The notes below the pieces were generated by a model that had not been told where the DNA came from, did no database searches, and saw nothing but the letters and a program-made list of their open reading frames with translations. The translations under genes and the position numbers were made by a program. DNA of 64,000 bases, from the NCBI GenBank assembly GCA_947375135.1, contig CANCER010000007.1, forward strand, positions 62,001 to 126,000. The letters run 5' to 3'. Below, piece by piece: positions 1 to 64,000 of this stretch. The stretch is from Comamonadaceae bacterium. GTDB taxonomy: Bacteria > Pseudomonadota > Gammaproteobacteria > Burkholderiales > Burkholderiaceae_C. The first letter of the stretch is position 1; the number at the start of each line of letters is the position of its first letter.

Positions 1-1
1 C

Positions 2-577
2 GACCTGGATTACGCACCCGGCGCCGTGCTGGCGCAGGAGGGTGGGCGGGCTCCGGGCCTCTTCACCCTGCGCTCGGGCATGGTCAAGCTGGTGCGCACC
101 ACCAGCGATGGTCGCGAGCGCATTGTGCGGGTAATGCGCCAGGGCGATGTGATCGGACTGGAAGCCCTGGTGCACGGCAAGTTCGAAACCGCAGCCGTGG
201 CACTCACGGCCACCTCGGCCTGCCGCATCCCTCTTGACATCATCCAGACACTGGCCGTGCAGTCCCCCCGGTTGCACCAGAGCCTGATGAGGAAATGGTC
301 GCACAACCAGAAAGAGGCCGAAGACTGGTTGGCCGATCTGAACTTCGGCACCGCGCGCCAACGGGTTGCCCAGTTCGTTCTCAAAATGCGCAGCCCCACC
401 GATACGCAATCGGTCACCTTGTTCAGCCGCGAAGACATGGGCTCCATGCTCAATTTGAAGATGGAAACCGTCAGCCGCGAAGTCAGTCTGCTGGTGAGGC
501 AAGGCGTGCTGGAGCCGCTGGACAAGCACGGCAGAACCTACCGTCTCCTCAAGCCCGGGGGCTTGTTGACGGACTAA
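2..577 (+). CDS. Crp/Fnr-family transcriptional regulator (5' end outside window)
   Basis: The frame is open from base 2, so the gene begins upstream; a GTG at 26 is only an internal codon of the cyclic-nucleotide-binding-like domain. About 190 residues are visible. The N-terminal half is the jelly-roll sensor ('GDVIGLEALVHG') and the C-terminal half is a winged helix with the recognition helix ending METVSREV. This E-x-x-S-R pattern is the one with which FNR reads TTGAT half-sites. The N-terminal region that would carry FNR's Fe-S cysteines is not in view, so an oxygen, NO or other signal cannot be assigned. A perfect FNR box lies 250 bases downstream, suggesting this protein or a relative regulates the adjacent genes. 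Confidence 0.85.
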   Translation, partial: DLDYAPGAVLAQEGGRAPGLFTLRSGMVKLVRTTSDGRERIVRVMRQGDVIGLEALVHGKFETAAVALTATSACRIPLDIIQTLAVQSPRLHQSLMRKWSHNQKEAEDWLADLNFGTARQRVAQFVLKMRSPTDTQSVTLFSREDMGSMLNLKMETVSREVSLLVRQGVLEPLDKHGRTYRLLKPGGLLTD

Positions 578-588
578 GCCGCCCGCCC

Positions 589-732
589 TTACTTGCTGCG
601 ATTGCCCTCTGCCTCATTCATTTTGTGCTTGAAGTACCAGATGAAAAAAACCGCCATGCCGAGCATGAAGCCAATGCCGCTGATGCTCATGATTCCGTAG
701 TCGGTGGTGAAAAGGTCGGTGAGTAATTTCAT
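589..732 (-). CDS. Small single-span membrane protein, DUF3149-like (47 aa)
   Basis: A 47-codon reading frame starts at ATG 732 behind a strong Shine-Dalgarno sequence (AGGAGA, 6-7 bases upstream). The protein begins MKLLTDLFTTDYG and has one hydrophobic segment (about residues 14-34) followed by a short charged tail, as in the DUF3149 family of tiny proteobacterial inner-membrane proteins. Function of the family is unknown. It is convergent with the regulator at the left edge and divergent from the ArsA-like gene; an FNR box lies about 95 bases upstream of its start, so it may share oxygen-responsive control. Confidence 0.7.
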   Translation of the reverse strand: MKLLTDLFTTDYGIMSISGIGFMLGMAVFFIWYFKHKMNEAEGNRSK

Positions 733-825
733 GGTGATCTCCTGGGTGAGGTGGCGCGAGTATGAAGACCCGGCCCCGCCGTTCGACTGATATGGATCAC
801 GCGTGAACCGTCCTATTTACATAGG

Positions 826-839
826 TTGATATCTATCAA
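826..839. promoter_or_regulatory. Perfect FNR-type operator
   Basis: TTGAT-ATCT-ATCAA matches the FNR consensus TTGAT-N4-ATCAA at every specified base. It lies between the divergent DUF3149 gene (start 732) and the ArsA-like gene (start 938). A class II position (-41.5) would place a start site near 874 for the rightward gene or near 791 for the leftward gene. The adjacent regulator has the FNR-type E-x-x-S-R recognition helix. Confidence 0.75.
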
Positions 840-937
840 TCGCACACGCAATGGCGTGCGCCAGCATGCACAAGGCTGCGGCCGTTTGTGCCAGCATAGG
901 GCTGGTTCAATCAGGTCGTCTGCAAGGGAGCGTGGTC

Positions 938-2980
938 ATGCTGCAAGTTCTTGTGTTGGGTTCGGGTTGTTCCAAGTGCCAGGCCACTACCGCCATGATC
1001 GCGCGGGTGGCCAGTGAGCTGGGTGTGGCCATCGCGATCGGCAAGGTAACCGATCGGGAGCGGATCCACGGCTTCGGGGTGCACCGCACCCCGGCCGTTG
1101 TGGTGGACGGCCAGGTGGTACACCAAGGCGGTATTCCCGCCCACCAGGCGGTGGCGCTGTGGCTCAGCCCCAAGCCGCTGGACTTGCTGAGGCAGCCCTC
1201 ACGCCATCTGTTTTTTACCGGCAAGGGTGGCGTGGGCAAAACCTCGCTCTCCACCGCAGTGGCACTGTACCTGGCAGACAGCGGAAAAAAGGTGCTGCTG
1301 GTCAGCACCGACACCGCCACCAACCTCGACGAAATGCTGGGCGTGGAGCTGAAGAACACCCCCGTGCCGGTGCCGCAGGTGCCCGGCCTGTCGGTGCTCA
1401 ATATCGACCCTGACAACGCTGCCGCGTCCTACCGCCAGCGCGTGGTGGCGCAAATGGCTGCCGACACCACGGATGCCGAACTGGCCACGGTGCGTGAGCA
1501 ACTGTCCGGTGCCTGCACCACCGAGATTGCGTCCTTTGACGAATTTGCCAGCCTGCTCTCGCACAGTGACCCGGCGGATGATCCGGACCAGGCGTGGGAC
1601 CACGTCGTGTTCGACACCGCGCCCACCGGCCACACCCTGCGCCTGCTCAGCCTGCCCAAGGCGTGGAGCGGCTTTCTGGCGGGTAACGACCGGGGTGCTT
1701 CCTGTCTCGGCCCGCACTCGGGCCTGAAGATGCAGGAGGTGCGTTTCAAGGCCGCGCTGGCCGCCCTGAGCGACCCCACGCAAACCACGGTGGTGCTGGT
1801 GACAAGGCCGGATGCCGGCGCCATAGCCGAGGCTGCGCGCACATCGGAAGAACTCCAGGCCCTGGGGCTGAGCAACCAGCGACTGGTGGTCAATGGCGTG
1901 TTCCACGCCAGTGCGCGCGACGATGCCATTGCCTGCGCCATTGAAAACCTGGGCCTGCAGGCCCTGGCCGCGATGCCGCCCCACCTGCAGGCCTTGCCAC
2001 AGGACCAGGTGCCGCTGCGCGCCTTTGACATGGTGGGCCTTGGCGCACTGCGCGCGCTCCTGCAGGCACCCCTTGCCAGTGAGACGCCGGCTGCGCAGCT
2101 GCCCGGGCAGGGCACAGCGCCCGCGTCCGCAGCCGTGGTGAGTGACGTGTCTCAGGGCCAGGGACTGGACGCACTGGCCGACGCCCTGGCGCTGGCGGGC
2201 CACGGGCTGATCATGGTGATGGGCAAGGGCGGTGTCGGCAAGACCACCGTGGCCGCCGCCCTGGCGGTGGGTCTGGTGCAGCGGGGAAAAAGCGTGCACC
2301 TCAGCACCACCGACCCGGCCGCCCATCTGACGGTGACCCTGGCCGGTGCGCTGCCCGGCCTGCAGGTGGACCGCATTGATCCGCTGGTAGAAACCCAGCG
2401 TTACGTGGACAAAATCATGGCCGGCAAGGGCGCGCATCTGGACGCGCAGGAGCGCGCGCTGATGCGGGAAGACCTGCGCTCCCCCTGCACCGAAGAGGTG
2501 GCCGTCTTCCACGCCTTTGCCCGCGTGGTGAGCGAGGCGCGCAGTGCTTTTGTGGTGCTCGACACCGCGCCCACCGGCCACTCGCTCCTTCTGATGGATG
2601 CCACCGGCGCCTACCACCGGCAAATGATGCGTGAGTTCGAGGGCCAGGCCGCGGGCCGCCTGGTCACGCCGCTGATGCGCCTGCAGGATCCGGACTACAC
2701 CCGCATCATTCTCGTCACCCTGCCCGAGACCACGCCGGTGTCCCAGGCCCAAGCGCTCCAGGACGACCTGCGCCGCGCAAAGATAGAACCCTTTGCCTGG
2801 GTGATCAATAAAAGCGTGCTGGCCGCCGGCACGCACGACCCGCTGCTGGCCGCGCGCCTGAAGGGGGAGCAAGTGCAAATCGCGCGTGTGGAGGGTGGTT
2901 TGTCAAAGCGCACCTACTGGCTCCCCTGGCTGGCCACAGCACCCATCGGTGTGGCCGCGCTGTCCGCGTTGGTCACCTAA
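938..2980 (+). CDS. Thioredoxin-like domain fused to duplicated ArsA/TRC40-type ATPase
   Basis: The start is set at ATG 938 because AAGGGAG lies 7 bases upstream; this gives 680 aa. Residues 1-80 form a small thioredoxin-like domain with a C11-x-x-C14 pair. Two ArsA-type ATPase halves follow, each with its own P-loop (GKGGVGKT at 95 and 429) and a 'DTAPTGH' switch motif. ArsA ATPases energise ArsB in arsenite efflux, while relatives target tail-anchored proteins or load metals. No arsB, arsC, arsD or arsR lies nearby, so arsenic resistance is not supported by context. The N-terminal CxxC domain could act as a built-in metallochaperone or redox switch. A perfect FNR box lies about 100 bases upstream, hinting at low-oxygen expression. 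Confidence 0.85.
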   Translation: MLQVLVLGSGCSKCQATTAMIARVASELGVAIAIGKVTDRERIHGFGVHRTPAVVVDGQVVHQGGIPAHQAVALWLSPKPLDLLRQPSRHLFFTGKGGVGKTSLSTAVALYLADSGKKVLLVSTDTATNLDEMLGVELKNTPVPVPQVPGLSVLNIDPDNAAASYRQRVVAQMAADTTDAELATVREQLSGACTTEIASFDEFASLLSHSDPADDPDQAWDHVVFDTAPTGHTLRLLSLPKAWSGFLAGNDRGASCLGPHSGLKMQEVRFKAALAALSDPTQTTVVLVTRPDAGAIAEAARTSEELQALGLSNQRLVVNGVFHASARDDAIACAIENLGLQALAAMPPHLQALPQDQVPLRAFDMVGLGALRALLQAPLASETPAAQLPGQGTAPASAAVVSDVSQGQGLDALADALALAGHGLIMVMGKGGVGKTTVAAALAVGLVQRGKSVHLSTTDPAAHLTVTLAGALPGLQVDRIDPLVETQRYVDKIMAGKGAHLDAQERALMREDLRSPCTEEVAVFHAFARVVSEARSAFVVLDTAPTGHSLLLMDATGAYHRQMMREFEGQAAGRLVTPLMRLQDPDYTRIILVTLPETTPVSQAQALQDDLRRAKIEPFAWVINKSVLAAGTHDPLLAARLKGEQVQIARVEGGLSKRTYWLPWLATAPIGVAALSALVT

Positions 2981-3081
2981 CGTCTGCGGCCACCCTGTGG
3001 CGGGTACTATTGGAATCTCGACTGCGCAGCCCGAATGGACTGTGCCCCGAGCCTACTTTCAATCCGTCTCAAGGAGAACCC

Positions 3082-3774
3082 GTGAAAATAAAGCGCCTTT
3101 GCCTGGCCATGACCCTGACCTTACTGGGTTGCGCTGCCAGCGCCCAAACACCCGCAAGCCTCTTCAAGACGCCACTGGAGGCCACGGGCTACGCCGTAGG
3201 CGTGGACATGGTGCGTAACTTCAAGTCCCAGGGGGTGACCTTCGATGTGGAGCAAGTGATCCACGGCCTGCGCGACGCCAGCAGCGGCGCCAAACTGGCA
3301 TTGCCCGATGCGGAAGTCAAGCGCCTGGTGAGCGAACTGGAAGCCGATGTGCGCAGCAAGATGGTCACGGCGCGCAAGCAGGAAGCCGAAGCCAACCTGA
3401 AAGCCGGCGCGGCATTCCTGGCGGCCAATGCCAAGAAGCCAGGCGTTATCACGCTGCCCAGCGGCCTGCAATACCTGGTGCTCAAAGCGGGGGAGGGCCG
3501 TAAACCCACGGATGAATCCTCGGTGGTGGCCAACTACAGCGGGCAATTGACGGACGGCACGACTTTTGATGCCAGTCAGCCGGGCAACCCCGCGACATTC
3601 AAAGTGGGGGGGGTCATTCCGGGTTGGCGTGAGGCCCTCAAACTCATGCCCCAGGGCTCGAAATGGCAACTCACCATTCCGGCCACACTCGCGTATGGGG
3701 AGAGGGGTGCGGGACGCGTCATCGGCCCTAACCAAGCCCTGCGTTTTGACGTGGAACTGGTGGACGTCAAGTAG
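3082..3774 (+). CDS. FKBP-type peptidyl-prolyl cis-trans isomerase (FkpA/Mip-like)
   Basis: GTG 3082 is preceded by AAGGAG and begins a 230-aa protein. The N-terminus is an export signal (MKIKRLCLAMTLTLLGCAAS) containing a plausible lipobox LLGC, so it is periplasmic and perhaps lipid-anchored. A helical dimerisation region (about residues 25-120) is followed by an FKBP domain (about 120-230) with the typical 'VVANYSGQLTDGTTFDAS' and 'GWREALKLMPQGSKWQLTIP' stretches and a terminal FDVELVDVK strand. Proteins of this layout accelerate proline isomerisation and act as chaperones for envelope proteins. A 9-bp hairpin follows the stop codon. Confidence 0.92.
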   Translation: MKIKRLCLAMTLTLLGCAASAQTPASLFKTPLEATGYAVGVDMVRNFKSQGVTFDVEQVIHGLRDASSGAKLALPDAEVKRLVSELEADVRSKMVTARKQEAEANLKAGAAFLAANAKKPGVITLPSGLQYLVLKAGEGRKPTDESSVVANYSGQLTDGTTFDASQPGNPATFKVGGVIPGWREALKLMPQGSKWQLTIPATLAYGERGAGRVIGPNQALRFDVELVDVK

Positions 3775-3783
3775 CCCGGATAG

Positions 3784-3807
3784 ACCGCAGCCATCATCGG
3801 CTGCGGT
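3784..3807. terminator. Hairpin between convergent FKBP and BLUF genes
   Basis: ACCGCAGCC - ATCATC - GGCTGCGGT is a perfect 9-bp stem with a 6-base loop, placed 10 bases after the FKBP stop and 36 bases beyond the BLUF stop on the other strand. There is no U-tract on either side, so it is a weak or bidirectional terminator candidate rather than a classic intrinsic one. Confidence 0.45.
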
Positions 3808-3842
3808 GGCCAGTGGGGCCTGGGGCGGACACTTAGGGTGGC

Positions 3843-4295
3843 TTACCAGGCGTGGTAGGGCTTGGCCGTTGTATCCCAGAACGTGCGCAAGACGGTCTCT
3901 TCCGGGGTCTTCTCCGCCCCGGCACCCAGGTGCTCTTGCAGGTTGCTCTCCAGAAACTGCCTGATCCCGGGCGTGGAAAATTCACGCTTGGCACCGAGCT
4001 GGAAGGCCCAGTTCCAACCCGTGAACTGCCGCCGGGTGACCGGGCCCCTGAGCAGTTCGATCACCCGGTGGTGCAAGGGGGAGGCCAATATGCGTGCATA
4101 GGTGCGCTCCACGCCAGACACATCGCCCTCAATGCACTGCATGAAGTTGCCATCGGACAGCAGCAGCATCCCGTGAACACCATCGTGTTGGTTCATCTGG
4201 GTGGACTTTTCCAGAATGGCGGCCACGTCCCTTGCGCCCAGCGAATGCGCGGCGGTCGATACATAGATGAGGCATTGCAATTCGCTCATGGACAT
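3843..4295 (-). CDS. BLUF-domain blue-light photoreceptor
   Basis: The start at 4295 (MSMSELQC) is chosen because AAGGA lies 5 bases upstream; a second ATG lies two codons later. The 150-aa protein is essentially one BLUF domain, which binds FAD and rearranges a Tyr-Gln hydrogen-bond network on blue light. The conserved Tyr ('LIYVST'), the Asn of 'QMNQHDGVHGMLLLSDG' and the Gln of 'NFMQCIEGD' are all present, followed by the late W-x-W segment ('TGWNWAF') and a C-terminal helical cap. No output domain is fused, so it must signal through a partner. It is divergent from an HTH-receiver gene and lies next to an EAL phosphodiesterase and a hybrid kinase, which are candidate partners. Confidence 0.9.
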   Translation of the reverse strand: MSMSELQCLIYVSTAAHSLGARDVAAILEKSTQMNQHDGVHGMLLLSDGNFMQCIEGDVSGVERTYARILASPLHHRVIELLRGPVTRRQFTGWNWAFQLGAKREFSTPGIRQFLESNLQEHLGAGAEKTPEETVLRTFWDTTAKPYHAW

Positions 4296-4534
4296 TTTTT
4301 TCCTTCGCCAAGCATGGCCCAGCATTGTGCCAATTGTGTGTCCTGCTGCTACTGTTGGGGCCACCCCCGAAGGGGTTTTTCTTTCGCAACAGGGGGTATC
4401 AAGCCGCTATTTTCCGGCTTGGCTGTGCGCTGCGCTCTCCTGCGTAGCGGCGTCTTTCAGGATTTGGCCGACAATCTGCGGTAATACACAAGGAATGGTG
4501 CGATGACGCAACGGGTTTTTCGGGCGGGGGGCCT

Positions 4535-5134
4535 GTGGTGAGCCTATCGAACTACCTCACCACCAGCGAAGCGGCTGCGCTGCTCGGCGTCTCGGTGCCT
4601 ACCACCCAGCAGTGGGTGGAGCGCGGACTGCTCAAATGCTGGAAGACCGATGGCGGTCACCGGCGCATCCTGCATGCTTCTGCCCTGGAACTGCTGGAGG
4701 CACAACGCCAGAAGGCGGCACGTGCGCAGGCTCCTTATGTGATGCCTGTGCTGATTGTCGAAGACGATATCCACTTGATCCGGCTCTACAAGCTGCAGAT
4801 GGCCTCCTGGCCCTTCGGCACCACTGCGTATGTGGCGCCCAACGGCTATGAGGCCCTGGTGCTGGTGGGTGAGGTGCGGCCCCGCTTGTTGGTGTGTGAT
4901 CTGCGGCTGCCGGGTGTGAACGGCTTTAACGTGGTGCGCGGCCTGTGTGAAATCGAGCGCTTCAAGGACATGGGCATTGTGGTGGTATCCGGTCTGCCGG
5001 TGCCCGAGATAGACGCCCACGGCGGTCTGCCCACGCGGGTCGAGATCATGGGCAAGCCGGTCGATTTCGTGCGGCTGCAAGCCATCGCATCCAAACTCTG
5101 GGAAACCGCGCCGGTTTGGGGCGTGGCTGCTTAG
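4535..5134 (+). CDS. MerR/excisionase-type HTH fused to response-regulator receiver
   Basis: This 199-aa protein starts at GTG 4535 or 4538. Residues 5-55 are a MerR/helix-turn-helix_17-like DNA-binding domain ('TTSEAAALLGVSVPTTQQWVERGLL', ending 'TDGGHRRI'). Residues 70-190 form a CheY-like receiver with the acidic pair in 'LIVEDD', the phospho-acceptor Asp in 'LLVCDLRLPG', and a Lys in 'MGKPVD'. HTH-first, receiver-last is the reverse of most response regulators. It is divergent from the BLUF gene and upstream of other receiver genes, so it is probably the transcriptional output of this signalling block. Its targets are unknown. Confidence 0.85.
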   Translation: MVSLSNYLTTSEAAALLGVSVPTTQQWVERGLLKCWKTDGGHRRILHASALELLEAQRQKAARAQAPYVMPVLIVEDDIHLIRLYKLQMASWPFGTTAYVAPNGYEALVLVGEVRPRLLVCDLRLPGVNGFNVVRGLCEIERFKDMGIVVVSGLPVPEIDAHGGLPTRVEIMGKPVDFVRLQAIASKLWETAPVWGVAA

Positions 5135-5182
5135 TCAGCCCATAGACACGGACTGTCTATGGCGCGCAGAGCAGGGCTGCGC

Positions 5183-5359
5183 TCAGCGTCTGGTGCTGCG
5201 CAGAAAAGTCCATGGCGCTGCCCAGGTGGCGCGCGCCTGAAGGTTCTCCCTCTGCCGCCCCGGCCGACCCACCAGCCGCGTAATCCAGCGGCGAAGGAGC
5301 ACCCCCACCAATACCGAACCTGCACCCCAGCAGGCCACGAAAATCACAATTGTCAGCAT
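5183..5359 (-). CDS. Predicted 58-aa membrane protein
   Basis: ATG 5359 follows an AGGGAAG ribosome site by 2-3 bases. The peptide starts with a hydrophobic segment (MLTIVIFVACWGAGSVLVGV, residues 1-22) and ends in an Arg-rich tail (about 23-58). No family is recognised. It follows the 117-aa gene at 5399-5752 on the same strand with a 39-base gap, so the two may be co-transcribed. Short length and lack of known homology keep this tentative. Confidence 0.4.
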   Translation of the reverse strand: MLTIVIFVACWGAGSVLVGVLLRRWITRLVGRPGRQRENLQARATWAAPWTFLRSTRR

Positions 5360-5398
5360 CTTCTTCCCTTGCGAAAACCGGTTGGTACGCCCACGCGC

Positions 5399-5752
5399 TC
5401 AGGCAATTTGCAACACGTGATCAGCAGCATTCGTTGCCGGTACGTGGCGGTGCTTGCGAAAAGTGACTACCGGCCCAGCGGGTGTGTGGCTGAACAGCGG
5501 TGCCGATTGGGGCGCGTGATGCTTTGATTCCATGGCGCGCTGCAGCGCATCCAGTACTTCGGCGCGGTCGAGTTTTTCGCTAACCGATCCGTTGAACCGC
5601 AGGTAGTGGCCCGCATCGTCCTGGCACAGCAAACCAAACTCAAGCCCCATGCGCACAACGCCCAGCGTTTTGACTGCGATGGGCGCGGCCACAAAGGCCC
5701 TGATGGCCGAAGTGCCCAGGATTACCTGCATTTTTGCCTGCTTCATGTACAT
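5399..5752 (-). CDS. Hypothetical protein (117 aa)
   Basis: Start at 5752 (MYMKQAKMQ) or two codons later at 5746; CAGGGA precedes the first ATG. The sequence is a mixed, soluble-looking protein with a mildly hydrophobic N-terminal third (about residues 8-42) and the segment 'LLCQDDAGHYLRFNGSVSEKLDRAEVLDALQRAM'. No domain is recognised. It is flanked by signalling genes on the opposite strand. Codon usage and the absence of a better frame support a real gene, but no function is proposed. Confidence 0.55.
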   Translation of the reverse strand: MYMKQAKMQVILGTSAIRAFVAAPIAVKTLGVVRMGLEFGLLCQDDAGHYLRFNGSVSEKLDRAEVLDALQRAMESKHHAPQSAPLFSHTPAGPVVTFRKHRHVPATNAADHVLQIA

Positions 5753-5998
5753 GTCCCTGCTGTGTTTTGTTGCTTTGTGAAGGCGTCAACCGCTTCACCA
5801 TGGTGTCTCTATGGGACATCGGCTGCTGCCTTCACCAGCTAATGGGCGCAATATATTTCTCACCTGTCGTGCGGTCAAACCCGTGAAATATTTGAAGCTT
5901 CGCTTTCATATTAAGGGTGCGTGGGGTCCTGCATTGGTGGTAACGTACAGGCTCTAGCACCTGCCGGGCTGCAAAAAATAAATCGTAAGGATGTGGCT

Positions 5999-6409
5999 GT
6001 GTCCGCTGTATCGACCTTGTGTTCTCCTGCCACTGTGCTGATAGTCGACGACGACGAATTCGCGCTGGAAAGCATGCGAGCGGCCTTAACGCCCATGCTG
6101 CCGGGTGCTGTTGCCACGGCTGTGGATGGCTTGGCTGCACTGCGCCTGCTCCAGGCCAGCCCGCGGCAACCGGATGTGCTGATTTGCGACGTCTACATGC
6201 CCCATATGGATGGGCTCGAATTTTTGGACCAGCTGGCGCAAATGCAATTCAAGGGTGGTGTGCTGATGGTCAGCGGGCAGAGCATCGAAATGCTGGATGT
6301 GGCCTGCCAGATTGCGACCGGCCTTGGTTTGCGGGTGCTTGCGTCCTTTGCCAAGCCGGTATCCCAAACCCAGCTATGGACCGCCATGGGTCTGGCTGCC
6401 AGCGACTGA
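5999..6409 (+). CDS. Stand-alone response-regulator receiver
   Basis: GTG 5999 has GTAAGGA 8 bases upstream; an in-frame GTG at 5993 is possible. The 136-aa protein is a single CheY-like receiver: acidic cluster 'LIVDDDEF', phospho-acceptor Asp in 'VLICDVYMPHMDG', Ser in 'LMVSGQS' and Lys in 'FAKPVS'. No output domain follows. It sits 6 bases before the receiver-EAL gene, so it is in the same operon and probably acts in the same phosphorelay, perhaps as a shuttle or phosphate sink for the downstream hybrid kinase. Confidence 0.88.
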   Translation: MSAVSTLCSPATVLIVDDDEFALESMRAALTPMLPGAVATAVDGLAALRLLQASPRQPDVLICDVYMPHMDGLEFLDQLAQMQFKGGVLMVSGQSIEMLDVACQIATGLGLRVLASFAKPVSQTQLWTAMGLAASD

Positions 6410-6415
6410 GCCGCC

Positions 6416-7621
6416 ATGACGCAGCTGCTGCAAAAGGGTACTGTTCTTATCGTCGATGACGACAACTTCCAGCTCGAAATTCTCGGGCAGCAGTTGCACG
6501 GCCTGGGTTGGAGCCGCTTGTTGTTTGCGGGCTCCGGCCAGGCTGCGCTGCAACTTTTTGATACCCACAAGGCCGATATCCGCCTGATCATCAGTGATCT
6601 GTCCATGCCGGATATGGACGGCCTCGTGCTAATGCGGCACTTTGCCCAGCGCGAGCTGGATGCAGCCATGATCCTGATTTCCGGCGTTTCGGACGAGATT
6701 CTCAACAGCGCCGCCGGGCTGGCCAGCGCCCACCGCCTGCATTTGTTGGGCGTGCTGGCCAAGCCCAATACCCTGGAGAGCCTGGCCCGGCTGTTGAGCA
6801 AGCTGGATGCGCCGACCGCAGCACGACAGCGCGGCCATGAAGCGGCCCTGTCGCCGGAGCGCCTGCGTGAGGCGCTGGCCAGTGGCGAGTTTGTGCCCTG
6901 GTACCAGCCCAAAGTGCAAGCCGTCAGCGGACGGGCCGAGGCGGTCGAAGCGCTGGCGCGCTGGCCCGGCAGTTTGCCGGACGGGGACATGGTGGGGCCG
7001 GGGCATTTCATTCCGGCCATCGAAAATGCAGGCCTCTCCGATGCGTTGTTCTATGCCATGGCACGCCAGTTGATTGCCGATATGAAGCAGTGGCGCGACC
7101 AGGGGCTGGAGCTCAAGGCGGCCATCAATCTGTCCATGGACAGTGCGCTGAATCTGGACATGCCGGAGGCCTTGCACCAACTCGTGTTGGGCGGTGGTCT
7201 GCAGGCGCGTGACTTCATTATCGAGGTCACCGAAAGCCGCCTGATGGTGCACCGTTCCCTGGCCATGGAGAGCCTGACGCGGCTCTCACTGATGGGCTTC
7301 AAGCTCTCCATCGATGACTTCGGCACCGGCTACTCCAGCCTGGTGCAGCTGGTGGACCTGCCGTTCAGGGAGCTCAAAATTGACAGCCGCTTTGTGCAAC
7401 GGGCCATCTTGGAGGAAAAAGCGCGCACAATTCTGCGCATTGCCGCGACCCTGGGCAGCAACCTCAAGATGGATGTGACTGCCGAAGGCGTGGAAACCCA
7501 GGAGCAGTTGCAGTATGTGCGGGAGTGCGGCTGTGACACGGTACAGGGGTACCTCGTCGCGCACCCCATGCCTTTTGAGGCCTGCACCCGGTGGCTGCAT
7601 GCGCACGCACAGGGCACCTGA
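6416..7621 (+). CDS. Response regulator with c-di-GMP phosphodiesterase (EAL) output
   Basis: This 401-aa protein has an N-terminal receiver (residues 8-125, acceptor D61 in '[13 protein letters not shown]') and a C-terminal EAL domain (about 150-398). The EAL motif (EAL from E178), the NLS Asn, 'EVTES', 'DDFGTGYSS', 'LKID' and 'EGVE' are all intact, so it should hydrolyse cyclic di-GMP to pGpG, gated by phosphorylation. It is placed between a single receiver and a hybrid histidine kinase whose start overlaps its end, which implies a co-expressed phosphorelay lowering c-di-GMP and favouring motility over attachment. Confidence 0.93.
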
Positions 7622-9713
7622 CGTGCTGGCGACGCTTTTCGGCACCATGCCCCATGGTGTGGTCTATTTGGGCTTGGAAGGCGATGCAGCGGGCCAGAGT
7701 GACTTCCGTGTTCTGTACACCAACCCGGCTTTTCATCGGCTGACCGGCAAGCAACTGGCGGTGGGCAGCCTTTGGAGTGCGCAACCGGATGCGGATACGC
7801 CGCAGCAGCGCCATTTGCAGCATGTGCTGGCACGCGTGATGCGGGACAACAGCTCCAGCACGTCGGCGCATTTTCAACCTGGGCTGGAGAAGTGGCTTCA
7901 GCTGACCGCCTACTGCCCGAGTGCGGGGCATCTGATGCTGGTCTTTAGTGAGAACGCCGTCGCCCCTGCGGCAGACGCGATGCTGCAGCAAAGCACACAG
8001 CACCTGCGCAAGGCCCTGCTGGACAGCGAGGCCAAGCTGCAGGAAATGAACGAGACGCTGGAGTCGCGTGTGCAGGAGCGCACGCGGGAACTGGTGGTAG
8101 CGCTCAACAATGCCGAGTTGGCCAAACGCAGCCGCGGTCAGTTTTTGGCCAATATGAGCCACGAGATCCGCACGCCCATGAATTCGGTCATGGGTATGGT
8201 GTACCTGGCGCTCAAGACCGACCCCAGCCCGGTGTTGCGCGAGTTCCTGGAAAAGATCCAGAGCTCGGGCGCGCACCTGCTGGGCATCATCAACGACATC
8301 CTGGATTTTTCGAAGATCGACGCCGGCAAACTGCAACTCGAATCCGGCATCTTCGATCTGCAGCAGGTGATGCAACGCATCGTGCAGTTGGCCGATGGAC
8401 GGGCCACGGAGAAGGGCTTGAGTTTGCGCCTGGATATCGGGCCGGAGGTGCCCAAGCTGCTGTACGGTGATGCCTTGCGCCTGGGGCAGATACTGATCAA
8501 CTTCCTCAACAACGCAACCAAATTCACCGAGGAGGGCGGGGTGGTCATCCGGGTGCAGTTGCTTGCGGCCCCGTCCGATGCCCCGTCTGCAGACAGTTGC
8601 TTGCTCCGCTTTGAAGTGGAGGACAGCGGCATTGGCATCAGCGACAGCCAGCGTGTGCGTCTTTTTGAGTCCTTCGAACAGGGGGACCAGTCCACCACCC
8701 GCAATTTTGGCGGCACCGGTTTGGGCCTGGCCATCAGCCGGCAACTGGCGCTGCTGATGGGGGGCGAGGTCGGCTTGTCCAGCGAATGGGGGGTAGGCAG
8801 CACGTTCTGGTTTGTCGCGCGGTTTGAGCTGGCGCAGGATGCACGCCCACCGGTCTTGCCGTCGACCCACATGGACGATGCGGTTGCTGTCTTGCGCGGC
8901 AAACAGGTGCTGGTGGTGGATGACAACGAGTTCAACCTGGAGGTGGCCAGGGGCCTGCTGGAAGACCTGGGTGTGCTGGTTTCAACCGCCGAGAACGGCG
9001 CGCAGGCGCTTGCCGCAGTAAGTCGCACACGGTTTGATTGTGTGCTGATGGATATGCAGATGCCGGTGATGGATGGGGTGTCAGCCGCTCGCCTGATCCG
9101 CAGCCAGCCGGCAACCGCCGAGTTGGTGGTGATTGCCATGACAGCCAACGCCGGCGAGGACGATCAAAAGCTGTGCCTGCAGGCTGGCATGAATGAGGTG
9201 GTGACCAAGCCGATCGATCCGCAACACCTTTTTTTAACGCTGGCACGCTGGCTGCAGGGTCCGTACCAGCCCGGCATGGCGCTGCCCGATGCGGCTGCGC
9301 TGCCCCGGCCGGTGCAGCCCGATACCCTTGCGCCGGTCGCGTGGGATGACGCTGCCTTGTCCCGCATTGTGGGTGATAACCCTGCAGCGCATGTCCGGTT
9401 GCTGGACAAGTTTCTGTTGACGGCGCGCGAGGCGTTGGCTTCCATCCAGAGCCTTGCCGCAGGCGCTCAGTGGGCAGCGGTTGCGGACCAGGCGCACAAG
9501 CTGAAATCGTCGGCGCGCTCGGTTGGCGCCATGGAACTGGGCACCTTGTGCGAGGCACTGGAGCACGAGGGCCGTGGCAAAGAAGCTGCCGTGTGCGCGG
9601 CGCTGGTGCAGTCGGTGGTGCAGTCGTACGCGCAGGTGGACACGCACATCCGCGAGCGGCGCGCTGCCACGTTACATCAACCCGGACGGATCACAACGTT
9701 CGAGCAGGGGTAG
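7599..9713 (+). CDS. Hybrid sensor histidine kinase (PAS-like, HisKA, HATPase, REC, HPt)
   Basis: Start taken as ATG 7599, overlapping the EAL gene by 23 bases; GTG 7623 is an alternative. The 704-aa protein has an N-terminal PAS-like domain (about residues 9-120) and a coiled linker (130-175). It continues with a HisKA box with H188 ('[11 protein letters not shown]'), an HATPase with N box 'NNATKF' and G boxes 'DSGIGIS' and '[10 protein letters not shown]', a receiver with D485 and a C-terminal HPt with H633 ('[13 protein letters not shown]'). No membrane segment is visible, so it is cytoplasmic and senses an internal cue or a partner such as the nearby BLUF protein. It has all the steps of a His-Asp-His relay and could phosphorylate the receivers encoded just upstream. 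Confidence 0.9.
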
Positions 9714-9970
9714 GCCACGCAGGGCAGGGCGTAGCCTTCGGTTTTTTCTTCCTCGCTCAGGCCCGGCCAATCCACCGCGTAGCGCACCTGGCCGCTCTCG
9801 AGCTTGCCCATGCAGGTGCGGCAGGTGCCATTGCGGCAGGAACTCGGCCAGTTGGCGCCACCCATCTCCAGCGACAGCAGCAGGGTCTGGTTGCTTTGGG
9901 TATCCACCTGGCGGCCATCGGATGCGTCGATGGCGGTGTACCAGGCTTCGGGAATGTCTTCGTGCGTCAG
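9677..9970 (-). CDS. Plant-type [2Fe-2S] ferredoxin
   Basis: The cluster ligands are visible as C-x4-C-x2-C ('SSCRNGTCRTC') with a fourth Cys in 'YALPCVAYP', so this is a small soluble electron carrier of the FdxN/2Fe-2S family. The first standard start codon is GTG 9907 (76 aa), but the frame stays open upstream and encodes family-typical residues (PEAWYTAIDASDGRQ). There is no ATG, GTG or TTG before the stop, so I extend to CTG 9970 (97 aa) as a possible rare start. The 3' end overlaps the convergent kinase gene by 37 bases. Its redox partner is unknown. Confidence 0.8.
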   Translation of the reverse strand: MTHEDIPEAWYTAIDASDGRQVDTQSNQTLLLSLEMGGANWPSSCRNGTCRTCMGKLESGQVRYAVDWPGLSEEEKTEGYALPCVAYPCSNVVIRPG

Positions 9971-9986
9971 AGCGGGCCTCGTTTCT

Positions 9987-10082
9987 TCAGGCCTGGCCCC
10001 GCATTTCCAGCGTGACCAGGGTAATACCTGATTCTGTCACGCGAAAGCGCTTACGGTCCTCCACCCGCGTGTGCTGGTTCAC
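9987..10082 (-). pseudogene. glgC: Possible 3' remnant of glgC (glucose-1-phosphate adenylyltransferase)
   Basis: Directly upstream of the ferredoxin a short reading frame ends with 'VEDRKRFRVTESGITLVTLEM' and a stop. This pattern (acidic pair, KRF/RRF, T/SE-x-GI, LVT-x-EM) is how GlgC enzymes end. The rest of the roughly 420-residue enzyme is absent; upstream codons in frame are low-complexity and lack the nucleotidyl-transferase and beta-helix repeats. I infer a deletion relic. The match is short, so chance resemblance is possible. Confidence 0.35.
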
Positions 10083-10197
10083 CGGCCCGCCAGAAGCACA
10101 GCCAAGGTGCTGCGGGCCAACGGGCTTTCCCTTTGTGACGGTGTTGCGGAAACGGAGGGACGCCGCCAGACGCGGCGTGGGCCTCCAAATCCAGGAC

Positions 10198-10527
10198 CTA
10201 CTCGTCGTGAAGGCGCGGTGTGGACAGGCCCTCGGCCGGCGCGCCGGTGTCGGGGTCTATCCAGTCGGCAATGCCGATCTCACCCTCGGCTTCTTCCAGC
10301 GATTCACCGGGTTCGGCCTCATCGTCTGCGTCGGCGTCAGCCGACTGCATGTCAGACAAGGCCTCCTCCATACTGACAAAGGGGCCGAACTCCTGTATGC
10401 CATCGGGTGCCTGCCAGTAGTAGCCATCGGGGCGGTACAGCACGGTCCCCATTTCGACTTCCGTGATGGCGTCGTCTTCTACCGCCTTCATCGCATCCTT
10501 GAAGGAAGGGACCTTGAGTGTGCTCAT
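10198..10527 (-). CDS. Acidic conserved hypothetical protein (109 aa)
   Basis: The protein starts MSTLKVPSFKDAMKAVEDDAITEVEMG and has a well-folded-looking first 65 residues with 'VLYRPDGYYWQAPDG'. A strongly acidic, Asp/Glu/Ala-rich stretch (about 66-95) and a short tail follow. No family or catalytic motif is recognised. It lies 27 bases downstream of hpf on the same strand and may be co-transcribed with it. Confidence 0.6.
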   Translation of the reverse strand: MSTLKVPSFKDAMKAVEDDAITEVEMGTVLYRPDGYYWQAPDGIQEFGPFVSMEEALSDMQSADADADDEAEPGESLEEAEGEIGIADWIDPDTGAPAEGLSTPRLHDE

Positions 10528-10554
10528 GCTATCAATCTTCCAATGTGAACAGCT

Positions 10555-10887
10555 TCAGACAATGGGAGCGCGTTTGGGCGCGTCCTTGGAATGGTCCTGC
10601 ATCTTTTCCTTGTGGCGCATGACCTGGCGCTCCAGCTTGGCAGCCATTTCGTCGATGGCGGCGTACAGATCTACATTGGACGACTCGGCAAATAGATCGG
10701 CACCCTTGATGTGCAGTGTGCACTCGGCCTGCTTGCCGTCTTTTTCCTTGTGCTTTTCAACCGACAGGGTGACCTTGGTGCCCACGACATCATCAAAGTG
10801 ACTGGTGATTTTGTCCAACTTGGCAGTGACGTAGGTCTTGAGTGCGTCGGTAACTTCGATGTGGTGTCCGCTGATGGTCAGTTTCAT
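10555..10887 (-). CDS. hpf: Ribosome hibernation promoting factor, short form
   Basis: ATG 10887 follows AGGAGAAAAAA. The 110-aa protein is one HPF/RaiA domain: it begins MKLTISGHHIEVTDALKTYV, carries the basic helix region 'DEMAAKLERQVMRHKEKM' and ends soon after, so it is the short form that works with RMF-like factors rather than the long dimerising form. It binds the 30S decoding site in stationary phase to silence ribosomes. The usual rpoN neighbour is not in this window. Confidence 0.93.
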   Translation of the reverse strand: MKLTISGHHIEVTDALKTYVTAKLDKITSHFDDVVGTKVTLSVEKHKEKDGKQAECTLHIKGADLFAESSNVDLYAAIDEMAAKLERQVMRHKEKMQDHSKDAPKRAPIV

Positions 10888-11031
10888 TTTTTTCTCCTAA
10901 AAAATCAATCAGGGCAGATGCCCGTAGGCCGCAGCGCAGGGCTCTTGGGAAAGCCTTTTGCCGATCCGTTGAAAGCAGCATAGCAGGTGCCTATAACGCC
11001 AAAGAACACAAGCGAAGAGAGTCGCCTGAAC

Positions 11032-11147
11032 TGTCACAAAAGATTGATCTTGAGCAAAAATGTATCACAGCGTGCGTGCGCCAAAGCCGAATGAAGAGGG
11101 TCGCTCAGTCTGGCATCAAACTTGCGCCGTTGCGTTCAGGTGTCACA
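11032..11147 (+). promoter_or_regulatory. Sigma-54 promoter with flanking TGTCACA heptamers
   Basis: TGGCAT-CAAAC-TTGC at 11111-11125 fits the sigma-54 -24/-12 consensus (TGGCAY-N5-TTGC) exactly, with GG and GC at the required 10-base spacing. The next gene starts at 11197. TGTCACA occurs at 11032-11038 (about 75 bases upstream, a normal enhancer position) and again at 11141-11147. The 309-base gap before the gene holds no other clear element. Confidence 0.75.
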
Positions 11148-11196
11148 CTGTGAGCACGCAAACTTCAAAAATAACGAGACGGAGATAGCCCCTGTG

Positions 11197-12381
11197 ATGC
11201 GAACCGGATTGAAACACTGGCTGCTGCTAGGCCTGGCCTGCACGCAGCAAATAGCCCTTGCCGCCAACTTGACCGTGGGCGTGCTGGGCGTGGAAGACGA
11301 TGCCCGCTACTGGCCCCGCCGGCTGGAGCAAAACTACCCCGGCCACCCTGGCGGCCGTCCCCTGGACGCGGCCACCCTGGCCGTGGATGAGACCGCGATG
11401 GAGATGGACGCCGCAGGCCACAAGCTCGTGGTGAAAAACTTCATGGCCGCCAGCAGCGCCGATTTGCCCAAGGCGTTGGCCCAACTCAAAGCGGCCCGCG
11501 TGCAATACGTGCTGCTGGACCTGCCCGATGCCGACCTCCAGACGGTGCTGGCCGGCGCAGCCACGGCGCTGGGGCCGGCGATTCTTTTCAATATCGGCTC
11601 CGGCGCCGATGTCTTGCGTGGCAGCGGCTGCGCAGCCAACCTGCTGCACACCTACCCCAGCGAGGCCATGCGCAGCGACGCGCTGGCGCAGTACCTGGCG
11701 GCCCGCAGCTGGAACCAGGCCCTGGTGCTGGCGGGTCCGCGGGCCCAGGACAAGCTGCAACTCGAGGCCTGGATGCGCGCAGCCAAGCGCTATGGCGTCA
11801 AGACCACGGCGTCCACCCCCTTCAAGCTATCCACCGACCCGCGTGAGCGCGAACTCAGCAATGTGCGGCTGCTGACCAAGGACAAGGGCCACGACGTCGT
11901 GGTGGTGGTGGACAGCGATGGCGAGTTTGCCCGCCGTGTTCCGTTCAATACCCAGTGGCCGCGCCCGGTGTTGGGCTCCAATGGCCTCACGGCCCTGGCC
12001 TGGCATCCGCAGTGGGATTTGAACGGCGGGCCCCAGTTGTCGCGCCGCTTTATGCGTGCAGCGCATCGGCCCATGACAGGGCAGGACTGGGCCACCTGGG
12101 CGGCGGTCAAGGCCATCGTGGCGGCACTCTCGGAGCGGCCCAAGGCCACGGTGGCAGAGCAACTGCAATTGCTGCGCAGCGGGCAGGTGGCGCTGGATGG
12201 CTTCAAGGGACCGCGCCTGACCTTTCGCGCATGGGATGGCCAGTTGCGCCAGCCCGTGTTTCTGGCCCACGGGGATGGGGTTGCTGCATTGGCGCCGTTT
12301 GACGGCGTGCTGCACCCCACGGAAGTACTGGACACGCTCGGTGTCGATGAAAAGGAGAGCGCATGTCGCCAACGCCCCTGA
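11197..12381 (+). CDS. PedA2-like ABC substrate-binding protein of the PQQ alcohol dehydrogenase system
   Basis: ATG 11197 is used (GACGGAG upstream; GTG 11194 is adjacent), giving 394 aa with a signal peptide ending near 'QQIALA'. The body begins 'ANLTVGVLGVEDDARYWPRR', typical of the periplasmic protein called the PQQ-dependent alcohol dehydrogenase system ABC substrate-binding protein, a Leu/Ile/Val-binding-like fold. In Pseudomonas putida the homologous PedA1A2BC transporter is needed for growth depending on rare-earth elements. It overlaps the permease gene by 19 bases and lies behind a sigma-54 promoter, so the two are one operon. The ATP-binding subunit is encoded 19 kb away at 30952. 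Confidence 0.85.
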   Translation: MRTGLKHWLLLGLACTQQIALAANLTVGVLGVEDDARYWPRRLEQNYPGHPGGRPLDAATLAVDETAMEMDAAGHKLVVKNFMAASSADLPKALAQLKAARVQYVLLDLPDADLQTVLAGAATALGPAILFNIGSGADVLRGSGCAANLLHTYPSEAMRSDALAQYLAARSWNQALVLAGPRAQDKLQLEAWMRAAKRYGVKTTASTPFKLSTDPRERELSNVRLLTKDKGHDVVVVVDSDGEFARRVPFNTQWPRPVLGSNGLTALAWHPQWDLNGGPQLSRRFMRAAHRPMTGQDWATWAAVKAIVAALSERPKATVAEQLQLLRSGQVALDGFKGPRLTFRAWDGQLRQPVFLAHGDGVAALAPFDGVLHPTEVLDTLGVDEKESACRQRP

Positions 12382-13175
12382 TGCTGCACCTGGCGCGCGC
12401 CCTGCGCGCCGTGGTCGGCCGTGAGATCCTGAAGTTCCTGCGCCAGCCCTCGCGCCTGGCCTCCTCCCTGGTGCGCCCGCTCCTGTGGTTCGTCGTTTTT
12501 TCGGCGGGTTTTCACAATGTGTTCGGCGTGGCCATCATCCCGCCCTATGAAACCTATGTGGAATACAAGGTCTACATGCTGCCCGGCCTGCTGGGCATGA
12601 TTGCCCTTTTCAACGGCATGCAAAGCTCGCTCTCCATGGTCTATGACCGCGAGATGGGGGTCATGCGCCTTTTGCTCACGGCGCCCCTGCCGCGCGGGTG
12701 GCTGTTGGCTTTCAAGCTGGTGGCATCCACCTCTTTGTCGCTGCTTCAGATGCTGGTGTTCCTGCTGATCGCCCTGGCCTTTGGCGTGGAGGCCGATCTG
12801 GCCCACTGGTTACTGGCGATTCCGGTGATGGCCCTGGGCGCGACCATGCTCGCGGCATTGGGCTTGATGCTGTCGGTCTATATCAAGCAGCTGGAAAACT
12901 TTGCCGGCACCATGAACTTTGTCATCTTCCCCATGTTCTTCATCAGCACGGCACTCTATCCGCTGTGGAAGGTGGAGGAGTCGGGCGCGCTGTGGCTGGT
13001 GCAGATTGCACAAGCCAACCCGTTTACCTATGTGGTGGAGCTGATCCGCTTTGCCCTGCAAGGCCAGTTCAATGCCCAAGCGCTGGCCGTGGTGCTGGTC
13101 GGCTGCATCGCCTTTTTCGGGCTGGCCTTGCGCGGCTACGACCCGCAGCGCGGCTGGATCAAACAGCGCGCTTAA
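12363..13175 (+). CDS. pedC: PedC-like ABC transporter permease (ABC-2 type)
   Basis: ATG 12363 has AAGGAG 8 bases upstream. The 270-aa protein is an ABC-2 type permease with six predicted spans, beginning with an amphipathic 'VVGREILKFLRQPSRLASSLVRPLLWFVVF' and containing 'VYDREMGVMRLLLTAPLPRGWLLAFK'. This matches the alcohol-dehydrogenase-associated PedC permease family. It should pair with the ATPase at 30952-31731. Fold type alone would suggest export, yet genetics in P. putida tie the system to lanthanide uptake. Confidence 0.85.
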   Translation: MSPTPLMLHLARALRAVVGREILKFLRQPSRLASSLVRPLLWFVVFSAGFHNVFGVAIIPPYETYVEYKVYMLPGLLGMIALFNGMQSSLSMVYDREMGVMRLLLTAPLPRGWLLAFKLVASTSLSLLQMLVFLLIALAFGVEADLAHWLLAIPVMALGATMLAALGLMLSVYIKQLENFAGTMNFVIFPMFFISTALYPLWKVEESGALWLVQIAQANPFTYVVELIRFALQGQFNAQALAVVLVGCIAFFGLALRGYDPQRGWIKQRA

Positions 13176-13186
13176 GGGGACGAGCC

Positions 13187-15301
13187 ATGTTGTGTGTGTT
13201 GCATCGTTTGCGTCTGTGCCTCCTGTGGCTAGCGCTGTTGTGCATGGCGCAGGTCCAGGCCGGCGTCATGACACGCGAAGCCATGGCCCAGGCCTTTCCC
13301 GCGCCGCTGGTGGTGGGGGAAAAAGACCGCGATGTGCCGGTGTGGCCCATCTTTGCCCAGGACCTCACCAGCACCGCCATCGTGGCCTATGCCTTCGAGT
13401 CAATTGACTTTGCCGCCATCCCCGGCTTTTCGGGCACGCCCTTCAATTTGCTGGTGGCGCTGGACAAGGATGGCAAGTTCATGGACGTCAAGGTGCTCAG
13501 CCACCACGAGCCGGTGTTTCTGGAAGGCCTGGGGCCACAGCCCTTGTTCAAGTTTGTCGAGCAATACCAGAATCTCTCGCTCAAACAAAGCATCAAGATC
13601 GGCCTCAACCATGCCGGTGACCAGAAGGCCAACAGTGCCAATGTGTACATCGATGGTGTGGCCAAGGCCACGGCGTCGGTGCGCATTCTGAACCAGAGCC
13701 TGCTGGCCGCCTCGCTCAAGGTGGCGCGCGCCAAGATGGGTTACAGCAATGGCGCCGACCCGGACCTGATCGCGCGCATACGCCCCGAGGTGTACCAGGC
13801 GCTGGACTGGCAGGGGCTGCTCAAGGCCGGGCTGGTAGGCAAGAAAATCTTCAAAAATTCCGAGGTGGACGAGGCTTTCAAGGGCACGGTGGGTGAGGGG
13901 CTGGATGACGAGGCGCGCCGTGCGCCGGATGCTCCTTTTGTCGAGCTGTACTTTGCCCACCTCAATGTGCCCAGCGCCGGGCGCAACCTGCTGCCGCCGC
14001 AGACCTGGGACTACATCCAGAAGCGTCTGGATCCGGGCGACCACGCGCTGCTGGTCATGGCCAAAGGCCGCTACGGCATCGTCAGTGACGACTTTCAGCG
14101 CGGTACCGTGCCGGACCGCCTGTCGCTCAAGCAGAACCAGTTGTCTCTGGAAATGCGTGATCTTGATCTGGACACCCGGCTCAATGTGCCGGACGATTTG
14201 CGCGACGCACAGTGGCGGGTGTTCCGCGTGATTGCGCCGGCCGCCCTGGACCCGTCGCTGCCGCTGGATTTCGAGCTGCTGGTGTCGCGCACCAAAGGCC
14301 AGTTCATGCCCGAGGTGGTGAACAAGAGCTTCGCCTTCCAGGCGCAGTTGCCCGACGACTATTTCCAGGCCGCCAGCTCGGACAGCAAGACCTGGGTGCT
14401 GAGCTGGACCTCGCGCTGGTGGGAGCTGGTGATTCTGGTGGCGGCGCTGGGGCTGCTTGCATGGGCCCTGGCCAAACCGCAGTGGCTCACGGCCAGCCCG
14501 CAGCGGCTCAACCGGTTTCGCACCGGCTACCTGCTGTTCACGCTGTTCTTTATCGGCTGGTATGCACAGGGACAGTTGTCGATTGTGAATCTGACGGCGG
14601 TCATTCAGGCGCTGGTCGCCAAACGCAGCCTGGCGTTTTTCATGTATGACCCGATGACGGTGCTGCTCTGGCTGTTTGTGGCCGTGACCTTCTTTGTCTG
14701 GGGTCGGGGTACCTTCTGCGGCTGGCTGTGCCCGTTCGGCGCCTTGCAGGAACTCATCAGCAAGGTCACACAGCGCCTGGGCCTCAAGGCCCTGCGTGTG
14801 TCCACCGCCCTGGACAAGCAGCTCAAGCGCGTGAAGTACGTCGTGCTGGCCGTGATTTTGATCTCCGCCCTCGTATCGGTCACCTGGACCGACCGCCTGG
14901 TGGAAGTGGAGCCCTTCAAGACCAGCATCACGCTGAACTTCGTGCGTGCCTGGCCCTTTGTGCTCTGGGCCGTAGCCACCGTGCTGCTGAGTTCCTTCTT
15001 CTACAAGGGCTATTGCCGCTACCTGTGTCCGCTGGGCGCGGGCATGGGCCTGCTGGGGCGCTTGCGCCGCTTTGACTGGATTGCACGCCGCAGCGAATGC
15101 GGCCAGCCCTGCCAGCGCTGCCGCAGCGACTGCGCGTACCAAGCCATTGAGAAGAGCGGCAAGATCGACTACGACGAATGCTTTCAGTGCATGGATTGCG
15201 TGGTCATTTACGAGAGCGAGACCTTGTGTGTGCCGCTCTACAACAACGCCCGCAAGACGGGTAGCGTGATCCCCATCGTCCCTGTGGGAGGTAAACCATG
15301 A
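13187..15301 (+). CDS. NosR/NirI-like membrane flavoprotein with polyferredoxin domain
   Basis: Start at ATG 13187 (AAGGGGACG upstream), 704 aa. After a signal segment comes a periplasmic FMN-binding domain (about residues 60-190) whose candidate flavin-attachment stretch reads 'DGVAKATAS', one residue off the usual D-x-x-[ST]-G-A-T pattern. A periplasmic middle region and about six membrane spans (from ~400) follow. Two Cys-rich cytoplasmic motifs of the NapH/NosR type ('FCGWLCPFGALQE', 'YCRYLCPLGAGMG') come next, then 'CGQPCQRCRSDC' and 'CFQCMDC' for Fe-S clusters. NosR passes electrons to nitrous oxide reductase, but no nosZ is near. Here it lies 11 bases behind pedC and overlaps an apbE gene by 4 bases, so it belongs to the PQQ/lanthanide operon; its electron partner is unknown. 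Confidence 0.8.
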   Translation: MLCVLHRLRLCLLWLALLCMAQVQAGVMTREAMAQAFPAPLVVGEKDRDVPVWPIFAQDLTSTAIVAYAFESIDFAAIPGFSGTPFNLLVALDKDGKFMDVKVLSHHEPVFLEGLGPQPLFKFVEQYQNLSLKQSIKIGLNHAGDQKANSANVYIDGVAKATASVRILNQSLLAASLKVARAKMGYSNGADPDLIARIRPEVYQALDWQGLLKAGLVGKKIFKNSEVDEAFKGTVGEGLDDEARRAPDAPFVELYFAHLNVPSAGRNLLPPQTWDYIQKRLDPGDHALLVMAKGRYGIVSDDFQRGTVPDRLSLKQNQLSLEMRDLDLDTRLNVPDDLRDAQWRVFRVIAPAALDPSLPLDFELLVSRTKGQFMPEVVNKSFAFQAQLPDDYFQAASSDSKTWVLSWTSRWWELVILVAALGLLAWALAKPQWLTASPQRLNRFRTGYLLFTLFFIGWYAQGQLSIVNLTAVIQALVAKRSLAFFMYDPMTVLLWLFVAVTFFVWGRGTFCGWLCPFGALQELISKVTQRLGLKALRVSTALDKQLKRVKYVVLAVILISALVSVTWTDRLVEVEPFKTSITLNFVRAWPFVLWAVATVLLSSFFYKGYCRYLCPLGAGMGLLGRLRRFDWIARRSECGQPCQRCRSDCAYQAIEKSGKIDYDECFQCMDCVVIYESETLCVPLYNNARKTGSVIPIVPVGGKP

Positions 15302-16302
15302 AACGCAGAACCTTGTTGCAACTTGGCCTGGGGCTGGGCGCCACTGCGGCGGCCGGCCTGGTGGCGTCCCGCACCCCGGGCAACGCGCCGCAGGACTTGC
15401 AGTGGGCCAGCCGCACCGTGACAGCCATGGGCACCGCCATGACGATGCAGGTAGCCCATGCGCAGACGGCGCAGGCGGTCAGCGCCCTGGATGCGGCCGT
15501 GGCCGAGATCCGCCACATGGAAGACCAGATGAGCCTGTTTCGCCCGGACAGCGCGATTTGCCAGCTCAACCGCACCGGCAGATTGGACAACCCCCACCCG
15601 GACATGCTCGCAATTTTGCGTGTGGCCCAGCAGGTGGCGCAGCGCAGCCGGGGCGCATTTGATGTCACGGTGCAGCCCCTGTGGCTGGCCTTTGAGAACG
15701 CCAAAAGCCTGGGGCGCTTGCCCACTGCACACGAGGTTCAGGCTGCACGCAGCCATGTGGGCTGGCGCGGCCTGCAGGTCGCGGACGATGTGGTGCGTCT
15801 GCAGCGTCCCGGTATGGGCATCACGCTCAACGGCATTGCCCAGGGCTATGCTGCCGACAAGGTCAAGGCGCGCCTGCAAAGCCTGGGCATTGAACACGCC
15901 CTCATCGACGCCGGCGAGTGGGCCGCCCTGGGCACACCGGCCCATGCCGGCGACTGGACTCTGGGTGTCGCCAATCCGCGTGATGCGCAGCAGCACGTGG
16001 CCGCCATTGCCCTGCAAGGGCGCTGCATGGCGACCTCGGCCGATGACCAGTGCATCTTCAGCCCCGACTTTGTCAACCACCATATCTTCGATCCGCGCAC
16101 CGGCTATTCGCCGCGTGACCTGTCCAGCGTAACGGTGATGGCCGGGGAGGCGGTGCTGGCGGATGCCATTACCAAGGTGTTCTTCATGGCCGGTTATGCG
16201 CAGGCGCTGCCGCTGGCCAAGGCCTGGGGGGTAGACGTCCTGGTGGTCGACAAACACGGGCGCTGGCAGGCCAGTGCCGGCGTGCCACTGCGCCAAGTCT
16301 GA
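15298..16302 (+). CDS. apbE: FAD:protein FMN transferase (ApbE family)
   Basis: The start ATG overlaps the stop of the NosR-like gene (ATGA), a sign of translational coupling. The 334-aa protein has a Tat/Sec-like N-terminus (MKRRTLLQLGLGLGATAAAG) and the ApbE core: 'MGTAMTMQV', 'LNGIAQGYAADKV', 'IDAGEW', 'ATSADD' and 'FDPRTGYSPRDLSSVTVM'. ApbE enzymes attach FMN to a Thr/Ser of FMN-binding domains in NosR, NqrB/C and RnfD/G. The obvious substrate is the NosR-like protein encoded immediately upstream. Confidence 0.9.
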   Translation: MKRRTLLQLGLGLGATAAAGLVASRTPGNAPQDLQWASRTVTAMGTAMTMQVAHAQTAQAVSALDAAVAEIRHMEDQMSLFRPDSAICQLNRTGRLDNPHPDMLAILRVAQQVAQRSRGAFDVTVQPLWLAFENAKSLGRLPTAHEVQAARSHVGWRGLQVADDVVRLQRPGMGITLNGIAQGYAADKVKARLQSLGIEHALIDAGEWAALGTPAHAGDWTLGVANPRDAQQHVAAIALQGRCMATSADDQCIFSPDFVNHHIFDPRTGYSPRDLSSVTVMAGEAVLADAITKVFFMAGYAQALPLAKAWGVDVLVVDKHGRWQASAGVPLRQV

Positions 16303-16336
16303 AGCGGCGCACTTCCGTTGTTTCAAAATGCAACAC

Positions 16337-16353
16337 TGTTACACGCTGTAACG
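16337..16353. promoter_or_regulatory. Dyad-symmetric candidate enhancer site
   Basis: GTTACA-CGC-TGTAAC (16338-16352) is a perfect 6-bp dyad containing TGTTACA, one form of the TGTNACA heptamer seen near the other sigma-54 promoters here. It lies about 90-100 bases upstream of the -24 element at 16441, the usual distance for an enhancer-binding protein. Confidence 0.5.
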
Positions 16354-16440
16354 GGTGCGGGCAGCCCGGACGGCAGGCTGTGTTCACGTTTACCCTGAAA
16401 ATATTTCCCGTTTGTCTTGAATAAAGGTGCCATTTGGAAT

Positions 16441-16455
16441 TGGCACAGTCCTTGC
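16441..16455 (+). promoter_or_regulatory. Sigma-54 promoter of the PQQ dehydrogenase gene
   Basis: TGGCAC-AGTCC-TTGC matches the sigma-54 consensus at every conserved base with exact spacing. The dehydrogenase start codon is about 100 bases downstream, leaving a long leader. A dyad-symmetric site lies about 100 bases upstream. Confidence 0.85.
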
Positions 16456-16555
16456 GAAAAGTGACCTACGGGCCCTTGCTTTGTATTTTGCGGAGCGGTC
16501 CGGAGTCACTTCCTCGGAAGTGGAAACAGCCAACAAATCGCCAGGAGACATACAC

Positions 16556-18280
16556 GTGAAAAAGACATTATTCGCCCTACTCATGATGGCCGCCACAGCC
16601 CATGTGTCTGCGCAGGTTACCGACGCCATGATCGCCAATGACGCCACCGACAACAGCTCCGTTTTGAGCTGGGGTATGGGCACGCAAGGCCAGCGCTATT
16701 CGTCTCTGGACGCCGTCAACACCAAGACCGTGAAGAACCTGGTGCCTGTGTGGTCCATGTCTTTCGGCGGTGAAAAGCAGCGCGGCCAAGAGTCGCAACC
16801 CCTGGTTTACAACGGCAAGATGTTTGTCACCGCTTCCTACTCGCGTTTGTTCGCCGTGGATGTGAAGACCGGCCAGAAGCTCTGGAAGTATGAGCACCGC
16901 CTGCCAGAAGGCATCATGCCTTGCTGCGACGTGGTCAACCGTGGCGCCGCCCTGTACGGCAACCTCGTGATTTTCGGCACCCTGGACGCCCAATTGGTTG
17001 CCCTGGATATGGACACCGGCAAAGTGGTCTGGAAAGAAAAAGTGGACGACTACGCCGCTGGCTACAGCATGTCCGCTGCCCCCCTGATTGCTGAAGGCCT
17101 GCTGCTCACCGGCGTGTCCGGTGGCGAGTTCGGCGTGGTCGGCCGCGTGGAAGCACGCGACCCCAAGACCGGCAAGATGGTCTGGAGCCGTCCCGTGGTG
17201 GAAGGCCATATGGGCTACCTGAACGGCAAGGAAAACGGCATCTCCGGTACCACCAACGCCACCTGGCCGGGTGAGACATGGAAGACCGGAGGAGCCGCCA
17301 CCTGGCTCGGCGGCACCTATGACGCCAAGACCGGTCTGGCTTATTTCGGTACCGGCAACCCCGGCCCCTGGAACAGCCACGTGCGCAAGGGCGACAACCT
17401 GTACTCCACCTCCACTGTGGCGATTGATGTCAAGACCGGCAAGATTGTCTGGAGCTACCAAGGTACGCCCAACGACGCATGGGACTTTGACGGCGTCAAC
17501 GAGTTCATCACCTTCGACATGGACGGCAAGCGCATGGGCGGCAAGGCCGACCGCAACGGCTACTTCTACGTGATCGACGCTACCAGCGGCAAGCTGGCCA
17601 ACGCCTTCCCGTTCGTCAATGGCATCACCTGGGCCAAGGGCATCGACATCGCGTCGGGCCGTCCCAACTTCGTGCCTGAAAACCGTCCTGGCGATCCGGC
17701 AGCAGCCGGTGGCGACGGCAAGAAGGGCACTTCCGTGTTTGCATCCCCCGGCTTCCTGGGTGGCAAGAACCAGATGCCCATGGCCTACAGCCCCAAGAGC
17801 AAGATGTTCTTTGTGCCCTCCAACGAATGGGGCATGGACATCTGGAACGAGCCTATCAGCTATAAAAAGGGCGGCGCTTACCTGGGTGCAGGTTTCACCA
17901 TCAAGCCTTTGTATGACGACCACATTGGCTCCCTGCGTGCCTATGACCCCAAGACCGGCAAGATGGCCTGGGAAGTCAAGAACAACGCGCCTCTGTGGGG
18001 TGGCGTTCTGGCTACCGGCGGCGACCTGGTGTTCTGGGGCACGCCTGAAGGCTACCTGAAGGCAGCGGATGCCAAGACCGGCAAGGTGCTGTGGCAATTC
18101 CAGACCGGCTCCGGCGTGGTGGCTCCTCCCATCACTTGGACGCAAGACGGCGAGCAGTACATCAGCGTGGTTTCCGGCTGGGGCGGTGCCGTTCCGCTGT
18201 GGGGTGGCGAAGTGGCCAAGAAGGTCAATATGCTGGAACAAGGTGGTTCCGTGTGGACCTTCAAGCTGCCTAAGTCTTAA
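16556..18280 (+). CDS. PQQ-dependent alcohol dehydrogenase, lanthanide type (PedH/ExaF-like)
   Basis: GTG 16556 (AGGAG 8 bases upstream) begins a 574-aa periplasmic enzyme with signal [19 protein letters not shown]. The eight-bladed quinoprotein propeller is marked by repeated 'DxKTGK-xxW' tryptophan-docking motifs. C123-C124 form the vicinal disulfide. Metal/PQQ ligands are E191 ('GGEFG'), N268 ('TGNPG') and catalytic D310; D312 ('WDFDG') is the extra Asp that distinguishes rare-earth enzymes (XoxF, PedH, ExaF) from calcium enzymes, which have a small residue there. Substrate is probably a short or aromatic primary alcohol; methanol is not excluded. Electrons would pass to the cytochromes encoded at 18355 and 26049. 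No pqq synthesis genes are in the window. Confidence 0.93.
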
Positions 18281-18302
18281 TCCGTATTTCATCTCGACCT
18301 GA

Positions 18303-18343
18303 GGGGGGTGGGGACCGGCATGTCCGGCCGCCCCCTTTTTTTT
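18303..18343 (+). terminator. Intrinsic terminator after the PQQ dehydrogenase
   Basis: A G-rich run (GGGGGG) pairs with CCCCC, with an inner GGAC-CGGCAT-GTCC stem, followed by eight T residues (18336-18343). Some readthrough would be needed to express the cytochrome gene 12 bases further on from this promoter. Confidence 0.6.
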
Positions 18344-18354
18344 CAAAAAATACC

Positions 18355-18684
18355 ATGCGATTTTTCCTCATCCCTCTCCTGCTGCTGTCCGGCCTGTCGC
18401 AGGCCGCAGACATGACTGCTGCAGCGCAAGCTTCCGCAAAAGAGCTGGCCCAGGCCAGCGGTTGTCTGAGTTGCCACGCCCTGACCGAAAAAATTGTCGG
18501 CCCGTCGTACGCCAGCGTGGCAGATAAATACAAGGCGGATGGTGATGCGGTGGCCTCACTGGCCCAATCCATCCAGTATGGATCCAAGGGCAAATGGGGT
18601 CGCATCCCGATGCCGGCGCACCCCTCCTTGAGCCCGGAAGACATCAAAACCCTGGCGACCTGGGTGTTGACTGTTAAAAAATGA
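18355..18684 (+). CDS. Small c-type cytochrome (c-551-like)
   Basis: The 109-aa protein has a cleavable signal (MRFFLIPLLLLSGLSQAA), one haem-binding C37-L-S-C40-H41 and a probable axial Met86 in 'IPMPAH', the layout of class I c-551/c-5 type monohaem cytochromes. It lies directly behind the PQQ dehydrogenase and overlaps the following Sel1 gene by 4 bases. It is a natural candidate for the electron acceptor of the dehydrogenase. A terminator and a poor ribosome site precede it, so its level may be set separately from the enzyme's. Confidence 0.9.
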   Translation: MRFFLIPLLLLSGLSQAADMTAAAQASAKELAQASGCLSCHALTEKIVGPSYASVADKYKADGDAVASLAQSIQYGSKGKWGRIPMPAHPSLSPEDIKTLATWVLTVKK

Positions 18685-19511
18685 CCCCACTACCGGCCCT
18701 GCGGTTCATCCGGCTTGCCGCTTGGTGTCTGCTGTGCAGCACCTGGGGCTTCGTCTGGGGCCAGGATAGCGAGCGCAGCGACTGGCTGCGCAACCCGGCC
18801 ATGGGCAACTACAAGGCTTATGCCGAATTCAAGATGGCGCATTACGACTTTGCCCGCACGGTCTGGCAGACCCTGGCCGAAGTCGGCAATGGTGATGCGC
18901 TTTTCAATCTGGGTGTCCTGGCCGAAGACGGCTTGGGCGAGCCCGCCAACATGACCAAGGCCGAAGCGCTGTACACCGCTGCCGCAAGCTCCGGCAATTT
19001 CAAAGCACAGTACCGTCTGGGTCTGCTGTACTACGCAGGCAGCCTGTTACCGCGCGACATCGACAAGGCCCGTCTGTTTCTAACCCTGGCGGGTGCGGAT
19101 GGGGATAAGGATGCGCGGGCAATGCTGCTTCAACTGGGGCAGCCACAGTCCCAGCGCACACCGCTGCAGCAAGCCGAGTTGCTGGGTGCCAGCGGCCAGC
19201 ATGAACAGGCCGCAGCGCTGTACAGCAGCCTGGCCGATGCCGGCGACGCCACGGCCCAGGCCCGTTTGGCCTGGGCTTATGAAGCCGGCCGCGGTGTGAC
19301 CATGGATTTGCAGGAAGCCGCCCGGCGCTTTGAGCTGGCGGCGCAGGCGGGCAATGCCGAGGCGCAATATGCCCTGGCGGTCATGCTGCGCACCGGACGC
19401 GGACGCGCGGCCGACTTACCGCAAAGCGCCCGGTGGCTGGAAAAGGCCGCTGCGCAAAACCATCCGGCGGCCCAGGCTGCGCAAGCCTCCAGCCGGGCGG
19501 CCGCAGAATGA
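18681..19511 (+). CDS. Secreted Sel1-repeat (TPR-like) protein
   Basis: This 276-aa protein starts within the stop of the cytochrome gene (ATGA overlap), so the two are translationally coupled. An N-terminal signal (residues 1-27) precedes about five Sel1-like repeats of roughly 36 residues, such as 'GDALFNLGVLAEDGLGEPANMTKAEALYTAAASSGNF' and 'AEAQYALAVMLRTGRGRAADLPQSARWLEKAA'. Sel1 repeats build superhelical scaffolds for protein contacts. Linkage to a PQQ dehydrogenase and its cytochrome suggests a periplasmic assembly or docking role, which is inference. Confidence 0.85.
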   Translation: MTPLPALRFIRLAAWCLLCSTWGFVWGQDSERSDWLRNPAMGNYKAYAEFKMAHYDFARTVWQTLAEVGNGDALFNLGVLAEDGLGEPANMTKAEALYTAAASSGNFKAQYRLGLLYYAGSLLPRDIDKARLFLTLAGADGDKDARAMLLQLGQPQSQRTPLQQAELLGASGQHEQAAALYSSLADAGDATAQARLAWAYEAGRGVTMDLQEAARRFELAAQAGNAEAQYALAVMLRTGRGRAADLPQSARWLEKAAAQNHPAAQAAQASSRAAAE

Positions 19512-19821
19512 ATGCCGGCAGCTTTGTGGCGAACCCTGCATCCCAGTGAACGCCCGGCATCGGCCGGGGGAAGGCAGTAGCGTAATGCTCCCGATTCCAC
19601 CCGTAGACCCGGTGAAGTGGAGCCGGAATTGGGGCTTTACGGGCATTCTCAAGCACCAATCCCTCCACACATTCTGTGAATGGAGCTGGGGATAACTCCG
19701 GGGTAACAAGGGTAAACCCGCGCCAGCATTGGGCTGGAGGCCGATGCCTCAAAATGAAGCAGAACGCTTTGCATCGGGATACCGAAGGTTTGAGCGTCCG
19801 CTGAGGCTGCGGCCAAACTTT
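19512..19821. other. Intergenic stretch without a convincing gene
   Basis: About 310 bases between the Sel1 and YHS genes. I looked for a pqqA-like peptide (Glu-x3-Tyr core) and for a promoter or hairpin and found none that stands out. Short frames on both strands lack ribosome sites and protein-like composition. Confidence 0.4.
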
Positions 19822-20124
19822 ATGGCGCAAAATGAGCCTATGGATAGCAACTTTGTTTTAAAAGATCCGGTGTGCGGCATGGCTGTCACCCACAAGTCGT
19901 TTCATCACCTGGAACATCAGGGCCAAAGCTATTTTTTTTGTGGAACCAAGTGCAAGACCCGCTTTGCAACACGGTTGGACCACTATGCAGGCCAAAGTCC
20001 CGCCCATCTCCCGGCACAAGACAGTGCGGCTGCGCACTGGCCCTTCGGGGGAAAGCCCGGGCGCCTGCTGTTGGCGGGTGTGCTGCTGATGGCGCTGGTT
20101 TCTGTGGGTTTGTGGCTGATGTAG
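19822..20124 (+). CDS. YHS-domain protein with C-terminal membrane anchor
   Basis: The start is ATG 19822 or ATG 19840; neither has a strong ribosome site. The encoded roughly 100-aa protein contains a YHS metal-binding domain ('KDPVCGMAVTHKSFHHLEHQGQSYFFCGTKCKTRF') and ends in one hydrophobic span (LLLAGVLLMALVSVGLWLM). YHS domains occur beside copper and other heavy-metal ATPases, where the paired Cys residues bind metal. Here it stands alone between PQQ genes and a dead transglutaminase gene, and its metal is unknown. Confidence 0.8.
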   Translation: MAQNEPMDSNFVLKDPVCGMAVTHKSFHHLEHQGQSYFFCGTKCKTRFATRLDHYAGQSPAHLPAQDSAAAHWPFGGKPGRLLLAGVLLMALVSVGLWLM

Positions 20125-20143
20125 CACAGCCTCTGCTACCGCG

Positions 20144-20676
20144 TCAGCCGTGGTGCAGGGGATTTGGCAGGGGAACTTCTTCTGCCCACACGGTGAATTG
20201 CTGAAGGGTGTTCGGCCCGAAACTGCTGACCAGAGCCACGTCGCAGGCGTCACGCCCCCGCGCCATCAGCACACGTCCTATGCGGGGCGTGTTGTTTCTC
20301 GCGTCAAAGGTGTACCAGCGGTTGCCCAGATAGGCCTCAAACCAGCCCGCAAAGTCCATGGGCCCGGCACCGCAGGGATGCGGATATCCCCCAGATAGCC
20401 GGTGCAGTAGCGCGCGGGTATGTTCATACAGCGGCAAAACGCAATCGCAGATCGCCTGCCCCCGGCCCCAGCCGGTCGGCCCGCGGCCGAACAGGGACCA
20501 GGCCAGCCCGGACAACTGGTCGGTCTCGCAGTAGCGGCTGCCCAGCAGGTAGACCAGGGTTGATTCCGGCAGGTACTCCACCGGTGTTTGCGCCGCCTCC
20601 CATGCCACATCGTCGGCGCGTCCCGCGTCCCGCGGCAGCGCATCTCGAAGCCCACGTGCAGTTGCAGTCCGTTGCC
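20144..20676 (-). pseudogene. Decayed transglutaminase-like gene (several frameshifts/deletions)
   Basis: Parts of a transglutaminase-like family protein are recognisable but fall in different frames. One frame has 'LQLHVGFEMRC' (N-terminus). Another has 'EYLPESTLVYLLGSRYCETDQLSG' up to 'QAICDC'. The first frame returns for 'CRCMNIPARYCTGYLGDI', and the second again for 'PMDFAGWFEAYLGNRWYTFDARNN' to 'TVWAEEV'. The segment that should hold the catalytic Cys ('GVCRDFAH'-like) between 'AICD' and 'CRCMNIP' is missing, as is most of the N-terminal domain. The long open frame through the region is therefore not one functional protein. Confidence 0.75.
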
Positions 20677-20988
20677 GTCGTGGCTGGGGGACGTTGTGCA
20701 GGCGCAGTCCTTTGGAAGTGAAGTGCCCCTTCAAGCCGGGCGTGTCTTGCGTGCCTCCCCGCTTCAAGGACCTGGCGCAGCATCCAAGCGTCACCTGCCA
20801 GGGCTTGCTGCGGGTTTCCATTGGCCTAAGTCAAACTTTTTGCACAACCGGCCCGCGTGGCCCGCCCGGCAGGGCCGGGGGGTTGCACAAACGTCGTACA
20901 TTCCCGTAGTCAGTTTTATGACACCGTCATCGAATACAGTAGCGCGATTTTCGAAAAATCGATCAACCATACAGAACGAGGGGTACCA
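20677..20988. other. Intergenic region upstream of icd
   Basis: About 310 bases between the dead transglutaminase gene and icd. Frames on both strands here have no recognisable protein content. The icd promoter should lie in the right half, but I see no confident -35/-10 pair. GAGGGG before ATG 20989 is the icd ribosome site. Confidence 0.35.
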
Positions 20989-23220
20989 ATGTCCGCAGAC
21001 AAGTCAAAAATCATTTACACACTCACAGACGAAGCGCCGTTTTTGGCCACCTGTGCGTTTCTGCCGATCATTCGTAGCTTTGCCAAGCCAGCCGGTATTG
21101 AAGTGGCTGAAAGCGATATTTCCGTAGCTGCCCGGGTGCTGGCCTCCTTCCCCGAGTGCCTTTCTGAGGCGCAGCGCGTGCCTGACACCCTGTCCGAACT
21201 CGGCCGGCTGACCTTCCAGCCCGAAGCCAACATCATCAAGCTGCCCAACATCAGCGCCTCGGTGGGCCAGTTGATCGCCTGCATCCGCGAACTGCAAGGC
21301 AAGGGCTACGCCCTGCCGGATTACCCCGAAGCGCCCCAGACCGACGAAGACAAGGCCATCCGCCAGCGCTATGCCCGCTGCATCGGCTCGTCCGTCAACC
21401 CGGTGCTGCGCGAAGGCAACTCCGACCGCCGCGCCCCGAATGCCGTCAAGGCCTTCGCCCGCAAGCACCAGCACAGCATGGCCGAGTGGAGCCAGGCATC
21501 GCGCAGCCACGTCTCGCACATGCACAGCGGCGACTTTTACCACGGTGAAAAGTCCATGACCCTGGACCGCGCCCGCGACGTGAAGATGGAACTCATCACC
21601 AAGAGCGGCAAGACCATTGTCCTCAAGCCCAGCACCAAGCTGCTGGACCGCGAAGTCATTGACAGCATGTTCCTGAGCAAGAAGGCGCTGGAAGCCTTCT
21701 ACGAGCAGGAAATCGAAGACGCGCGCAAGACCGGCGTGATGTTCTCCCTGCACGTCAAGGCCACCATGATGAAGGTGTCCCACCCCATCGTGTTCGGCCA
21801 CTGCGTCAAGATTTTCTACAAGGACGCTTTCGCCAAGCATGGCGACCTGTTCAAGCAACTCGGCGTCAACGTCAACAACGGCATGGCCGACCTCTACGGC
21901 AAGATCGCCACGCTGCCCCAAAGCCAGCAGGACGAAATCAAGCGCGACATCCACGCCTGCCACGAGCACCGCCCCGAGCTGGCCATGGTCGACTCGGCCA
22001 AGGGCATTACCAACTTCCACTCGCCCAACGACATCATCGTGGACGCCTCCATGCCCGCCATGATCCGCAACGGCGGCAAGATGTGGGATGCCAATGGCCG
22101 CCTGAAGGACGTCAAGGCCGTGATGCCCGAATCCACCTTTGCCCGCATCTACCAAGAGATCATCAACTTCTGCAAATGGCATGGCGCCTTCGACCCCAAG
22201 ACCATGGGCACCGTGCCCAACGTCGGCCTGATGGCCCAGCAAGCCGAAGAGTACGGCTCGCACGACAAGACCTTTGAGATTGCCGAAGACGGCGTGGCCA
22301 ACATCACCGACAACGCCACCGGCGAAGTGCTGCTGAGCCAGAACGTGGAAGCCGGTGACATCTGGCGCATGTGCCAGTGCAAGGATGCGGCGATTCGTGA
22401 CTGGGTCAAGCTGGCCGTTAACCGCGCCCGCAACTCCGGCATGCCCGTGGTGTTCTGGCTGGACGCCTACCGCCCGCACGAAGCGCAGCTGATCACCAAG
22501 GTCAAGATGTACCTGCACGAACACGACACCACGGGTCTGGACATCCAGATCATGAGCCAGGTGCGTGCCATGCGCTACACGCTGGAGCGCGTCATCCGCG
22601 GTCTGGACACCATCAGCGCCACCGGCAACATCCTGCGCGACTACCTGACCGACCTGTTCCCCATCATGGAACTGGGCACCAGCGCCAAGATGCTGTCCAT
22701 CGTGCCTTTGATGGCCGGCGGCGGCATGTACGAAACCGGTGCCGGCGGCTCCGCGCCCAAGCATGTGCAGCAGTTGGTGGAAGAAAACCATCTGCGCTGG
22801 GATTCCCTGGGCGAGTTCCTTGCCCTGGCCGTGTCCCTGGAAGACCTGGGCCTCAAGACCGGCAACGCCAAGGCCAAGATTCTGGCCAGGACGCTGGACG
22901 CTGCCACCGGCAAGCTGCTGGACAACAACAAGGGCCCAAGCCCCAAGACCGGCCAGCTTGACAACCGTGGCAGCCAGTTCTACCTGTCCTTGTACTGGGC
23001 CCAGGAGTTGGCCGCGCAGACCGAAGACAAGGATCTGCAAGCCCACTTCGCCCCCATGGCCCGCGCCCTGGCGGACAACGAAGCCCGGATCACCGAAGAG
23101 CTCAAGGCGGTGCAGGGCAAGCCGGTCGATATCGGCGGCTACTACCTGGCTGACCTGAAGAAGGTGACCGAAGTGATGCGCCCCAGCGCCACCTTCAACG
23201 CCATCGTGGACGCCGCGTAA
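20989..23220 (+). CDS. icd: NADP-dependent isocitrate dehydrogenase, monomeric type
   Basis: ATG 20989 follows GAGGGG. The 743-aa length and sequence ([28 protein letters not shown], '[18 protein letters not shown]', '[23 protein letters not shown]') identify the monomeric IDH family, unrelated in length to the dimeric Icd of E. coli. It oxidatively decarboxylates isocitrate to 2-oxoglutarate and makes NADPH in the TCA cycle. The catalytic Lys/Tyr region and the substrate Ser/Asn loop '[14 protein letters not shown]' are intact. The gene is monocistronic, ended by a strong terminator, and interrupts the PQQ/lanthanide locus. Confidence 0.96.
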
Positions 23221-23271
23221 GCGGCCAAGGCACCGGCTGCGCCCTTCTTGGGTGCGCAGCCGGGCTGCTCC

Positions 23272-23299
23272 AGGCCCGGGAAACCGGGCCTATTTTTTT
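23272..23299 (+). terminator. Intrinsic terminator after icd
   Basis: AGGCCCGG-GAAA-CCGGGCCT forms a perfect 8-bp stem with a GNRA-like loop, followed by A and seven T residues. It overlaps the last codons of the convergent gene. A second GC-rich inverted repeat lies just before it (CGGCTGCG... CGCAGCCG). Confidence 0.9.
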
Positions 23300-23688
23300 G
23301 CCTCGGTGGCGGCAGCGGACACTGCCTGCACCACCTCAGACGCGCTGCGAAAGGCCTCCACAGACGCTGGCACGCCGCAATACACGGTGGCATGCAGCAG
23401 CACTTCCTGAATTTCCTGCACCGTGGCGCCGTTGTTCAGCGCGCCGCGCACATGGCCCTTGAGCTCGTTTTGCTTGCCCAACGCGGTCAGCATGGCCACG
23501 GTGACCAGGCTGCGCGTCTTGAGGTCCAGACCGGGGCGCTGCCAGACGTCGCCCCACGCGTTGCGGGTGATGTGCTGTTGCAACGGCGCCGTGAAGTCGG
23601 TGACGCTTTCAAAAGCGCGTGCCACAAAGTCCTCGCCCATGACCTGCTTGCGCATGGCAAGCCCCGCTTCAAATTGAGAATCGTTCAT
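23290..23688 (-). CDS. Carboxymuconolactone decarboxylase (CMD)-family protein
   Basis: Start taken at ATG 23688 (MNDSQFEAG, GGGG 6 bases upstream); ATG 23703 is possible but overlaps the upstream gene's stop. The 132-aa protein is a PcaC-like CMD domain ('RNAWGDVWQRPGLDLKTRSLVTVAMLTALGK' and 'GATVQEIQEVLLHATVYCGVPASVEAF'). The AhpD-type C-x-x-C is absent (single Cys in 'YCG'), so a decarboxylase-like rather than peroxidase role is likelier. It directly follows the sigma-54 activator gene and is probably co-transcribed. Substrate unknown. Confidence 0.85.
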   Translation of the reverse strand: MNDSQFEAGLAMRKQVMGEDFVARAFESVTDFTAPLQQHITRNAWGDVWQRPGLDLKTRSLVTVAMLTALGKQNELKGHVRGALNNGATVQEIQEVLLHATVYCGVPASVEAFRSASEVVQAVSAAATEAKK

Positions 23689-23689
23689 T

Positions 23690-25876
23690 TCAACCCCAGA
23701 CATCCGTCGGCAGCAAGGCCTTTTTGCGGTAAATCGTGTTGCGCGAAACGCCTAGCATCTTGGCCGCAACCGAGACATTACCGCCACTCGAGCGCAGGGC
23801 CTGCGCCATGGCGTCCAGCGCTACATTTTCCAGTTTGGTGGATTCGAAGCGCAAGCCTGCAGGCTCCCGTATCGCTTCTTTGAGCGGTTCCGGGGCCACC
23901 TGGCTCATGTCGACTTGCGCCATCGTGGCGCGCGGCAACACCATGTCGGTCATTTGCACTTCGTCCATGAAGTCGTCGGGCAGGTGCTGCAACTGGATGT
24001 CCTCGGTACAGCCCGCCATCACGACGGCGGTGCGCAGCAGGTTGAAAAGCTGGCGGAAGTTGCCCGGCCAGGGGAACTGGTGAAACACCGACATCACTTC
24101 CGGCGAGATGCCCATGGGCGTGGCCGAATGGCAGACGCTGGCCAGAATCTTGCGCGTCACCACGTCCAGGTCGTGGCGTTCCCGCAGCGCAGGCAGGCGC
24201 ACTACCAGGCCATTGAGCCGGTAATACAAGTCCTCGCGGAACTCGCCGCGGGCAATCATTTCCTTCAGGTTCTTGTTGGTGGCGCAGATGACGGCCACAT
24301 CCACTTCCACCTCTTTCCCCGCACCCAAGGGGCTCACCTTGCGTTCCTGTAAGACGCGCAGCAGGCGCGCCTGCAAATGCTTGGGCATGTCGCCGATTTC
24401 ATCCAGGAACAGCGTGCCGCCATTGGCGAACAGCACCTTACCCACCGAACCCTTGCGTTTGGCGCCGGTGAACGCGCCTTCCTCGTAGCCGAACAGTTCC
24501 GACTCGATCAGTGTCTCGGGAATCGAGGCGCAGTTCACCGACACGAAGTTGTGGCCGGCGCGCGGCGAATCGTTGTGGATGGCCTGGGCCAGCAAGTCCT
24601 TGCCGGTGCCGGTCTCGCCCAGAATCATGACCGGAATGTCGCGCCCGCGAATCTTGTACAGCTTTTGAATGACGGCAGAAATCTGAGGGTCCCCGGTATC
24701 CAGGTAGCGCAGGCTGGACAGGGACTCCTTGTGCGAAACCGGCTTGGCGGCCAGCTGAGGCGGGACTTCGGGCGCGGGCAAGGGCGTTGCTGCGGCGGCT
24801 TTCTGCTGCTGGAAGTCCATGGCTTCAAAGGGGCGGCGCGCCTTCATGTCGCTCAGGCAGCATACCGTCACACCGTTGTGCAGACACAAGTTCACCGGGC
24901 GCGTGCCGGCCGCACGGATGCGGTCCAGAAACTGGGAAATGGCCGTGCCGAACAGCGAGGAAAACGTGTGGGCGCCCAGTGCGTTGATCGACAGGCCCAA
25001 CTGGAATTGGGCGCTGCGGTTGGCGGTGACAAAACGCCCTTCCGGATTGAAGACCGCCAGGCCCTCCATCAAGGTGCCCAGAAACTCTCCGCGCGTGTGG
25101 AAGCGCACGATGATTTCCTTGGCAAACACGTCGGCAAACATATGGTTTTCAATCATTTGCGCAGACATGCGGGCCAGGGCCATGGTGTGTTGGTGGTAGC
25201 TGAGGTGGTCGCCGGTTACGTCGAGCGCGCCTATCACTTTGCCAAAGGGGTCGAAGATCGGGGTGCAGGAGCAGGTCAGGAAGCGGTTGGCCTGCAAGAA
25301 GTGTTGCGCGCCGTGCACCACCACCGGGTGTTCCTCGGCCAGTGCAGTACCAATGGCGTTGGTGCCCTTGCTCCTTTCCGACCAGTCTACGCCTGGCTTC
25401 AAAGCCACTTGGGAGGCCTTTTCCAGGAAGTCGTCGTCGCCCAGCGAATGCAAAATCATGCCGCTGCGGGCCGTCAGCAGCACCATGCTTTGGGTGTTGG
25501 CGATCTGGTGGTACAGCGTTTCCATGATGGGTGCTGCGTGCTGGAACAGGAAACGGTTTTCCTCCAGCGCCTGGTTCACCTGGCCCCGCGCCGCAGTGGC
25601 GTAATCCGGAGCGTCCACCTCCCGCAAACCAAAGGCCTGAGAGCGTTGGTGCGATGTTCCTATCAGGGTCACATGCTCTGGGCTGTTCATAGACGGGCTG
25701 TTCAAAGGCCCGTATGCCTTGTGGCCCACTCCTGCGAGGCTGTGATGGTTCATTGTGTCTCCGTCAATCCTATCCGGCAGCCCTGTGGCGCCCGCTTCCA
25801 GATAACTGATGTCACCAAAAGGGGATGCGCCAACGGGGTCGCCGCTGTGATCTTTTGTCTCTGAAATTCTTGGCAT
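23690..25876 (-). CDS. AcoR-like sigma-54-dependent activator (GAF-AAA+-Fis)
   Basis: ATG 25876 has GGAG just upstream; 728 aa. The N-terminal half (about residues 90-380) is a GAF-type sensor like that of AcoR and other alcohol/acetoin activators ('SKGTNAIGTALAEEHPVVVHGAQHFL'). The AAA+ domain has Walker A GETGTGKD (420) and GAFTGA (467-472), the loop that contacts sigma-54, plus 'GGTLFLDEIGDM'. A Fis-type HTH ends the protein ('GGNVSVAAKMLGVSRNTIYRKKAL'). It has no receiver, so it probably senses a small ligand. It is divergent from the PedF cytochrome gene and sits among five sigma-54-type promoters, so I infer it controls the PQQ/lanthanide genes. Confidence 0.9.
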   Translation of the reverse strand: MPRISETKDHSGDPVGASPFGDISYLEAGATGLPDRIDGDTMNHHSLAGVGHKAYGPLNSPSMNSPEHVTLIGTSHQRSQAFGLREVDAPDYATAARGQVNQALEENRFLFQHAAPIMETLYHQIANTQSMVLLTARSGMILHSLGDDDFLEKASQVALKPGVDWSERSKGTNAIGTALAEEHPVVVHGAQHFLQANRFLTCSCTPIFDPFGKVIGALDVTGDHLSYHQHTMALARMSAQMIENHMFADVFAKEIIVRFHTRGEFLGTLMEGLAVFNPEGRFVTANRSAQFQLGLSINALGAHTFSSLFGTAISQFLDRIRAAGTRPVNLCLHNGVTVCCLSDMKARRPFEAMDFQQQKAAAATPLPAPEVPPQLAAKPVSHKESLSSLRYLDTGDPQISAVIQKLYKIRGRDIPVMILGETGTGKDLLAQAIHNDSPRAGHNFVSVNCASIPETLIESELFGYEEGAFTGAKRKGSVGKVLFANGGTLFLDEIGDMPKHLQARLLRVLQERKVSPLGAGKEVEVDVAVICATNKNLKEMIARGEFREDLYYRLNGLVVRLPALRERHDLDVVTRKILASVCHSATPMGISPEVMSVFHQFPWPGNFRQLFNLLRTAVVMAGCTEDIQLQHLPDDFMDEVQMTDMVLPRATMAQVDMSQVAPEPLKEAIREPAGLRFESTKLENVALDAMAQALRSSGGNVSVAAKMLGVSRNTIYRKKALLPTDVWG

Positions 25877-25892
25877 TCATTCTGCTCCGTTT

Positions 25893-26003
25893 TGTAACAA
25901 CATTCAATCGGGTGCAATATGTAGGCCGTCTTGTGGGTTGGGGTTGCGTCAATTTGTGACATCGACATGCGGCAAGGCTGATTTTTGCTGGCGCGATATT
26001 TGC
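25893..26003 (+). promoter_or_regulatory. Sigma-54 promoter of pedF with TGTNACA sites
   Basis: TGGCGC-GATAT-TTGC at 25989-26003 matches sigma-54 -24/-12 spacing with one change from the best consensus (GC for AC). TGTAACA at 25893-25899 and TGTGACA at 25955-25961 lie upstream, in the intergenic region shared with the divergent activator gene, where they could also mediate autoregulation. Confidence 0.7.
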
Positions 26004-26048
26004 GCAGCTACTGGCATCCGCAACACTTGGGTCGAGGTAAACAACACC

Positions 26049-26537
26049 ATGAAATCATTCTTCCGTACACACCGCGTCTGGATCGCTGCCGGCCTGGCAG
26101 CCTGCATGTCACTGGGCAGCGTCGTTGCCACTGCGCATGGCGACGTGGTGCCGCAATCCGTAGACACCCACACGCTTCCCCAACTGGGCGACAAGTGGCT
26201 TGAAAACAATCCCTATTCCACCGGCGAAGCCCACAAGGAAGCGCTGCGCATCGGCACCTCGGCCTACAACCAGAACTGTGCGCGCTGCCACGGCCTGGAA
26301 GCGATTTCCGGCGGTGTCTCGCCCGATCTGCGCAAGCTCGACAACGACTGTATGAGCCTGGGCAGTGACGAGAAGAAGCTGGCCTGCTTTCAGGAAATCA
26401 ACGATTACTTTGTCTCCACCGTGCGCCGCGGCCGCGCCCGTGATGGCCGTGTCTACATGCCTCCGTTTGAAGGTATCCTGACGCAGGAAGCCATGTGGTC
26501 CATCAAGACCTATCTGGAAACACGGCGCGAACCCTGA
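26049..26537 (+). CDS. pedF: Cytochrome c-550, PedF-like
   Basis: The 162-aa protein has a signal segment (MKSFFRTHRVWIAAGLAACMSLGSVVATAHG), a haem site C77-A-R-C80-H81 and a second Cys pair C101/C113 ('NDCMSLGSDEKKLACF') typical of PedF-type cytochromes c-550, where it probably forms a disulfide. The likely axial Met is in 'YMPPFEG'. In P. putida PedF accepts electrons from the PQQ alcohol dehydrogenases. It starts behind a sigma-54 promoter and is followed after 63 bases by a MoxJ/XoxJ-like gene. Two candidate cytochrome acceptors (this and 18355) therefore exist for one dehydrogenase. Confidence 0.88.
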   Translation: MKSFFRTHRVWIAAGLAACMSLGSVVATAHGDVVPQSVDTHTLPQLGDKWLENNPYSTGEAHKEALRIGTSAYNQNCARCHGLEAISGGVSPDLRKLDNDCMSLGSDEKKLACFQEINDYFVSTVRRGRARDGRVYMPPFEGILTQEAMWSIKTYLETRREP

Positions 26538-26600
26538 GCGGTTTGCCGCCCCGGCAGAAAATGCGGCCCATCCTTACAAAACAATCAGGAGACTGGATAG

Positions 26601-27491
26601 ATGAATCGTCGTGTTAACCCGCAGGCCGCAGGCCTGATTCCCCGCCGTAGCTTTCTGGCCGCAGCCCTGCCGCTGGCCCTGGGCTTGCCTGCTTTGGTTC
26701 AGGCGCAGGAAAAGACGGCCCTGGAGAAAATCCGCGCCAGCGGGGTCCTGAAGATCGCGCTCTACAAAGACAACGAACCCTACTCCGACGGCAACATGGC
26801 CAAGATGACGGGCTTGGACGTGAGTCTGGGCCAGGCACTGGCCAAGGCGTTGCAACTAAGCCCCTCCTTCCTGCCCTTTGATGCCGGTGAGAACATGGGC
26901 GATGACCTGCGCAACATGGTCTGGAAGGGCCATTACCTGGGCTATGGGCCGGCGGACGTCATGCTGCACGTGCCGGTGGACAAGTACTTCATGGGCGAAA
27001 ACCGCCAAGCCTTTATCTTCGCGCCCTATGTGCGTGAACACCTGGTGGTGCTGTCGAATGCCAAGGAGCTGGACTCGGTGCGCAGTCCTGAAGAGTTGAA
27101 AGGCCGCAAAGTCACGGTGGAGCAGGGCACGGGTGCCGCCAGCGCCATGATGGGCTATGGCGGTGGCATGCTGAGCAGCAACGTGTCGATTTTCAAGAGC
27201 GGATTAGAGGCGGCCAGTACGGTGCTGATGGGCAAGGCCGATGCTGCCTTTGTCTCGCTGGCGCAAGCCGAGGCCGCCATTTTCCAGATGAAGCTGGACC
27301 GCAAGGACTGGTCCTTCTCCAAACTCAATATGCCCGGCGTGCCGCCCAACGGCTGGCCTTTGGGCATGGCCGTCAAGGCCGATAGCAAAGAACTCGCCAC
27401 GCTGCTGGACAATGCGCTGGATGCGATGCGCGCGAGCGGTGAGTTGTTGGCCATCTTCCAGTCACACGGCCTGACACTCGCAGCCCCCTGA
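26601..27491 (+). CDS. MoxJ/XoxJ-like periplasmic binding protein of quinoprotein dehydrogenases
   Basis: ATG 26601 follows CAGGAGA; 296 aa. A twin-Arg-like export signal ('IPRRSFLAAALPLALGLPALVQAQ') leads into a type 2 periplasmic-binding fold ('ALEKIRASGVLKIALYKDNEPYSDG', 'MTGLDVSLGQALAKAL', 'ADVMLHVPVDKYF'). It lacks a cognate ABC permease nearby. This is the family called quinoprotein dehydrogenase-associated putative substrate-binding protein (MoxJ-2/XoxJ), thought to help activate or mature the dehydrogenase. The PQQ enzyme and the PedF cytochrome gene next door support that role. Confidence 0.85.
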   Translation: MNRRVNPQAAGLIPRRSFLAAALPLALGLPALVQAQEKTALEKIRASGVLKIALYKDNEPYSDGNMAKMTGLDVSLGQALAKALQLSPSFLPFDAGENMGDDLRNMVWKGHYLGYGPADVMLHVPVDKYFMGENRQAFIFAPYVREHLVVLSNAKELDSVRSPEELKGRKVTVEQGTGAASAMMGYGGGMLSSNVSIFKSGLEAASTVLMGKADAAFVSLAQAEAAIFQMKLDRKDWSFSKLNMPGVPPNGWPLGMAVKADSKELATLLDNALDAMRASGELLAIFQSHGLTLAAP

Positions 27492-27499
27492 AGGAAATC

Positions 27500-27521
27500 T
27501 GCCCCCATCGCCGTAGGGGCA
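27500..27521. other. Short hairpin between convergent genes
   Basis: TGCCCC-(10 bases)-GGGGCA lies between the xoxJ-like stop and the receptor stop. It could mark the end of both transcripts, but no T-run follows on either strand. Confidence 0.3.
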
Positions 27522-27533
27522 CGCACTCTCCCT

Positions 27534-29813
27534 CTAGAACTTGGCTTGAACGCCCGCGTACAGCGTACGCGGCGCACCCTGGCTTCTGAACTGTTCGGCC
27601 GTGCCGGTGGTGAGGTTGTTGGTGGCCAGGGCGCCATAACCGGCGTACTTCACATCGAACAGGTTGTTGACACCCGCATACAGGTTGAACGACTTGTTCA
27701 CGCTGTGGTTGGCGTCCAGCTTGACGGTGGTGAAGCCCGGCACCTGGCCGTTCACGTCGGCGTTGTTTTCATCGCCGCGCGCAAAGGTCGGTCCCTGCGC
27801 CTGCAGCGTCAGACCCAGGCGCGTCTTGCCGTCCAGCGCGTAGCTCACACGCCCCTTGAACACCCACTGCGGAATGCCGGGGATGAAGTCGCCCGGTTTG
27901 ACGGCTACCGATGGCGCACTGTTGGCGGGGTTGGCCACCAGGAAGCTGGACTGGTAGGTGGCTTCGATCCAGTCGATATCGACGGCGTAATCCACCGAGG
28001 CAACGCGCCCTTCCAGCCCCCACTCCAGGCCCTGGCGCAGGGTCTGTCCCACATTGGAAAAGTAGCCGCTGCTCAGGCTGCTCTGGTTGAACAAAATGTC
28101 GTTGTCCAGTGCCGTGCGGTAGTAGGCGGCACGCCATTTCAGGCGGTTGCCGAAATTGCCGCGCATACCCACTTCGTAGGTTCTGGAGACCACGGGGCTC
28201 AGCTCCGGGTCGGCCCCAAAGGCATTGGGTACCCCGGAGCAGGGCACGGCCGGGTCGGAGCAGGCCAGTTCGATGGCCGAGGGGGTGCGAAAGCCCTCGG
28301 CGTAATTGGCAAAGGCAATCCAGTTCGGCGCCAGCAAATAGGTCAGCCCCAGAGAGGGGTTGAGGCGCTGGTACACATGGTCGCCGCTGACATCGGTAAG
28401 CGTGCCCGCCGCAACCGATGAGGTGCTGTCGCACAGGCCATTCGGGTCCACGCACGACTGGCCGGACAACTTGAGCGTGGCGTAGTCGTAGCGCGCCGAG
28501 GCGGTGATGGACAACTGATCCGTCGCATCCAAGGTGCTGGTGGCGAACAGGCCCAGACGCTGGTTGTCGGACTGCACATCGGCCTGCGGCAGGTAGCTGC
28601 CCACGCCGACCAGGCCACGGCTGGCATCCACCGTGGCGTGTTGGCCCCGGTTGTTGAACGCGGTGTGGCTGAACTCGGTGTTCAGGCCCAGGGTGGCCAC
28701 CTGGTTCATGGTCCAGAGCGGGTCGGTGTTGGTCCACTGGGCGTTGGCCCCCCCAATGGACTGGGTGTAGTGGGCCAGCAGGTTGGCGGCAGGGCAGTCG
28801 GCGATGGCCACGCAGCCCGCGTCATTGGTGGACGCGCTGACCAGACCATTGATATTGCTGTTGAGGATGTCGCGCGTCAGGCTGCGGGTGTAGAGGTTGC
28901 CCGCAAAACTGTTGGACGCGTCGGCTTCCCAATGCCCCTGCAGGTTGACGGTGGTGTTTTGCGTGGCCGCGTAGTCGGGGTGCGAATAGCCCTGCTGCGC
29001 GTTGTCCAGCATGGACAGCGGCACGGTCTGGTTGCCATAGAGCAGGTTGTCGGCTGCCAGCAGCGAGAGAGCGACTTCCCCGTGCTCGCCATATGCCGTG
29101 TACTTGCCGAAGAACTGGCGCAGTTTGCTTGGGTTGTTGGCAGCCCAGCCATCGTCGTTGGCAACCGATGCGGCGAAGTACAGATCGCTGTCATCGCCGT
29201 GGCTGCCGTGCTCTGCATCCACCGTGCGCCGTCCGAACGAGCCGATGCCGATGCCGCCCTGGCTGCCTTTCACGCTGTTGCCGTTTTTGCTGCTCAGGCT
29301 GAGGGCGCCGCCCAGGGTGTTGAGCCCATAGACCGGGTTGGAGCCGGGTATGACGGTGACCTTGTCGATCGCGAGTTGGGGCAGCAGGTCCCAGGACACC
29401 ACGTCACCAAAGGGTTCGTTGATGCGCATGCCATCCAGGAACACCGACAGACCTTGCGGCGTGCCCAGCGAGGGCGAGGCGGTAAAGCCGCGGTAATTCA
29501 GGTCCGCACTGAAGGGGTTGCCCTGGGTGTCATTGAGGCTCATGGAGCCCAGCGACTGGCTCAGGCGCTGGGTCAAATCCTGGGTGGGGGTGTCCAGTGC
29601 ATCGTGCGACAGGGTTTGCACATTGCCGGCAAACTTGCCGACTGGAATGCCGGTGCCCGCGACCGGTGTGGTGGCAATCACCGTCACCTCGGGCAGTGTG
29701 CTTGCCGGCTGCGCCGCGTTCTGGGCATTGACCGGAAAGCTGGCTGCCAAGGCCAGGGTTACGGGCAGCAGCGCATACCCTGCGCGCAGGGGTGGGGTCA
29801 ACTGAATTTTCAT
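27534..29813 (-). CDS. TonB-dependent outer-membrane receptor, candidate lanthanide-chelate receptor
   Basis: The 759-aa protein has a signal peptide ending at about 'FPVNAQ', a plug domain (about 40-165: 'LPEVTVIATTP', 'LNYRGFTASPSLGTPQGLSVFLDG', 'GSNPVYGLNTLGGALSL') and a 22-strand barrel ending in aromatic 'YAGVQAKF'. Such receptors import metal chelates using TonB energy. It lies 31 bases downstream of the PedB-like gene, in the same operon and under the same sigma-54 promoter. In Methylorubrum the receptor LutH imports lanthanide chelates beside a related ABC system, so a lanthanophore role is inferred. Iron or PQQ uptake is the alternative. Confidence 0.88.
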   Translation of the reverse strand: MKIQLTPPLRAGYALLPVTLALAASFPVNAQNAAQPASTLPEVTVIATTPVAGTGIPVGKFAGNVQTLSHDALDTPTQDLTQRLSQSLGSMSLNDTQGNPFSADLNYRGFTASPSLGTPQGLSVFLDGMRINEPFGDVVSWDLLPQLAIDKVTVIPGSNPVYGLNTLGGALSLSSKNGNSVKGSQGGIGIGSFGRRTVDAEHGSHGDDSDLYFAASVANDDGWAANNPSKLRQFFGKYTAYGEHGEVALSLLAADNLLYGNQTVPLSMLDNAQQGYSHPDYAATQNTTVNLQGHWEADASNSFAGNLYTRSLTRDILNSNINGLVSASTNDAGCVAIADCPAANLLAHYTQSIGGANAQWTNTDPLWTMNQVATLGLNTEFSHTAFNNRGQHATVDASRGLVGVGSYLPQADVQSDNQRLGLFATSTLDATDQLSITASARYDYATLKLSGQSCVDPNGLCDSTSSVAAGTLTDVSGDHVYQRLNPSLGLTYLLAPNWIAFANYAEGFRTPSAIELACSDPAVPCSGVPNAFGADPELSPVVSRTYEVGMRGNFGNRLKWRAAYYRTALDNDILFNQSSLSSGYFSNVGQTLRQGLEWGLEGRVASVDYAVDIDWIEATYQSSFLVANPANSAPSVAVKPGDFIPGIPQWVFKGRVSYALDGKTRLGLTLQAQGPTFARGDENNADVNGQVPGFTTVKLDANHSVNKSFNLYAGVNNLFDVKYAGYGALATNNLTTGTAEQFRSQGAPRTLYAGVQAKF

Positions 29814-29844
29814 ATTCGTCTGGATATCCGGAGGCTTGCGGCAG

Positions 29845-30816
29845 TCAGTTGGTCAGGATGCTGTGCGGTTCGCGCCCTACCGGCACGGTTTTCAGAGCCT
29901 TGCGGTTGGCGGTGTCGATGATGGTCATGTCGTCCGACTGGCCGTTGGCCACATACAGGCGTGTGCCCTCCTTGTTCAGGGCCAGGCCCCAGGCGCGCTT
30001 GCCTACCAGGGCCAGGCCGCGCACGGTGCGTGTGGCTACATCCACCTCTGCCACATGGTTGGCGCGTCCCAGCGCCACCCAAACGGTTTTGGCGTCGGCA
30101 CTCATCAGCATGCCCACTGGTGTGATGTCGGCGCTGCGCATGCCTTGCACCTCGAATTTCAGCGTCTGCTTGACCTTCATGGCGGCGGTGTCAATGATGC
30201 TGACGCTGGAGCCGAGTTCGTTGGTCACCCACAGCTCCGCCGCGTCGGGCGTGATGGCAAAGCGGCGCGGCCGCATGCCGGTCTTGACCTGGCCCACCGA
30301 CTTGCGCGTGGCCACGTCCACCTTGTAGACCGCATTGGCCACCTCGGAGGTGACGAACACATACTTGCCGTCAGCAGTTGCCAGCACGCCCTCGGGCTCG
30401 GCACCGGTCTTGACCGAGAACAGCGGCTTCTTGCTCGCCACGTCATAAGCGGCCAGTTGGCTGCCGTCTTCAATGGACACATAGGCGGTTTTGGAGTCCG
30501 GCGACAGGGCAAAAATCTCCGGGCTCTCGCCCGTGGGGATGCTGTCCACCAGCTTGCCCGCCACCACATCCACCACGCCGATCTGGTCGCTGTCGCCGCA
30601 GGCCGTCATGATTTGCTTCTTGTCGTGGGCCCAAGCCATGTGGCGCGGGCGCTGGCAGACTGCAACGGAGCGGATCACCTTGCCGTCGGCATCCATTTGC
30701 AGGATGGCGTTGTCCTTCTCGCTGCTGACGAATACATCGGCGTGTGCCTTGATGCTCTGCACTGCGAACAACAACGCCGCGCTGGCCAGTAGGACGCGGA
30801 AAAATCGGCTTTGCAT
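29845..30816 (-). CDS. pedB: PedB-like secreted beta-propeller (YVTN/NHL repeats), PQQ-associated
   Basis: ATG 30816 begins a 323-aa protein with signal MQSRFFRVLLASAALLFAVQSIKAHA. Seven propeller blades follow, visible as repeats such as 'DVFVSSEKDNAILQMDADGKVIRSV', 'KYVFVTSEVANAVYKVDVATRKSVGQVKTGMRPR' and 'LYVANGQSDDMTIIDTANRKALKTVPVGREPHSI'. It belongs to the PQQ-dependent catabolism-associated beta-propeller family (PedB), encoded with PedA1A2C transporters. A role as periplasmic metal or chelate handler is plausible but unproven. It is the first gene after a sigma-54 promoter and is divergent from the PedA1 ATPase gene. Confidence 0.88.
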   Translation of the reverse strand: MQSRFFRVLLASAALLFAVQSIKAHADVFVSSEKDNAILQMDADGKVIRSVAVCQRPRHMAWAHDKKQIMTACGDSDQIGVVDVVAGKLVDSIPTGESPEIFALSPDSKTAYVSIEDGSQLAAYDVASKKPLFSVKTGAEPEGVLATADGKYVFVTSEVANAVYKVDVATRKSVGQVKTGMRPRRFAITPDAAELWVTNELGSSVSIIDTAAMKVKQTLKFEVQGMRSADITPVGMLMSADAKTVWVALGRANHVAEVDVATRTVRGLALVGKRAWGLALNKEGTRLYVANGQSDDMTIIDTANRKALKTVPVGREPHSILTN

Positions 30817-30834
30817 GGTGGTCTCTTTCTTGTG

Positions 30835-30904
30835 TGTCACAGGGGGACAGGTTGTCATCAAAGTCGCAATATATATGCCACAGAGAGCCCTTGCGGGTGT
30901 CACA
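30835..30904 (-). promoter_or_regulatory. Sigma-54 promoter of pedB and the receptor gene
   Basis: On the minus strand TGGCAT-ATATA-TTGC (30880 down to 30866) is an exact -24/-12 element, about 50 bases before the pedB start. TGTCACA occurs upstream at 30898-30904, shared with the divergent pedA1 promoter, and again downstream at 30835-30841. Confidence 0.78.
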
Positions 30905-30911
30905 CCTTGGC

Positions 30912-30926
30912 AGGCACAGATCCTGC
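30912..30926 (+). promoter_or_regulatory. Candidate sigma-54 promoter of pedA1
   Basis: AGGCAC-AGATC-CTGC keeps GG and GC at the correct 10-base spacing but departs from consensus at two outer positions. It lies 26 bases before the pedA1 start, close enough to make the leader very short. TGTCACA at 30898-30904 sits immediately upstream. Confidence 0.5.
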
Positions 30927-30951
30927 TGCGCAAGGGTAGACTCCAACGCCT

Positions 30952-31731
30952 ATGACGCACCCTCAAACAACCCACCAAGCCCCCCCGGTGCTGATTGCCA
31001 CCGCGCTGCAAAAATCCTACGGGGCCAAGGTGGCGCTCCAGTCGGTCAGCATGTCGCTGTACCCCGGGCAGTTCGTCGCGCTGCTGGGGCCTAACGGGGC
31101 CGGCAAGTCCACGCTGGTGCAATTGCTCAGCGGGCTTTTTGTGCCGGATAAGGGCGATTTGTCGGTGCTGGGTTTTGATATCCGCAAGAACGCGCCCAAG
31201 GCACTGGCCGGGCTGGGCGTGGTGTTCCAGCAGTCCTCGCTGGACCTGGACCTGAGCATCCGCGCCAACCTGCTGTTCCACACCGATCTGCACGGCATGG
31301 CGCGCAGGACGGCGCTGGAAAGAATCCAGACCGGGCTGGAGCAGCATGGTCTGCAAGGCCAGGAGGGTGTGGCCGTGCGCGCGCTGTCCGGCGGCAACCG
31401 GCGCAAGGTGGAGCTGATTCGCGCGCTCTTGCACCAGCCGAAATTTTTGTTGATGGACGAGGCCACCGTGGGCTTGGACCCGGCCTCGCGCCATGACCTG
31501 ATGCGCTCGGTGGAGGCCTTGGCAAAGGCCGGTGAAGTGGCGGTGCTCTGGGCCACGCACCTGGTAGACGAAGTGGCCAACGCCGACCGCGTGCTGGTGC
31601 TCAACCAGGGCGGGATCGTGTTTGATGGCTTGCCCTCCGAACTCATCGCGCAGTCCGGCGGGTTGAGTCTGGAGCAGGCGTTCCTCAAGTTGTGTCCGCA
31701 GGCTTCGGGCAAGGGGCGCGTTGCGGCCTGA
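30952..31731 (+). CDS. pedA1: PedA1-like ABC transporter ATP-binding protein of the PQQ alcohol dehydrogenase system
   Basis: This 259-aa ATPase has Walker A 'GPNGAGKST', signature 'LSGGNRRKVEL', Walker B 'FLLMDEAT' and a switch His in 'WATHLVDEV'. It matches the ABC-2-type ATPase family named for the PQQ-dependent alcohol dehydrogenase system. It should drive the PedC-like permease (12363) with the PedA2-like binding protein (11197), although those genes are 18 kb away. It is divergent from pedB and shares its regulatory region. Ribosome-site match is poor (AAGGG is 17 bases away). Confidence 0.88.
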   Translation: MTHPQTTHQAPPVLIATALQKSYGAKVALQSVSMSLYPGQFVALLGPNGAGKSTLVQLLSGLFVPDKGDLSVLGFDIRKNAPKALAGLGVVFQQSSLDLDLSIRANLLFHTDLHGMARRTALERIQTGLEQHGLQGQEGVAVRALSGGNRRKVELIRALLHQPKFLLMDEATVGLDPASRHDLMRSVEALAKAGEVAVLWATHLVDEVANADRVLVLNQGGIVFDGLPSELIAQSGGLSLEQAFLKLCPQASGKGRVAA

Positions 31732-31806
31732 GCCTGCGCGGGTGTGCAGGTGGGCGATGGGCTGCTGGCTGGCATTGCCGTGCAGGGCCGGCGATCACGG
31801 AGTCGC

Positions 31807-32454
31807 TCAGGCCGCAGCGAAGGCCCGCAGCCCGGCCATGCAGGCAGCCTGCGGGTCGCTGGCCTGCGTCACCGCGCTGACCACCGCCACCCCCTGCACG
31901 CCGCAGGCCAGCACCCCCGGCAGCCGTTCCAGCGAGATGCCGCCTATGGCCACCACCGGGCAGGGGCTGACCTGCCCTGTCCACGTCCGCAGGCGCTCCA
32001 GGCCCACCGCTTCATATGGCATGACCTTGAGGGTGGTGGGGTAGACCGGCCCGATCGCCAGATAGGAAGGCTTTGCGGCTTGCGCGATCGCCCATTCCCC
32101 GGGCGTGTGGGTGCTCAGGCCCAGGCGCATGCCGGAGGCGCGTAGCTGCTCGCGTTCGGCGCTGCCCAGTGCCGCCCAGTCTTCCTGCCCCAGATGCACA
32201 CCATAGGCACCCTCTGCCAGGGCCAGCCGCCAATGGTCATTGATAAAGACCTGCGCACCCGCATGGGCACGGCCTGCGGCCACGGCCGCGCGCACCTGCT
32301 GCGTCAGCGCTTCGGTGTTGTCGGAAAGTGGCTTGTAGCGCAGTTGGATGGTGCGTACGCCCCAGGCCAGGAGACGCGGTACCCACTCTGCATCCGGGAC
32401 CACGGGATAAAAACCGGGTGCGACTGTGAGTGGCGCAAACGCAGGTGTTGTCAT
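31807..32454 (-). CDS. thiE: Thiamine phosphate synthase
   Basis: The 215-aa TIM barrel has ThiE features: 'RTIQLRYK', 'VFINDHWRLALAEGAYGVHLGQEDW', 'GLSTHTPGEWAIA' and 'YLAIGPVYPTTLK'. The final stretch reads 'VVAIGGISLERL' and 'GVQGVAVVSAV'. It joins hydroxymethylpyrimidine diphosphate with the thiazole phosphate carboxylate to give thiamine phosphate. It is the last gene of the riboswitch-controlled thiOSGE operon, 10 bases behind thiG. Confidence 0.92.
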   Translation of the reverse strand: MTTPAFAPLTVAPGFYPVVPDAEWVPRLLAWGVRTIQLRYKPLSDNTEALTQQVRAAVAAGRAHAGAQVFINDHWRLALAEGAYGVHLGQEDWAALGSAEREQLRASGMRLGLSTHTPGEWAIAQAAKPSYLAIGPVYPTTLKVMPYEAVGLERLRTWTGQVSPCPVVAIGGISLERLPGVLACGVQGVAVVSAVTQASDPQAACMAGLRAFAAA

Positions 32455-32464
32455 ACAAATTCCT

Positions 32465-33280
32465 TCATTGCGCGTGCCAGAACGGCATGCCGACGGTGGG
32501 GGTGGATGCCTGGGCAGCGCTGCGCTCCGGCATGGGGGTGGATTCAAAAGCGGCACGCCCGGCAGACACGGCCTGGGCAAAGGCCCGCGCCATGCGCACC
32601 GGGTCGCCGGCCTGTGCCACCGCTGTGTTCAGCAGCACCGCATCAAAGCCGAACTCCATCACCTGCGCGGCATGCGAAGGCAGGCCCAGCCCGGCATCCA
32701 CCACCAGCACCGCGTCCGGCATTCTGCGGCGCATGGTTTCCAGCGCATAGGGGTTCAGGGGGCCGCGGCCGGTGCCAATCGGTGCGGCCCAGGGCATGAC
32801 AGCCGCACAGCCCGCGCCGTGCAGACGCTGGGCCATCACCAGGTCATCTGTGGTGTAGGCAAACACGGCAAAGCCGTCACGCGCCAGGCGGGTGGCGGCG
32901 TCCAGCGTGGCGATCAGATCCGGCTGCAAGGTGTAGTCATCGCCAATCACCTCCAGCTTGATCCAGTGCGTGCCAAAAATTTCACGCGCCATTTGGGCCA
33001 GCGTGATCGCCTCCTCAGCGCTGTGGCAGCCCGCCGTATTGGGCAGGACATGGCAACCCAGCGACTGGACCCGCTGCCAGAAATGGTTGCCGCCACCGCT
33101 CTCCGGCTGCAGCCGGCGCAGGCCCACCGTGACGACCTCTGTGCCGCTCGCGCCCACCGCGTCGCTCAGCACGTGCAGCGAGGGGTAATGCGCGGTGCCC
33201 AGCAACATGCGGCTTGCCAGTGGCACGCCGGCAACCTGCCAGCATCCGTGCGGATCCTGATGCGCCGTGTTCTTTTCCAT
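32465..33280 (-). CDS. thiG: Thiazole synthase
   Basis: ATG 33280 is preceded by GGAGG; 271 aa. The ThiG barrel is recognised by '[31 protein letters not shown]', '[22 protein letters not shown]', the Schiff-base Lys in '[10 protein letters not shown]', '[18 protein letters not shown]' and '[19 protein letters not shown]'. It builds the thiazole phosphate from deoxyxylulose phosphate, dehydroglycine and ThiS thiocarboxylate. Its start lies 2 bases beyond the thiS stop. The C-terminus has an Ala/Thr-rich tail. Confidence 0.95.
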
Positions 33281-33281
33281 A

Positions 33282-33491
33282 TCAGCCTCCGGTAATGGGT
33301 GCAATCACGTCCACGCGATCGCCTTGCAGGAGTGCCCGCTGCGGCCATTGCACACGCGGAACGAATGTGTTGTTGATGGCGCAGGCAAAGGCACTGTTGA
33401 GCGCATGGCCGCGCTCCAGCAGCAGGTCCTGCAGATGGGGGGCGCGTGTCTGATACGGCTCACCGTTGATATGGATTTCAAGAGGTGTCAT
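33282..33491 (-). CDS. thiS: Sulfur carrier protein ThiS
   Basis: A 69-aa ubiquitin-like protein that ends in the required Gly-Gly ('[10 protein letters not shown]'), the residue thiocarboxylated by ThiF. It begins [15 protein letters not shown]. The start overlaps the end of thiO and the stop is 1 base from the thiG start, so all three are translationally coupled. Confidence 0.95.
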
Positions 33492-34588
33492 GGCGTCGAG
33501 TCCAGGATTTGACGGGTTAAAGAGTCGACCAGCGCCGGGGCACACAGGTAGCCATGCCGGTACAAGCCGTTGATATGCCAGATGCCGTCCTGCTGCATGC
33601 AAGCGGGCTGGTCGTTGTCCAGTGCCGGGCGCAGCGCGCTCAACAGGCTTAGCACCCGCGCTTCGCCAAAGGCCGGGTGCAGGCTGTAGAGGGCACTGCC
33701 GAGTTCCAGCATGGAACGCAGGGTGACGGGGCCGGTGTCCTCGGACTCCAGTTCCGTCGCGCCGACCACAAACAGATGGTCGGGGCGCGGCACCACATAA
33801 AGCTGGTAGCGCGGATGCATCAAGCGCACCGGGCGCTGCAACACCACGCCCTTGCACTCCACCCGCAAGACCTCGCCGCGTACGCCCCGCAAGCCGGACA
33901 GCAGCGGCTTGCTGCCGGCGCCGCGGGCATCCACCACGATGTCCACCGGGATGCTGAATTCCTCGCCAGCGTGCTCTCCTGCCATGCGCCTGGCGCGCAG
34001 GCAGCGGGGCTCCAGTGCCTGTACCGCCACACCGCTGTGCCACACCGCCCCCAGGCGGGCGAGCTCCCGTGCCAGCGCCGCCATCCACTGGTCGTTGGCC
34101 ACCTGCCCTTCGCCCTGCAGGTACAGGCCCTGCGCAAAGCGCCCGGCCAGCGCGGGCTCCAGCGTGGCCAGCGCAGCGGTGTCCAGACGCTGCACCTGCG
34201 ACTGGTAGGCCGGGGGCAGCTTGTGCTGCAGCAGGCGCGTGAAATGCGCCAGCGAACTCTGGTCCGGCGCGTGGGCGACCACCAGCGAGCCCTGTTGCCG
34301 GAAATACACCGGCGGTGTATCCGCTGCCGGATCGGCCGCGTGCAGCTCGTCTATCCATTGCGGCCACAAGGCCATGGAGCGTTGCCCCAGCGCAAACACC
34401 ACTGCATCGGATACGGCCAACTCGGCCAGCGGCGAGAGCATGGCCGCAGCCGCCATGGACGCGGTGTCCAGCGCATCGCGCTGGCGCATATCCAGCAGGG
34501 TGACGCGGCAGCCCGCGCGCAGCAGGCGCCAGGCCAGCATGCGACCGGCCAGACCGGCGCCGGCAATGCCTATATGCAGGCTGCGCAT
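33488..34588 (-). CDS. thiO: FAD-dependent glycine oxidase ThiO
   Basis: The 366-aa flavoprotein starts with a Rossmann FAD motif (HIGIAGAGLAGRMLAWRLL) and has the DAO-family 'VVDARGAGSKPLL' and late 'GLYRHGYLCAPALVDSL' segments. ThiO oxidises glycine to the iminoacetate (dehydroglycine) used by ThiG in aerobes, replacing the ThiH radical enzyme. It is the first gene after the TPP riboswitch and overlaps thiS by 4 bases. Confidence 0.92.
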   Translation of the reverse strand: MRSLHIGIAGAGLAGRMLAWRLLRAGCRVTLLDMRQRDALDTASMAAAAMLSPLAELAVSDAVVFALGQRSMALWPQWIDELHAADPAADTPPVYFRQQGSLVVAHAPDQSSLAHFTRLLQHKLPPAYQSQVQRLDTAALATLEPALAGRFAQGLYLQGEGQVANDQWMAALARELARLGAVWHSGVAVQALEPRCLRARRMAGEHAGEEFSIPVDIVVDARGAGSKPLLSGLRGVRGEVLRVECKGVVLQRPVRLMHPRYQLYVVPRPDHLFVVGATELESEDTGPVTLRSMLELGSALYSLHPAFGEARVLSLLSALRPALDNDQPACMQQDGIWHINGLYRHGYLCAPALVDSLTRQILDSTP

Positions 34589-34744
34589 GTCTGCCGTGCT
34601 CCGGGGACGGCCGTGCGGATGCGGCCCGAGGGGTTGCCGGCAGCTAAGGGTGTGGTCAAGTCGGTCTCCGGTTGAAGGTGGAGCCTGTCTGGGCTACCGG
34701 AGAGTGCTGGAGGGAAGGCCAGACGTGGACCGGTGCCAATGCGC

Positions 34745-34836
34745 GTTGTTCCCTCCGCGGGAATGGCCCCGATCAGGTTCAACGGGTTCCACGTGAGTGG
34801 TCTCAGCCTCGACTTACGTCTTTGGCGCCCCGACAA
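34745..34836 (-). promoter_or_regulatory. TPP riboswitch (THI element)
   Basis: On the minus strand the conserved blocks occur in order: GGGGCGCC, GGCTGAGA, ACCC-G-TTGAACCTGATC and CGGAGGGAA. These are the P1-P5 core residues of the thiamine pyrophosphate aptamer. About 155 bases separate it from the thiO start, room for an expression platform that either terminates transcription or hides the ribosome site. It predicts repression of thiOSGE by TPP. Confidence 0.95.
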
Positions 34837-35038
34837 GCCTGGGCAGTGTATGCGAAAGTTTCCGGCGTGGCGCAATACCGAATGTCTCGCACCACCAAGC
34901 CCTTGCCCGGCCAACGGGCTGCCCGGCATGAGAGGCACATGGCTCGGTACCGGTGAGCGTCTAATGGCGACTGGGTTCGGACTGTGCGTTATCACCGATC
35001 CGGGACCTGTACCCCAATCCGATGAGGATATTGAAACC
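34837..35038. other. Divergent upstream region between thi operon and DUF4236 gene
   Basis: Together with the riboswitch leader this is a 450-base gene-free stretch (34589-35038). The thi promoter should lie just right of 34836 on the minus strand and the DUF4236 promoter on the plus strand. I see no confident -35/-10 pair and no other element except a GC-rich imperfect inverted repeat around 34897-34930. Confidence 0.3.
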
Positions 35039-35362
35039 ATGGCCTTTCGTTTTCGCAAAACCATCAAGCTCTTCCCCGGCGTGAAGATCAACCTGAGCAA
35101 GTCCGGCATCAGCACATCCATTGGCGTGCCGGGCGCTACGGTGAACATCGGCAAGCAGGGGACGCGTGCGACGGTGGGCCTGCCAGGAACGGGCGTTAGC
35201 TACAGCAAGAAGCTCTCAGGCCCGGCCGCAAAAACCATCCAAACGGGTCAGGCCTCCACCGTTGGCGCAACCGAAGGGGAGGGCGATGGCACTTGGTTCC
35301 TGTGGTGTATCGCCGCCGTTGCTGTGGGGATGGTCGCCTACGGGGTGTTTTGGGCGAAGTAG
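35039..35362 (+). CDS. DUF4236-domain protein with C-terminal membrane span
   Basis: This 107-aa protein starts MAFRFRKTIKLFPGVKINLSK and continues 'SGISTSIGVPGATVNIGKQGTRATVGLPGTGVSYSKK', the hallmark of DUF4236, a roughly 50-residue domain of unknown function often found at protein N-termini. A Gly/Thr-rich linker and one hydrophobic span (FLWCIAAVAVGMVAYGVFW) end the protein, so it is probably anchored in the inner membrane. No functional link with its neighbours is apparent. Confidence 0.8.
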   Translation: MAFRFRKTIKLFPGVKINLSKSGISTSIGVPGATVNIGKQGTRATVGLPGTGVSYSKKLSGPAAKTIQTGQASTVGATEGEGDGTWFLWCIAAVAVGMVAYGVFWAK

Positions 35363-35394
35363 GTATCACTGCGTAGCACCTGTGCCTGGATTGC

Positions 35395-35661
35395 TTGTGG
35401 AGTCGGCAGAGGGCGGGTGTGGCTGAGTTCATTGCGTCAAGCACGCCGGTAGCGGTGACGCGCCACGGTCAAACAATCGGGTACTTCATTCCTACCCATG
35501 GCCAGGCTGAGGCAGATGTAGCCTCGTTAAAGAAAGCGATCAAGTCCTTGGATCGCCTGCTCGCAGCCAAGAACGTCGATGTGGACGCCGTCGTTGCTGA
35601 TTTCAAAACGGCACGTAAGCGGGCGAACGCTCCCAAGAAGCCCACATCCTCGGTGGCATGA
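35395..35661 (+). CDS. Phd-like antitoxin, N-terminally altered
   Basis: From GTG 35395 the frame encodes about 88 residues in which 'FIASSTPVAVTRHGQTIGYFIPTHG' is typical of Phd/YefM-type antitoxins. The usual start of the family (a beta strand ahead of this segment) is not encoded; the first dozen residues are atypical, so the N-terminus looks lost or replaced. The remaining Lys-rich C-terminus ('ADFKTARKRANAPKKP') would be the toxin-binding tail. Its stop overlaps the toxin start (ATGA), the normal arrangement of a toxin-antitoxin operon. Confidence 0.55.
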   Translation: MWSRQRAGVAEFIASSTPVAVTRHGQTIGYFIPTHGQAEADVASLKKAIKSLDRLLAAKNVDVDAVVADFKTARKRANAPKKPTSSVA

Positions 35662-36020
35662 GTAACAGAGCGATCGTTCTGGATGCCCACATCCGGATCC
35701 CTGCGGTGCTAGGCAAGCGGGCGCTTGCGCTTATTTTTGACGATGCGGATGTGGTCCAATTTTTCGCGCCGGATGTAGCGTGCGCTGACGCCCGAAAATG
35801 TCTTTCTTCGCTATGGGAAAAAAGAGGCGTTCAAAGTGAGCCTGCGATGGCTGTTTTAGACGCTCTGGAATCCAGAGTACTGGACTTCCGACCGCGTGGA
35901 GCGTTACTTGGCGGGCTGATGCCCGTCAGGCTGTTCCGATACGCGTCTACCGCAAACACCCTAGGGTTTGTCCTAATGACGAGACAAAATGTCATCGATT
36001 ACATTTCTTCCAGGCGCTAA
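35658..36020 (+). pseudogene. Truncated PIN-domain toxin
   Basis: The first 75 residues resemble a PIN-domain RNase toxin: 'IVLDAHIRIPAVLGKRALALIF' with the first catalytic Asp, then 'FFAPDVACADARKCL' and 'SEPAMAVLDALES'. After about residue 77 the sequence departs from the family. The downstream acidic cluster (the 'D-x-x-D/DTDFF'-like part) is missing, and the frame instead runs into the operator of the sugar island, ending at 36020. The toxin is therefore most likely inactive, cut by the event that brought in the sugar genes. Confidence 0.6.
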
Positions 36021-36061
36021 CGCGCTTTTGTTTTTCGGAAAAATGTAATCGATGACATTTT
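35986..36061. promoter_or_regulatory. Pair of inverted LacI-type operators ahead of the sugar operon
   Basis: Two 21-base sites, 35986-36006 and 36041-36061, are exact reverse complements of each other. Each has the near-palindromic core ATGTAATCGATGACAT with central CG, the usual form of a LacI-family operator. Centres are 55 bp apart, about five helical turns, which suits DNA looping by a tetramer or paired dimers. They lie 50-125 bases before the first sugar gene (36110), and a LacI repressor is encoded in the cluster at 42292. Confidence 0.8.
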
Positions 36062-36109
36062 GGTTGCGATGGTTATTTTTTTATGCAGAATCTTTCAAGG
36101 ACTACCGAC

Positions 36110-36937
36110 ATGGCAAAACACAAACTGGCGTACCAGACTAACTGCTGGGGCCCCATGGGGGGCGACGCCGTAGGGGTGACCTCCAACACCCGCCTCACTT
36201 ATCGCACGTTTGCAGACATAGAGTTGGCGGTTCGGGAAATTGGTGAGTTGGGGTATGACGGCATCGAAATGTTCGACGCGAACCTGATGGACTACGACGG
36301 CCGCTATGGTGATCTGCAGAAAGTGCTGGACGCATCCGGTGTGCAGATGATTTCGGTTTACAGCGGCGCCAATCTTATCTATCCCGACCTACTGCCTGAC
36401 GAACTGGCCAAGATTGAGCGCGTGGCAGCGGCGGCAGCCCAAGTTGGCACAGAGTTCCTGGTGCTCGGTGGTGGCGCTACCCGAGCTGCGGGTGTGCAGC
36501 CCGGTGACTATGAACTGCTGGCACGGGGTCTGGATCAGGTAAAAGCGGCTGCCAAGAAGCATGGACTAACAGCTCTGTACCACCCGCACCTGAGCACCAT
36601 GATCGAAACGCCAGAGCAGGTTCAAAAGATATTCAACATGACTGATATTGGCTTTTGCCCCGATACGGCACACCTGTGTGCCGGTGGAGCAAAGGTACCA
36701 GAACTGCTGCACAGCCTGAAGGAGCGAATTGCTTTCGTGCACCTCAAAGGCTGGCAGGCAAATCCATTCAAGTTCACCCCTCTGGATGAGGGCGACCTGA
36801 ATATTTCCGATGTACTCAAAGGACTGCAGGCCGACGGATACAAAGGATGGATAGCAACCGAGCTAGATGCTTGGCACGACCCGAAGGAAGGTGCACGCCG
36901 CAGCCTTGCGTTCTTGCGCAATCACTTCGTGGATTGA
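36110..36937 (+). CDS. Sugar phosphate isomerase/epimerase-like TIM barrel (first)
   Basis: ATG 36110 follows AAGGA by 9 bases; ATG 36083 is an alternative. The 275-aa protein is an AP-endonuclease-2/xylose-isomerase-like TIM barrel. Metal and substrate ligands are visible in 'GYDGIEMFDANL', 'ALYHPHLST', 'GFCPDTAHLCAGG', 'FVHLKGWQ' and 'WIATELDAW'. IolE dehydratases and keto-sugar lyases/hydratases share this fold. It is the first gene behind paired operators and co-directional with the importer genes, so it acts on the imported sugar or its keto derivative. Confidence 0.85.
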   Translation: MAKHKLAYQTNCWGPMGGDAVGVTSNTRLTYRTFADIELAVREIGELGYDGIEMFDANLMDYDGRYGDLQKVLDASGVQMISVYSGANLIYPDLLPDELAKIERVAAAAAQVGTEFLVLGGGATRAAGVQPGDYELLARGLDQVKAAAKKHGLTALYHPHLSTMIETPEQVQKIFNMTDIGFCPDTAHLCAGGAKVPELLHSLKERIAFVHLKGWQANPFKFTPLDEGDLNISDVLKGLQADGYKGWIATELDAWHDPKEGARRSLAFLRNHFVD

Positions 36938-37011
36938 TTGACTCGACGAAAACACCCACCACTTGCCACCCGGGGAGCAAAAGCACCCCACCTAAAAATA
37001 CGGAGACACCT

Positions 37012-38124
37012 ATGTTGAAATCCCTCAAAACCAAAGTTGCCGCTGCCATCTGCATCAGCTTCGCAAGCCTGGCACTGGCCGCAGACCCTGTTGCCGAACT
37101 GGCCAAGCTCAGCACCCAAGTGCTGAGCCTTGGGCCCAATGGCGAGAAACCCGAACCTGCATCCGTCGTGAAGCTGAGTGCCGCCGAACTCGACAAAATC
37201 AAAGGCATGAACGCAAGCGCCGCCATCGTGCTGCACTACAGTGGAAATGATTGGTCGCAGGCTCAGATCGCTGGACTGAAGGCGCAATTTGCAGCCATGA
37301 ACATCAAGGTGATCGCCACCACCGACGCTGGCTTCAAGCCGGAAAAGCAGGTGGCTGATCTGGAGACAGTGCTGGCCCAGAAGCCCAACATCATCATCTC
37401 CATTCCCGCCGATCCGGTGTCGACCGCATCTGCCTACGCCAAAGCTTCAGCCGCCGGCGTAAAGATGGTGTTCATGGACAACGTTCCAAAGGGCCTGAAG
37501 GCAGGCAAGGACTACGTTAGCGTGGTGTCGGCCGACAATTACGGCAATGGCGTAGCTGCAGCGCACCTGATGGCACAGTCGCTGAAGGGCGAGGGTGAAA
37601 TCGGCATCGTGTTTCACGCAGCTGACTTCTTTGTAACGCGTCAGCGCTATGACGCGTTTAAAAAGACAATCCAGGAAAACTACCCCAAGATCCACATCGC
37701 TGCTGAACAAGGCATTGGCGGCCCCGACTTCACAGGTGATGCGGAAAAGGCAGCGGGCGCCATGTTGACCAAAAACCGCAAGATCAAAGGCATCTGGGCT
37801 GTGTGGGATGTGCCTGCGGAAGGCGTGATGGCAGCAGCCCGAGCAGCAGGACGGGACGATTTGGTGGTCACCACCGTGGACTTGGGTCAAAACGTGGCCA
37901 TCTCCATAGCCAAAAATGGTTTCATCAAGGGATTGGGCGCGCAGCGGCCCTATGACCAGGGCGTCACCGAAGCGCTGCTCGCTGGCTATGGCCTTTTGGG
38001 GAAAGCCGCTCCTGCATACGTAGCTCTGCCTGCGTTGCCTGTCAATCGTGCCAATCTGCTCGATGCCTGGAAAACGGTCTACCACGCCGATGCACCGGCC
38101 ACCGTGAGAGACAGCCTGAAATAA
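37012..38124 (+). CDS. Periplasmic sugar-binding protein of an ABC importer (RbsB-like)
   Basis: The 370-aa protein has a signal peptide (MLKSLKTKVAAAICISFASLALA) and a type 1 periplasmic-binding fold: 'AAIVLHYSGNDWSQAQIAGLKAQFAAM', 'VLAQKPNIIISIPADP', 'SADNYGNGVAAAHLMAQSL', 'IWAVWDVPAEGVMAAARAAGRDDLVVTTVDLG'. This matches the ribose/xylitol-binding group. An insertion of about 40 residues between signal and fold is unusual. It should work with the ATPase at 39351 and permease at 40922. The ligand cannot be read from sequence. Confidence 0.88.
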   Translation: MLKSLKTKVAAAICISFASLALAADPVAELAKLSTQVLSLGPNGEKPEPASVVKLSAAELDKIKGMNASAAIVLHYSGNDWSQAQIAGLKAQFAAMNIKVIATTDAGFKPEKQVADLETVLAQKPNIIISIPADPVSTASAYAKASAAGVKMVFMDNVPKGLKAGKDYVSVVSADNYGNGVAAAHLMAQSLKGEGEIGIVFHAADFFVTRQRYDAFKKTIQENYPKIHIAAEQGIGGPDFTGDAEKAAGAMLTKNRKIKGIWAVWDVPAEGVMAAARAAGRDDLVVTTVDLGQNVAISIAKNGFIKGLGAQRPYDQGVTEALLAGYGLLGKAAPAYVALPALPVNRANLLDAWKTVYHADAPATVRDSLK

Positions 38125-38184
38125 CCCACCGAAAAAAAACTGCGCCAGCTGAACCCTGGCGCCCCCTGTACTGGAGTGACAAAG

Positions 38185-39354
38185 ATGACCAAGACTTACA
38201 ACATAGCCATGATTGGCGGCGGCTTTATGGGCAAAGCTCACGCAGCAGCCTATGCAGCGATGCCCATGTTTTTCTGGCCCGCGCCGGGTATTCCACACCG
38301 CAAGGTGTTGGTGGACTTAAACGCCGCATCTGCCGAAGAGGGGCGCCAGCGATTTGGTTTTGAAGAGGCTTCAACCGACTGGCGCGCCATCGTGGCTCGA
38401 CCTGATATTGACATAGTCGATATCGTTACGCCCAACGACAGCCATGCCGAAATCGCCATCGCTGCTGCAAAGGCCGGCAAGCACATCATCTGCGAAAAGC
38501 CCTTGGCACGTACTGTGGAAGAAGCCAAAGCAATGCTTGATGCCGTACAGGCCGCAAATGTCATTCACATGGTGGCCTTTAACTATCGACGCACCCCCGC
38601 CGTGGCGTTAGCGCGCAAGTACATCGAAGAGGGCCGTATCGGTCGGATCCTCAACTTCAGAGGCACCTACTTGCAGGACTGGAGTGCAGATCCCAACGGA
38701 CCCTTGTCCTGGCGTTTTAGCAAGAACATTGCAGGCTCCGGTGCCGTGGGAGACATTGGTACACACGTAGTTGATATGGCGCGCTATCTCGTGGGCGAAG
38801 TGGCTTCAGTGAATGCGATGACCCAAACCTACATCAAGACCCGTCCGCTACAAGCAGGTGGCGTGGACAAGCTTGGTGCGTCCGACAAGTCAGGCAATGG
38901 TCCCCGCGGCGTGGTGGATGTGGACGATGAGGTGCTAACCATGATGCGCTTCGAGAATGGCGCCATTGGCTCATTGGAAGCCACCCGCAACGCGTATGGA
39001 CGCAATAACTACCTGACATTCGAAATCCATGGCGACAAGGGCTCCATCCTTTTCAACTACGAACGTCGCGATGAGCTGCAAGTCATGTTTGCGGACGACC
39101 CGTCCGATGCGCGCGGCTTCCGCACCGTCTACACCGGGCCGGCACATCCCTATGGCGATGGCCTGTGGCCTATACCCGGACTTGGTATCGGCTATACCGA
39201 AACCAAGATCGTGGAGTGTCACGACTTCTTTAAGGCCGTTGCCACTGGCGTACAGCCTTCGCCAAATTTTGTCGATGGCTACATTACCGAATGCATTGCA
39301 GAAGCCATCCTGAAATCGGCTGAAACGGGCAACTGGACGGAGGTTCGCAAGTGA
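38185..39354 (+). CDS. Gfo/Idh/MocA-family sugar dehydrogenase (first)
   Basis: ATG 38185 follows TGGAG; 389 aa. The Rossmann motif 'IAMIGGGFMGKAHA' binds NAD(P), and 'IICEKPLA' carries the catalytic-region EKP of the family. The C-terminal half contains 'GAVGDIGTHVVDMARYLVG' with the conserved D-x-x-x-H pair. The length and 'YLQDWSADPNGPLSWRF' segment resemble myo-inositol- or levoglucosan-dehydrogenase-like enzymes that oxidise a sugar ring hydroxyl. Its stop overlaps the start of the ABC ATPase gene. Confidence 0.88.
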   Translation: MTKTYNIAMIGGGFMGKAHAAAYAAMPMFFWPAPGIPHRKVLVDLNAASAEEGRQRFGFEEASTDWRAIVARPDIDIVDIVTPNDSHAEIAIAAAKAGKHIICEKPLARTVEEAKAMLDAVQAANVIHMVAFNYRRTPAVALARKYIEEGRIGRILNFRGTYLQDWSADPNGPLSWRFSKNIAGSGAVGDIGTHVVDMARYLVGEVASVNAMTQTYIKTRPLQAGGVDKLGASDKSGNGPRGVVDVDDEVLTMMRFENGAIGSLEATRNAYGRNNYLTFEIHGDKGSILFNYERRDELQVMFADDPSDARGFRTVYTGPAHPYGDGLWPIPGLGIGYTETKIVECHDFFKAVATGVQPSPNFVDGYITECIAEAILKSAETGNWTEVRK

Positions 39355-40925
39355 CGGTTTCCGCCTTGCAATCGATTGCGGTGCGAATGACCGCGGTCTC
39401 CAAAACCTTTGGCGCGAACCGCGCTCTGGACAAGGTCGATCTGGACATCCGCGCAGGGGAAGTACACGCGTTGCTGGGCGGGAACGGTGCCGGAAAGTCC
39501 ACCATTCTGAAGATTCTGAATGGCGTGCATGTGCCGGACGGCGGAAGCATTGATGTGGGTGGTGTGCCTCTCACAGAACACTCGCCGGATGCGTCAAGGC
39601 GAGCTGGTATCACCATGATCTTCCAGGAGATGAGCCTCATCCCAACGCTGAGCGTGGCACAAAACATTTTCCTGACGCACGAAATGCGGGACGGCATGGG
39701 CCTGATTGACGACGCAGCAGCGGAGAAGCAAGCGCGTGAACTGTTTATGGAACTTGGGGTGGACATTGATCCCAGGAGCTTGGTGGAGGACCTGAGCGCG
39801 GGACAGCAACAACTCACAGAAATTGTGAAAGCCACTTCCCGCAAAGCCAAAGTGTTGATCCTTGACGAGCCCAGCACAGCCCTATCGAACAACGATGTGG
39901 AGCATCTATTCGCATTCATCAAAAGGTTGAAATCCCAAGGGGTGGCGATTGTGTACGTGTCCCACCGGATGGACGAAATCTTTCGTATCGCGGACGTCAT
40001 CACCATCCTGCGTGACGGCAGGCGCGTGGTTACGGGTCCGGCAAGGGAATTCACCATGCACTCGGTCGTCGAGCATATCGTGGGCAAGGGCTCCAGCCAG
40101 GCCAGTGGCTTTCACGGCTTGGAACGGCAGCTCCACCAGCGCGCTGACGCACTGGTGGAGCTGCGCAATGTGTGCGGTGCCCGCAAACCGCGCAATATCA
40201 ACCTTACGCTGTATCGCGGTGAGGTGGTGGGCGTAGCAGGCTTGCTTGGCAGTGGACGCAGCGCATTGGTGCGCGTTATCTGCGGCATTGACCCGATTGT
40301 TTCGGGAGAAATGCGCATAGCGGGCCAAATCGTAAAAATACGCAGCCCCCGCGATGCGATTGCGAACAAGATCGCACTGATCCCTGAAGATCGTCGCCGC
40401 CAAGGCTTTGTCGCTGATCACAGCATTGCCGACAACATATGCCTGCCCGTGCTCGAAAAATTCAGCCGGTTCTCTTGGATCAAGGCCGACAGTGCACGGC
40501 AGTTGGCTGATGAACTGATCAAACGTCTGCGCGTCAAAACCGAGTCTGCCCAAAACGCCATCAGCACACTGTCGGGGGGGAACGCGCAAAAGGTGGTGAT
40601 CGCCAAATGGCTGGCCACCGAACCCGAACTGCTGGTACTGGATGAGCCAACTGCCGGCATCGACATTGGCAGCAAGGCCGAAATTGTCACACTGATTCGT
40701 GACCTGGCGCGACAGGGCAAGGCGGTGCTGATTGTTGCATCCGAACTGGCCGAACTACTCGTTGCTAGTGACCGCATCCTAGTCATGTCCGATGGCGTGC
40801 TGGTGCAGGACATGCATCGCACCGCCTTGGACGCAGGTGCAGAACACATTGAAGACCCCACAGACCGGCTACAAGTAGCCGAGCAAGCACTCCAATTGGC
40901 CATTCAGGCCCGAGCCACCCCATGA
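39351..40925 (+). CDS. Sugar ABC importer ATPase with two nucleotide-binding domains (RbsA/XylG-like)
   Basis: GTG 39351 overlaps the previous stop (GTGA). The 524-aa protein has two ABC domains. The first has 'GGNGAGKST', 'LSAGQQQLTEIVKA' and 'LILDEPSTALS'. The second has the degenerate P-loop 'GLLGSGRSALV', 'LSGGNAQKVVIAKWL' and 'LVLDEPTAGIDIGSK'. This is the CUT2-class arrangement used by ribose, xylose and galactose importers. It pairs with the single permease that follows. Confidence 0.94.
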   Translation: MTVSALQSIAVRMTAVSKTFGANRALDKVDLDIRAGEVHALLGGNGAGKSTILKILNGVHVPDGGSIDVGGVPLTEHSPDASRRAGITMIFQEMSLIPTLSVAQNIFLTHEMRDGMGLIDDAAAEKQARELFMELGVDIDPRSLVEDLSAGQQQLTEIVKATSRKAKVLILDEPSTALSNNDVEHLFAFIKRLKSQGVAIVYVSHRMDEIFRIADVITILRDGRRVVTGPAREFTMHSVVEHIVGKGSSQASGFHGLERQLHQRADALVELRNVCGARKPRNINLTLYRGEVVGVAGLLGSGRSALVRVICGIDPIVSGEMRIAGQIVKIRSPRDAIANKIALIPEDRRRQGFVADHSIADNICLPVLEKFSRFSWIKADSARQLADELIKRLRVKTESAQNAISTLSGGNAQKVVIAKWLATEPELLVLDEPTAGIDIGSKAEIVTLIRDLARQGKAVLIVASELAELLVASDRILVMSDGVLVQDMHRTALDAGAEHIEDPTDRLQVAEQALQLAIQARATP

Positions 40926-41908
40926 AAACCGCGATCACCAATGCAGCACCCGCTGCACAAAAAATGCCTTCGGTACTGAGTCACTTTGCCAAAAACTGGC
41001 GCCAGAACATCATTTATTTTGGCTTCTGCGCCATCTTCGTCATCTTTTCGCTGACGCTGAGTGACCAGGGCTTCCTGGATGTGAACAACCTACTCAACAT
41101 TGTGCGCCAAACTGCCATGATCGCCATCATGGCGACGGCCATGACTTTTGTGCTTTGTGCAGGTGAAATCGACCTGTCCGTTGGAGCAGTTGCCGGTCTT
41201 GTGTCTGTAACGACCGCTATGGCGATTTCCGCAGGTGGAGCTGCACTTGGAGTTGGCGTGGGTATCGCCACCGGGCTGGCGGTTGGTTTGGTGAACGCAT
41301 CCTTGACTACCCGCCTGGGCATTCCGTCTTTTCTCACGACACTGGCCATGATGGGTATTGCCAAAGGCGTTGCCATGTGGATCAGTGGCACCGGTGCAAT
41401 TCCCATATTGAACGATGGCTATGCCTGGATTTTTGGAGGAGGTAATTTAGGCCCTGTACCGGTCTTGATGGTGTGGATTGTTGTGGCTGGTTTCACGGGA
41501 CATATGGCCCTGCGCAAGACCACATTTGGACGCCGTGTGTTGGCCACTGGCGGCAACTCCACGGCAGCGCATTACACCGGTGTCGATACCAAGAACATAC
41601 GCACCAAAGTGCTGCTGGTATCCAGCATGGCAGCAGCCGTAGCTGGCATGCTGTATGCAGGGCGTCTGCAATCCGGCCGGTTCCAATTAGGTGAGGGCGA
41701 TGAGCTGTCAGTGATTGCCGCTGCCGTGTTGGGTGGCACCAGCCTGTTTGGAGGCAAGGGCACGGTCATAGGTTCCATCATGGGGGCGCTGATGATCGGT
41801 CTTATCAACAACGGATTGCTGCTCATGGGCCTGGAATTCAGCCAACAACTGATTGCACGAGGGGCCATCATCATCATTGCTGTGGCGATCAGCCAGGTCC
41901 GTAAGTAA
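40922..41908 (+). CDS. Sugar ABC importer permease (RbsC-like)
   Basis: The start overlaps the ATPase stop (ATGA). The 328-aa protein has 8-10 predicted spans and the CUT2 permease signature 'FVLCAGEIDLSVGAVAGLV', plus 'GRRVLATGGNSTAAHYTGVDTKNIR' and 'VIAAAVLGGTSLFGGKGTVIGS'. Only one permease is encoded, as expected for a homodimer. Confidence 0.94.
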   Translation: MKTAITNAAPAAQKMPSVLSHFAKNWRQNIIYFGFCAIFVIFSLTLSDQGFLDVNNLLNIVRQTAMIAIMATAMTFVLCAGEIDLSVGAVAGLVSVTTAMAISAGGAALGVGVGIATGLAVGLVNASLTTRLGIPSFLTTLAMMGIAKGVAMWISGTGAIPILNDGYAWIFGGGNLGPVPVLMVWIVVAGFTGHMALRKTTFGRRVLATGGNSTAAHYTGVDTKNIRTKVLLVSSMAAAVAGMLYAGRLQSGRFQLGEGDELSVIAAAVLGGTSLFGGKGTVIGSIMGALMIGLINNGLLLMGLEFSQQLIARGAIIIIAVAISQVRK

Positions 41909-41957
41909 GCACGATTCCAATCAAAGACCTGTTGCACCGACCCGAACAAGGAACACC

Positions 41958-42299
41958 ATGAACGACCATCTCCACCCCGGTTGCACCATCACCGGAACCA
42001 TTTATGGGCTCCCAGAAAAGCGCGAGGAACTGATATCACTGATGCGCTCCTTCGTGGCGCCCACCCGCGCCGAGATCGGATGCGTTGAATACCAATTCCA
42101 CGAATGCGCCGACGAGCCCAACACCTTCATGTTTTACGAAAACTGGATCAGTCAGGAGGCCTTGGATCTGCACCTTGGCATGCCCTACATTCGACCCATG
42201 TTCGAGCGTCACGCGGAGCTGTTGGCTGCACCACCGGTGCTAAAGCGCTATACCCATCTTGCGCCTTATCAGGCCTCCCGTGGAGCGCGTGATGAGTGA
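41958..42299 (+). CDS. ABM-domain protein (YgiN/quinol monooxygenase-like)
   Basis: ATG 41958 is preceded by AAGGAA. The 113-aa protein has the antibiotic-biosynthesis-monooxygenase fold: 'CTITGTIYGLPEKREELISLMRSFVAPTRAEIGCVEYQFHECADEPNTFMFYENW'. Small proteins of this family often accompany sugar catabolic operons as dimeric oxygenase- or epimerase-like helpers. It overlaps the LacI gene by 8 bases. The reaction is not predictable here. Confidence 0.82.
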   Translation: MNDHLHPGCTITGTIYGLPEKREELISLMRSFVAPTRAEIGCVEYQFHECADEPNTFMFYENWISQEALDLHLGMPYIRPMFERHAELLAAPPVLKRYTHLAPYQASRGARDE

Positions 42300-43296
42300 A
42301 TCACCACCCCTTAGCTTCTCGGTCCAGGACATTGCCGAACGGGCGGGGGTGTCCACAGCAACCGTATCGAGGGTACTCAACCAGAGTGAGCTGGTGCGCC
42401 CGAAAACCCGCGCCAAGGTGGAAGCCGTGATTGCGGAGATCGGCTACCAACCCAATGCGCTCGCCCGCAATCTGCGCACCGCCGAGAGCCGCATGTTGCT
42501 GACCATGGTGCCGGACTTCGGTAACCCTTTTTATGCAGAAATCGTACGCGGCATTGACTCCTATGCGCGCAGCAAGGGGTATCACGTGTTGTTGTGTGAC
42601 ACAGGTGCTGATGTTTCTCAAGAGGGTACCTATTTCGATATGGTGCGCCATCGGCTAGCGGATGGTGCCATCTGCCTGGATCCGGATTCGATACAACATG
42701 CGATTTCAGTTGAAATGAAAGGTCTGAACTGGGTCGCGTGCTGTGAATACGATCCGGATGCAAATGTCCCCTACGTCGGGATCGACAACGAAAAGGCAGC
42801 ATTTGATGCAGTGACTTACCTCATTGGACAGGGTTGCAAGAACATCGCGTTAATAAACAGCGATGAACGTTATCGCTATGCACGCGATCGCGCCAAGGGC
42901 TACGAAGCTGCGCTCTCCCAGGCTGGTATAAAAAGAATGCCTCAGAAATTCACCAGTGGCCTTGAGTTCGAGAACGGTCATAGAGCTGCCACGGAACTTC
43001 TCAAAAGTAGCCGAAAACCTGACGCCATTTTTGCCGTATCCGACACGTTGGCAATCGGGGCCATCCGTGCAGTGAGAGACCTTGGACTTTCGGTTCCCCA
43101 CGACGTACGCGTTATGGGCTTTGACAACATTCCCATCGGAACCATCATGGAGCCGCAGCTCTCCACAGTTGCCCAACCCATGCGCGAGCTTGGCGAAACC
43201 GCAGCACGCCTCCTGATAGACCGGCTACGCAACCCTTTCGCCAGCACGGACGGTATCTTGCTCAAGCATGAGTTGGTGCTGCGCCAATCGGCCTGA
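42292..43296 (+). CDS. LacI-family transcriptional repressor
   Basis: ATG 42292 follows GGAG; 334 aa. The HTH reads 'FSVQDIAERAGVSTATVSRVLNQSELVRPKTRAKVEAVIAEIGYQPN' with the hinge helix 'NALARNLR', followed by a sugar-binding-protein-like effector domain ('PDFGNPFYAEIVRGIDSYARSKGYHVLLCDTG', 'VRVMGFDNIPIGTIMEPQLSTVAQP'). It is the obvious reader of the paired operators at 35986-36061 and lies inside the operon, giving autoregulation. The inducer is probably the imported sugar or a catabolite. Confidence 0.93.
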   Translation: MSESPPLSFSVQDIAERAGVSTATVSRVLNQSELVRPKTRAKVEAVIAEIGYQPNALARNLRTAESRMLLTMVPDFGNPFYAEIVRGIDSYARSKGYHVLLCDTGADVSQEGTYFDMVRHRLADGAICLDPDSIQHAISVEMKGLNWVACCEYDPDANVPYVGIDNEKAAFDAVTYLIGQGCKNIALINSDERYRYARDRAKGYEAALSQAGIKRMPQKFTSGLEFENGHRAATELLKSSRKPDAIFAVSDTLAIGAIRAVRDLGLSVPHDVRVMGFDNIPIGTIMEPQLSTVAQPMRELGETAARLLIDRLRNPFASTDGILLKHELVLRQSA

Positions 43297-43322
43297 ACGA
43301 TACAGAAGTAAAGAAAGACACT

Positions 43323-44402
43323 ATGAAAACCATGCAAGGCCCCGGCATATTCCTGGCCCAGTTTTCTGGAAAGCAGCAGCCGTTTGATACGCTTGAAAAT
43401 ATGGCGCGCTGGGCGGCATCGCTCGGATACCGGGGAGTACAGATTCCCACAAGTGATCCCCACATCTTCGATTTGGAGAAGGCGGCTGTCAGTCAGACTT
43501 ATTGCGATGAGATTGTTGGGATACTGGCTTCACACGGTATGGTTGCCACCGAGCTCTCTACCCATCTACAAGGCCAACAAGTCGCCGTTCATCCAGCCTA
43601 CGAAAGTCTTTTCGATGGATTCGCTCCTATGGCGTTACGCGGAAATGGGGCCGCCAAACAGGAGTGGGCAGTTCAACAGATGCTTTTGGCCGCCAAAGCC
43701 TCCCAGCGTATGGGACTGAAGGCGCATGCCACCTTCTCGGGCGCCTTGGCATGGCCGTACTTGTACCCCTGGCCGCAGCGACCCAGTGGTTTGGTGGAAC
43801 TGGCGTTCGAAGAATTAGCGCGTCGCTGGCTGCCTATTCTTAATGCCTTTGATGCAGCGGGAGTCGATCTATGCTACGAGTTGCATCCGGGAGAAGACCT
43901 ATTCGATGGCGTAACGTTTGAACGCTTTCTGGCTGCTACGCATAACCACCCTCGCGCCAACATTCTCTACGACCCAAGTCACTTCCTGTTGCAGCAACTC
44001 GATTACCTCGCCTTCATCGATATCTACCACGAGCGTATTCGCGCATTCCATGTGAAGGACGCTGAATTCAAGGGCAATGGCCGACAGGGTGTTTATGGAG
44101 GCTTTGAGGGTTGGCTGCAGCGCGCTGGGCGCTTCCGATCGCTTGGCGACGGTCAGGTGGCGTTTGGTGAAATTTTCTCGAAATTGGCGCAATACGACTA
44201 CACAGGTTGGGCCGTACTGGAATGGGAGTGCTGCCTGAAGAATGCTGAAGATGGTGCACGGGAAGGTGCGCAGTTCATCAGTGATCACATCATTCGCGTG
44301 GCAGATCGTGCCTTTGACGACTTTGCATCAAGTGGTGCGAACCGCCAACAGCTCGCCCGTTTGATGGGTTTTGATACCCCCATTTTTGCCAAAGCCGCAT
44401 GA
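43323..44402 (+). CDS. Sugar phosphate isomerase/epimerase-like TIM barrel (second)
   Basis: The 359-aa protein is a longer TIM barrel of the xylose-isomerase-like superfamily. Metal ligands are suggested by 'LCYELHPGEDLFDG', 'NILYDPSHFLLQQLDYL', 'FHVKDAEF' and 'WAVLEWECC'. It differs strongly in length and sequence from the first TIM barrel (36110), so the two catalyse different steps. Its stop overlaps the start of the second Gfo/Idh/MocA gene. Confidence 0.85.
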   Translation: MKTMQGPGIFLAQFSGKQQPFDTLENMARWAASLGYRGVQIPTSDPHIFDLEKAAVSQTYCDEIVGILASHGMVATELSTHLQGQQVAVHPAYESLFDGFAPMALRGNGAAKQEWAVQQMLLAAKASQRMGLKAHATFSGALAWPYLYPWPQRPSGLVELAFEELARRWLPILNAFDAAGVDLCYELHPGEDLFDGVTFERFLAATHNHPRANILYDPSHFLLQQLDYLAFIDIYHERIRAFHVKDAEFKGNGRQGVYGGFEGWLQRAGRFRSLGDGQVAFGEIFSKLAQYDYTGWAVLEWECCLKNAEDGAREGAQFISDHIIRVADRAFDDFASSGANRQQLARLMGFDTPIFAKAA

Positions 44403-45535
44403 GCCGCCGCATTCGCCTGGGAATGGTCGGTGGCGGGGAGGGCAGCTTTATAGGTGCTGCGCACCGGGTGGCTGCACGCCTTGATGATGAATACGAATTG
44501 GTGGCTGCGGCGCTCTCATCTGACGCTGCCCGTGCGCAAAGTAGTGGCGCCAAGTTGCATCTCGCCCCGCAGCGCTGCTATGAAAATTATGCAGCGATGG
44601 CCCAAGCGGAAGGGGCGCGTTCGGACGGTATTGATGTGGTTGCTATCGTTACGCCCAATCATTTGCATGTGCCGGTGGCCCGGGCCTTTCTGGAGCAAGG
44701 CATTCACGTCATTTGCGACAAGCCGCTGGGCATTTCGGTTGCGGAAGTGGAAGACTTACGCCGGCAGGTGCAAAGCAGTGGGCTGATGTTGATGGTCACA
44801 CATACCTATAGTGCTTACCCCATGGTGCGCCATGCCCGTGCATTGGTGCAACAAGGCGCAATAGGCGATGTGCGCGTGGTACAGGTGGAATACGCGCAGG
44901 ATTGGCTGTCTGAGCCGTTGGAGTTAACCGGTCAGAAGCAGGCGGCCTGGCGTTCCAACCCCGCCCTGGCCGGACCGGCCGGAGCATTGGGTGACATTGG
45001 TACGCATGCGTTTCATTTGGCTGAGTTTGTCACGGGGCTACGTACGGAAGCAGTTTGTGCCGGACTAAGCACATTCGTGCCAGGGCGCACGTTGGACGAC
45101 GATGTGCAGGTCATGTTGCGCTTTCAAGGCGGCGCGCGGGGCATGTTGTGGGCCAGTCAGGTGGCCGTGGGTAATAGCAACAGGCTTCAGCTGCGCGTAT
45201 ATGGCAGCCAGGGGGGGCTGCATTTTGACCACGCTAAACAGGACCAACTGCTATTTTCTAAACTCGGCGCAGCGGAGCAAACCATTTACCGTGGAAGCAC
45301 GGCGGCCAACAGTTCGGCTGCGGCCGCTACGCGCTTGCCTTGCGGCCACCCGGAAGGTTACTTTGAGGCCTTTGCAAATCTCTACCGTGAGTTCGCAGCC
45401 AGTTGGAGGCAATACCAGCTGGGTTCGTCCCAAACGGGAAATTATCCTGACATTGCAGACGGTTGCCGTGGCGTGGCATTCATCGATTCGACCTTAAAGA
45501 GCAGTGCGTCAGGCGGCCATTGGGTCGCATTGTGA
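44399..45535 (+). CDS. Gfo/Idh/MocA-family oxidoreductase (second)
   Basis: The start overlaps the previous stop (ATGA); 378 aa. N-terminal NAD(P) fold 'RLGMVGGGEGSFIGAAHRVAA', family motif 'VICDKPLG' (DKP instead of EKP), and C-terminal 'GALGDIGTHAFHLAEFVTGL'. It is the second member of the family in the cluster; a pathway that oxidises a sugar, rearranges the keto form and then reduces it would use two such enzymes. It is the last gene of the island. Confidence 0.88.
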   Translation: MSRRIRLGMVGGGEGSFIGAAHRVAARLDDEYELVAAALSSDAARAQSSGAKLHLAPQRCYENYAAMAQAEGARSDGIDVVAIVTPNHLHVPVARAFLEQGIHVICDKPLGISVAEVEDLRRQVQSSGLMLMVTHTYSAYPMVRHARALVQQGAIGDVRVVQVEYAQDWLSEPLELTGQKQAAWRSNPALAGPAGALGDIGTHAFHLAEFVTGLRTEAVCAGLSTFVPGRTLDDDVQVMLRFQGGARGMLWASQVAVGNSNRLQLRVYGSQGGLHFDHAKQDQLLFSKLGAAEQTIYRGSTAANSSAAAATRLPCGHPEGYFEAFANLYREFAASWRQYQLGSSQTGNYPDIADGCRGVAFIDSTLKSSASGGHWVAL

Positions 45536-45715
45536 AGACTGCTGTGAGTACCCAGAGCTTGCGTGCTTCAGCTATTGCATTTGATGCTTTGCACCGCAAG
45601 ACTGCAGACCAGTTGTCAACGGCTGAAGCACGATTTTTTGGAGCGAATGACTGGGGTTGAGTGTTCGGAGCTGTCTAACCTCTTAAGACGCCAAACTGCA
45701 GCCCGGAGGCCAGGC

Positions 45716-47110
45716 TCAGTTCGCGCTCCAGCGCCCCGCGATATTTTTCAGCAGGGTATTCACCGCCGCCAGTTGCCGGTTGCGCACTGTCAGCAGCGTG
45801 GTCTCGGCGGTGAGCGCAGCACTTTGTGCGGCGCTGACGTTGAGGTAACTCACGGTGCCGGCGCGGTACTGCGCGGTCACGATGTCCAGATTGCGCTGCG
45901 CCGATTGGAGGGCTTCGGTTTGGGCGTTCACCTCGTCCTGCAGGCGGCCGGATAGCACGAGGTTGTCCTCCACTTCCTGCAGCGCGGTCAGCACCAACTG
46001 GCGGTAGCTGGCGGTCACTTGCTCGGCGTTGGCACGCGCCTGCGCACGGGCCTGTTTGCGCGCGCCGCCATCCAGAAGCGACTGGGTCAGTCCGGCACCC
46101 AGATTCCACAGCAGGTTGGGAGTACTGAGCAGATTGGCAATCGAATTCTGGCCGTAGCCCGCCGAGGCCGACAGGCTGAGCGCGGGAAACAAGGCGGCAT
46201 CGGTGACGCCGATCTGCGCGTAGGCCGCCTTCACGCGTTCGCGTGCGGCGGCAATGTCCGGGCGGCGCTCCAGCAGGGTGGAGGGCAGGGAGGACGGCAC
46301 CGCCACGGTGGCCGGCAGCACGGCGGTGCGCAGCACCGTCAAACCGGAGGGCGGCAGGCCCAGCAGCACGGCCAGCGTATGTTCCAGTTGCGCGCGCTGG
46401 ACCATGGTGTCGGCCAGTTGGGTCTGCGCGCTGCTGAGCTGGGTTTGGGCCTGCAGCACATCGGTCAGACCCGCCACGCCTGCACGGTAGCGCACCTGGG
46501 TCAGCTCCAGAGACTTTTGATAGGCCAGCACATTGCGTTGCACCAGCGCCTGTTGCGCCTCCGCCGCACGCAGCGAGAAATAGCCTTGCGCCAGCGCCGC
46601 CTGCACCGACAGGCGCGCCGCTGCCAAGTCGGCCTCGGAGGCCTGCACCGTGGCCTGCGCACCCTGTGTTGCCATCGACAGCCGTCCCCACAGATCGAGC
46701 TCCCAGGAGGCGCTGGCAGTGAGTGCCAGATTGTTGCCGGGGTTCGCTGCGGCGCTGGAGGTGGCCGTATAGGCGCGCGTGCCATTCAACCCGGTAGCGA
46801 GGGTGGGGTACATCGCGCTCTGGCTGGCATCCAGCGCGGCACGCGCCGCGGCGCGTTGGGCCACCGCAGCCTTCAAGGTTTCGTTGCCGATCACCACGCG
46901 GCGCTCCAGGTCGTCGAGCACCGGGTCTTGGAACAGCGTCCACCAGGCATCGGGCACCGCGGTCGCAACGGCCTGCGCATCCGGCAGCGCCTCCTTGAAC
47001 TGCGCCGGTGCGGTGGCCGGTTCGGGCGGGGTCATCGGGGTGACAGCGCAGGCGCCCAGCAGCAGCGTGACAGCCAGTGCCAACAGGGTTTGGGTAAAGC
47101 GGGTCAACAT
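45716..47110 (-). CDS. NodT/OprM-type outer-membrane efflux lipoprotein
   Basis: ATG 47110 begins a 464-aa protein with a lipobox ('LAVTLLLGAC', Cys about residue 20). The two TolC-like repeats show coiled-coil heptads ('VAQRAAARAALDASQSAMYPTLATGLNGTR', 'LERRPDIAAARERVKAAYAQIGVTDAALFPALSLSASAGY'). Such lipoproteins form the outer-membrane exit duct of RND pumps. The expected periplasmic adaptor and inner-membrane pump genes are missing, except for a pump fragment 8 bases upstream, so it may be orphaned or recruited by a pump encoded elsewhere. Confidence 0.92.
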   Translation of the reverse strand: MLTRFTQTLLALAVTLLLGACAVTPMTPPEPATAPAQFKEALPDAQAVATAVPDAWWTLFQDPVLDDLERRVVIGNETLKAAVAQRAAARAALDASQSAMYPTLATGLNGTRAYTATSSAAANPGNNLALTASASWELDLWGRLSMATQGAQATVQASEADLAAARLSVQAALAQGYFSLRAAEAQQALVQRNVLAYQKSLELTQVRYRAGVAGLTDVLQAQTQLSSAQTQLADTMVQRAQLEHTLAVLLGLPPSGLTVLRTAVLPATVAVPSSLPSTLLERRPDIAAARERVKAAYAQIGVTDAALFPALSLSASAGYGQNSIANLLSTPNLLWNLGAGLTQSLLDGGARKQARAQARANAEQVTASYRQLVLTALQEVEDNLVLSGRLQDEVNAQTEALQSAQRNLDIVTAQYRAGTVSYLNVSAAQSAALTAETTLLTVRNRQLAAVNTLLKNIAGRWSAN

Positions 47111-47117
47111 AAAGACC

Positions 47118-47405
47118 TCAGGCGGGTTCGCCAACGATGGTTACAGGTGCTGCCACAGGACGCAGGCGTTTGCTCTTCAGCCGGTCCATCAGCACATAGA
47201 CCAGCGGCGTGGTGTACAGCGTGAGCAACTGGCTCAGGATCAGGCCGCCCACGATGGCAATGCCCAGCGGTTGGCGCATCTCGGCGCCGTCGCCCGTGCC
47301 CAGGGCCAGCGGCATGGCGCCAAAAATGGCGGCCAGGGTGGTCATCAGAATAGGGCGCAGGCGCAGGCGCAGGCGGGCGGCGCGGTAAATGGCGGCAGGC
47401 GCGCT
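47118..47405 (-). pseudogene. C-terminal fragment of an RND efflux permease
   Basis: The segment '[60 protein letters not shown]' is the last transmembrane part of an MdtB/MdtC/AcrB-class pump that normally exceeds 1,000 residues. Upstream residues in the same frame (to 47567) are not pump-like, so more than 90% of the gene is gone. The position, 8 bases from the NodT-type lipoprotein start, is where an intact pump gene would end. Confidence 0.75.
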
Positions 47406-47579
47406 GGCCTGGCCGGTGCGCTGCCGGGCGATGCCGGCCATGTCCATCAGCTTCTGGCCCAGTGCCCAAGAGATCCGGTTTTCCACGGCCCGGGGGGGGG
47501 TAGTGACTTCGGTGATGGACGACCGCGTGGTCTGCCTGGCGTCCGCGCAAAAGTAGGCGCTTGCCACACCGCCGGCACG

Positions 47580-48296
47580 CTACGGGACGCTGCCCTTGAG
47601 CAGGTCCGGGTAGCGCTGCAGCAGTTGCTGGCCCAGGGCCTGTACCGCAGGGGAGTCCACGCCACGCGGGCGGGGCAGGTCGACGGGCAGTTCCAGGGCG
47701 ATGTGGGAAGGCCCGGCGCTCAGGAACAGCACCCGGTCGGCCAGGCACAGCGCTTCCTGCAGGTTGTGCGTCACAAACAGCACCGTGGGTTGTGTGCCCT
47801 GCCACAGCGCCAGCAAATGGGCGCGCAACTGGTCGGCGGTGGGGGCGTCCAGCGACGCAAAGGGTTCGTCCATCAGCAGCAACTGGGGCGCCACCAGAAA
47901 GGCGCGCAGCAGGGCCACGCGGCGCTGCATGCCACCAGAGAGTTGGTTGGGAAACAGATGCGCGCAGTCCTTCAGACCTACACGCTCCAGCGACTCTACG
48001 AGCCGGGCCCCGGTGGCCGCCGGGTCCACCAGCGCCAGGTTCTGTGCCACCGTGAGCCAGGGCATGAGGCGCGGTTCCTGGAACATGAAGCCTGTTGTGC
48101 CCGCGCGGGGCAGCGACAGTTGGCCCTCAAAGGCTGTGTCCAGCCCGCTGATGATTTTCAGTAAGGTGCTTTTCCCAACACCCGAGGGGCCGACGATGGC
48201 CACAAACTCACCCGGGCGTGCGGTGAAGTGCAGGTCCCTGATGGCGCAGTGGCCGTTGGCAAAGCGTTTGGCCTGGATGGAAACCGAGAGCGTCAT
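47580..48296 (-). CDS. ABC importer ATPase (SsuB/TauB-like)
   Basis: The start overlaps the permease stop (ATGA). The 238-aa ATPase has Walker A 'GPSGVGKST', Q-loop 'FMFQEPRLMPWLTV', signature 'LSGGMQRRVALLRAFL', Walker B 'LLLMDEPFASLD' and switch 'FVTHNLQEAL', typical of the nitrate/sulfonate/taurine importer class. It is the last gene of a three-gene importer operon. Confidence 0.92.
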   Translation of the reverse strand: MTLSVSIQAKRFANGHCAIRDLHFTARPGEFVAIVGPSGVGKSTLLKIISGLDTAFEGQLSLPRAGTTGFMFQEPRLMPWLTVAQNLALVDPAATGARLVESLERVGLKDCAHLFPNQLSGGMQRRVALLRAFLVAPQLLLMDEPFASLDAPTADQLRAHLLALWQGTQPTVLFVTHNLQEALCLADRVLFLSAGPSHIALELPVDLPRPRGVDSPAVQALGQQLLQRYPDLLKGSVP

Positions 48297-49066
48297 GCAC
48301 GCCACCGGTTCAGGCGGTTTTCCAGCGGCCGCAGCAGCGCGGCCTCCAGAAAAAAGATCAGCGCGGAAAAGGCCAGGGTGTAGGCCAGGATGCTGGTGAT
48401 GTCAAAGAAGTGGAAGAAGCTGCCGATCTGAAAGCCCACGCCATCGCTGCGGCCCAGCAATTCCACCACGAGCACGATTTTCCAGATCAGTGCCAGGCCG
48501 TTGCGTGCCGAGCTGAACAGGTAGGGGTAGAGCTGGGGCAGATAGACCTTGAAGAAGCAGGCGGTGCGGGACAGGCGGTAGACCCGGGCCACTTCCATCA
48601 GGTCGGTGTCGATGGCACGTGCCCCCTCGCGCAGGTTGATCGCCACCATGGGGATTTTGTTGACCACGACGGCCAGGATGGCGGCGGTCTCGCTCAGTCC
48701 AAACCAGATGTAGCACAGGATGGTGGTCACCAGGGCCGGCACGTTCAGGCCCAGAATCAGAAAACTGTCGAGCACCCGGTCCACGCGCCGGGAGCGCCCC
48801 ATGAGCAGCCCCAAGCCCACGCCCAAGAGCATGGCCAGACAGAAACTGATGGCGACGCGGGTAATGGTTTGCCCCAGGTGAAACAGCAAATCGCCGGAGC
48901 TGATTTCGCGCAGCAGCACCTCCGCCACCGCCAGCGGCGTGGGCAGCACGCGGCTGTGCGCCCGCATGGCCACAAGCTGCCACACAAGCGCCAAGGCCAG
49001 CAAAGGCCAGACCCTGGACCAGGTGCCTGACCGTGTGGCGCGTTCCGAACTCAATTCTTCGGACAT
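48293..49066 (-). CDS. ABC importer permease (SsuC/TauC-like)
   Basis: A 257-aa protein with about six spans and the EAA-loop region 'IDTDLMEVARVYRLSRTACFFKVYLPQLYPYLFSS', as in SsuC-type permeases. It overlaps both neighbours (16 bases with the binding protein, 4 with the ATPase), so the operon is translationally coupled. Confidence 0.92.
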   Translation of the reverse strand: MSEELSSERATRSGTWSRVWPLLALALVWQLVAMRAHSRVLPTPLAVAEVLLREISSGDLLFHLGQTITRVAISFCLAMLLGVGLGLLMGRSRRVDRVLDSFLILGLNVPALVTTILCYIWFGLSETAAILAVVVNKIPMVAINLREGARAIDTDLMEVARVYRLSRTACFFKVYLPQLYPYLFSSARNGLALIWKIVLVVELLGRSDGVGFQIGSFFHFFDITSILAYTLAFSALIFFLEAALLRPLENRLNRWRA

Positions 49067-50061
49067 GCGGGCAATTTAAAGCCATTCCAGAAGGTGCCGT
49101 CCGACAGCACCTTGGACTTGCCCACCAGTTTTTCGCCACCCGTCTCGGCCAGGATTTTGAACACGCTGGCCACACCGGCTTCGTAATCGGCGTCGGCGCA
49201 GGTAGGAATGCCGTTGCGGTAGCCGGTTTTGAGGGCCAGAAAGGTGGCTTGGTCTTCTGCACGCATCAGGGGCTTGAGGCGCTCCCACTCCGCGTCGCTA
49301 CGAGCCATGATGGATTTGGCTTCCATGGAGGCCGCCATAAAGCGCTCCATGGTTTGCGGGTTCTGGTTGGCCCAGTCTTCGCGGAACACCCAGCCGATCA
49401 AGGGAACGGGTTTGTCCACCCCCAGGCCCGCCAGGATGTCGGGCAGCTTGATCAGCGGTCGCATGCCGTTGGCTTCCAGTCGGGCATCAAAATGCCAGAC
49501 GTTCAGCGCCGCGTTCACTTGGCCCGACAGCGCCAGCTCATTGAGCAGGGGCGGCGCGGCATACACCGGCTTGGCGGCAGTGGCCAGGTCCATACCGAGC
49601 TTCTTATTGGCGTAGGCGCGCAGCAGCAACCAGGTCTTGTCGGACGGGCCGCCGCTGATGCCGATCGATTTGCCTTTGAGATCGGCCAGGCTGCGCAGGC
49701 CGCTGTCGGCTTTGACCATGACCGAGCCCACGGCATTGGAATAGGGGGTGAAGGTGTAGGCACTGCCTTCCGCGCGCTGGCGCGTGACCCAGATCCAGTC
49801 GGACACGATGACATCCACCGCGCCGCCCTGCAGGGCCACGGTGGAGGCATCGCCCGAGGCGAGCGGCACGATCTTCAGATTCAGGCCGCGTTTTTGTGCC
49901 AGTTTGTGGGCCTGCATGACGTCCAGTTCCCAGGCCACTGTTCCAAACTGGAGCACTCCCACGCGCAGTGTTGCACCGCCTCCATCGGCCGCAGGGACCG
50001 TGGTGGCAAACAAGGCCATCAAAAGGCCGAAAAGGAGTGGGATCAGGGTGCGCTGGAACAT
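49051..50061 (-). CDS. ABC importer substrate-binding protein (SsuA/THI5-like)
   Basis: The 336-aa periplasmic protein has a signal peptide ending at about 'TTVPAAD' and the NMT1/THI5-like fold: 'LRVGVLQFGTVAWELDVMQAHKLAQKRGLNLKIVPL', 'GGAVDVIVSDWIWVTRQR', 'LADLKGKSIGISGGPSDKTWLLL'. Ligands of this class include sulfonates, nitrate, pyrimidine precursors and others; nothing here fixes the substrate. An unknown secreted protein is encoded 87 bases upstream on the same strand. Confidence 0.9.
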   Translation of the reverse strand: MFQRTLIPLLFGLLMALFATTVPAADGGGATLRVGVLQFGTVAWELDVMQAHKLAQKRGLNLKIVPLASGDASTVALQGGAVDVIVSDWIWVTRQRAEGSAYTFTPYSNAVGSVMVKADSGLRSLADLKGKSIGISGGPSDKTWLLLRAYANKKLGMDLATAAKPVYAAPPLLNELALSGQVNAALNVWHFDARLEANGMRPLIKLPDILAGLGVDKPVPLIGWVFREDWANQNPQTMERFMAASMEAKSIMARSDAEWERLKPLMRAEDQATFLALKTGYRNGIPTCADADYEAGVASVFKILAETGGEKLVGKSKVLSDGTFWNGFKLPACPKN

Positions 50062-50148
50062 GAAAAAGCCGAAGCACCCGCAGGTGTTGTCTCGAATGGT
50101 GATAAGTTAACACACCCTTTGCAAGGCGCGTGCCAGTCGGGCCAATCC

Positions 50149-50730
50149 TTAGCGAATCAACAGGCGCTCGATCCAGCGCGCACCCGCAGGCACGTCGTCG
50201 CGCAGTGCGGCGTTGTAGGGCGGGGTAGCCAGGTCATCGGGGGGTGCGCTGATCAGGTTCAGGTCCACCGCCTGCGGGATGCCGACCAGTCCGGCTTCGT
50301 CGCGTTCGAGCCGGTAGTACAAACCGTTCCACAACTTGGCGCCGAAGTCTCTGGGCTGCTTGAACAGAAACAACAGGTTGTGCTCCAGCCAGGCGTAGCG
50401 GGTGTCGGACACGACGTCCGGATTCTTGTAGGGGTAGGGTACGTGGCACATCACCTCGTCTGCGCCTTCCAGGCACTTGAACTCTTTCATGGACAGAAAG
50501 TGGTCGGTAAAGCGCGCGTGGTCCATGTGCAGAGTGAAGCCGGTACTGCCGTCGGGCTGTGGTTTGAAGTCGACCGTGCCCATGGGGATGAGCTGCTGGT
50601 CCCGGGTCAGGGCGCTGATGCGCTTGGTGCCGGAGAGCTCCCAGGCCCTGGCGGGCACCAGCTGGGTGAGCAGAAGTACAAGGGTTAAAAAGCGGCAGAT
50701 GCCGCGCAGGTTGTGAGCGAGGAGTTGCAT
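50149..50730 (-). CDS. Secreted protein of unknown function (193 aa)
   Basis: The N-terminus is a signal peptide (to about 'LTQLVPARA'), followed by a roughly 165-residue globular domain beginning 'WELSGTKRISALTRDQQLIPMGTVDF'. It contains 'HMDHARFTDHFLSMKEFKCLEGADEVMCHVPYPYKNPDVVSD', with two Cys that could pair and several His/Asp that could bind metal. No family is recognised. It precedes the SsuABC-like importer on the same strand, suggesting a periplasmic helper for the same substrate. Confidence 0.75.
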   Translation of the reverse strand: MQLLAHNLRGICRFLTLVLLLTQLVPARAWELSGTKRISALTRDQQLIPMGTVDFKPQPDGSTGFTLHMDHARFTDHFLSMKEFKCLEGADEVMCHVPYPYKNPDVVSDTRYAWLEHNLLFLFKQPRDFGAKLWNGLYYRLERDEAGLVGIPQAVDLNLISAPPDDLATPPYNAALRDDVPAGARWIERLLIR

Positions 50731-50853
50731 TGTTTTTTTGTCCTGATCGTTGTTCGCCTTTGGGCGATAGGGTGGTGACGACCTTTATTGTTGTACTCCC
50801 TCCCAAGCAGCTTGCGTGCCAAGGCCCGATCGGGCTGCAGCGGCGCAGCCTGC

Positions 50854-51021
50854 TTAGCGCAGCGACTCTTCCAGGTCGATTTGCATGGTGAGCCTATCGG
50901 CAATGGTGTCGAGTTGGGCGTTGAGCTCCTCCCGGTCCAGCGACTGCGGTACCTGACTGTGCGCCACCGCTTCAAACAGCGGGTCTGCGCTCATGGGTGC
51001 GCTGGTGACGGAGGTGTCCAT
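50854..51021 (-). CDS. Small acidic protein (55 aa)
   Basis: A 55-codon frame starting MDTSVTSAPMSADPLFEAVAHS and ending in a predicted amphipathic helix ('REELNAQLDTIADRLTMQIDLEESLR'). No family is recognised. It starts 17 bases after the cupin stop on the same strand and may be co-transcribed. No strong ribosome site is visible. Confidence 0.5.
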   Translation of the reverse strand: MDTSVTSAPMSADPLFEAVAHSQVPQSLDREELNAQLDTIADRLTMQIDLEESLR

Positions 51022-51038
51022 GTCGCGCACACTGATGC

Positions 51039-51368
51039 TTACGGGTGCAGCGCGATGGTGACCAGCGCGGATGCGTCTTCCAGTGCAGTCACACTGTGCG
51101 GTACCCGGCCCAGAAGAAACATCAAATGGCCGGCTTCCAGCAGCGTGGCCTGACCATCTACTTCGATGTTGAGAAGTCCCTCTACGCATTGGATGGTGAC
51201 TTCCCCGGACAGCTGGTGTGCGGGCATGGACTTGCCGGCCGGCAGCACCAGACGCATCACTTCCAGTTGGGCGGATTTGAACAGCGCCACCGTGTGCTGA
51301 TGGCTCAGGTCGTCACCGAAGGGCGTCACTGGAATGGGTTCGCCTGACTGTGCGTGGTGTATGGACAT
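51039..51368 (-). CDS. Cupin-domain protein (109 aa)
   Basis: A single small cupin barrel: 'MRLVLPAGKSMPAHQLSGEVTIQCVEGLLNIEVDG' and 'LLEAGHLMFLLGRVPHSVTALEDASALVTIAL'. Motif 1 keeps one His (PAH) and the Glu, and motif 2 keeps its His (PHSV), so metal binding is possible but one ligand is replaced. It may be a sensor or small enzyme. It lies beside the NsrR/NnrS nitric-oxide genes and ahead of an importer operon, without a clear link to either. Confidence 0.85.
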   Translation of the reverse strand: MSIHHAQSGEPIPVTPFGDDLSHQHTVALFKSAQLEVMRLVLPAGKSMPAHQLSGEVTIQCVEGLLNIEVDGQATLLEAGHLMFLLGRVPHSVTALEDASALVTIALHP

Positions 51369-51559
51369 CGCGGGTGCTCCTGATAGGTGCCGGGTGCTTG
51401 CAGTTATACCCCAGGCCCGTGGGCCGCGACTGCAGATGCATCAAACCAGCAGCGTAAAACAGGCGCAGCCCAGGGCCCTACGCGCAGGCCGTGCGGTGGG
51501 TGTTTCCTGGGTGGGTTCAGAAACGCCGCTCTTGGTTGCGGGTCAAAAAGGAGGCGCGT

Positions 51560-52021
51560 TTAGGGCGCAGCTGCTTGGGCCTTTTGGGAGGCTGGCATCT
51601 GCACGGTGCTGCCGGGTTGCGCCACCAGATCGGCCAGCGTCACGCCGTCCAGCACGGCCAGATAGCGGCTGGTGGCCTGGTGCAACACGCCCTTGAGCCG
51701 GCAATGCGAACTCAGGCGGCATTGGTTGCTGCTGGGCTCGAAGCACTCCACCATGGCGAAGTCGGTTTCGGTCTGGCGCACCACCGCCCCCAGGTTGATG
51801 TCTTTGGCCGGCTTGGACAGGCGCATGCCGCCGCCGCGTCCGCGCGTGGTTTCCAGCAATCCTTGCGCGCCGAGCTGGTGCACGATCTTGGTCAGATGGC
51901 TGCGGGAGATGCTGTGGCCGTCAGCAATCTCGGTAATGGTCACCAATTGGTCGCGCAACTGGCAGGCCGCGCAGTACATCAGCACACGCAAGGTGTAGTC
52001 GGTCCATTGGGTCAGGCGCAT
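51560..52021 (-). CDS. nsrR: Nitric-oxide-sensing Rrf2-family repressor
   Basis: Start taken at ATG 52021 (MRLTQWTDYTLRVLMYCA), the usual NsrR beginning; an in-frame ATG at 52060 lies within an operator-like palindrome and has no ribosome site. The 153-aa protein has a winged HTH ('VTITEIADGHSISRSHLTKIVHQLGAQGLLETTRGRGGGMRL') and the [4Fe-4S] ligands C93, C101 and C107 with NsrR spacing; D8, the fourth ligand in characterised NsrR, is also present. NO destroys the cluster and releases DNA. The divergent nnrS-containing operon is the expected target. Confidence 0.92.
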   Translation of the reverse strand: MRLTQWTDYTLRVLMYCAACQLRDQLVTITEIADGHSISRSHLTKIVHQLGAQGLLETTRGRGGGMRLSKPAKDINLGAVVRQTETDFAMVECFEPSSNQCRLSSHCRLKGVLHQATSRYLAVLDGVTLADLVAQPGSTVQMPASQKAQAAAP

Positions 52022-52047
52022 CGGTTTTGTGCTTCGCTCAAACAAAG

Positions 52048-52098
52048 ATTCATTCTGCATGAATTTTATTTACTACAATACATTCATTTTAAATGAAT
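52048..52098. promoter_or_regulatory. Two NsrR-type palindromes
   Basis: ATTCATTTTAAATGAAT (52082-52098) is a palindrome with perfect 8-bp arms, close to the known NsrR operator of two AT-rich 8-mers around a central base. A second, looser copy ATTCAT-TCTGC-ATGAAT (52048-52064) lies 34 bases away over the nsrR start region. A TACAAT -10-like element (52073-52078) lies between them, so the divergent genes and nsrR itself would be repressed together. Confidence 0.75.
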
Positions 52099-52117
52099 CT
52101 TTTAAGGAACGACTGCC

Positions 52118-52315
52118 ATGAACGCTCGCCTGCAGACCACCCAGCCTCCAGCTTTTGAACGCGACGCTGAACAATCCCTGGACCATATCGCGGTTGAGTT
52201 GCCTGGCGCCACCGGCGAGGCCGGCCTGGGCCCGTGCCCTGCGCCGGCCTCGCTGCAAAAAGCCGATCAGCCTCTGCCTGCCAAGTCGCCTTGCTGTGGA
52301 TGCTGTGGCGGATAG
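52118..52315 (+). CDS. Small protein with CCGCCGG tail (65 aa)
   Basis: ATG 52118 has AAGGA 9 bases upstream, just behind the NsrR palindrome. The peptide is Pro/Ala-rich and ends 'SPCCGCCGG', with five Cys in total. The paired Cys-Cys/Cys-Cys motif suggests metal binding or NO/thiol chemistry. No known family is recognised. It lies 48 bases before nnrS and is therefore part of the predicted NO-inducible operon. Confidence 0.6.
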   Translation: MNARLQTTQPPAFERDAEQSLDHIAVELPGATGEAGLGPCPAPASLQKADQPLPAKSPCCGCCGG

Positions 52316-52363
52316 GTCGGAGTTCTTCTTGATTCCCCGCACGCTGGAAAAAGGCATCTTCCC

Positions 52364-53557
52364 ATGTCCCTGTTGATCTCGATTGCAGAGGCTCCGCGCC
52401 CCGCGTCCAAACCTGGCTTTGCCTTGTGGGCGCTGGGTTTCAGGCCCTTCTATTTGCTGGCCAGCGGCTTTGCTGCCCTGTCGATTGCACTGTGGGGGCT
52501 GCAGTTGTCCGGCCTTGTTCCCCACGCCTATTTGCAGGGGCCGCTGTGGCACGCGCATGAAATGCTGTTTGGCTTTGCGATGGCGGTGGTGGTGGGCTTT
52601 TTACTGACCGCAGGGCGCAACTGGTCTGGGCAGGCCACGCCCACGGGCATGTGGCTGGCGGCCCTGGCGGCGCTGTGGTTGGCCGGCCGTATTCTGGTGC
52701 TCACGCCTTTTGGCTGGACTGCCGCCCTGGTGTGCAGCGCCTTCCCGCTGGCGGCCGCCGTGGCTCTGGGCATTCCTTTTTACAAGGCGCGCAATACGCG
52801 TAACTACTTCTTTGTGGGCCTGCTACTGCTCATGGGGCTGGCCCAGTTGGGGGTGCACCTCAGTGCGCTGGGCGTATGGCAACTTCCGGGCTGGGTCGGC
52901 ATTCAGCTCGGTCTGGATGGAATGCTGTTTGTCATGACCGTGATGGCCGGGCGGGTCACGCCCCTGTTTACCAACAACGGTGTGCGCGGTGCCAAGGCCG
53001 CGCGCCATCCGGTGGTGGAAAAGCTGGCGTTGGGTCTGGTCCTGGCTTTGCTGCTGGCCGACCTGCTGCACCTTAGCGGCTGGCCACTGGCCCTGCTGGC
53101 ACTGGCGGCCTCGGCGGCACACAGTGTGCGCTGGCTGCTCTGGCGGCCCTGGAAGACCTTGCGCGTGCCGCTGGTCTGGGTGCTGCACATGGCCTATGCC
53201 TGGATACCGGTGCACCTGTTGCTGCGCGCGCTGGCCGAGTTGGCGTGGTTGCCGGCCTCGGCCGCTACCCACGCGCTGACCGCCGGCGCCATCGGCTGCA
53301 TGGTGATCGGCATGATGACGCGCACTGCGTTGGGCCACACCGGCCGCATGCTGCGTGCCGGGCCGACCGAGTGGGCCTGCTATGCCCTGGTCGGAGGGGC
53401 TGCGCTGGTCCGCGTATTTGTGCCGCTGCTGCTGCCGGCATCTGCCTACCAGGCGGTCCTCATCGCGTCGGTGTTGTGGTCTTGCGGCTTTGGCTGGTAT
53501 GCCGTTCGCTACTGGCCCATTCTCAGCAGGGCAAGGCCGGACGGGCATCCTGGCTAG
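52364..53557 (+). CDS. nnrS: NnrS-family haem/copper membrane protein
   Basis: The 397-aa protein has about 12 hydrophobic spans and NnrS hallmarks: 'WALGFRPFYLLASGFAALSI', 'WHAHEMLFGFAMAVVVGFLLTAGRNW', 'VMTVMAGRVTPLFTNNGV' and 'MVIGMMTRTALGHTGRML'. NnrS is an NO-induced membrane protein that binds haem and copper and protects against nitrosative stress. The divergent nsrR gene and its operators support NO control. Confidence 0.93.
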   Translation: MSLLISIAEAPRPASKPGFALWALGFRPFYLLASGFAALSIALWGLQLSGLVPHAYLQGPLWHAHEMLFGFAMAVVVGFLLTAGRNWSGQATPTGMWLAALAALWLAGRILVLTPFGWTAALVCSAFPLAAAVALGIPFYKARNTRNYFFVGLLLLMGLAQLGVHLSALGVWQLPGWVGIQLGLDGMLFVMTVMAGRVTPLFTNNGVRGAKAARHPVVEKLALGLVLALLLADLLHLSGWPLALLALAASAAHSVRWLLWRPWKTLRVPLVWVLHMAYAWIPVHLLLRALAELAWLPASAATHALTAGAIGCMVIGMMTRTALGHTGRMLRAGPTEWACYALVGGAALVRVFVPLLLPASAYQAVLIASVLWSCGFGWYAVRYWPILSRARPDGHPG

Positions 53558-53673
53558 GCCGCTTGCCCTTGCACGATGGCTCGTGGTTCCTGCGCCGGAG
53601 ATTGTTGGAGAAGGTGACTCCGCACACACCGTGTCGCCGGACTGCGGGCCCGGGTGGATGCACCTGCGGAATG

Positions 53674-53707
53674 GGCGGCACTGTGAAGGGTTTTTTACAG
53701 TGCCGCC
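53674..53707. other. Perfect 11-bp inverted repeat with T-rich loop
   Basis: GGCGGCACTGT and ACAGTGCCGCC (11-bp perfect stem) flank the 12-base loop GAAGGGTTTTTT. It lies 117 bases after nnrS and 146 bases before the Cache protein gene. The T-run is inside the loop, not after the stem, so it is not a standard terminator; on the minus strand the loop reads A-rich. A structured leader element or protein-binding palindrome is possible. Confidence 0.5.
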
Positions 53708-53852
53708 AGCGTTTGTGCAGCCGGCCTTGCACCTGTTTCAATTTGAGAACGATGCTGGCGGGGTTGATATACGTCATGTCTTTTGGGCGCCAATCGCAAT
53801 AGCCTTGGCAGTGGGGATTCAAGGGATCACCCGCACATAAACAGGAGCATTT

Positions 53853-54743
53853 ATGACATTTCGTTTTTCCGCACTCTTCAGTCTGATTCTTGCCGCAGGC
53901 TTTGCTTTCTTACCGCAGGTCCATGCGCTGGACGCGACCAACCCCCAGCATCTGGGCTCGATTGAGCGTGCCAAGGCCGGGCGCGCAACCGAATTGCTGG
54001 ATGCTGCCGTGGCTTACTTGAAGCGCAACGGGCCCGAGAAAGCCTTTGAAGCCTTCAACGTGCAGCAGGGCACCTTTGTCTACGGCCCCTACTATGTGTA
54101 TGTGGTGGGCCCGGATGGTTTCTTGTATGCCAATGGCGGAAATCAAATGTCTCTGGCCGGACACAATGTGCTGGACATGCGCGACGCGGCCGGCAAGCCC
54201 ATGATTCGTGACTTGATTGCGGCGGCCGAGCAAAGTCCCAACGGCGCCATCCAGTACCGTTGGCTCAACCCTGAAGAGAACCATGTTGATCTCAAGATCA
54301 GCCTGTATTCCAAGGTCGACAAATACATCGTCAGCGTCGGCTACTACACCTCGCGCGCCACGCAGAAAGAGGCCCAGGCCCTGTTGGACCGGGCCGTGGC
54401 TTTTCTGCAGCAAAGCGGCAGCGAAAAGGCTTTTGCTGCGTTTAACAACCCGCAAGGTGGCTTCACCCATGACGACGAGTACGTGTTTGCCCTTGGCCTG
54501 GAAGACGGTCGCTACCGCGCCTCGGGCGCCGCACCCCAACTCAATGGCATGGATGTGCGCGGTATGAAGGACGCGGCCGGTCAAGCGCTCTTTGAAGACA
54601 TGATTGCAGTGGCCAAGACCAAGGGCCATGGCACCGTGGAATACGTGTGGCGTAACCCGGCCACCAATGCGGTGGAGAGCAAGCACACGCTGGTTCAGCG
54701 TGTGGGCGATGTGCTGCTGGGTGTGGGCTACTACACGAAGTAG
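53853..54743 (+). CDS. Secreted protein with two tandem single-Cache domains
   Basis: The 296-aa protein has a signal peptide (to about 'FLPQVHA') and two homologous domains (about 35-160 and 165-296). Each has an 'LLDxAVAxL' helix, a 'GPEKAFEAFN' or 'GSEKAFAAFN' segment, a 'YVYVVGPDGFLYANG' or 'YVFALGLEDGRYRASG' core and a terminal 'VSVGYYT' or 'LGVGYYT' strand. Single-Cache_2 domains bind small ligands outside the cell, usually as receptor parts. Here no kinase or chemotaxis domain is attached, so the protein would act as a soluble periplasmic ligand binder or co-receptor. Confidence 0.85.
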   Translation: MTFRFSALFSLILAAGFAFLPQVHALDATNPQHLGSIERAKAGRATELLDAAVAYLKRNGPEKAFEAFNVQQGTFVYGPYYVYVVGPDGFLYANGGNQMSLAGHNVLDMRDAAGKPMIRDLIAAAEQSPNGAIQYRWLNPEENHVDLKISLYSKVDKYIVSVGYYTSRATQKEAQALLDRAVAFLQQSGSEKAFAAFNNPQGGFTHDDEYVFALGLEDGRYRASGAAPQLNGMDVRGMKDAAGQALFEDMIAVAKTKGHGTVEYVWRNPATNAVESKHTLVQRVGDVLLGVGYYTK

Positions 54744-54759
54744 CACTAACAGGCAAAGG

Positions 54760-54780
54760 AGGCCCTTTCGGGCCTGTTTG
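54760..54780 (+). terminator. Intrinsic terminator after the Cache gene
   Basis: AGGCCC-TTTC-GGGCCT forms a 6-bp stem with a tight loop, followed by GTTTGT, 16 bases past the stop codon. The T-tract is short, so strength is moderate. Confidence 0.65.
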
Positions 54781-54870
54781 TCATGCCGCAAGTTCCGCGT
54801 AGCCTGACTACCCTACACTAAGGGGAAACCCTAGGTAACCGTGCTTTTGGGTGGTCACCGGAAAATAAAG

Positions 54871-57231
54871 ATGTTTTCATTCTTCAGCCTTAGCCCCTTT
54901 CAGAATCGTTTACCCGCGGACCTGGACACCCACGCCAAGCAATCCCACCGTTTACTGACCAGTGTGGCGCACCACCGCCAGAAGATCTCCAAAAGCCAGG
55001 TGCAGCGCAGTTTGGAGCTGAGCAAGCAAATGGCCTTGACGCAGCAGGCGCTGCTGGCAGCCATGGGCAGCGGCGCTGCGCTCAAGCTGGCCTCCGATTA
55101 CGGTCTGGACGCCACCCAGCGCCTGGCCCTGACCGTGGACGTGCTGCGCGAACGCGGCAACAACGACAAGGCCCACGAGGAGGCCGGCACACCGCCGGTG
55201 CTGGATTACGCCTACAAGATGGTCATTGATGGCCGCACGCTGGAGCGCCCCGTCAATTACCAATTGCTCGAAATCCTGCCGCCCAAGGGTGTCAAAGTGG
55301 TGGAGGCCAAGCGGCCCTACATGATCATTGACCCGCGCGCAGGCCACGGCGCCGGTATCGGCGGCTTCAAGCCCGATAGCCAGGTGGGCGTGGCCCTGCG
55401 TGCCGGCCATCCGGTGTATTTTGTGGTGTTCCGCCAACACCCCGAACCCGGCCAGACCCTGGTCGATGTGATGCATGCCGAGGCGGGCTTCCTGCGCGAA
55501 ATTGCACGCCGCCACCCTGGCTCCAACAAGCCCGTGGTGGTGGGAAACTGCCAGGGCGGCTGGGCCACTCTCATTCTGGCGGCCGCCAACCCGGAACTCA
55601 GCGGCCCGCTGGTACTCAATGGCGCCCCGGTGTCCACCTGGTCCGGCCAGGTCGGCGAAAGCCCCATGCGCTACAACGGCGGTTTGCTGGGCGGCGTCAT
55701 GCCGGCCATGCTGATTTCGGACCTGGGCGGCGGCGAATTTGATGGCGCGCATCTGGTGTCCAACTTTGAGATGCTCAACCCCAGTCGCAACTTTTTCGGC
55801 AAGTACTACGACTTGTTCGCCGATGTGGACACCAAGCGCCAGAGCTTTCTGGAGTTCGAAAAATGGTGGGGCGGCTTCCACTTCACCAACGAGGCCGAGA
55901 TCCGCTGGATCGTCGAGCAATTGTTTGTCGGCAACAAGCTGGCGCGTGGTCAGGCCCAACTCGAGCCGGGCAAGACACTGGACCTCAAGGCCATCCGCTC
56001 GCCCATCATCGTGTTTGCCAGCCGTGGCGACAACATCACGCCGCCACAGCAGGCGCTCAACTGGATTGTGGACACCTTTGTGGATGAGCAGGAAATCCGC
56101 GTTCGCGGCCAGCGCATCGTCTACATGGTGCACGACAAGGTAGGCCATCTCGGTATTTTTGTGTCCTCATCGATTGCGCGCAAAGAGCACACCGAGATGA
56201 CTTCCACACTCAAGACCATCGAAGCACTGGCGCCCGGTTTGTACGAGATGAAAATCGACGAGACCGAAGGCGATGAGGGCAACGAGCACTTCTTCGTCAG
56301 CTTCCATGACCGCAAGATGCAGGACATTTTGACTACGGTCGTCAACGACCGTGAACAGGAAAAAGACTTTGCCACCGTGGCCCGCCTGTCGGAACTGGGC
56401 GCACAAACCTATGAAAAGGCGCTGCGCCCGGTGCTCCAAAGCATGGTCACGCAACAATCGGCCGATGCATTGCGCGACGCCCACCCTTCGCGCGTGAGCC
56501 GCAAGATGTTTTCTGACGCCAACCCCCTGCTGCCCATGCTGGAGCCGCTGGTGCAGTGGGCGCGTGACAACCGCCAGAAGACCCCACCGGACAACCCGTT
56601 CCTGGCCGTCGAGCGCTTGATGGCCAACAGCCTCATGCAGACCATGGATTTGATCCGCGACCTGCGCGATGCCAGCTACGAAAACACCTTTCTGGCGATC
56701 TATGGCACACCCCTGATGCGTGCGCTGGGTCAGGTCGGGATCGACACCCCGATGGAGCAGGCCGCCTCCGACATGCGCCACATGCCGGAAGTGAACAAGG
56801 CGCTCGCCGCCATGGAGCAAGGCGATCTGGCTGCCGCCGTGATCCGCATGCTCGTGTTGCTGGCCGGCTCGCGCGGCTCGGTGCGCAAAGACCGTCTGGA
56901 GCGTTCGGCCCTGGTGCTCAGCAGCACCGAGCCCTTCAAGTCGATGGGCGCGGAACGCCGCGCCGAATTGATTCAGCAGCAGTCCATCATTGCGGAGTTC
57001 GAGCCCCAGCGCGCCGTGCAGTCGCTGCCTGTGCTGCTCAAGACGGCCGATGACCGCCAGAATGCGCTGGACGTTGTGAACCACATCCTGGGCGCACGCG
57101 CCGAGATGGAGCCCCATTCGCTGGAATTGATCCAACGTATGGAAAGCCTGCTGGGTGCGCAGGACCATGGTGCCAGCGCGCCTGCAGCGGCAAGAAAATC
57201 AACGGTCAAGAAAGCAATCACGCCCCGATAG
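54871..57231 (+). CDS. DUF3141 protein, PHA-synthase-like alpha/beta hydrolase
   Basis: ATG 54871 starts a 786-aa protein. The central region (about 90-450) is an alpha/beta hydrolase with nucleophile elbow 'VVGNCQGGWAT': Cys227 in a G-x-C-x-G context, as in PhaC synthases rather than Ser lipases. 'IVFASRGDNITPPQQALNW' would hold the acid and 'VHDKVGHLGIFVS' the catalytic His. The last 330 residues are helical and peculiar to DUF3141. The family is linked to polyhydroxyalkanoate metabolism without proven activity. A CoA-transferase gene follows 48 bases later, which fits acyl-CoA/PHA chemistry. Confidence 0.85.
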   Translation: MFSFFSLSPFQNRLPADLDTHAKQSHRLLTSVAHHRQKISKSQVQRSLELSKQMALTQQALLAAMGSGAALKLASDYGLDATQRLALTVDVLRERGNNDKAHEEAGTPPVLDYAYKMVIDGRTLERPVNYQLLEILPPKGVKVVEAKRPYMIIDPRAGHGAGIGGFKPDSQVGVALRAGHPVYFVVFRQHPEPGQTLVDVMHAEAGFLREIARRHPGSNKPVVVGNCQGGWATLILAAANPELSGPLVLNGAPVSTWSGQVGESPMRYNGGLLGGVMPAMLISDLGGGEFDGAHLVSNFEMLNPSRNFFGKYYDLFADVDTKRQSFLEFEKWWGGFHFTNEAEIRWIVEQLFVGNKLARGQAQLEPGKTLDLKAIRSPIIVFASRGDNITPPQQALNWIVDTFVDEQEIRVRGQRIVYMVHDKVGHLGIFVSSSIARKEHTEMTSTLKTIEALAPGLYEMKIDETEGDEGNEHFFVSFHDRKMQDILTTVVNDREQEKDFATVARLSELGAQTYEKALRPVLQSMVTQQSADALRDAHPSRVSRKMFSDANPLLPMLEPLVQWARDNRQKTPPDNPFLAVERLMANSLMQTMDLIRDLRDASYENTFLAIYGTPLMRALGQVGIDTPMEQAASDMRHMPEVNKALAAMEQGDLAAAVIRMLVLLAGSRGSVRKDRLERSALVLSSTEPFKSMGAERRAELIQQQSIIAEFEPQRAVQSLPVLLKTADDRQNALDVVNHILGARAEMEPHSLELIQRMESLLGAQDHGASAPAAARKSTVKKAITPR

Positions 57232-57279
57232 GCTGCGCCATACAGGATGGCCGCAGGGGTGAAGCAAGGAGCCCCAGGT

Positions 57280-59199
57280 ATGAAATCCAAAATAGTCTCA
57301 GCAGCGGATGCTGTCGCACTCATTCACGACGGTGACACCCTGGTGTGTTCCGGCTTTGGTGTGGTCGGGGTGCCGGATGAATTGCTGCTGGCGCTGGAAA
57401 AGCGTTTTCTGGAAACTGCGGCGCCGTGCAACCTGCACCTGCTGTTTGGCGGCGGACCGGGCGATGGCAAGGACCAGGGGCTGAACCGTATTGCACACGA
57501 GGGGCTGATTGCCTCGGCCATCGGTGGCCACTGGGGCCTGGTGCCCAAGGTGGGTGCCATGGCCATGGCCAACCAGATCGAGGCCTACAACCTGCCGCTG
57601 GGCGTGATCTCGCACATGTACCGTGACATCGCCGCCGGTCTGCCGGGCAACCTCAGCGCGGTGGGCCTGGGCACCTTTGTCGATCCGCGGCTGCAGGGCG
57701 GCAAGGTCAATGCGCGCACCACGCAAGACATCGTGGAAGTCACCACCCTGGGCGGGCGCGAGCTGCTGTTCTACAAGGCGCCCAAACCCCATGTGGCGTT
57801 CATTCGTGCCTCCATTGCCGACCCCGACGGCAACCTGTCGCTGGAGCGCGAAGCGCTGACGCAGGACGCGCTGGCAATTGCCATGGCTGTCAAAAATTCC
57901 GGTGGCATTGTGATTGCGCAGGTGGAGTTCATCACCGAGTCCGGCGCCATGCTGCCCCGGCGTGTCAAGGTGCCAGGCATTCTGGTGGACTGTGTCGTGC
58001 TCGCCCGCCCCGAGTACCACAAGCAAACCTATGGCACGCCCTACCACCCCGCACTGTCCGGCGAAATGCGGGTGCCCCTGGACGCGCTGCCCCCCATGCC
58101 GTTTGACGAGCGCAAGGTGATTGCACGCCGCGCCGCTTTTGAACTGATGCCCAATGCGGTGGTCAACCTGGGCATCGGCATGCCCGAAGGCGTGGCTGAC
58201 ATTGCCAACGAAGAGCGCCTGTTGCGCTATATGACACTCACAGCCGAGCCCGGCGTCGTGGGCGGTGTGCCGGGCAGCGGCATGAATTTCGGCTCCAGCA
58301 CCAACGCCACGGCGCAGTTGGACATGAACCAGCAGTTTGACTTTTACGACGGCGGCGGCTTGGATCTCGCCGTACTGGGTCTGGCCGAGTGCGATGCACG
58401 CGGCAATATCAACGTCAGCCGCTTCGGTCCGCGTTTGGCCGGTGCCGGCGGCTTTATCAACATCACGCAAAACAGCCGCACCGTGATCTTCATCGGCACC
58501 TTCACCGCCGGTGGTCTGGATGTGAAGGTGGGTGATGGAAAGCTCACCATCGTCAAGGAAGGCAAGTTCCGCAAGTTCGTCGAGAAGATTGAGCAAGTCA
58601 CCTTCAGCGGTGAATACGCATCCACCCAGGGTAAAAAGGTGCTGTACATCACCGAGCGTTGCGTGCTGACCCTGACCGCCGAGGGCTTGGAGCTGACCGA
58701 GGTGGCGCCGGGCGTGGACATCGAGCGCGATATCCTGCCGTATATGGCTTTCAAGCCCATCATCCGCAACCCGCAGTTGATGGACGCGCGCATCTTCCGC
58801 GACGAGATCATGGGACTGAAGGACACACTGCTGTCCATCTCGCTGCTCGAGCGTATCTCGTACCAGCCCGAGCGTAATTTGCTGTTCCTGAACTTCCAGG
58901 GTCTGAAACTGGTCAGCCCGAAAGATGCACAAGACGTGCAGGCCGCCGTGGAACGCAAGTGCAAGGAAATCGGCCGCAAGGTGAACCTCATCGTGAACTA
59001 CGACGGCTTTGAAATCCTGGAGCCCGCCATGGACGCCTACACCGAAGTGGTGAAGACCATGAGTGAAAAATACTACGACAAGACCACGCGCTACAGCACC
59101 AGCGCGTTCCTGCGTAACAAGCTCGGTGCCGCCATCAGCGGTCGCGGCCTGGCCCCGCATATATACGAAACGCAGGCCGAGGCCGAAGCCGCGATCTAG
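57280..59199 (+). CDS. Acyl-CoA:carboxylate CoA-transferase (YdiF/Pct-like, fused subunits)
   Basis: ATG 57280 follows AAGGAG; 639 aa. The alpha-type half (1-280: 'DGDTLVCSGFGVVGVPDELL', 'GGPGDGKDQGLNRIAHEGL') and beta-type half (300-540) are fused as in propionate or acetate CoA-transferases. The probable catalytic Glu is E323 in 'LTAEPGVVGGVPGSG'. A C-terminal extension of about 110 residues ('DALLSISLLERISYQPERNLLFLNFQGLKL'-like; see 58820 onward) goes beyond the minimal enzyme. It exchanges CoA between short-chain acids and could feed hydroxyacyl-CoA to PHA synthesis with the upstream DUF3141 protein. Confidence 0.88.
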   Translation: MKSKIVSAADAVALIHDGDTLVCSGFGVVGVPDELLLALEKRFLETAAPCNLHLLFGGGPGDGKDQGLNRIAHEGLIASAIGGHWGLVPKVGAMAMANQIEAYNLPLGVISHMYRDIAAGLPGNLSAVGLGTFVDPRLQGGKVNARTTQDIVEVTTLGGRELLFYKAPKPHVAFIRASIADPDGNLSLEREALTQDALAIAMAVKNSGGIVIAQVEFITESGAMLPRRVKVPGILVDCVVLARPEYHKQTYGTPYHPALSGEMRVPLDALPPMPFDERKVIARRAAFELMPNAVVNLGIGMPEGVADIANEERLLRYMTLTAEPGVVGGVPGSGMNFGSSTNATAQLDMNQQFDFYDGGGLDLAVLGLAECDARGNINVSRFGPRLAGAGGFINITQNSRTVIFIGTFTAGGLDVKVGDGKLTIVKEGKFRKFVEKIEQVTFSGEYASTQGKKVLYITERCVLTLTAEGLELTEVAPGVDIERDILPYMAFKPIIRNPQLMDARIFRDEIMGLKDTLLSISLLERISYQPERNLLFLNFQGLKLVSPKDAQDVQAAVERKCKEIGRKVNLIVNYDGFEILEPAMDAYTEVVKTMSEKYYDKTTRYSTSAFLRNKLGAAISGRGLAPHIYETQAEAEAAI

Positions 59200-59884
59200 C
59201 CCACCCCGCGCGGGCCGCGACGCGCGGCAGGGGCCTCTTCACGTATTTCAACCGACCTGCACCCTCCTGCGGGTAGCGTAAGCGTGGGCCCGGTAGTCGG
59301 GACGCTGCTATCGCGATCCCTTGCGTGTCGAACCATGTATCGGCTAGACCTCGCCAAAAAAATACCTATCGGCAAAATCCCTCCGGAATTATTTGGCGGT
59401 GAATGTCCGATGGCGGACAAAGCAACTCCTGCAAAGCCAGGAAAGCAGTAATAGTCCGCTCAGTAGAAAAATATTTCGCCCGTTTGAAAGCCAAAGATTG
59501 ATCGGGCCCGGCCAGATCAATCCGACGGAACCTTGCAATGTATGGATGCGAGGAGCAAACCATAACCCCCTTCTTGTGGTCGCCGCATTGCGCACGGGCG
59601 TCCAACGCAGACTTCGTTGTCGGGCCGCTGCCGTTGCTTGACATCACGTTTTGCCGTCGTATTGGGGTCGTGGTGAAACATCTTTCAGGGTTGGCGTTTT
59701 TAGACTGAATCCCGGTCACCAGGTGGCTGGAGTGAATAAGAGCAATAAATCAGCAAAGGCGAAGGATGTCTTCAACCCTGAAGAGAGCAAAGTGCAGATG
59801 GCTGGACAGTGTGATGCGGGTCCGTACGCGTTCACGCCCCCATTCGGACCACCGCAAGGATTTGTCGGCGCTGGGAGTGCGCGC
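59200..59884. other. 685-base gap upstream of the T6SS genes
   Basis: No reading frame here has protein-like content with a ribosome site. The clpV frame itself is open from 59651, but the first 78 codons do not resemble ClpV. A possible sigma-70 promoter is TTGACA at about 59639 with TATTGG 16 bases later. The stretch presumably holds the T6SS promoter and leader. I see no sigma-54 element in it. Confidence 0.4.
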
Positions 59885-62584
59885 GTGAACATCCCGCGTC
59901 GCGCCCTTTTTGGCAAACTCAATACCGATCTGTTCCGTGCCATTGAATCTGCGACTGCCTTCGCCAAGCTGCGTGGCAATCCGTATGTGGAAATGGTCCA
60001 CTGGTTGCACCAGATCTGGCAGATCTCCGGCAATGATTTCCATCGCATCGCGGTGCATTACGGTGTGGATGCGGCACAGGTCGAGAAGGATCTGACCATC
60101 GCGCTGGCGCAGTTGCCCGGGGGCGCCAGCGGCATCAATGACTTCAGCCACCTGATCGAAGCGTCCATCGAGCGCGCCTGGGTTTTTTCCAGTTTGTCGA
60201 TGGGCGATAAAAGCATTCGCGGTGCGTGGTTGCTGGCTGCGCTGGTACAGACGCCCGATTTGCGACGCGTGCTGCTGGGTATCTCCGCTACGTTTCAAAA
60301 GATCCCCCCGCTGCAGGTGGGTGACGACTTCCCGCTCATCATTGCAGGCTCCAAAGAAGACACCTCCGCTGCGCACGAGGCTACGGATATGCCCGCAACC
60401 ATACCGGGCGAGGCCAGCGGCGCACTGGAGCCGCTTCAAGACGGCAAGTCGGCCCTGGCGAAGTACTGTTCTGACCTGACGGCATTGGCACGCGACGGGC
60501 ACATCGACCCGGTGATCGGACGTGAGCACGAAATCCGCACCATGGTGGACATCCTGCTACGCCGGCGCCAGAACAACCCGCTGCTCACTGGCGAGGCTGG
60601 TGTGGGTAAGACCGCTGTTGTAGAGGGATTGGCGCTAGCCATCGTAGCCAGGAAGGTTCCGCCCAACTTGCAGAACGTGCGCATGCTCAATCTGGACGTT
60701 GGCGCATTGCTGGCCGGTGCCAGTATGCGGGGCGAATTTGAATCCCGTCTGAAGGCTGTGCTGAAAGAGGCCAGTGAGTCCCCGCAGCCGGTCATCCTGT
60801 TTGTGGACGAGGTGCACACGCTGGTAGGCGCCGGCGGTCCGGCAGGCATCGGCGATGCAGCCAATTTGTTCAAACCTGCGTTGGCCCGTGGGGCCTTGCG
60901 CACGATTGGGGCTACCACCTGGTCGGAGTATAAAAAACACATCGAAAAGGATCCGGCCCTGACGCGGCGCTTTCAGGTGCTGCAGGTTCTGGAACCTGAG
61001 GAAGCCGCCGCCATTGCGATGGTGCGCGGCCTGGTGCCCGCATTTGCCAAGCACCATGGTGTCACCATTCTGGATGAGGCGGTGCGCGCTGCAGTGACCT
61101 TGTCGCACCGCTACATACCGGCACGTCAGTTGCCGGACAAGGCCATCAGCTTGTTGGACACGGCGTGCGCGCGCGTTGCTATGTCCTTGCATGCGCCCTC
61201 GCGTGAGCTTGAAGACGTGAATGCGCGGCTTGCCGCCTTGGAATGTGAAAGTGCTTTGCTTTCCCAAGAGGCAGCCATGGGAAAGGAACGCAGCTTAGTG
61301 ATTGCGGCCCTGGATGCGCAGTTGGCTGAACTCGAAGAGAGCCAATCGGCCCAGACACAGGCCGCCGCCGCGGAGCGGGAATTGAGCGCTGCCATCCTGA
61401 ACAAGCGTGAGCAATTGCAGCACGTGCAGGATGAGGGAGAAAAGCAGCTGCTGACGCAGATCCTGCAGCGACTGGAGCGTGAATTTGCCACACTCCAAGG
61501 AGACAGCCCTCGTATCCATATTGAGGTGGAAGCCAGAGTCGTGGCTTCCATCGTGGCCGACTGGACTGGTATTCCTGTGGGCCGCATGGTACGTGATGAG
61601 GTGGCGGCAGTGATGTCGCTGGACAGCCAATTGCGCAAGCGTGTGGTCGGGCAGGACCCAGCGCTTGCCGTTATCGCCGAACGTGTAAAAACCGCCAAGG
61701 CCAAGCTCAGCGATCCCAATAAACCGCTGGGAACTTTTCTGCTGGTCGGGCCTTCAGGCGTAGGCAAGACCGAGACTGCGCTGGCGCTGGCTCAGGCCGT
61801 CTATGGGGGCGAGCACAACCTCATCAGCATCAATATGAGCGAGTACCAGGAGGCGCACACGGTCTCCAGCCTGAAGGGCGCGCCCCCCGGGTATGTGGGT
61901 TATGGCGAGGGTGGCGTTCTCACCGAGGCCGTGCGTCGCAGGCCCTATAGCGTCATCCTGCTGGATGAAGTGGAGAAAGCCCACCCCGATGTGCATGAGG
62001 TGTTCTACCAGGTATTTGACAAAGGCTGGATGGAAGACGGCGAAGGCAGAGTCATTGACTTCAAGAACACATTGATTCTGCTCACCAGCAATACCGGCTC
62101 GGAGGTCATCAGCAATTTGTGCGAAGACCCGGCGCTGGCACCGGACGCCACCGCTTTGGTGGAGGCCTTGCAGCCCGAGTTGCGCAAGGTCTTCCCTGCG
62201 GCCTTCTTGGGTCGTTTGACCATTGTGCCCTACCTGCCCCTGCCCAGTCATTTGCTGGAAGCCATTGTCGGCTTGCAACTGCAAAAAGTGGTGGCTCGCA
62301 TGCAGGAACAGCATGGCATTGCCCTCGACTGCACGCCTGCTGCCATTGCACACATCGTGAGCCAATGTGGCACGCATGAGACCGGCGCCCGGCGCATCAG
62401 CCAGTTCATCGAGCAAAACGTGCTGGCGCAACTCGCGCAATGTTGGCTGCAAGCCATGCAAGACCACATTGTGCTGCGCAAGGTGGTCTTGCAGGCCGAG
62501 TCGGAGCTCTTGCAGCGGCCCCAGACCCATCTGCCGCTTGCCTCCAAAGCGGGCCTGCATTTGCAACTGTTTGGGGAGGAGTGA
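59885..62584 (+). CDS. tssH: Type VI secretion ATPase ClpV (TssH)
   Basis: GTG 59885 is chosen because GGGAG lies 8 bases upstream and the protein then starts VNIPRRALFGKLN, the usual ClpV beginning; 899 aa. An N-terminal ClpN domain (1-150) is followed by AAA+ domain 1 (Walker A GEAGVGKT from 236), a coiled middle region (about 420-530) and AAA+ domain 2 (GPSGVGKT from 622, 'VILLDEVEKAH'). ClpV recycles the contracted TssB-TssC sheath. It leads directly into tssB and tssC, so this is the start of a T6SS operon continuing past the window. Confidence 0.95.
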   Translation: MNIPRRALFGKLNTDLFRAIESATAFAKLRGNPYVEMVHWLHQIWQISGNDFHRIAVHYGVDAAQVEKDLTIALAQLPGGASGINDFSHLIEASIERAWVFSSLSMGDKSIRGAWLLAALVQTPDLRRVLLGISATFQKIPPLQVGDDFPLIIAGSKEDTSAAHEATDMPATIPGEASGALEPLQDGKSALAKYCSDLTALARDGHIDPVIGREHEIRTMVDILLRRRQNNPLLTGEAGVGKTAVVEGLALAIVARKVPPNLQNVRMLNLDVGALLAGASMRGEFESRLKAVLKEASESPQPVILFVDEVHTLVGAGGPAGIGDAANLFKPALARGALRTIGATTWSEYKKHIEKDPALTRRFQVLQVLEPEEAAAIAMVRGLVPAFAKHHGVTILDEAVRAAVTLSHRYIPARQLPDKAISLLDTACARVAMSLHAPSRELEDVNARLAALECESALLSQEAAMGKERSLVIAALDAQLAELEESQSAQTQAAAAERELSAAILNKREQLQHVQDEGEKQLLTQILQRLEREFATLQGDSPRIHIEVEARVVASIVADWTGIPVGRMVRDEVAAVMSLDSQLRKRVVGQDPALAVIAERVKTAKAKLSDPNKPLGTFLLVGPSGVGKTETALALAQAVYGGEHNLISINMSEYQEAHTVSSLKGAPPGYVGYGEGGVLTEAVRRRPYSVILLDEVEKAHPDVHEVFYQVFDKGWMEDGEGRVIDFKNTLILLTSNTGSEVISNLCEDPALAPDATALVEALQPELRKVFPAAFLGRLTIVPYLPLPSHLLEAIVGLQLQKVVARMQEQHGIALDCTPAAIAHIVSQCGTHETGARRISQFIEQNVLAQLAQCWLQAMQDHIVLRKVVLQAESELLQRPQTHLPLASKAGLHLQLFGEE

Positions 62585-62588
62585 AGCC

Positions 62589-62714
62589 ATGCCTGCATTC
62601 CTCCCAATCGTTCACCTTCGTCAGGCGCGCGCAATCGTGCATGGCGCTATTCAACCGACCGGGATGGGTGGTCCGGTCACTCTGTTTCTCATCAACCTGA
62701 AGGAATCCCTATGA
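62589..62714 (+). CDS. Possible 41-aa peptide between tssH and tssB
   Basis: ATG 62589 lies 2 bases after the tssH stop and has a very strong ribosome site (GGAGGAG) inside the end of tssH. The 41-codon frame ends in the tssB start (ATGA overlap). The peptide (MPAFLPIVHLRQARAIVHGA onward) matches no known family. It may be a coupling leader for tssB translation or a small T6SS protein, or simply an open frame. Confidence 0.3.
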   Translation: MPAFLPIVHLRQARAIVHGAIQPTGMGGPVTLFLINLKESL

Positions 62715-63223
62715 GTGCCAGCAACAGCAGTCAAAAGTTCATTGCGCGCAACCGTGCTCCACGCGTGCAAATTGAATATGACGTGGAAATTTACGGTAGC
62801 GAAAAGAAGATCGAGCTACCTTTCGTGATGGGTGTACTGGCCGACCTGTCGGGCAAGCCTCTCGAACCGCTGCCCGGTGTGGACGAGCGCAAATTCCTCG
62901 AAATTGACATCGACAATTTTGACGAACGCATGAAAGCTATCGCACCGCGCGTCGCGTTTAGTGTGCCCAACACACTCACCGGCGCCGGCCATGTCATGGT
63001 CGACATTACGTTCGAGAGCATGGACGACTTCTCTCCCGCCGCAGTGGCCAACAAGGTCGATGCGCTCAAGCAACTGCTGGACGCACGCACCCAACTCTCC
63101 AACCTGCAGACGTACATGGATGGCAAGGCCGGAGCAGAAGACCTGGTGCGCAAGCTGCTGTCGGATCCGGCGCTGATGAAGTCGTTGGCGGCGACCCCAA
63201 AACCTGCTGCCCTGAACTCCTGA
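62711..63223 (+). CDS. tssB: Type VI secretion sheath small subunit TssB (VipA)
   Basis: ATG 62711 has AAGGA 6 bases upstream; 170 aa. The typical TssB sequence is clear: 'SQKFIARNRAPRVQIEYDVEIYGSEKKIELPFVMGVLADLSG' and 'FLEIDIDNFDERMKAIAPRVAF'. TssB pairs with TssC to build the contractile sheath that fires the Hcp tube. Confidence 0.96.
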   Translation: MSASNSSQKFIARNRAPRVQIEYDVEIYGSEKKIELPFVMGVLADLSGKPLEPLPGVDERKFLEIDIDNFDERMKAIAPRVAFSVPNTLTGAGHVMVDITFESMDDFSPAAVANKVDALKQLLDARTQLSNLQTYMDGKAGAEDLVRKLLSDPALMKSLAATPKPAALNS

Positions 63224-63273
63224 TTCCCTATCGCATCACCTTTTACCTTCAACAAGACTAAGGAATTTCATCC

Positions 63274-64000
63274 ATGGAAACCCAATCAGCTGTCACTGGC
63301 GGTGCAACCCAGTTTTCTGATCCCAGTGTCTTTACGGGTCTGCTGGACCGTGAATTCAAACCCAAAGGTGATCAACAGCGCGAAGCCGTAGAAGCCGCTG
63401 TTCGCACCCTGGCAGAGCAGGCGCTGGGCAACACCGTCACGATGAGTGACGACGCCTACGCCAGCATCGAAGCCATCATTGCGGAGATAGACCATAAGCT
63501 CACCGCGCAGATCAACCTGATCCTGCACCACGAAGACTTTCAGCGTCTCGAATCCGCCTGGCGCGGGCTGGACCACCTGGTGTCCAACACCGAAACCGAC
63601 GAGATGCTGAAGATCCGCTTCATGGACATCAGCAAGGTCGAGCTGCGTCGCACCATGCGCCGTTTCAAGGGCGTGGCATGGGACCAGAGCCCGTTGTTCA
63701 AGCGCCTGTACGAAGAAGAATACGGTCAACTCGGTGGCGAGCCCTATGGCTGCCTGGTGGCTGACTACTACTTTGACCATACGCCGCCTGATGTGGAGTT
63801 ACTGGGTGCCATGGCCAAGATCGCCTCGGCTGCCCACGCCCCCTTCATTGCCGGTGCTGCACCCAGCAATCTGCAAATGGATTCCTGGCAAGAGTTGGCC
63901 AATCCCCGCGACCTGGCCAAGATCACCGGCAACCTGGAGCACGCCGCCTGGAACTCGCTGCGCGCGACCGAAGACGCGCGCTACGTCGGCCTGTGCATGC
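63274..64000 (+). CDS. tssC: Type VI secretion sheath large subunit TssC (VipB), 3' end outside window
   Basis: ATG 63274 has TAAGGAA upstream. The first 242 codons are present and read through the window end. 'LILHHEDFQRLESAWRGLDHLVSNTETDEMLKIRFMDISKVEL' and 'PLFKRLYEEEYGQLGGEPYGCLVADYYFDH' are strongly TssC. The complete protein should be about 495 residues. It lies 50 bases behind tssB. Confidence 0.96.
   Translation, partial: METQSAVTGGATQFSDPSVFTGLLDREFKPKGDQQREAVEAAVRTLAEQALGNTVTMSDDAYASIEAIIAEIDHKLTAQINLILHHEDFQRLESAWRGLDHLVSNTETDEMLKIRFMDISKVELRRTMRRFKGVAWDQSPLFKRLYEEEYGQLGGEPYGCLVADYYFDHTPPDVELLGAMAKIASAAHAPFIAGAAPSNLQMDSWQELANPRDLAKITGNLEHAAWNSLRATEDARYVGLCM

Follow-up and report, generated by a model that had tools for sequence, protein, structure and literature searches.

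The analysed window is a stretch of 64,000 nucleotides from a Comamonadaceae bacterium (GCA_947375135.1, contig CANCER010000007.1, positions 62,001 to 126,000, forward strand), whose draft genome is 89.9% complete. Open reading frames were scored with NCBIfam and Pfam profiles against curated cut-offs. The window holds a two-part gene island that is predicted to import rare-earth metals and to oxidise alcohols outside the inner membrane. Its features are, in window coordinates:

11111–11125, plus: sigma-54-type −24/−12 site of the pedA1 operon, TGGCATCAAACTTGC, an exact match to TGGCRYN5TTGC
11197–12381, plus: PedA1-like periplasmic binding protein (TIGR03863 PQQ_ABC_bind, 415.4 bits, cut-off 413.6)
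12363–13175, plus: PedC-like ABC-2 permease (TIGR03861, 351.4 bits, cut-off 241.35)
about 13187–15301, plus: NosR-type membrane flavo-iron-sulfur protein (FMN_bind domain, Fer4_5 motifs, C-terminal Cys clusters; start codon of our choice)
15298–16302, plus: ApbE flavin transferase (PF02424, 219.8 bits)
16441–16455, plus: sigma-54-type site before the dehydrogenase (TGGCRYN5TTGC search)
16556–18280, plus: PedH-like PQQ alcohol dehydrogenase (TIGR03075, 749.7 bits, cut-off 480.05)
18355–18684, plus: small c-type cytochrome (CLSCH motif; PF00034, 5.2e-8)
18681–19511, plus: Sel1-repeat protein (PF08238), overlapping the cytochrome gene
20857–23220, between the blocks: icd (PF03971, 1252 bits)
between the blocks: YHS-domain ORF (family match)
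23690–25876, minus: sigma-54-dependent activator with GAF, AAA+ and Fis HTH domains (PF00158, 223.9 bits; PF01590; PF02954), divergent from pedF
25989–26003, plus: sigma-54-type site before pedF (same search)
26049–26537, plus: PedF cytochrome c550 (TIGR04494, 203.1 bits, cut-off 122)
26601–27491, plus: periplasmic solute-binding protein in the MoxJ/XoxJ position, adjoining pedF (PF00497, 1.8e-7)
27534–29813, minus: TonB-dependent receptor of a quinoprotein-associated family (PF00593/PF07715)
29848–30819, minus: PedA2-like beta-propeller (TIGR03866 PQQ_ABC_repeats as top match, 278.3 bits, cut-off 287.3)
30866–30880, minus: sigma-54-type site before the pedA2-receptor unit (same search)
30952–31731, plus: PedB-like ATPase (TIGR03864 PQQ_ABC_ATP, 307.8 bits, cut-off 302.25)

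The initial annotation had described four PedA1A2BC homologues, a PQQ dehydrogenase with the rare-earth aspartate, a PedF cytochrome and a TonB receptor, in two blocks around icd and organised unlike ped and lut. The family matches, gene content and gene order agree with this description. The profile search for PQQ-ABC/Ped families that it had proposed placed PedA1, PedC and PedB above their cut-offs and PedA2, on the minus strand, just under (278.3 vs. 287.3 bits); a plus-strand ORF at the place of pedA2 had no family match in this search. The start of pedC overlaps the end of pedA1, and pedA2 lies upstream of the receptor gene on the same strand. Between the blocks, the minus-strand ORF 20144–20821, a putative dead gene according to the initial annotation, had neither a family match in the profile search nor a match in the mapped relative loci. 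Judged by gene order, the split of the importer is a local trait and not general among relatives, because in 41 of the 48 fetched relative A1 loci the four importer genes are clustered. In six of the other seven, the locus stops at a contig end or close to one; L082 has no ATPase or permease match in its stretch.

Lanthanide-type alcohol dehydrogenases have an extra aspartate two residues after the catalytic one. The window enzyme has it in the motif WDFDGVNE (its first residue is codon 309; the rare-earth Asp is encoded at 17489–17491), together with vicinal cysteines in PCCD. The best solved-structure matches in a PDB search were 6zcv, which we take to be PedH (785.9 bits), and 6zcw. Among dehydrogenase matches with at least 60% identity, the DxD form was present in each one in which the pattern matched; L096 reads WDFDA, and L135 is a cut fragment without a pattern match. 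The form WDFSGNN occurred only in matches of 51%–52% identity. Downstream of pedF, a MoxJ/XoxJ-like protein had been suggested. An SBP_bac_3 protein is indeed encoded there, but neither a MoxJ model among its NCBIfam matches nor XoxJ among its PDB matches supports the closer assignment; MoxJ family models and XoxJ structures exist in the databases.

Sites of the type TGGCRYN5TTGC precede four island transcription units spanning both blocks. These are four of seven sites in the window, against 2.14 expected, a number reached in none of 100 shuffles with a pattern that was chosen post hoc. The tight pattern was picked after a two-mismatch search had given 68 sites against 62 expected, which is uninformative by itself; relatives are thus a better test than window statistics. 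The site was found within 300 bases before the dehydrogenase in 27 of 37 distinct relatives (L059 and L200 are one locus, counted once) and before PedF in 13 of 27, compared with 0.8% of random stretches. It was rare or missing upstream of A2 (5/70, including L141, the closest receptor relative), of the TonB gene on the same strand (2/100) and of A1 (0/68), and pedB has only a two-mismatch site upstream (30912). The opposite-strand control gave 1/26 for NosR, 1/27 for PedF, 1/70 for A2 and 0 for the others, apart from the activator (12/27), whose upstream region is shared with the divergent pedF. The two blocks probably form one split regulon, because the sites precede four of its units, recur before the dehydrogenase and PedF in relatives, and lie beside a sigma-54 activator. 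Shared promoters, named in the initial annotation without evidence, and a functional unity of the locus, which it had proposed from family identities and these promoters, gain support from the sites conserved before the dehydrogenase and PedF.

The best explanation, to which we give a probability of about 0.7, is that the two blocks, though apart, are co-regulated and together serve lanthanide-dependent alcohol oxidation in the periplasm. Gene content, motifs, sites and their conservation are observed; the receptor substrate, the metal use, the regulation and the electron route are what we infer from them. The activator would control pedA1-pedC-nosR-apbE, dehydrogenase-cytochrome-Sel1, pedF with the solute-binding protein, and pedA2-receptor. 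A lanthanide complex would cross the outer membrane through the TonB receptor and be carried inward by the PedA1A2BC importer. The PedH-like enzyme, with lanthanide and PQQ, would oxidise alcohols, with PedF, the small cytochrome or both as electron acceptors. After flavinylation by ApbE, the NosR-type protein may form a membrane flavin/Fe-S relay between this periplasmic chain and either the quinone pool or the cytoplasmic one, in either direction. PQQ would probably be scavenged via a PqqU whose gene lies on another contig of the genome.

NosR and ApbE sit in the predicted pedA1-pedC operon: the gap between pedC and nosR is 11 bases, and the last 4 bases of nosR are also the first 4 of apbE. 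The FMN_bind match is weak (21.8–21.9 vs. a cut-off of 22), and the domain carries the threonine. With the Fer4_5 motifs and the nearby ApbE, this agrees with a NosR-type/NapH-like relay with predicted flavinylation. Clusters of this kind, in which an ExaA-type alcohol oxidase accompanies the flavinylated protein, were reported in 172 genomes, according to the accessible part of the study (PMC8238504). The initial proposal that a NosR-ApbE pair is new to such systems holds in part. An association of NosR-type proteins with exaA had thus been published, but the literature search found no description of NosR inside a PedA1-PedC operon or recurring with PedABC/PedF. The element added here is the link of a NosR-type protein to a lanthanide importer.

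The direction of electron flow may be the reverse of a drain. As a reductive arm, the NosR-type protein would send electrons outward, e.g., to strip Fe(III) from a metal chelator or to keep a periplasmic partner reduced. This option does not conflict with the other parts of the best explanation, and we regard it as serious if tentative, at somewhat less than even odds. The low potentials of flavins make a flow from PQQH2 to NosR doubtful. In 9 of the 14 PQQ-associated loci that NosR-led searches retrieved, pedF is a neighbour of the NosR gene, which speaks against a simple replacement of the cytochrome by NosR. The available sections of PMC12052999 and PMC8238504 regard NosR as an electron donor of N2O reductase and describe relatives that serve other reductases, and excess iron was reported to inhibit La-dependent growth of a P. 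putida mutant (PMC12997753, as far as accessible). Against the reductive arm stands that it names no definite electron acceptor.

A bystander or stray denitrification gene, unrelated to alcohol oxidation, is an unlikely origin of the pair. In the phylogenetic tree, nine nosZ-type NosR of the family, one of them shown beside NosZ, formed a clade with 100/100 support that excludes the window protein, and an identity as denitrification NosR was rejected. The NosR NCBIfam cut-off failed as a discriminator: the nosZ-linked NosR L125 and the window protein both scored 592.9 bits, below 1000. The pair follows pedC and precedes the dehydrogenase gene, in a run of overlapping or nearly touching genes, and it recurs in varied layouts with the dehydrogenase, PedF or PedABC, including Variovorax, Aquabacterium, Methylorubrum, Sulfitobacter and Shinella; the published exaA association (PMC8238504, in its accessible part) points the same way. 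Ped/PQQ genes are near 8 of 12 NosR-subtype genes in the family, the window included, and near NosR-type genes in 6 of 7 plasmid loci examined out of 182 matches. In favour of a bystander, no PQQ gene turned up in the stretches fetched around the other four family members, which are intermixed with the eight in the tree; the Azoarcus KH32C copy likewise has none in its stretch. The PQQ-linked NosR of L104 is on the side of the nosZ-type proteins, with a long branch that was flagged. A1 was present in 8 of 11 family genomes with the NosR subtype and in 40 of 189 without it (p 0.0006, a statistic that ignores relatedness). This is not reciprocal; 44 of 48 fetched A1 loci are without a NosR of the window's kind, which means that the importer can do without NosR. 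A wider generalisation of the preferred lanthanide reading is possible but on balance doubtful: a flavinylated NosR-type relay would work as an intrinsic part of both lanthanide import and PedH-type oxidation across several classes of Pseudomonadota, and here metal uptake, enzyme and membrane redox arm would be one sigma-54 regulon in a cell importing both the rare-earth metal and PQQ.

The TonB protein is proposed as a putative lanthanide-chelate receptor of a family distinct from PqqU. Import of PQQ by this receptor, with the receptor-propeller pair as counterpart of E. coli pqqU-yncE, is likewise improbable. In its favour, the only PDB matches at E up to 1e-10 were E. coli YncD/PqqU (6v81, 9c4o), pqqU adjoins yncE in E. 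coli, and the window propeller also scores with YncE. Furthermore, searches of the draft genome gave no pqqB, pqqC or pqqE; the PqqC search was weak, without a match in any control genome either, and the PqqE model recovers 47 of 200 family genomes. However, PqqU has a signature of Y/F/W99, R304 and R365 (PMC12124388), and the window receptor has L, L and H at these aligned positions. Its Blast score with PqqU was 77.8 bits, compared with 221–483 bits to receptors of the same type from other ped/lut-like loci. L082 and L085 each hold both receptor types in one locus. pqqE is in the flanks of 38 of 80 kept receptor loci, so PQQ import is not needed there. The PQQ-receptor reading was rejected on the signature, the stronger similarity and the flanking pqqE. 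In addition, another contig of the same genome, C27, encodes a PqqU candidate that carries this signature.

A PQQ-related gene flanks the receptor in 55 of the 80 loci, or in 59 when beta-propeller matches of about 30% identity are counted; 25 have no PQQ gene apart from propeller matches, several of them on short contigs. One family member (L107; 252 bits to the window receptor) adjoins a lanmodulin-like ORF with four EF-hands. PQQ scavenging may support a good part of such alcohol oxidation in the family. This is suggested because 47 of 48 A1-positive family genomes had a PqqE or PqqU-type profile match, the exception being 65% complete. The PqqU-type counts are profile matches at E up to 1e-90, none above the NCBIfam cut-off of 1200, and the signature was looked for in selected ORFs, of which that of L218 lacks it.

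Operation on calcium, with the Asp present and the ABC system importing another substrate such as PQQ, is the least probable reading: the TIGR names say only ‘PQQ-dependent alcohol dehydrogenase system’ transporter and the window has no lanmodulin-like ORF (among ORFs of 80–400 residues, none matches the EF-hand pattern twice or more), but every pattern-matched dehydrogenase of at least 60% identity has the DxD form, PedA1A2BC is reported as essential for La-dependent growth of P. putida at low La (PMC6839425) and lut genes as essential for La-dependent growth of M. extorquens (PMC7391723), both in the parts of these papers at hand.

On gene content, the locus is a previously undescribed variant of the ped/lut systems, with the function we infer. 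It shares the four importer families, PedF and a PedH-like dehydrogenase with the ped cluster of Pseudomonas putida KT2440. It differs by its two blocks, NosR-ApbE, the pqqB, C and E genes not found in the draft genome, and a sigma-54 activator instead of PedS2/PedR2 two-component control; it also has a TonB receptor, whereas the accessible portions of PMC6839425 and PMC12997753 indicate no LutH homologue for KT2440. The ABC importer and TonB receptor are common to the lut cluster of Methylorubrum extorquens AM1; this likeness refers to the receptor of the lut-like locus L107, not to LutH itself. Unlike AM1 lut, the window has a PedH-like enzyme in place of XoxF, PedF, the activator and NosR-ApbE, and no lanmodulin-like ORF was found in it. 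NapH-like clusters with exaA, as far as described in the available part of PMC8238504, also combine an FMN-domain Fer4_5 membrane protein with ApbE and an ExaA-type dehydrogenase; in the window, the pair is inside the PedA1-PedC operon, PedF is kept and the dehydrogenase is of the lanthanide type. High-affinity PQQ import by PqqU (PMC12124388) involves a receptor family other than that of the window, and PqqU is encoded inside several related loci, including L141. Azospirillum brasilense exaA is a PQQ alcohol dehydrogenase gene under sigma-54, as proposed here, with involvement of a LuxR-type regulator (cited in PMC6115532, seen in part); the window instead has an adjacent GAF/AAA+ enhancer-binding protein. 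A ped-type importer that is accompanied by a TonB receptor and by a sigma-54 activator provides a testable arrangement for a non-methylotroph. A group of NosR-type flavoproteins without an assigned role is narrowed towards lanthanide/PQQ systems.

The small c-type cytochrome at 18355–18684 was absent from the gene list of the initial annotation. Sel1 matches near the dehydrogenase were also present in the relatives L044, L048 and L053.

The window (G000:C7:62001-126000), from a genome of 4.22 Mb in 89 contigs that is 89.9% complete, encodes a putative lanthanide/PQQ locus in two blocks with icd between them, as the initial annotation had described. PedA1, PedB and PedC score above the curated cut-offs of their families, and PedA2 slightly below its own. 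The names given to the PQQ dehydrogenase and PedF were borne out by the same profile searches. The MoxJ/XoxJ label of the solute-binding protein (SBP) beside pedF is without a matching family model or structure.

Family profile matches of the window's proteins
PedA1: 415.4 bits, curated cut-off 413.6
PedC: 351.4 bits, curated cut-off 241.35
PedB: 307.8 bits, curated cut-off 302.25
PedA2, encoded on the minus strand ahead of the receptor gene: best TIGR03866 match, 278.3 bits, cut-off 287.3
PQQ alcohol dehydrogenase: 749.7 bits, curated cut-off 480.05
PedF: 203.1 bits, curated cut-off 122

The genes pedA1 and pedC overlap, as do nosR and apbE (by four bases). The spacing between pedC and nosR is 11 bases if nosR starts with the ATG at 13187. 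A gene for a small c-type cytochrome separates the dehydrogenase gene from the Sel1 gene. Divergent from pedF is the gene of a sigma-54 activator, whose domains are GAF, AAA+ and Fis. The gap between the blocks also holds an ORF with a YHS domain (19729-20124, plus strand) and, beside icd, an ORF without family match (20144-20821, minus strand), taken for a dead gene in the initial annotation.

Whatever goes beyond the sequence in the reading as a lanthanide/PQQ locus is inferred. Most likely, alcohol would be oxidised by the lanthanide-PQQ dehydrogenase, with electrons passing to PedF or the small cytochrome and on to the respiratory chain. Metal would most likely be supplied by the receptor and the importer, and PQQ by PqqU. 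The best PDB matches of the dehydrogenase are 6zcv (785.9 bits) and 6zcw (785.4 bits), described as quinoprotein ethanol dehydrogenase and presumably PedH. The enzyme retains GGEFG, GTGNP, WDFDGVNE (the extra Asp of rare-earth enzymes) and the vicinal cysteine pair. A second PQQ dehydrogenase (G000:C10:112456-113922) is 33% identical to it and is the sole other full-length PF01011 PQQ dehydrogenase match in the genome. A gene for a high-potential iron-sulfur protein (L134:14952-15293) adjoins the PQQ dehydrogenase gene in Variovorax boronicumulans, and eight Burkholderia/Paraburkholderia loci have similar matches in the vicinity of PQQ dehydrogenases; this protein is a possible alternative electron carrier.

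The importer genes usually stay together in relatives. Of 200 genomes of the family, 48 (the window's included) have a TIGR03863 match that scores more than 300 bits. The 48 other PedA1 loci (one genome carries two) were fetched and mapped by tblastn; in 41 of them, the complete set of four importer genes spans no more than 8 kb. At least one is absent from L048, L054, L061, L068, L070 and L086, all at contig ends. For L082 (genome G142), tblastn found no ATPase or permease match in the 20 kb stretch, and this PedA1 locus is possibly also split. Across the phylum, 41 of 299 sampled genomes encode PedC-family genes, and 20 of these loci were fetched.

An outward, reductive role of the NosR arm is a serious rival to the published proposal that this arm drains the oxidase, because known NosR relatives feed reductases and flavin potentials are low, making electron uptake from PQQH2 into NosR doubtful. 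In the window's NosR, the Thr-bearing DGVAKATAS, the two CxxxCP motifs and the cysteine clusters at the C-terminus are all retained. PedF adjoins NosR in nine of 14 PQQ-associated loci from two NosR-led searches (the window, L096, L097, L098, L135, L136, L138, L139 and L140); therefore, NosR is no simple substitute for the cytochrome.

The window's NosR was matched above 500 bits by 12 genes in 11 of the 200 family genomes. Eight of these genes, the window's among them, have PQQ dehydrogenase, PedABC, PedF or MoxJ-type genes in the fetched stretch; no such neighbours were found within the stretches of the other four (L092-L095). PedA1 occurs in 8/11 family genomes with this NosR subtype versus 40/189 without (Fisher p 0.0006, uncorrected for relatedness). 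The same NosR type is present in four of the 48 fetched PedA1 loci (L046, L050, L087 and L090), and three of the 20 PedC loci (L104, L109 and L118) combine NosR with PedF, an SBP and a PedH-like dehydrogenase. A search of plasmid proteins with NosR gave 182 records. Among seven loci examined from the 30 records listed, six have ped/PQQ genes (V. boronicumulans, V. paradoxus, Aquabacterium olei, Methylorubrum extorquens pME152, Sulfitobacter and Shinella); the Azoarcus KH32C locus has NosR without them.

The phylogenetic analysis of 31 NosR proteins placed nine family members chosen as canonical, one of them (L125) shown beside NosZ, in a single clade (support 100/100). The remaining 22 except L104 form a second clade (98/99), in which proteins with and without PQQ neighbours are intermixed. 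L104, which has PQQ neighbours, forms a long branch on the canonical side. The nosZ-linked NosR (L125:6237-8699) is missed by NF046105 because its 592.9 bits are far under the 1000-bit cut-off. In a partial literature collection, none of the titles and abstract starts listed concerned NosR with PedABC, and the available parts of PMC12052999 and PMC11996626 hold nothing on the combination.

The sole PDB match of the TonB-dependent receptor (E up to 1e-10) is E. coli PqqU, and PQQ uptake was therefore considered; this was rejected, with L, L and H aligned at Y99, R304 and R365, the PqqU signature positions (PMC12124388, in excerpt). Two receptor families occur in 55 fetched loci, a set holding the 48 other PedA1 loci: a PqqU type with the signature in six and the window type in 16, with both in L082 and L085. 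The window type is also present in five of the 20 PedC loci of the phylum sample. In L107, from another class, such a receptor (252 bits) adjoins an ORF (L107:13352-13786) that lies between it and the PedABC genes and encodes four EF hands, two starting with DPDNDGTL, presumably as in lanmodulin. A lanthanide-chelate receptor is therefore the favoured reading.

When genomes were scanned with an alignment of 14 receptors, at least 587 matches were confirmed, of which the best 80 were kept. Their flanks include pqqE (38), a PQQ dehydrogenase (34) and PqqU (12). At least one of PedA1, PedC, dehydrogenase, PedF, MoxJ, pqqB and pqqE lies at 55 of these best 80 loci, and 59 have a PQQ-related gene when propeller matches are included; these figures indicate association and no unbiased rate, because the queries came largely from PQQ loci. 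The closest relative among the best 80 (L141, 67%) has PqqU between the ATPase and the PedA2-receptor pair. A contig titled Chitinophaga pinensis (MAG; L144) encodes a receptor 54% identical to the betaproteobacterial one and is perhaps mislabelled or misbinned. The ped and lut functions and the absence of a LutH homologue from P. putida are covered in the available parts of PMC6839425, PMC7391723 and PMC12997753.

PqqE, PqqB and PqqC were not found in the window's 89.9% complete draft genome; the PqqC controls were silent too. Its PqqU-type gene (G000:C27:32880-34862; L120:6872-9082, minus strand) has F99, R304 and R365, the published PQQ-binding signature. In the family, PqqE (E up to 1e-60) is present in 47/200 genomes and PqqU-type receptors (E up to 1e-90; none above the NCBIfam cut-off) in 112/200. 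PqqE occurs in 32 of the 48 PedA1-positive genomes; 15 of the other 16 have a PqqU-type match, and the one without is a draft of 65% completeness. Four Burkholderiales genomes have pqqU beside pqq genes (PMC12124388, in excerpt).

Sigma-54 control of Azospirillum exaA is cited in the available part of PMC6115532. In the 64-kb window, TGGCRYN5TTGC has seven matches versus 2.14 expected, and none of 100 shuffles reached seven; these statistics are post hoc, because the pattern was narrowed after a looser search. Four sites are correctly oriented before units: pedA1 (11111), the dehydrogenase (16441), pedF (25989) and pedA2-receptor (30880, minus strand). In relatives, same-strand sites within 300 bases upstream (0.8% in random 300-base stretches) precede the dehydrogenase in 27 of 37 distinct loci, PedF in 13/27, PedA2 in 5/70 (L141 among them) and the receptor in 2/100. 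None was found before PedC (0/69), NosR (0/26), ApbE (0/15), MoxJ (0/25), the ATPase (0/65) or the activator (0/27). On the opposite strand, 12/27 activators have the site, as expected from the divergent pedF. The site before pedA1 looks specific to the split arrangement because PedA1 has none in 68 relatives.

Further along the window, 36847-45532 is a block of lower G+C with genes on the plus strand: a sugar-type ABC transporter, two GFO/IDH/MocA oxidoreductases and a xylose-isomerase-like protein. Its gene content suggests a cluster for the catabolism of sugars or polyols.
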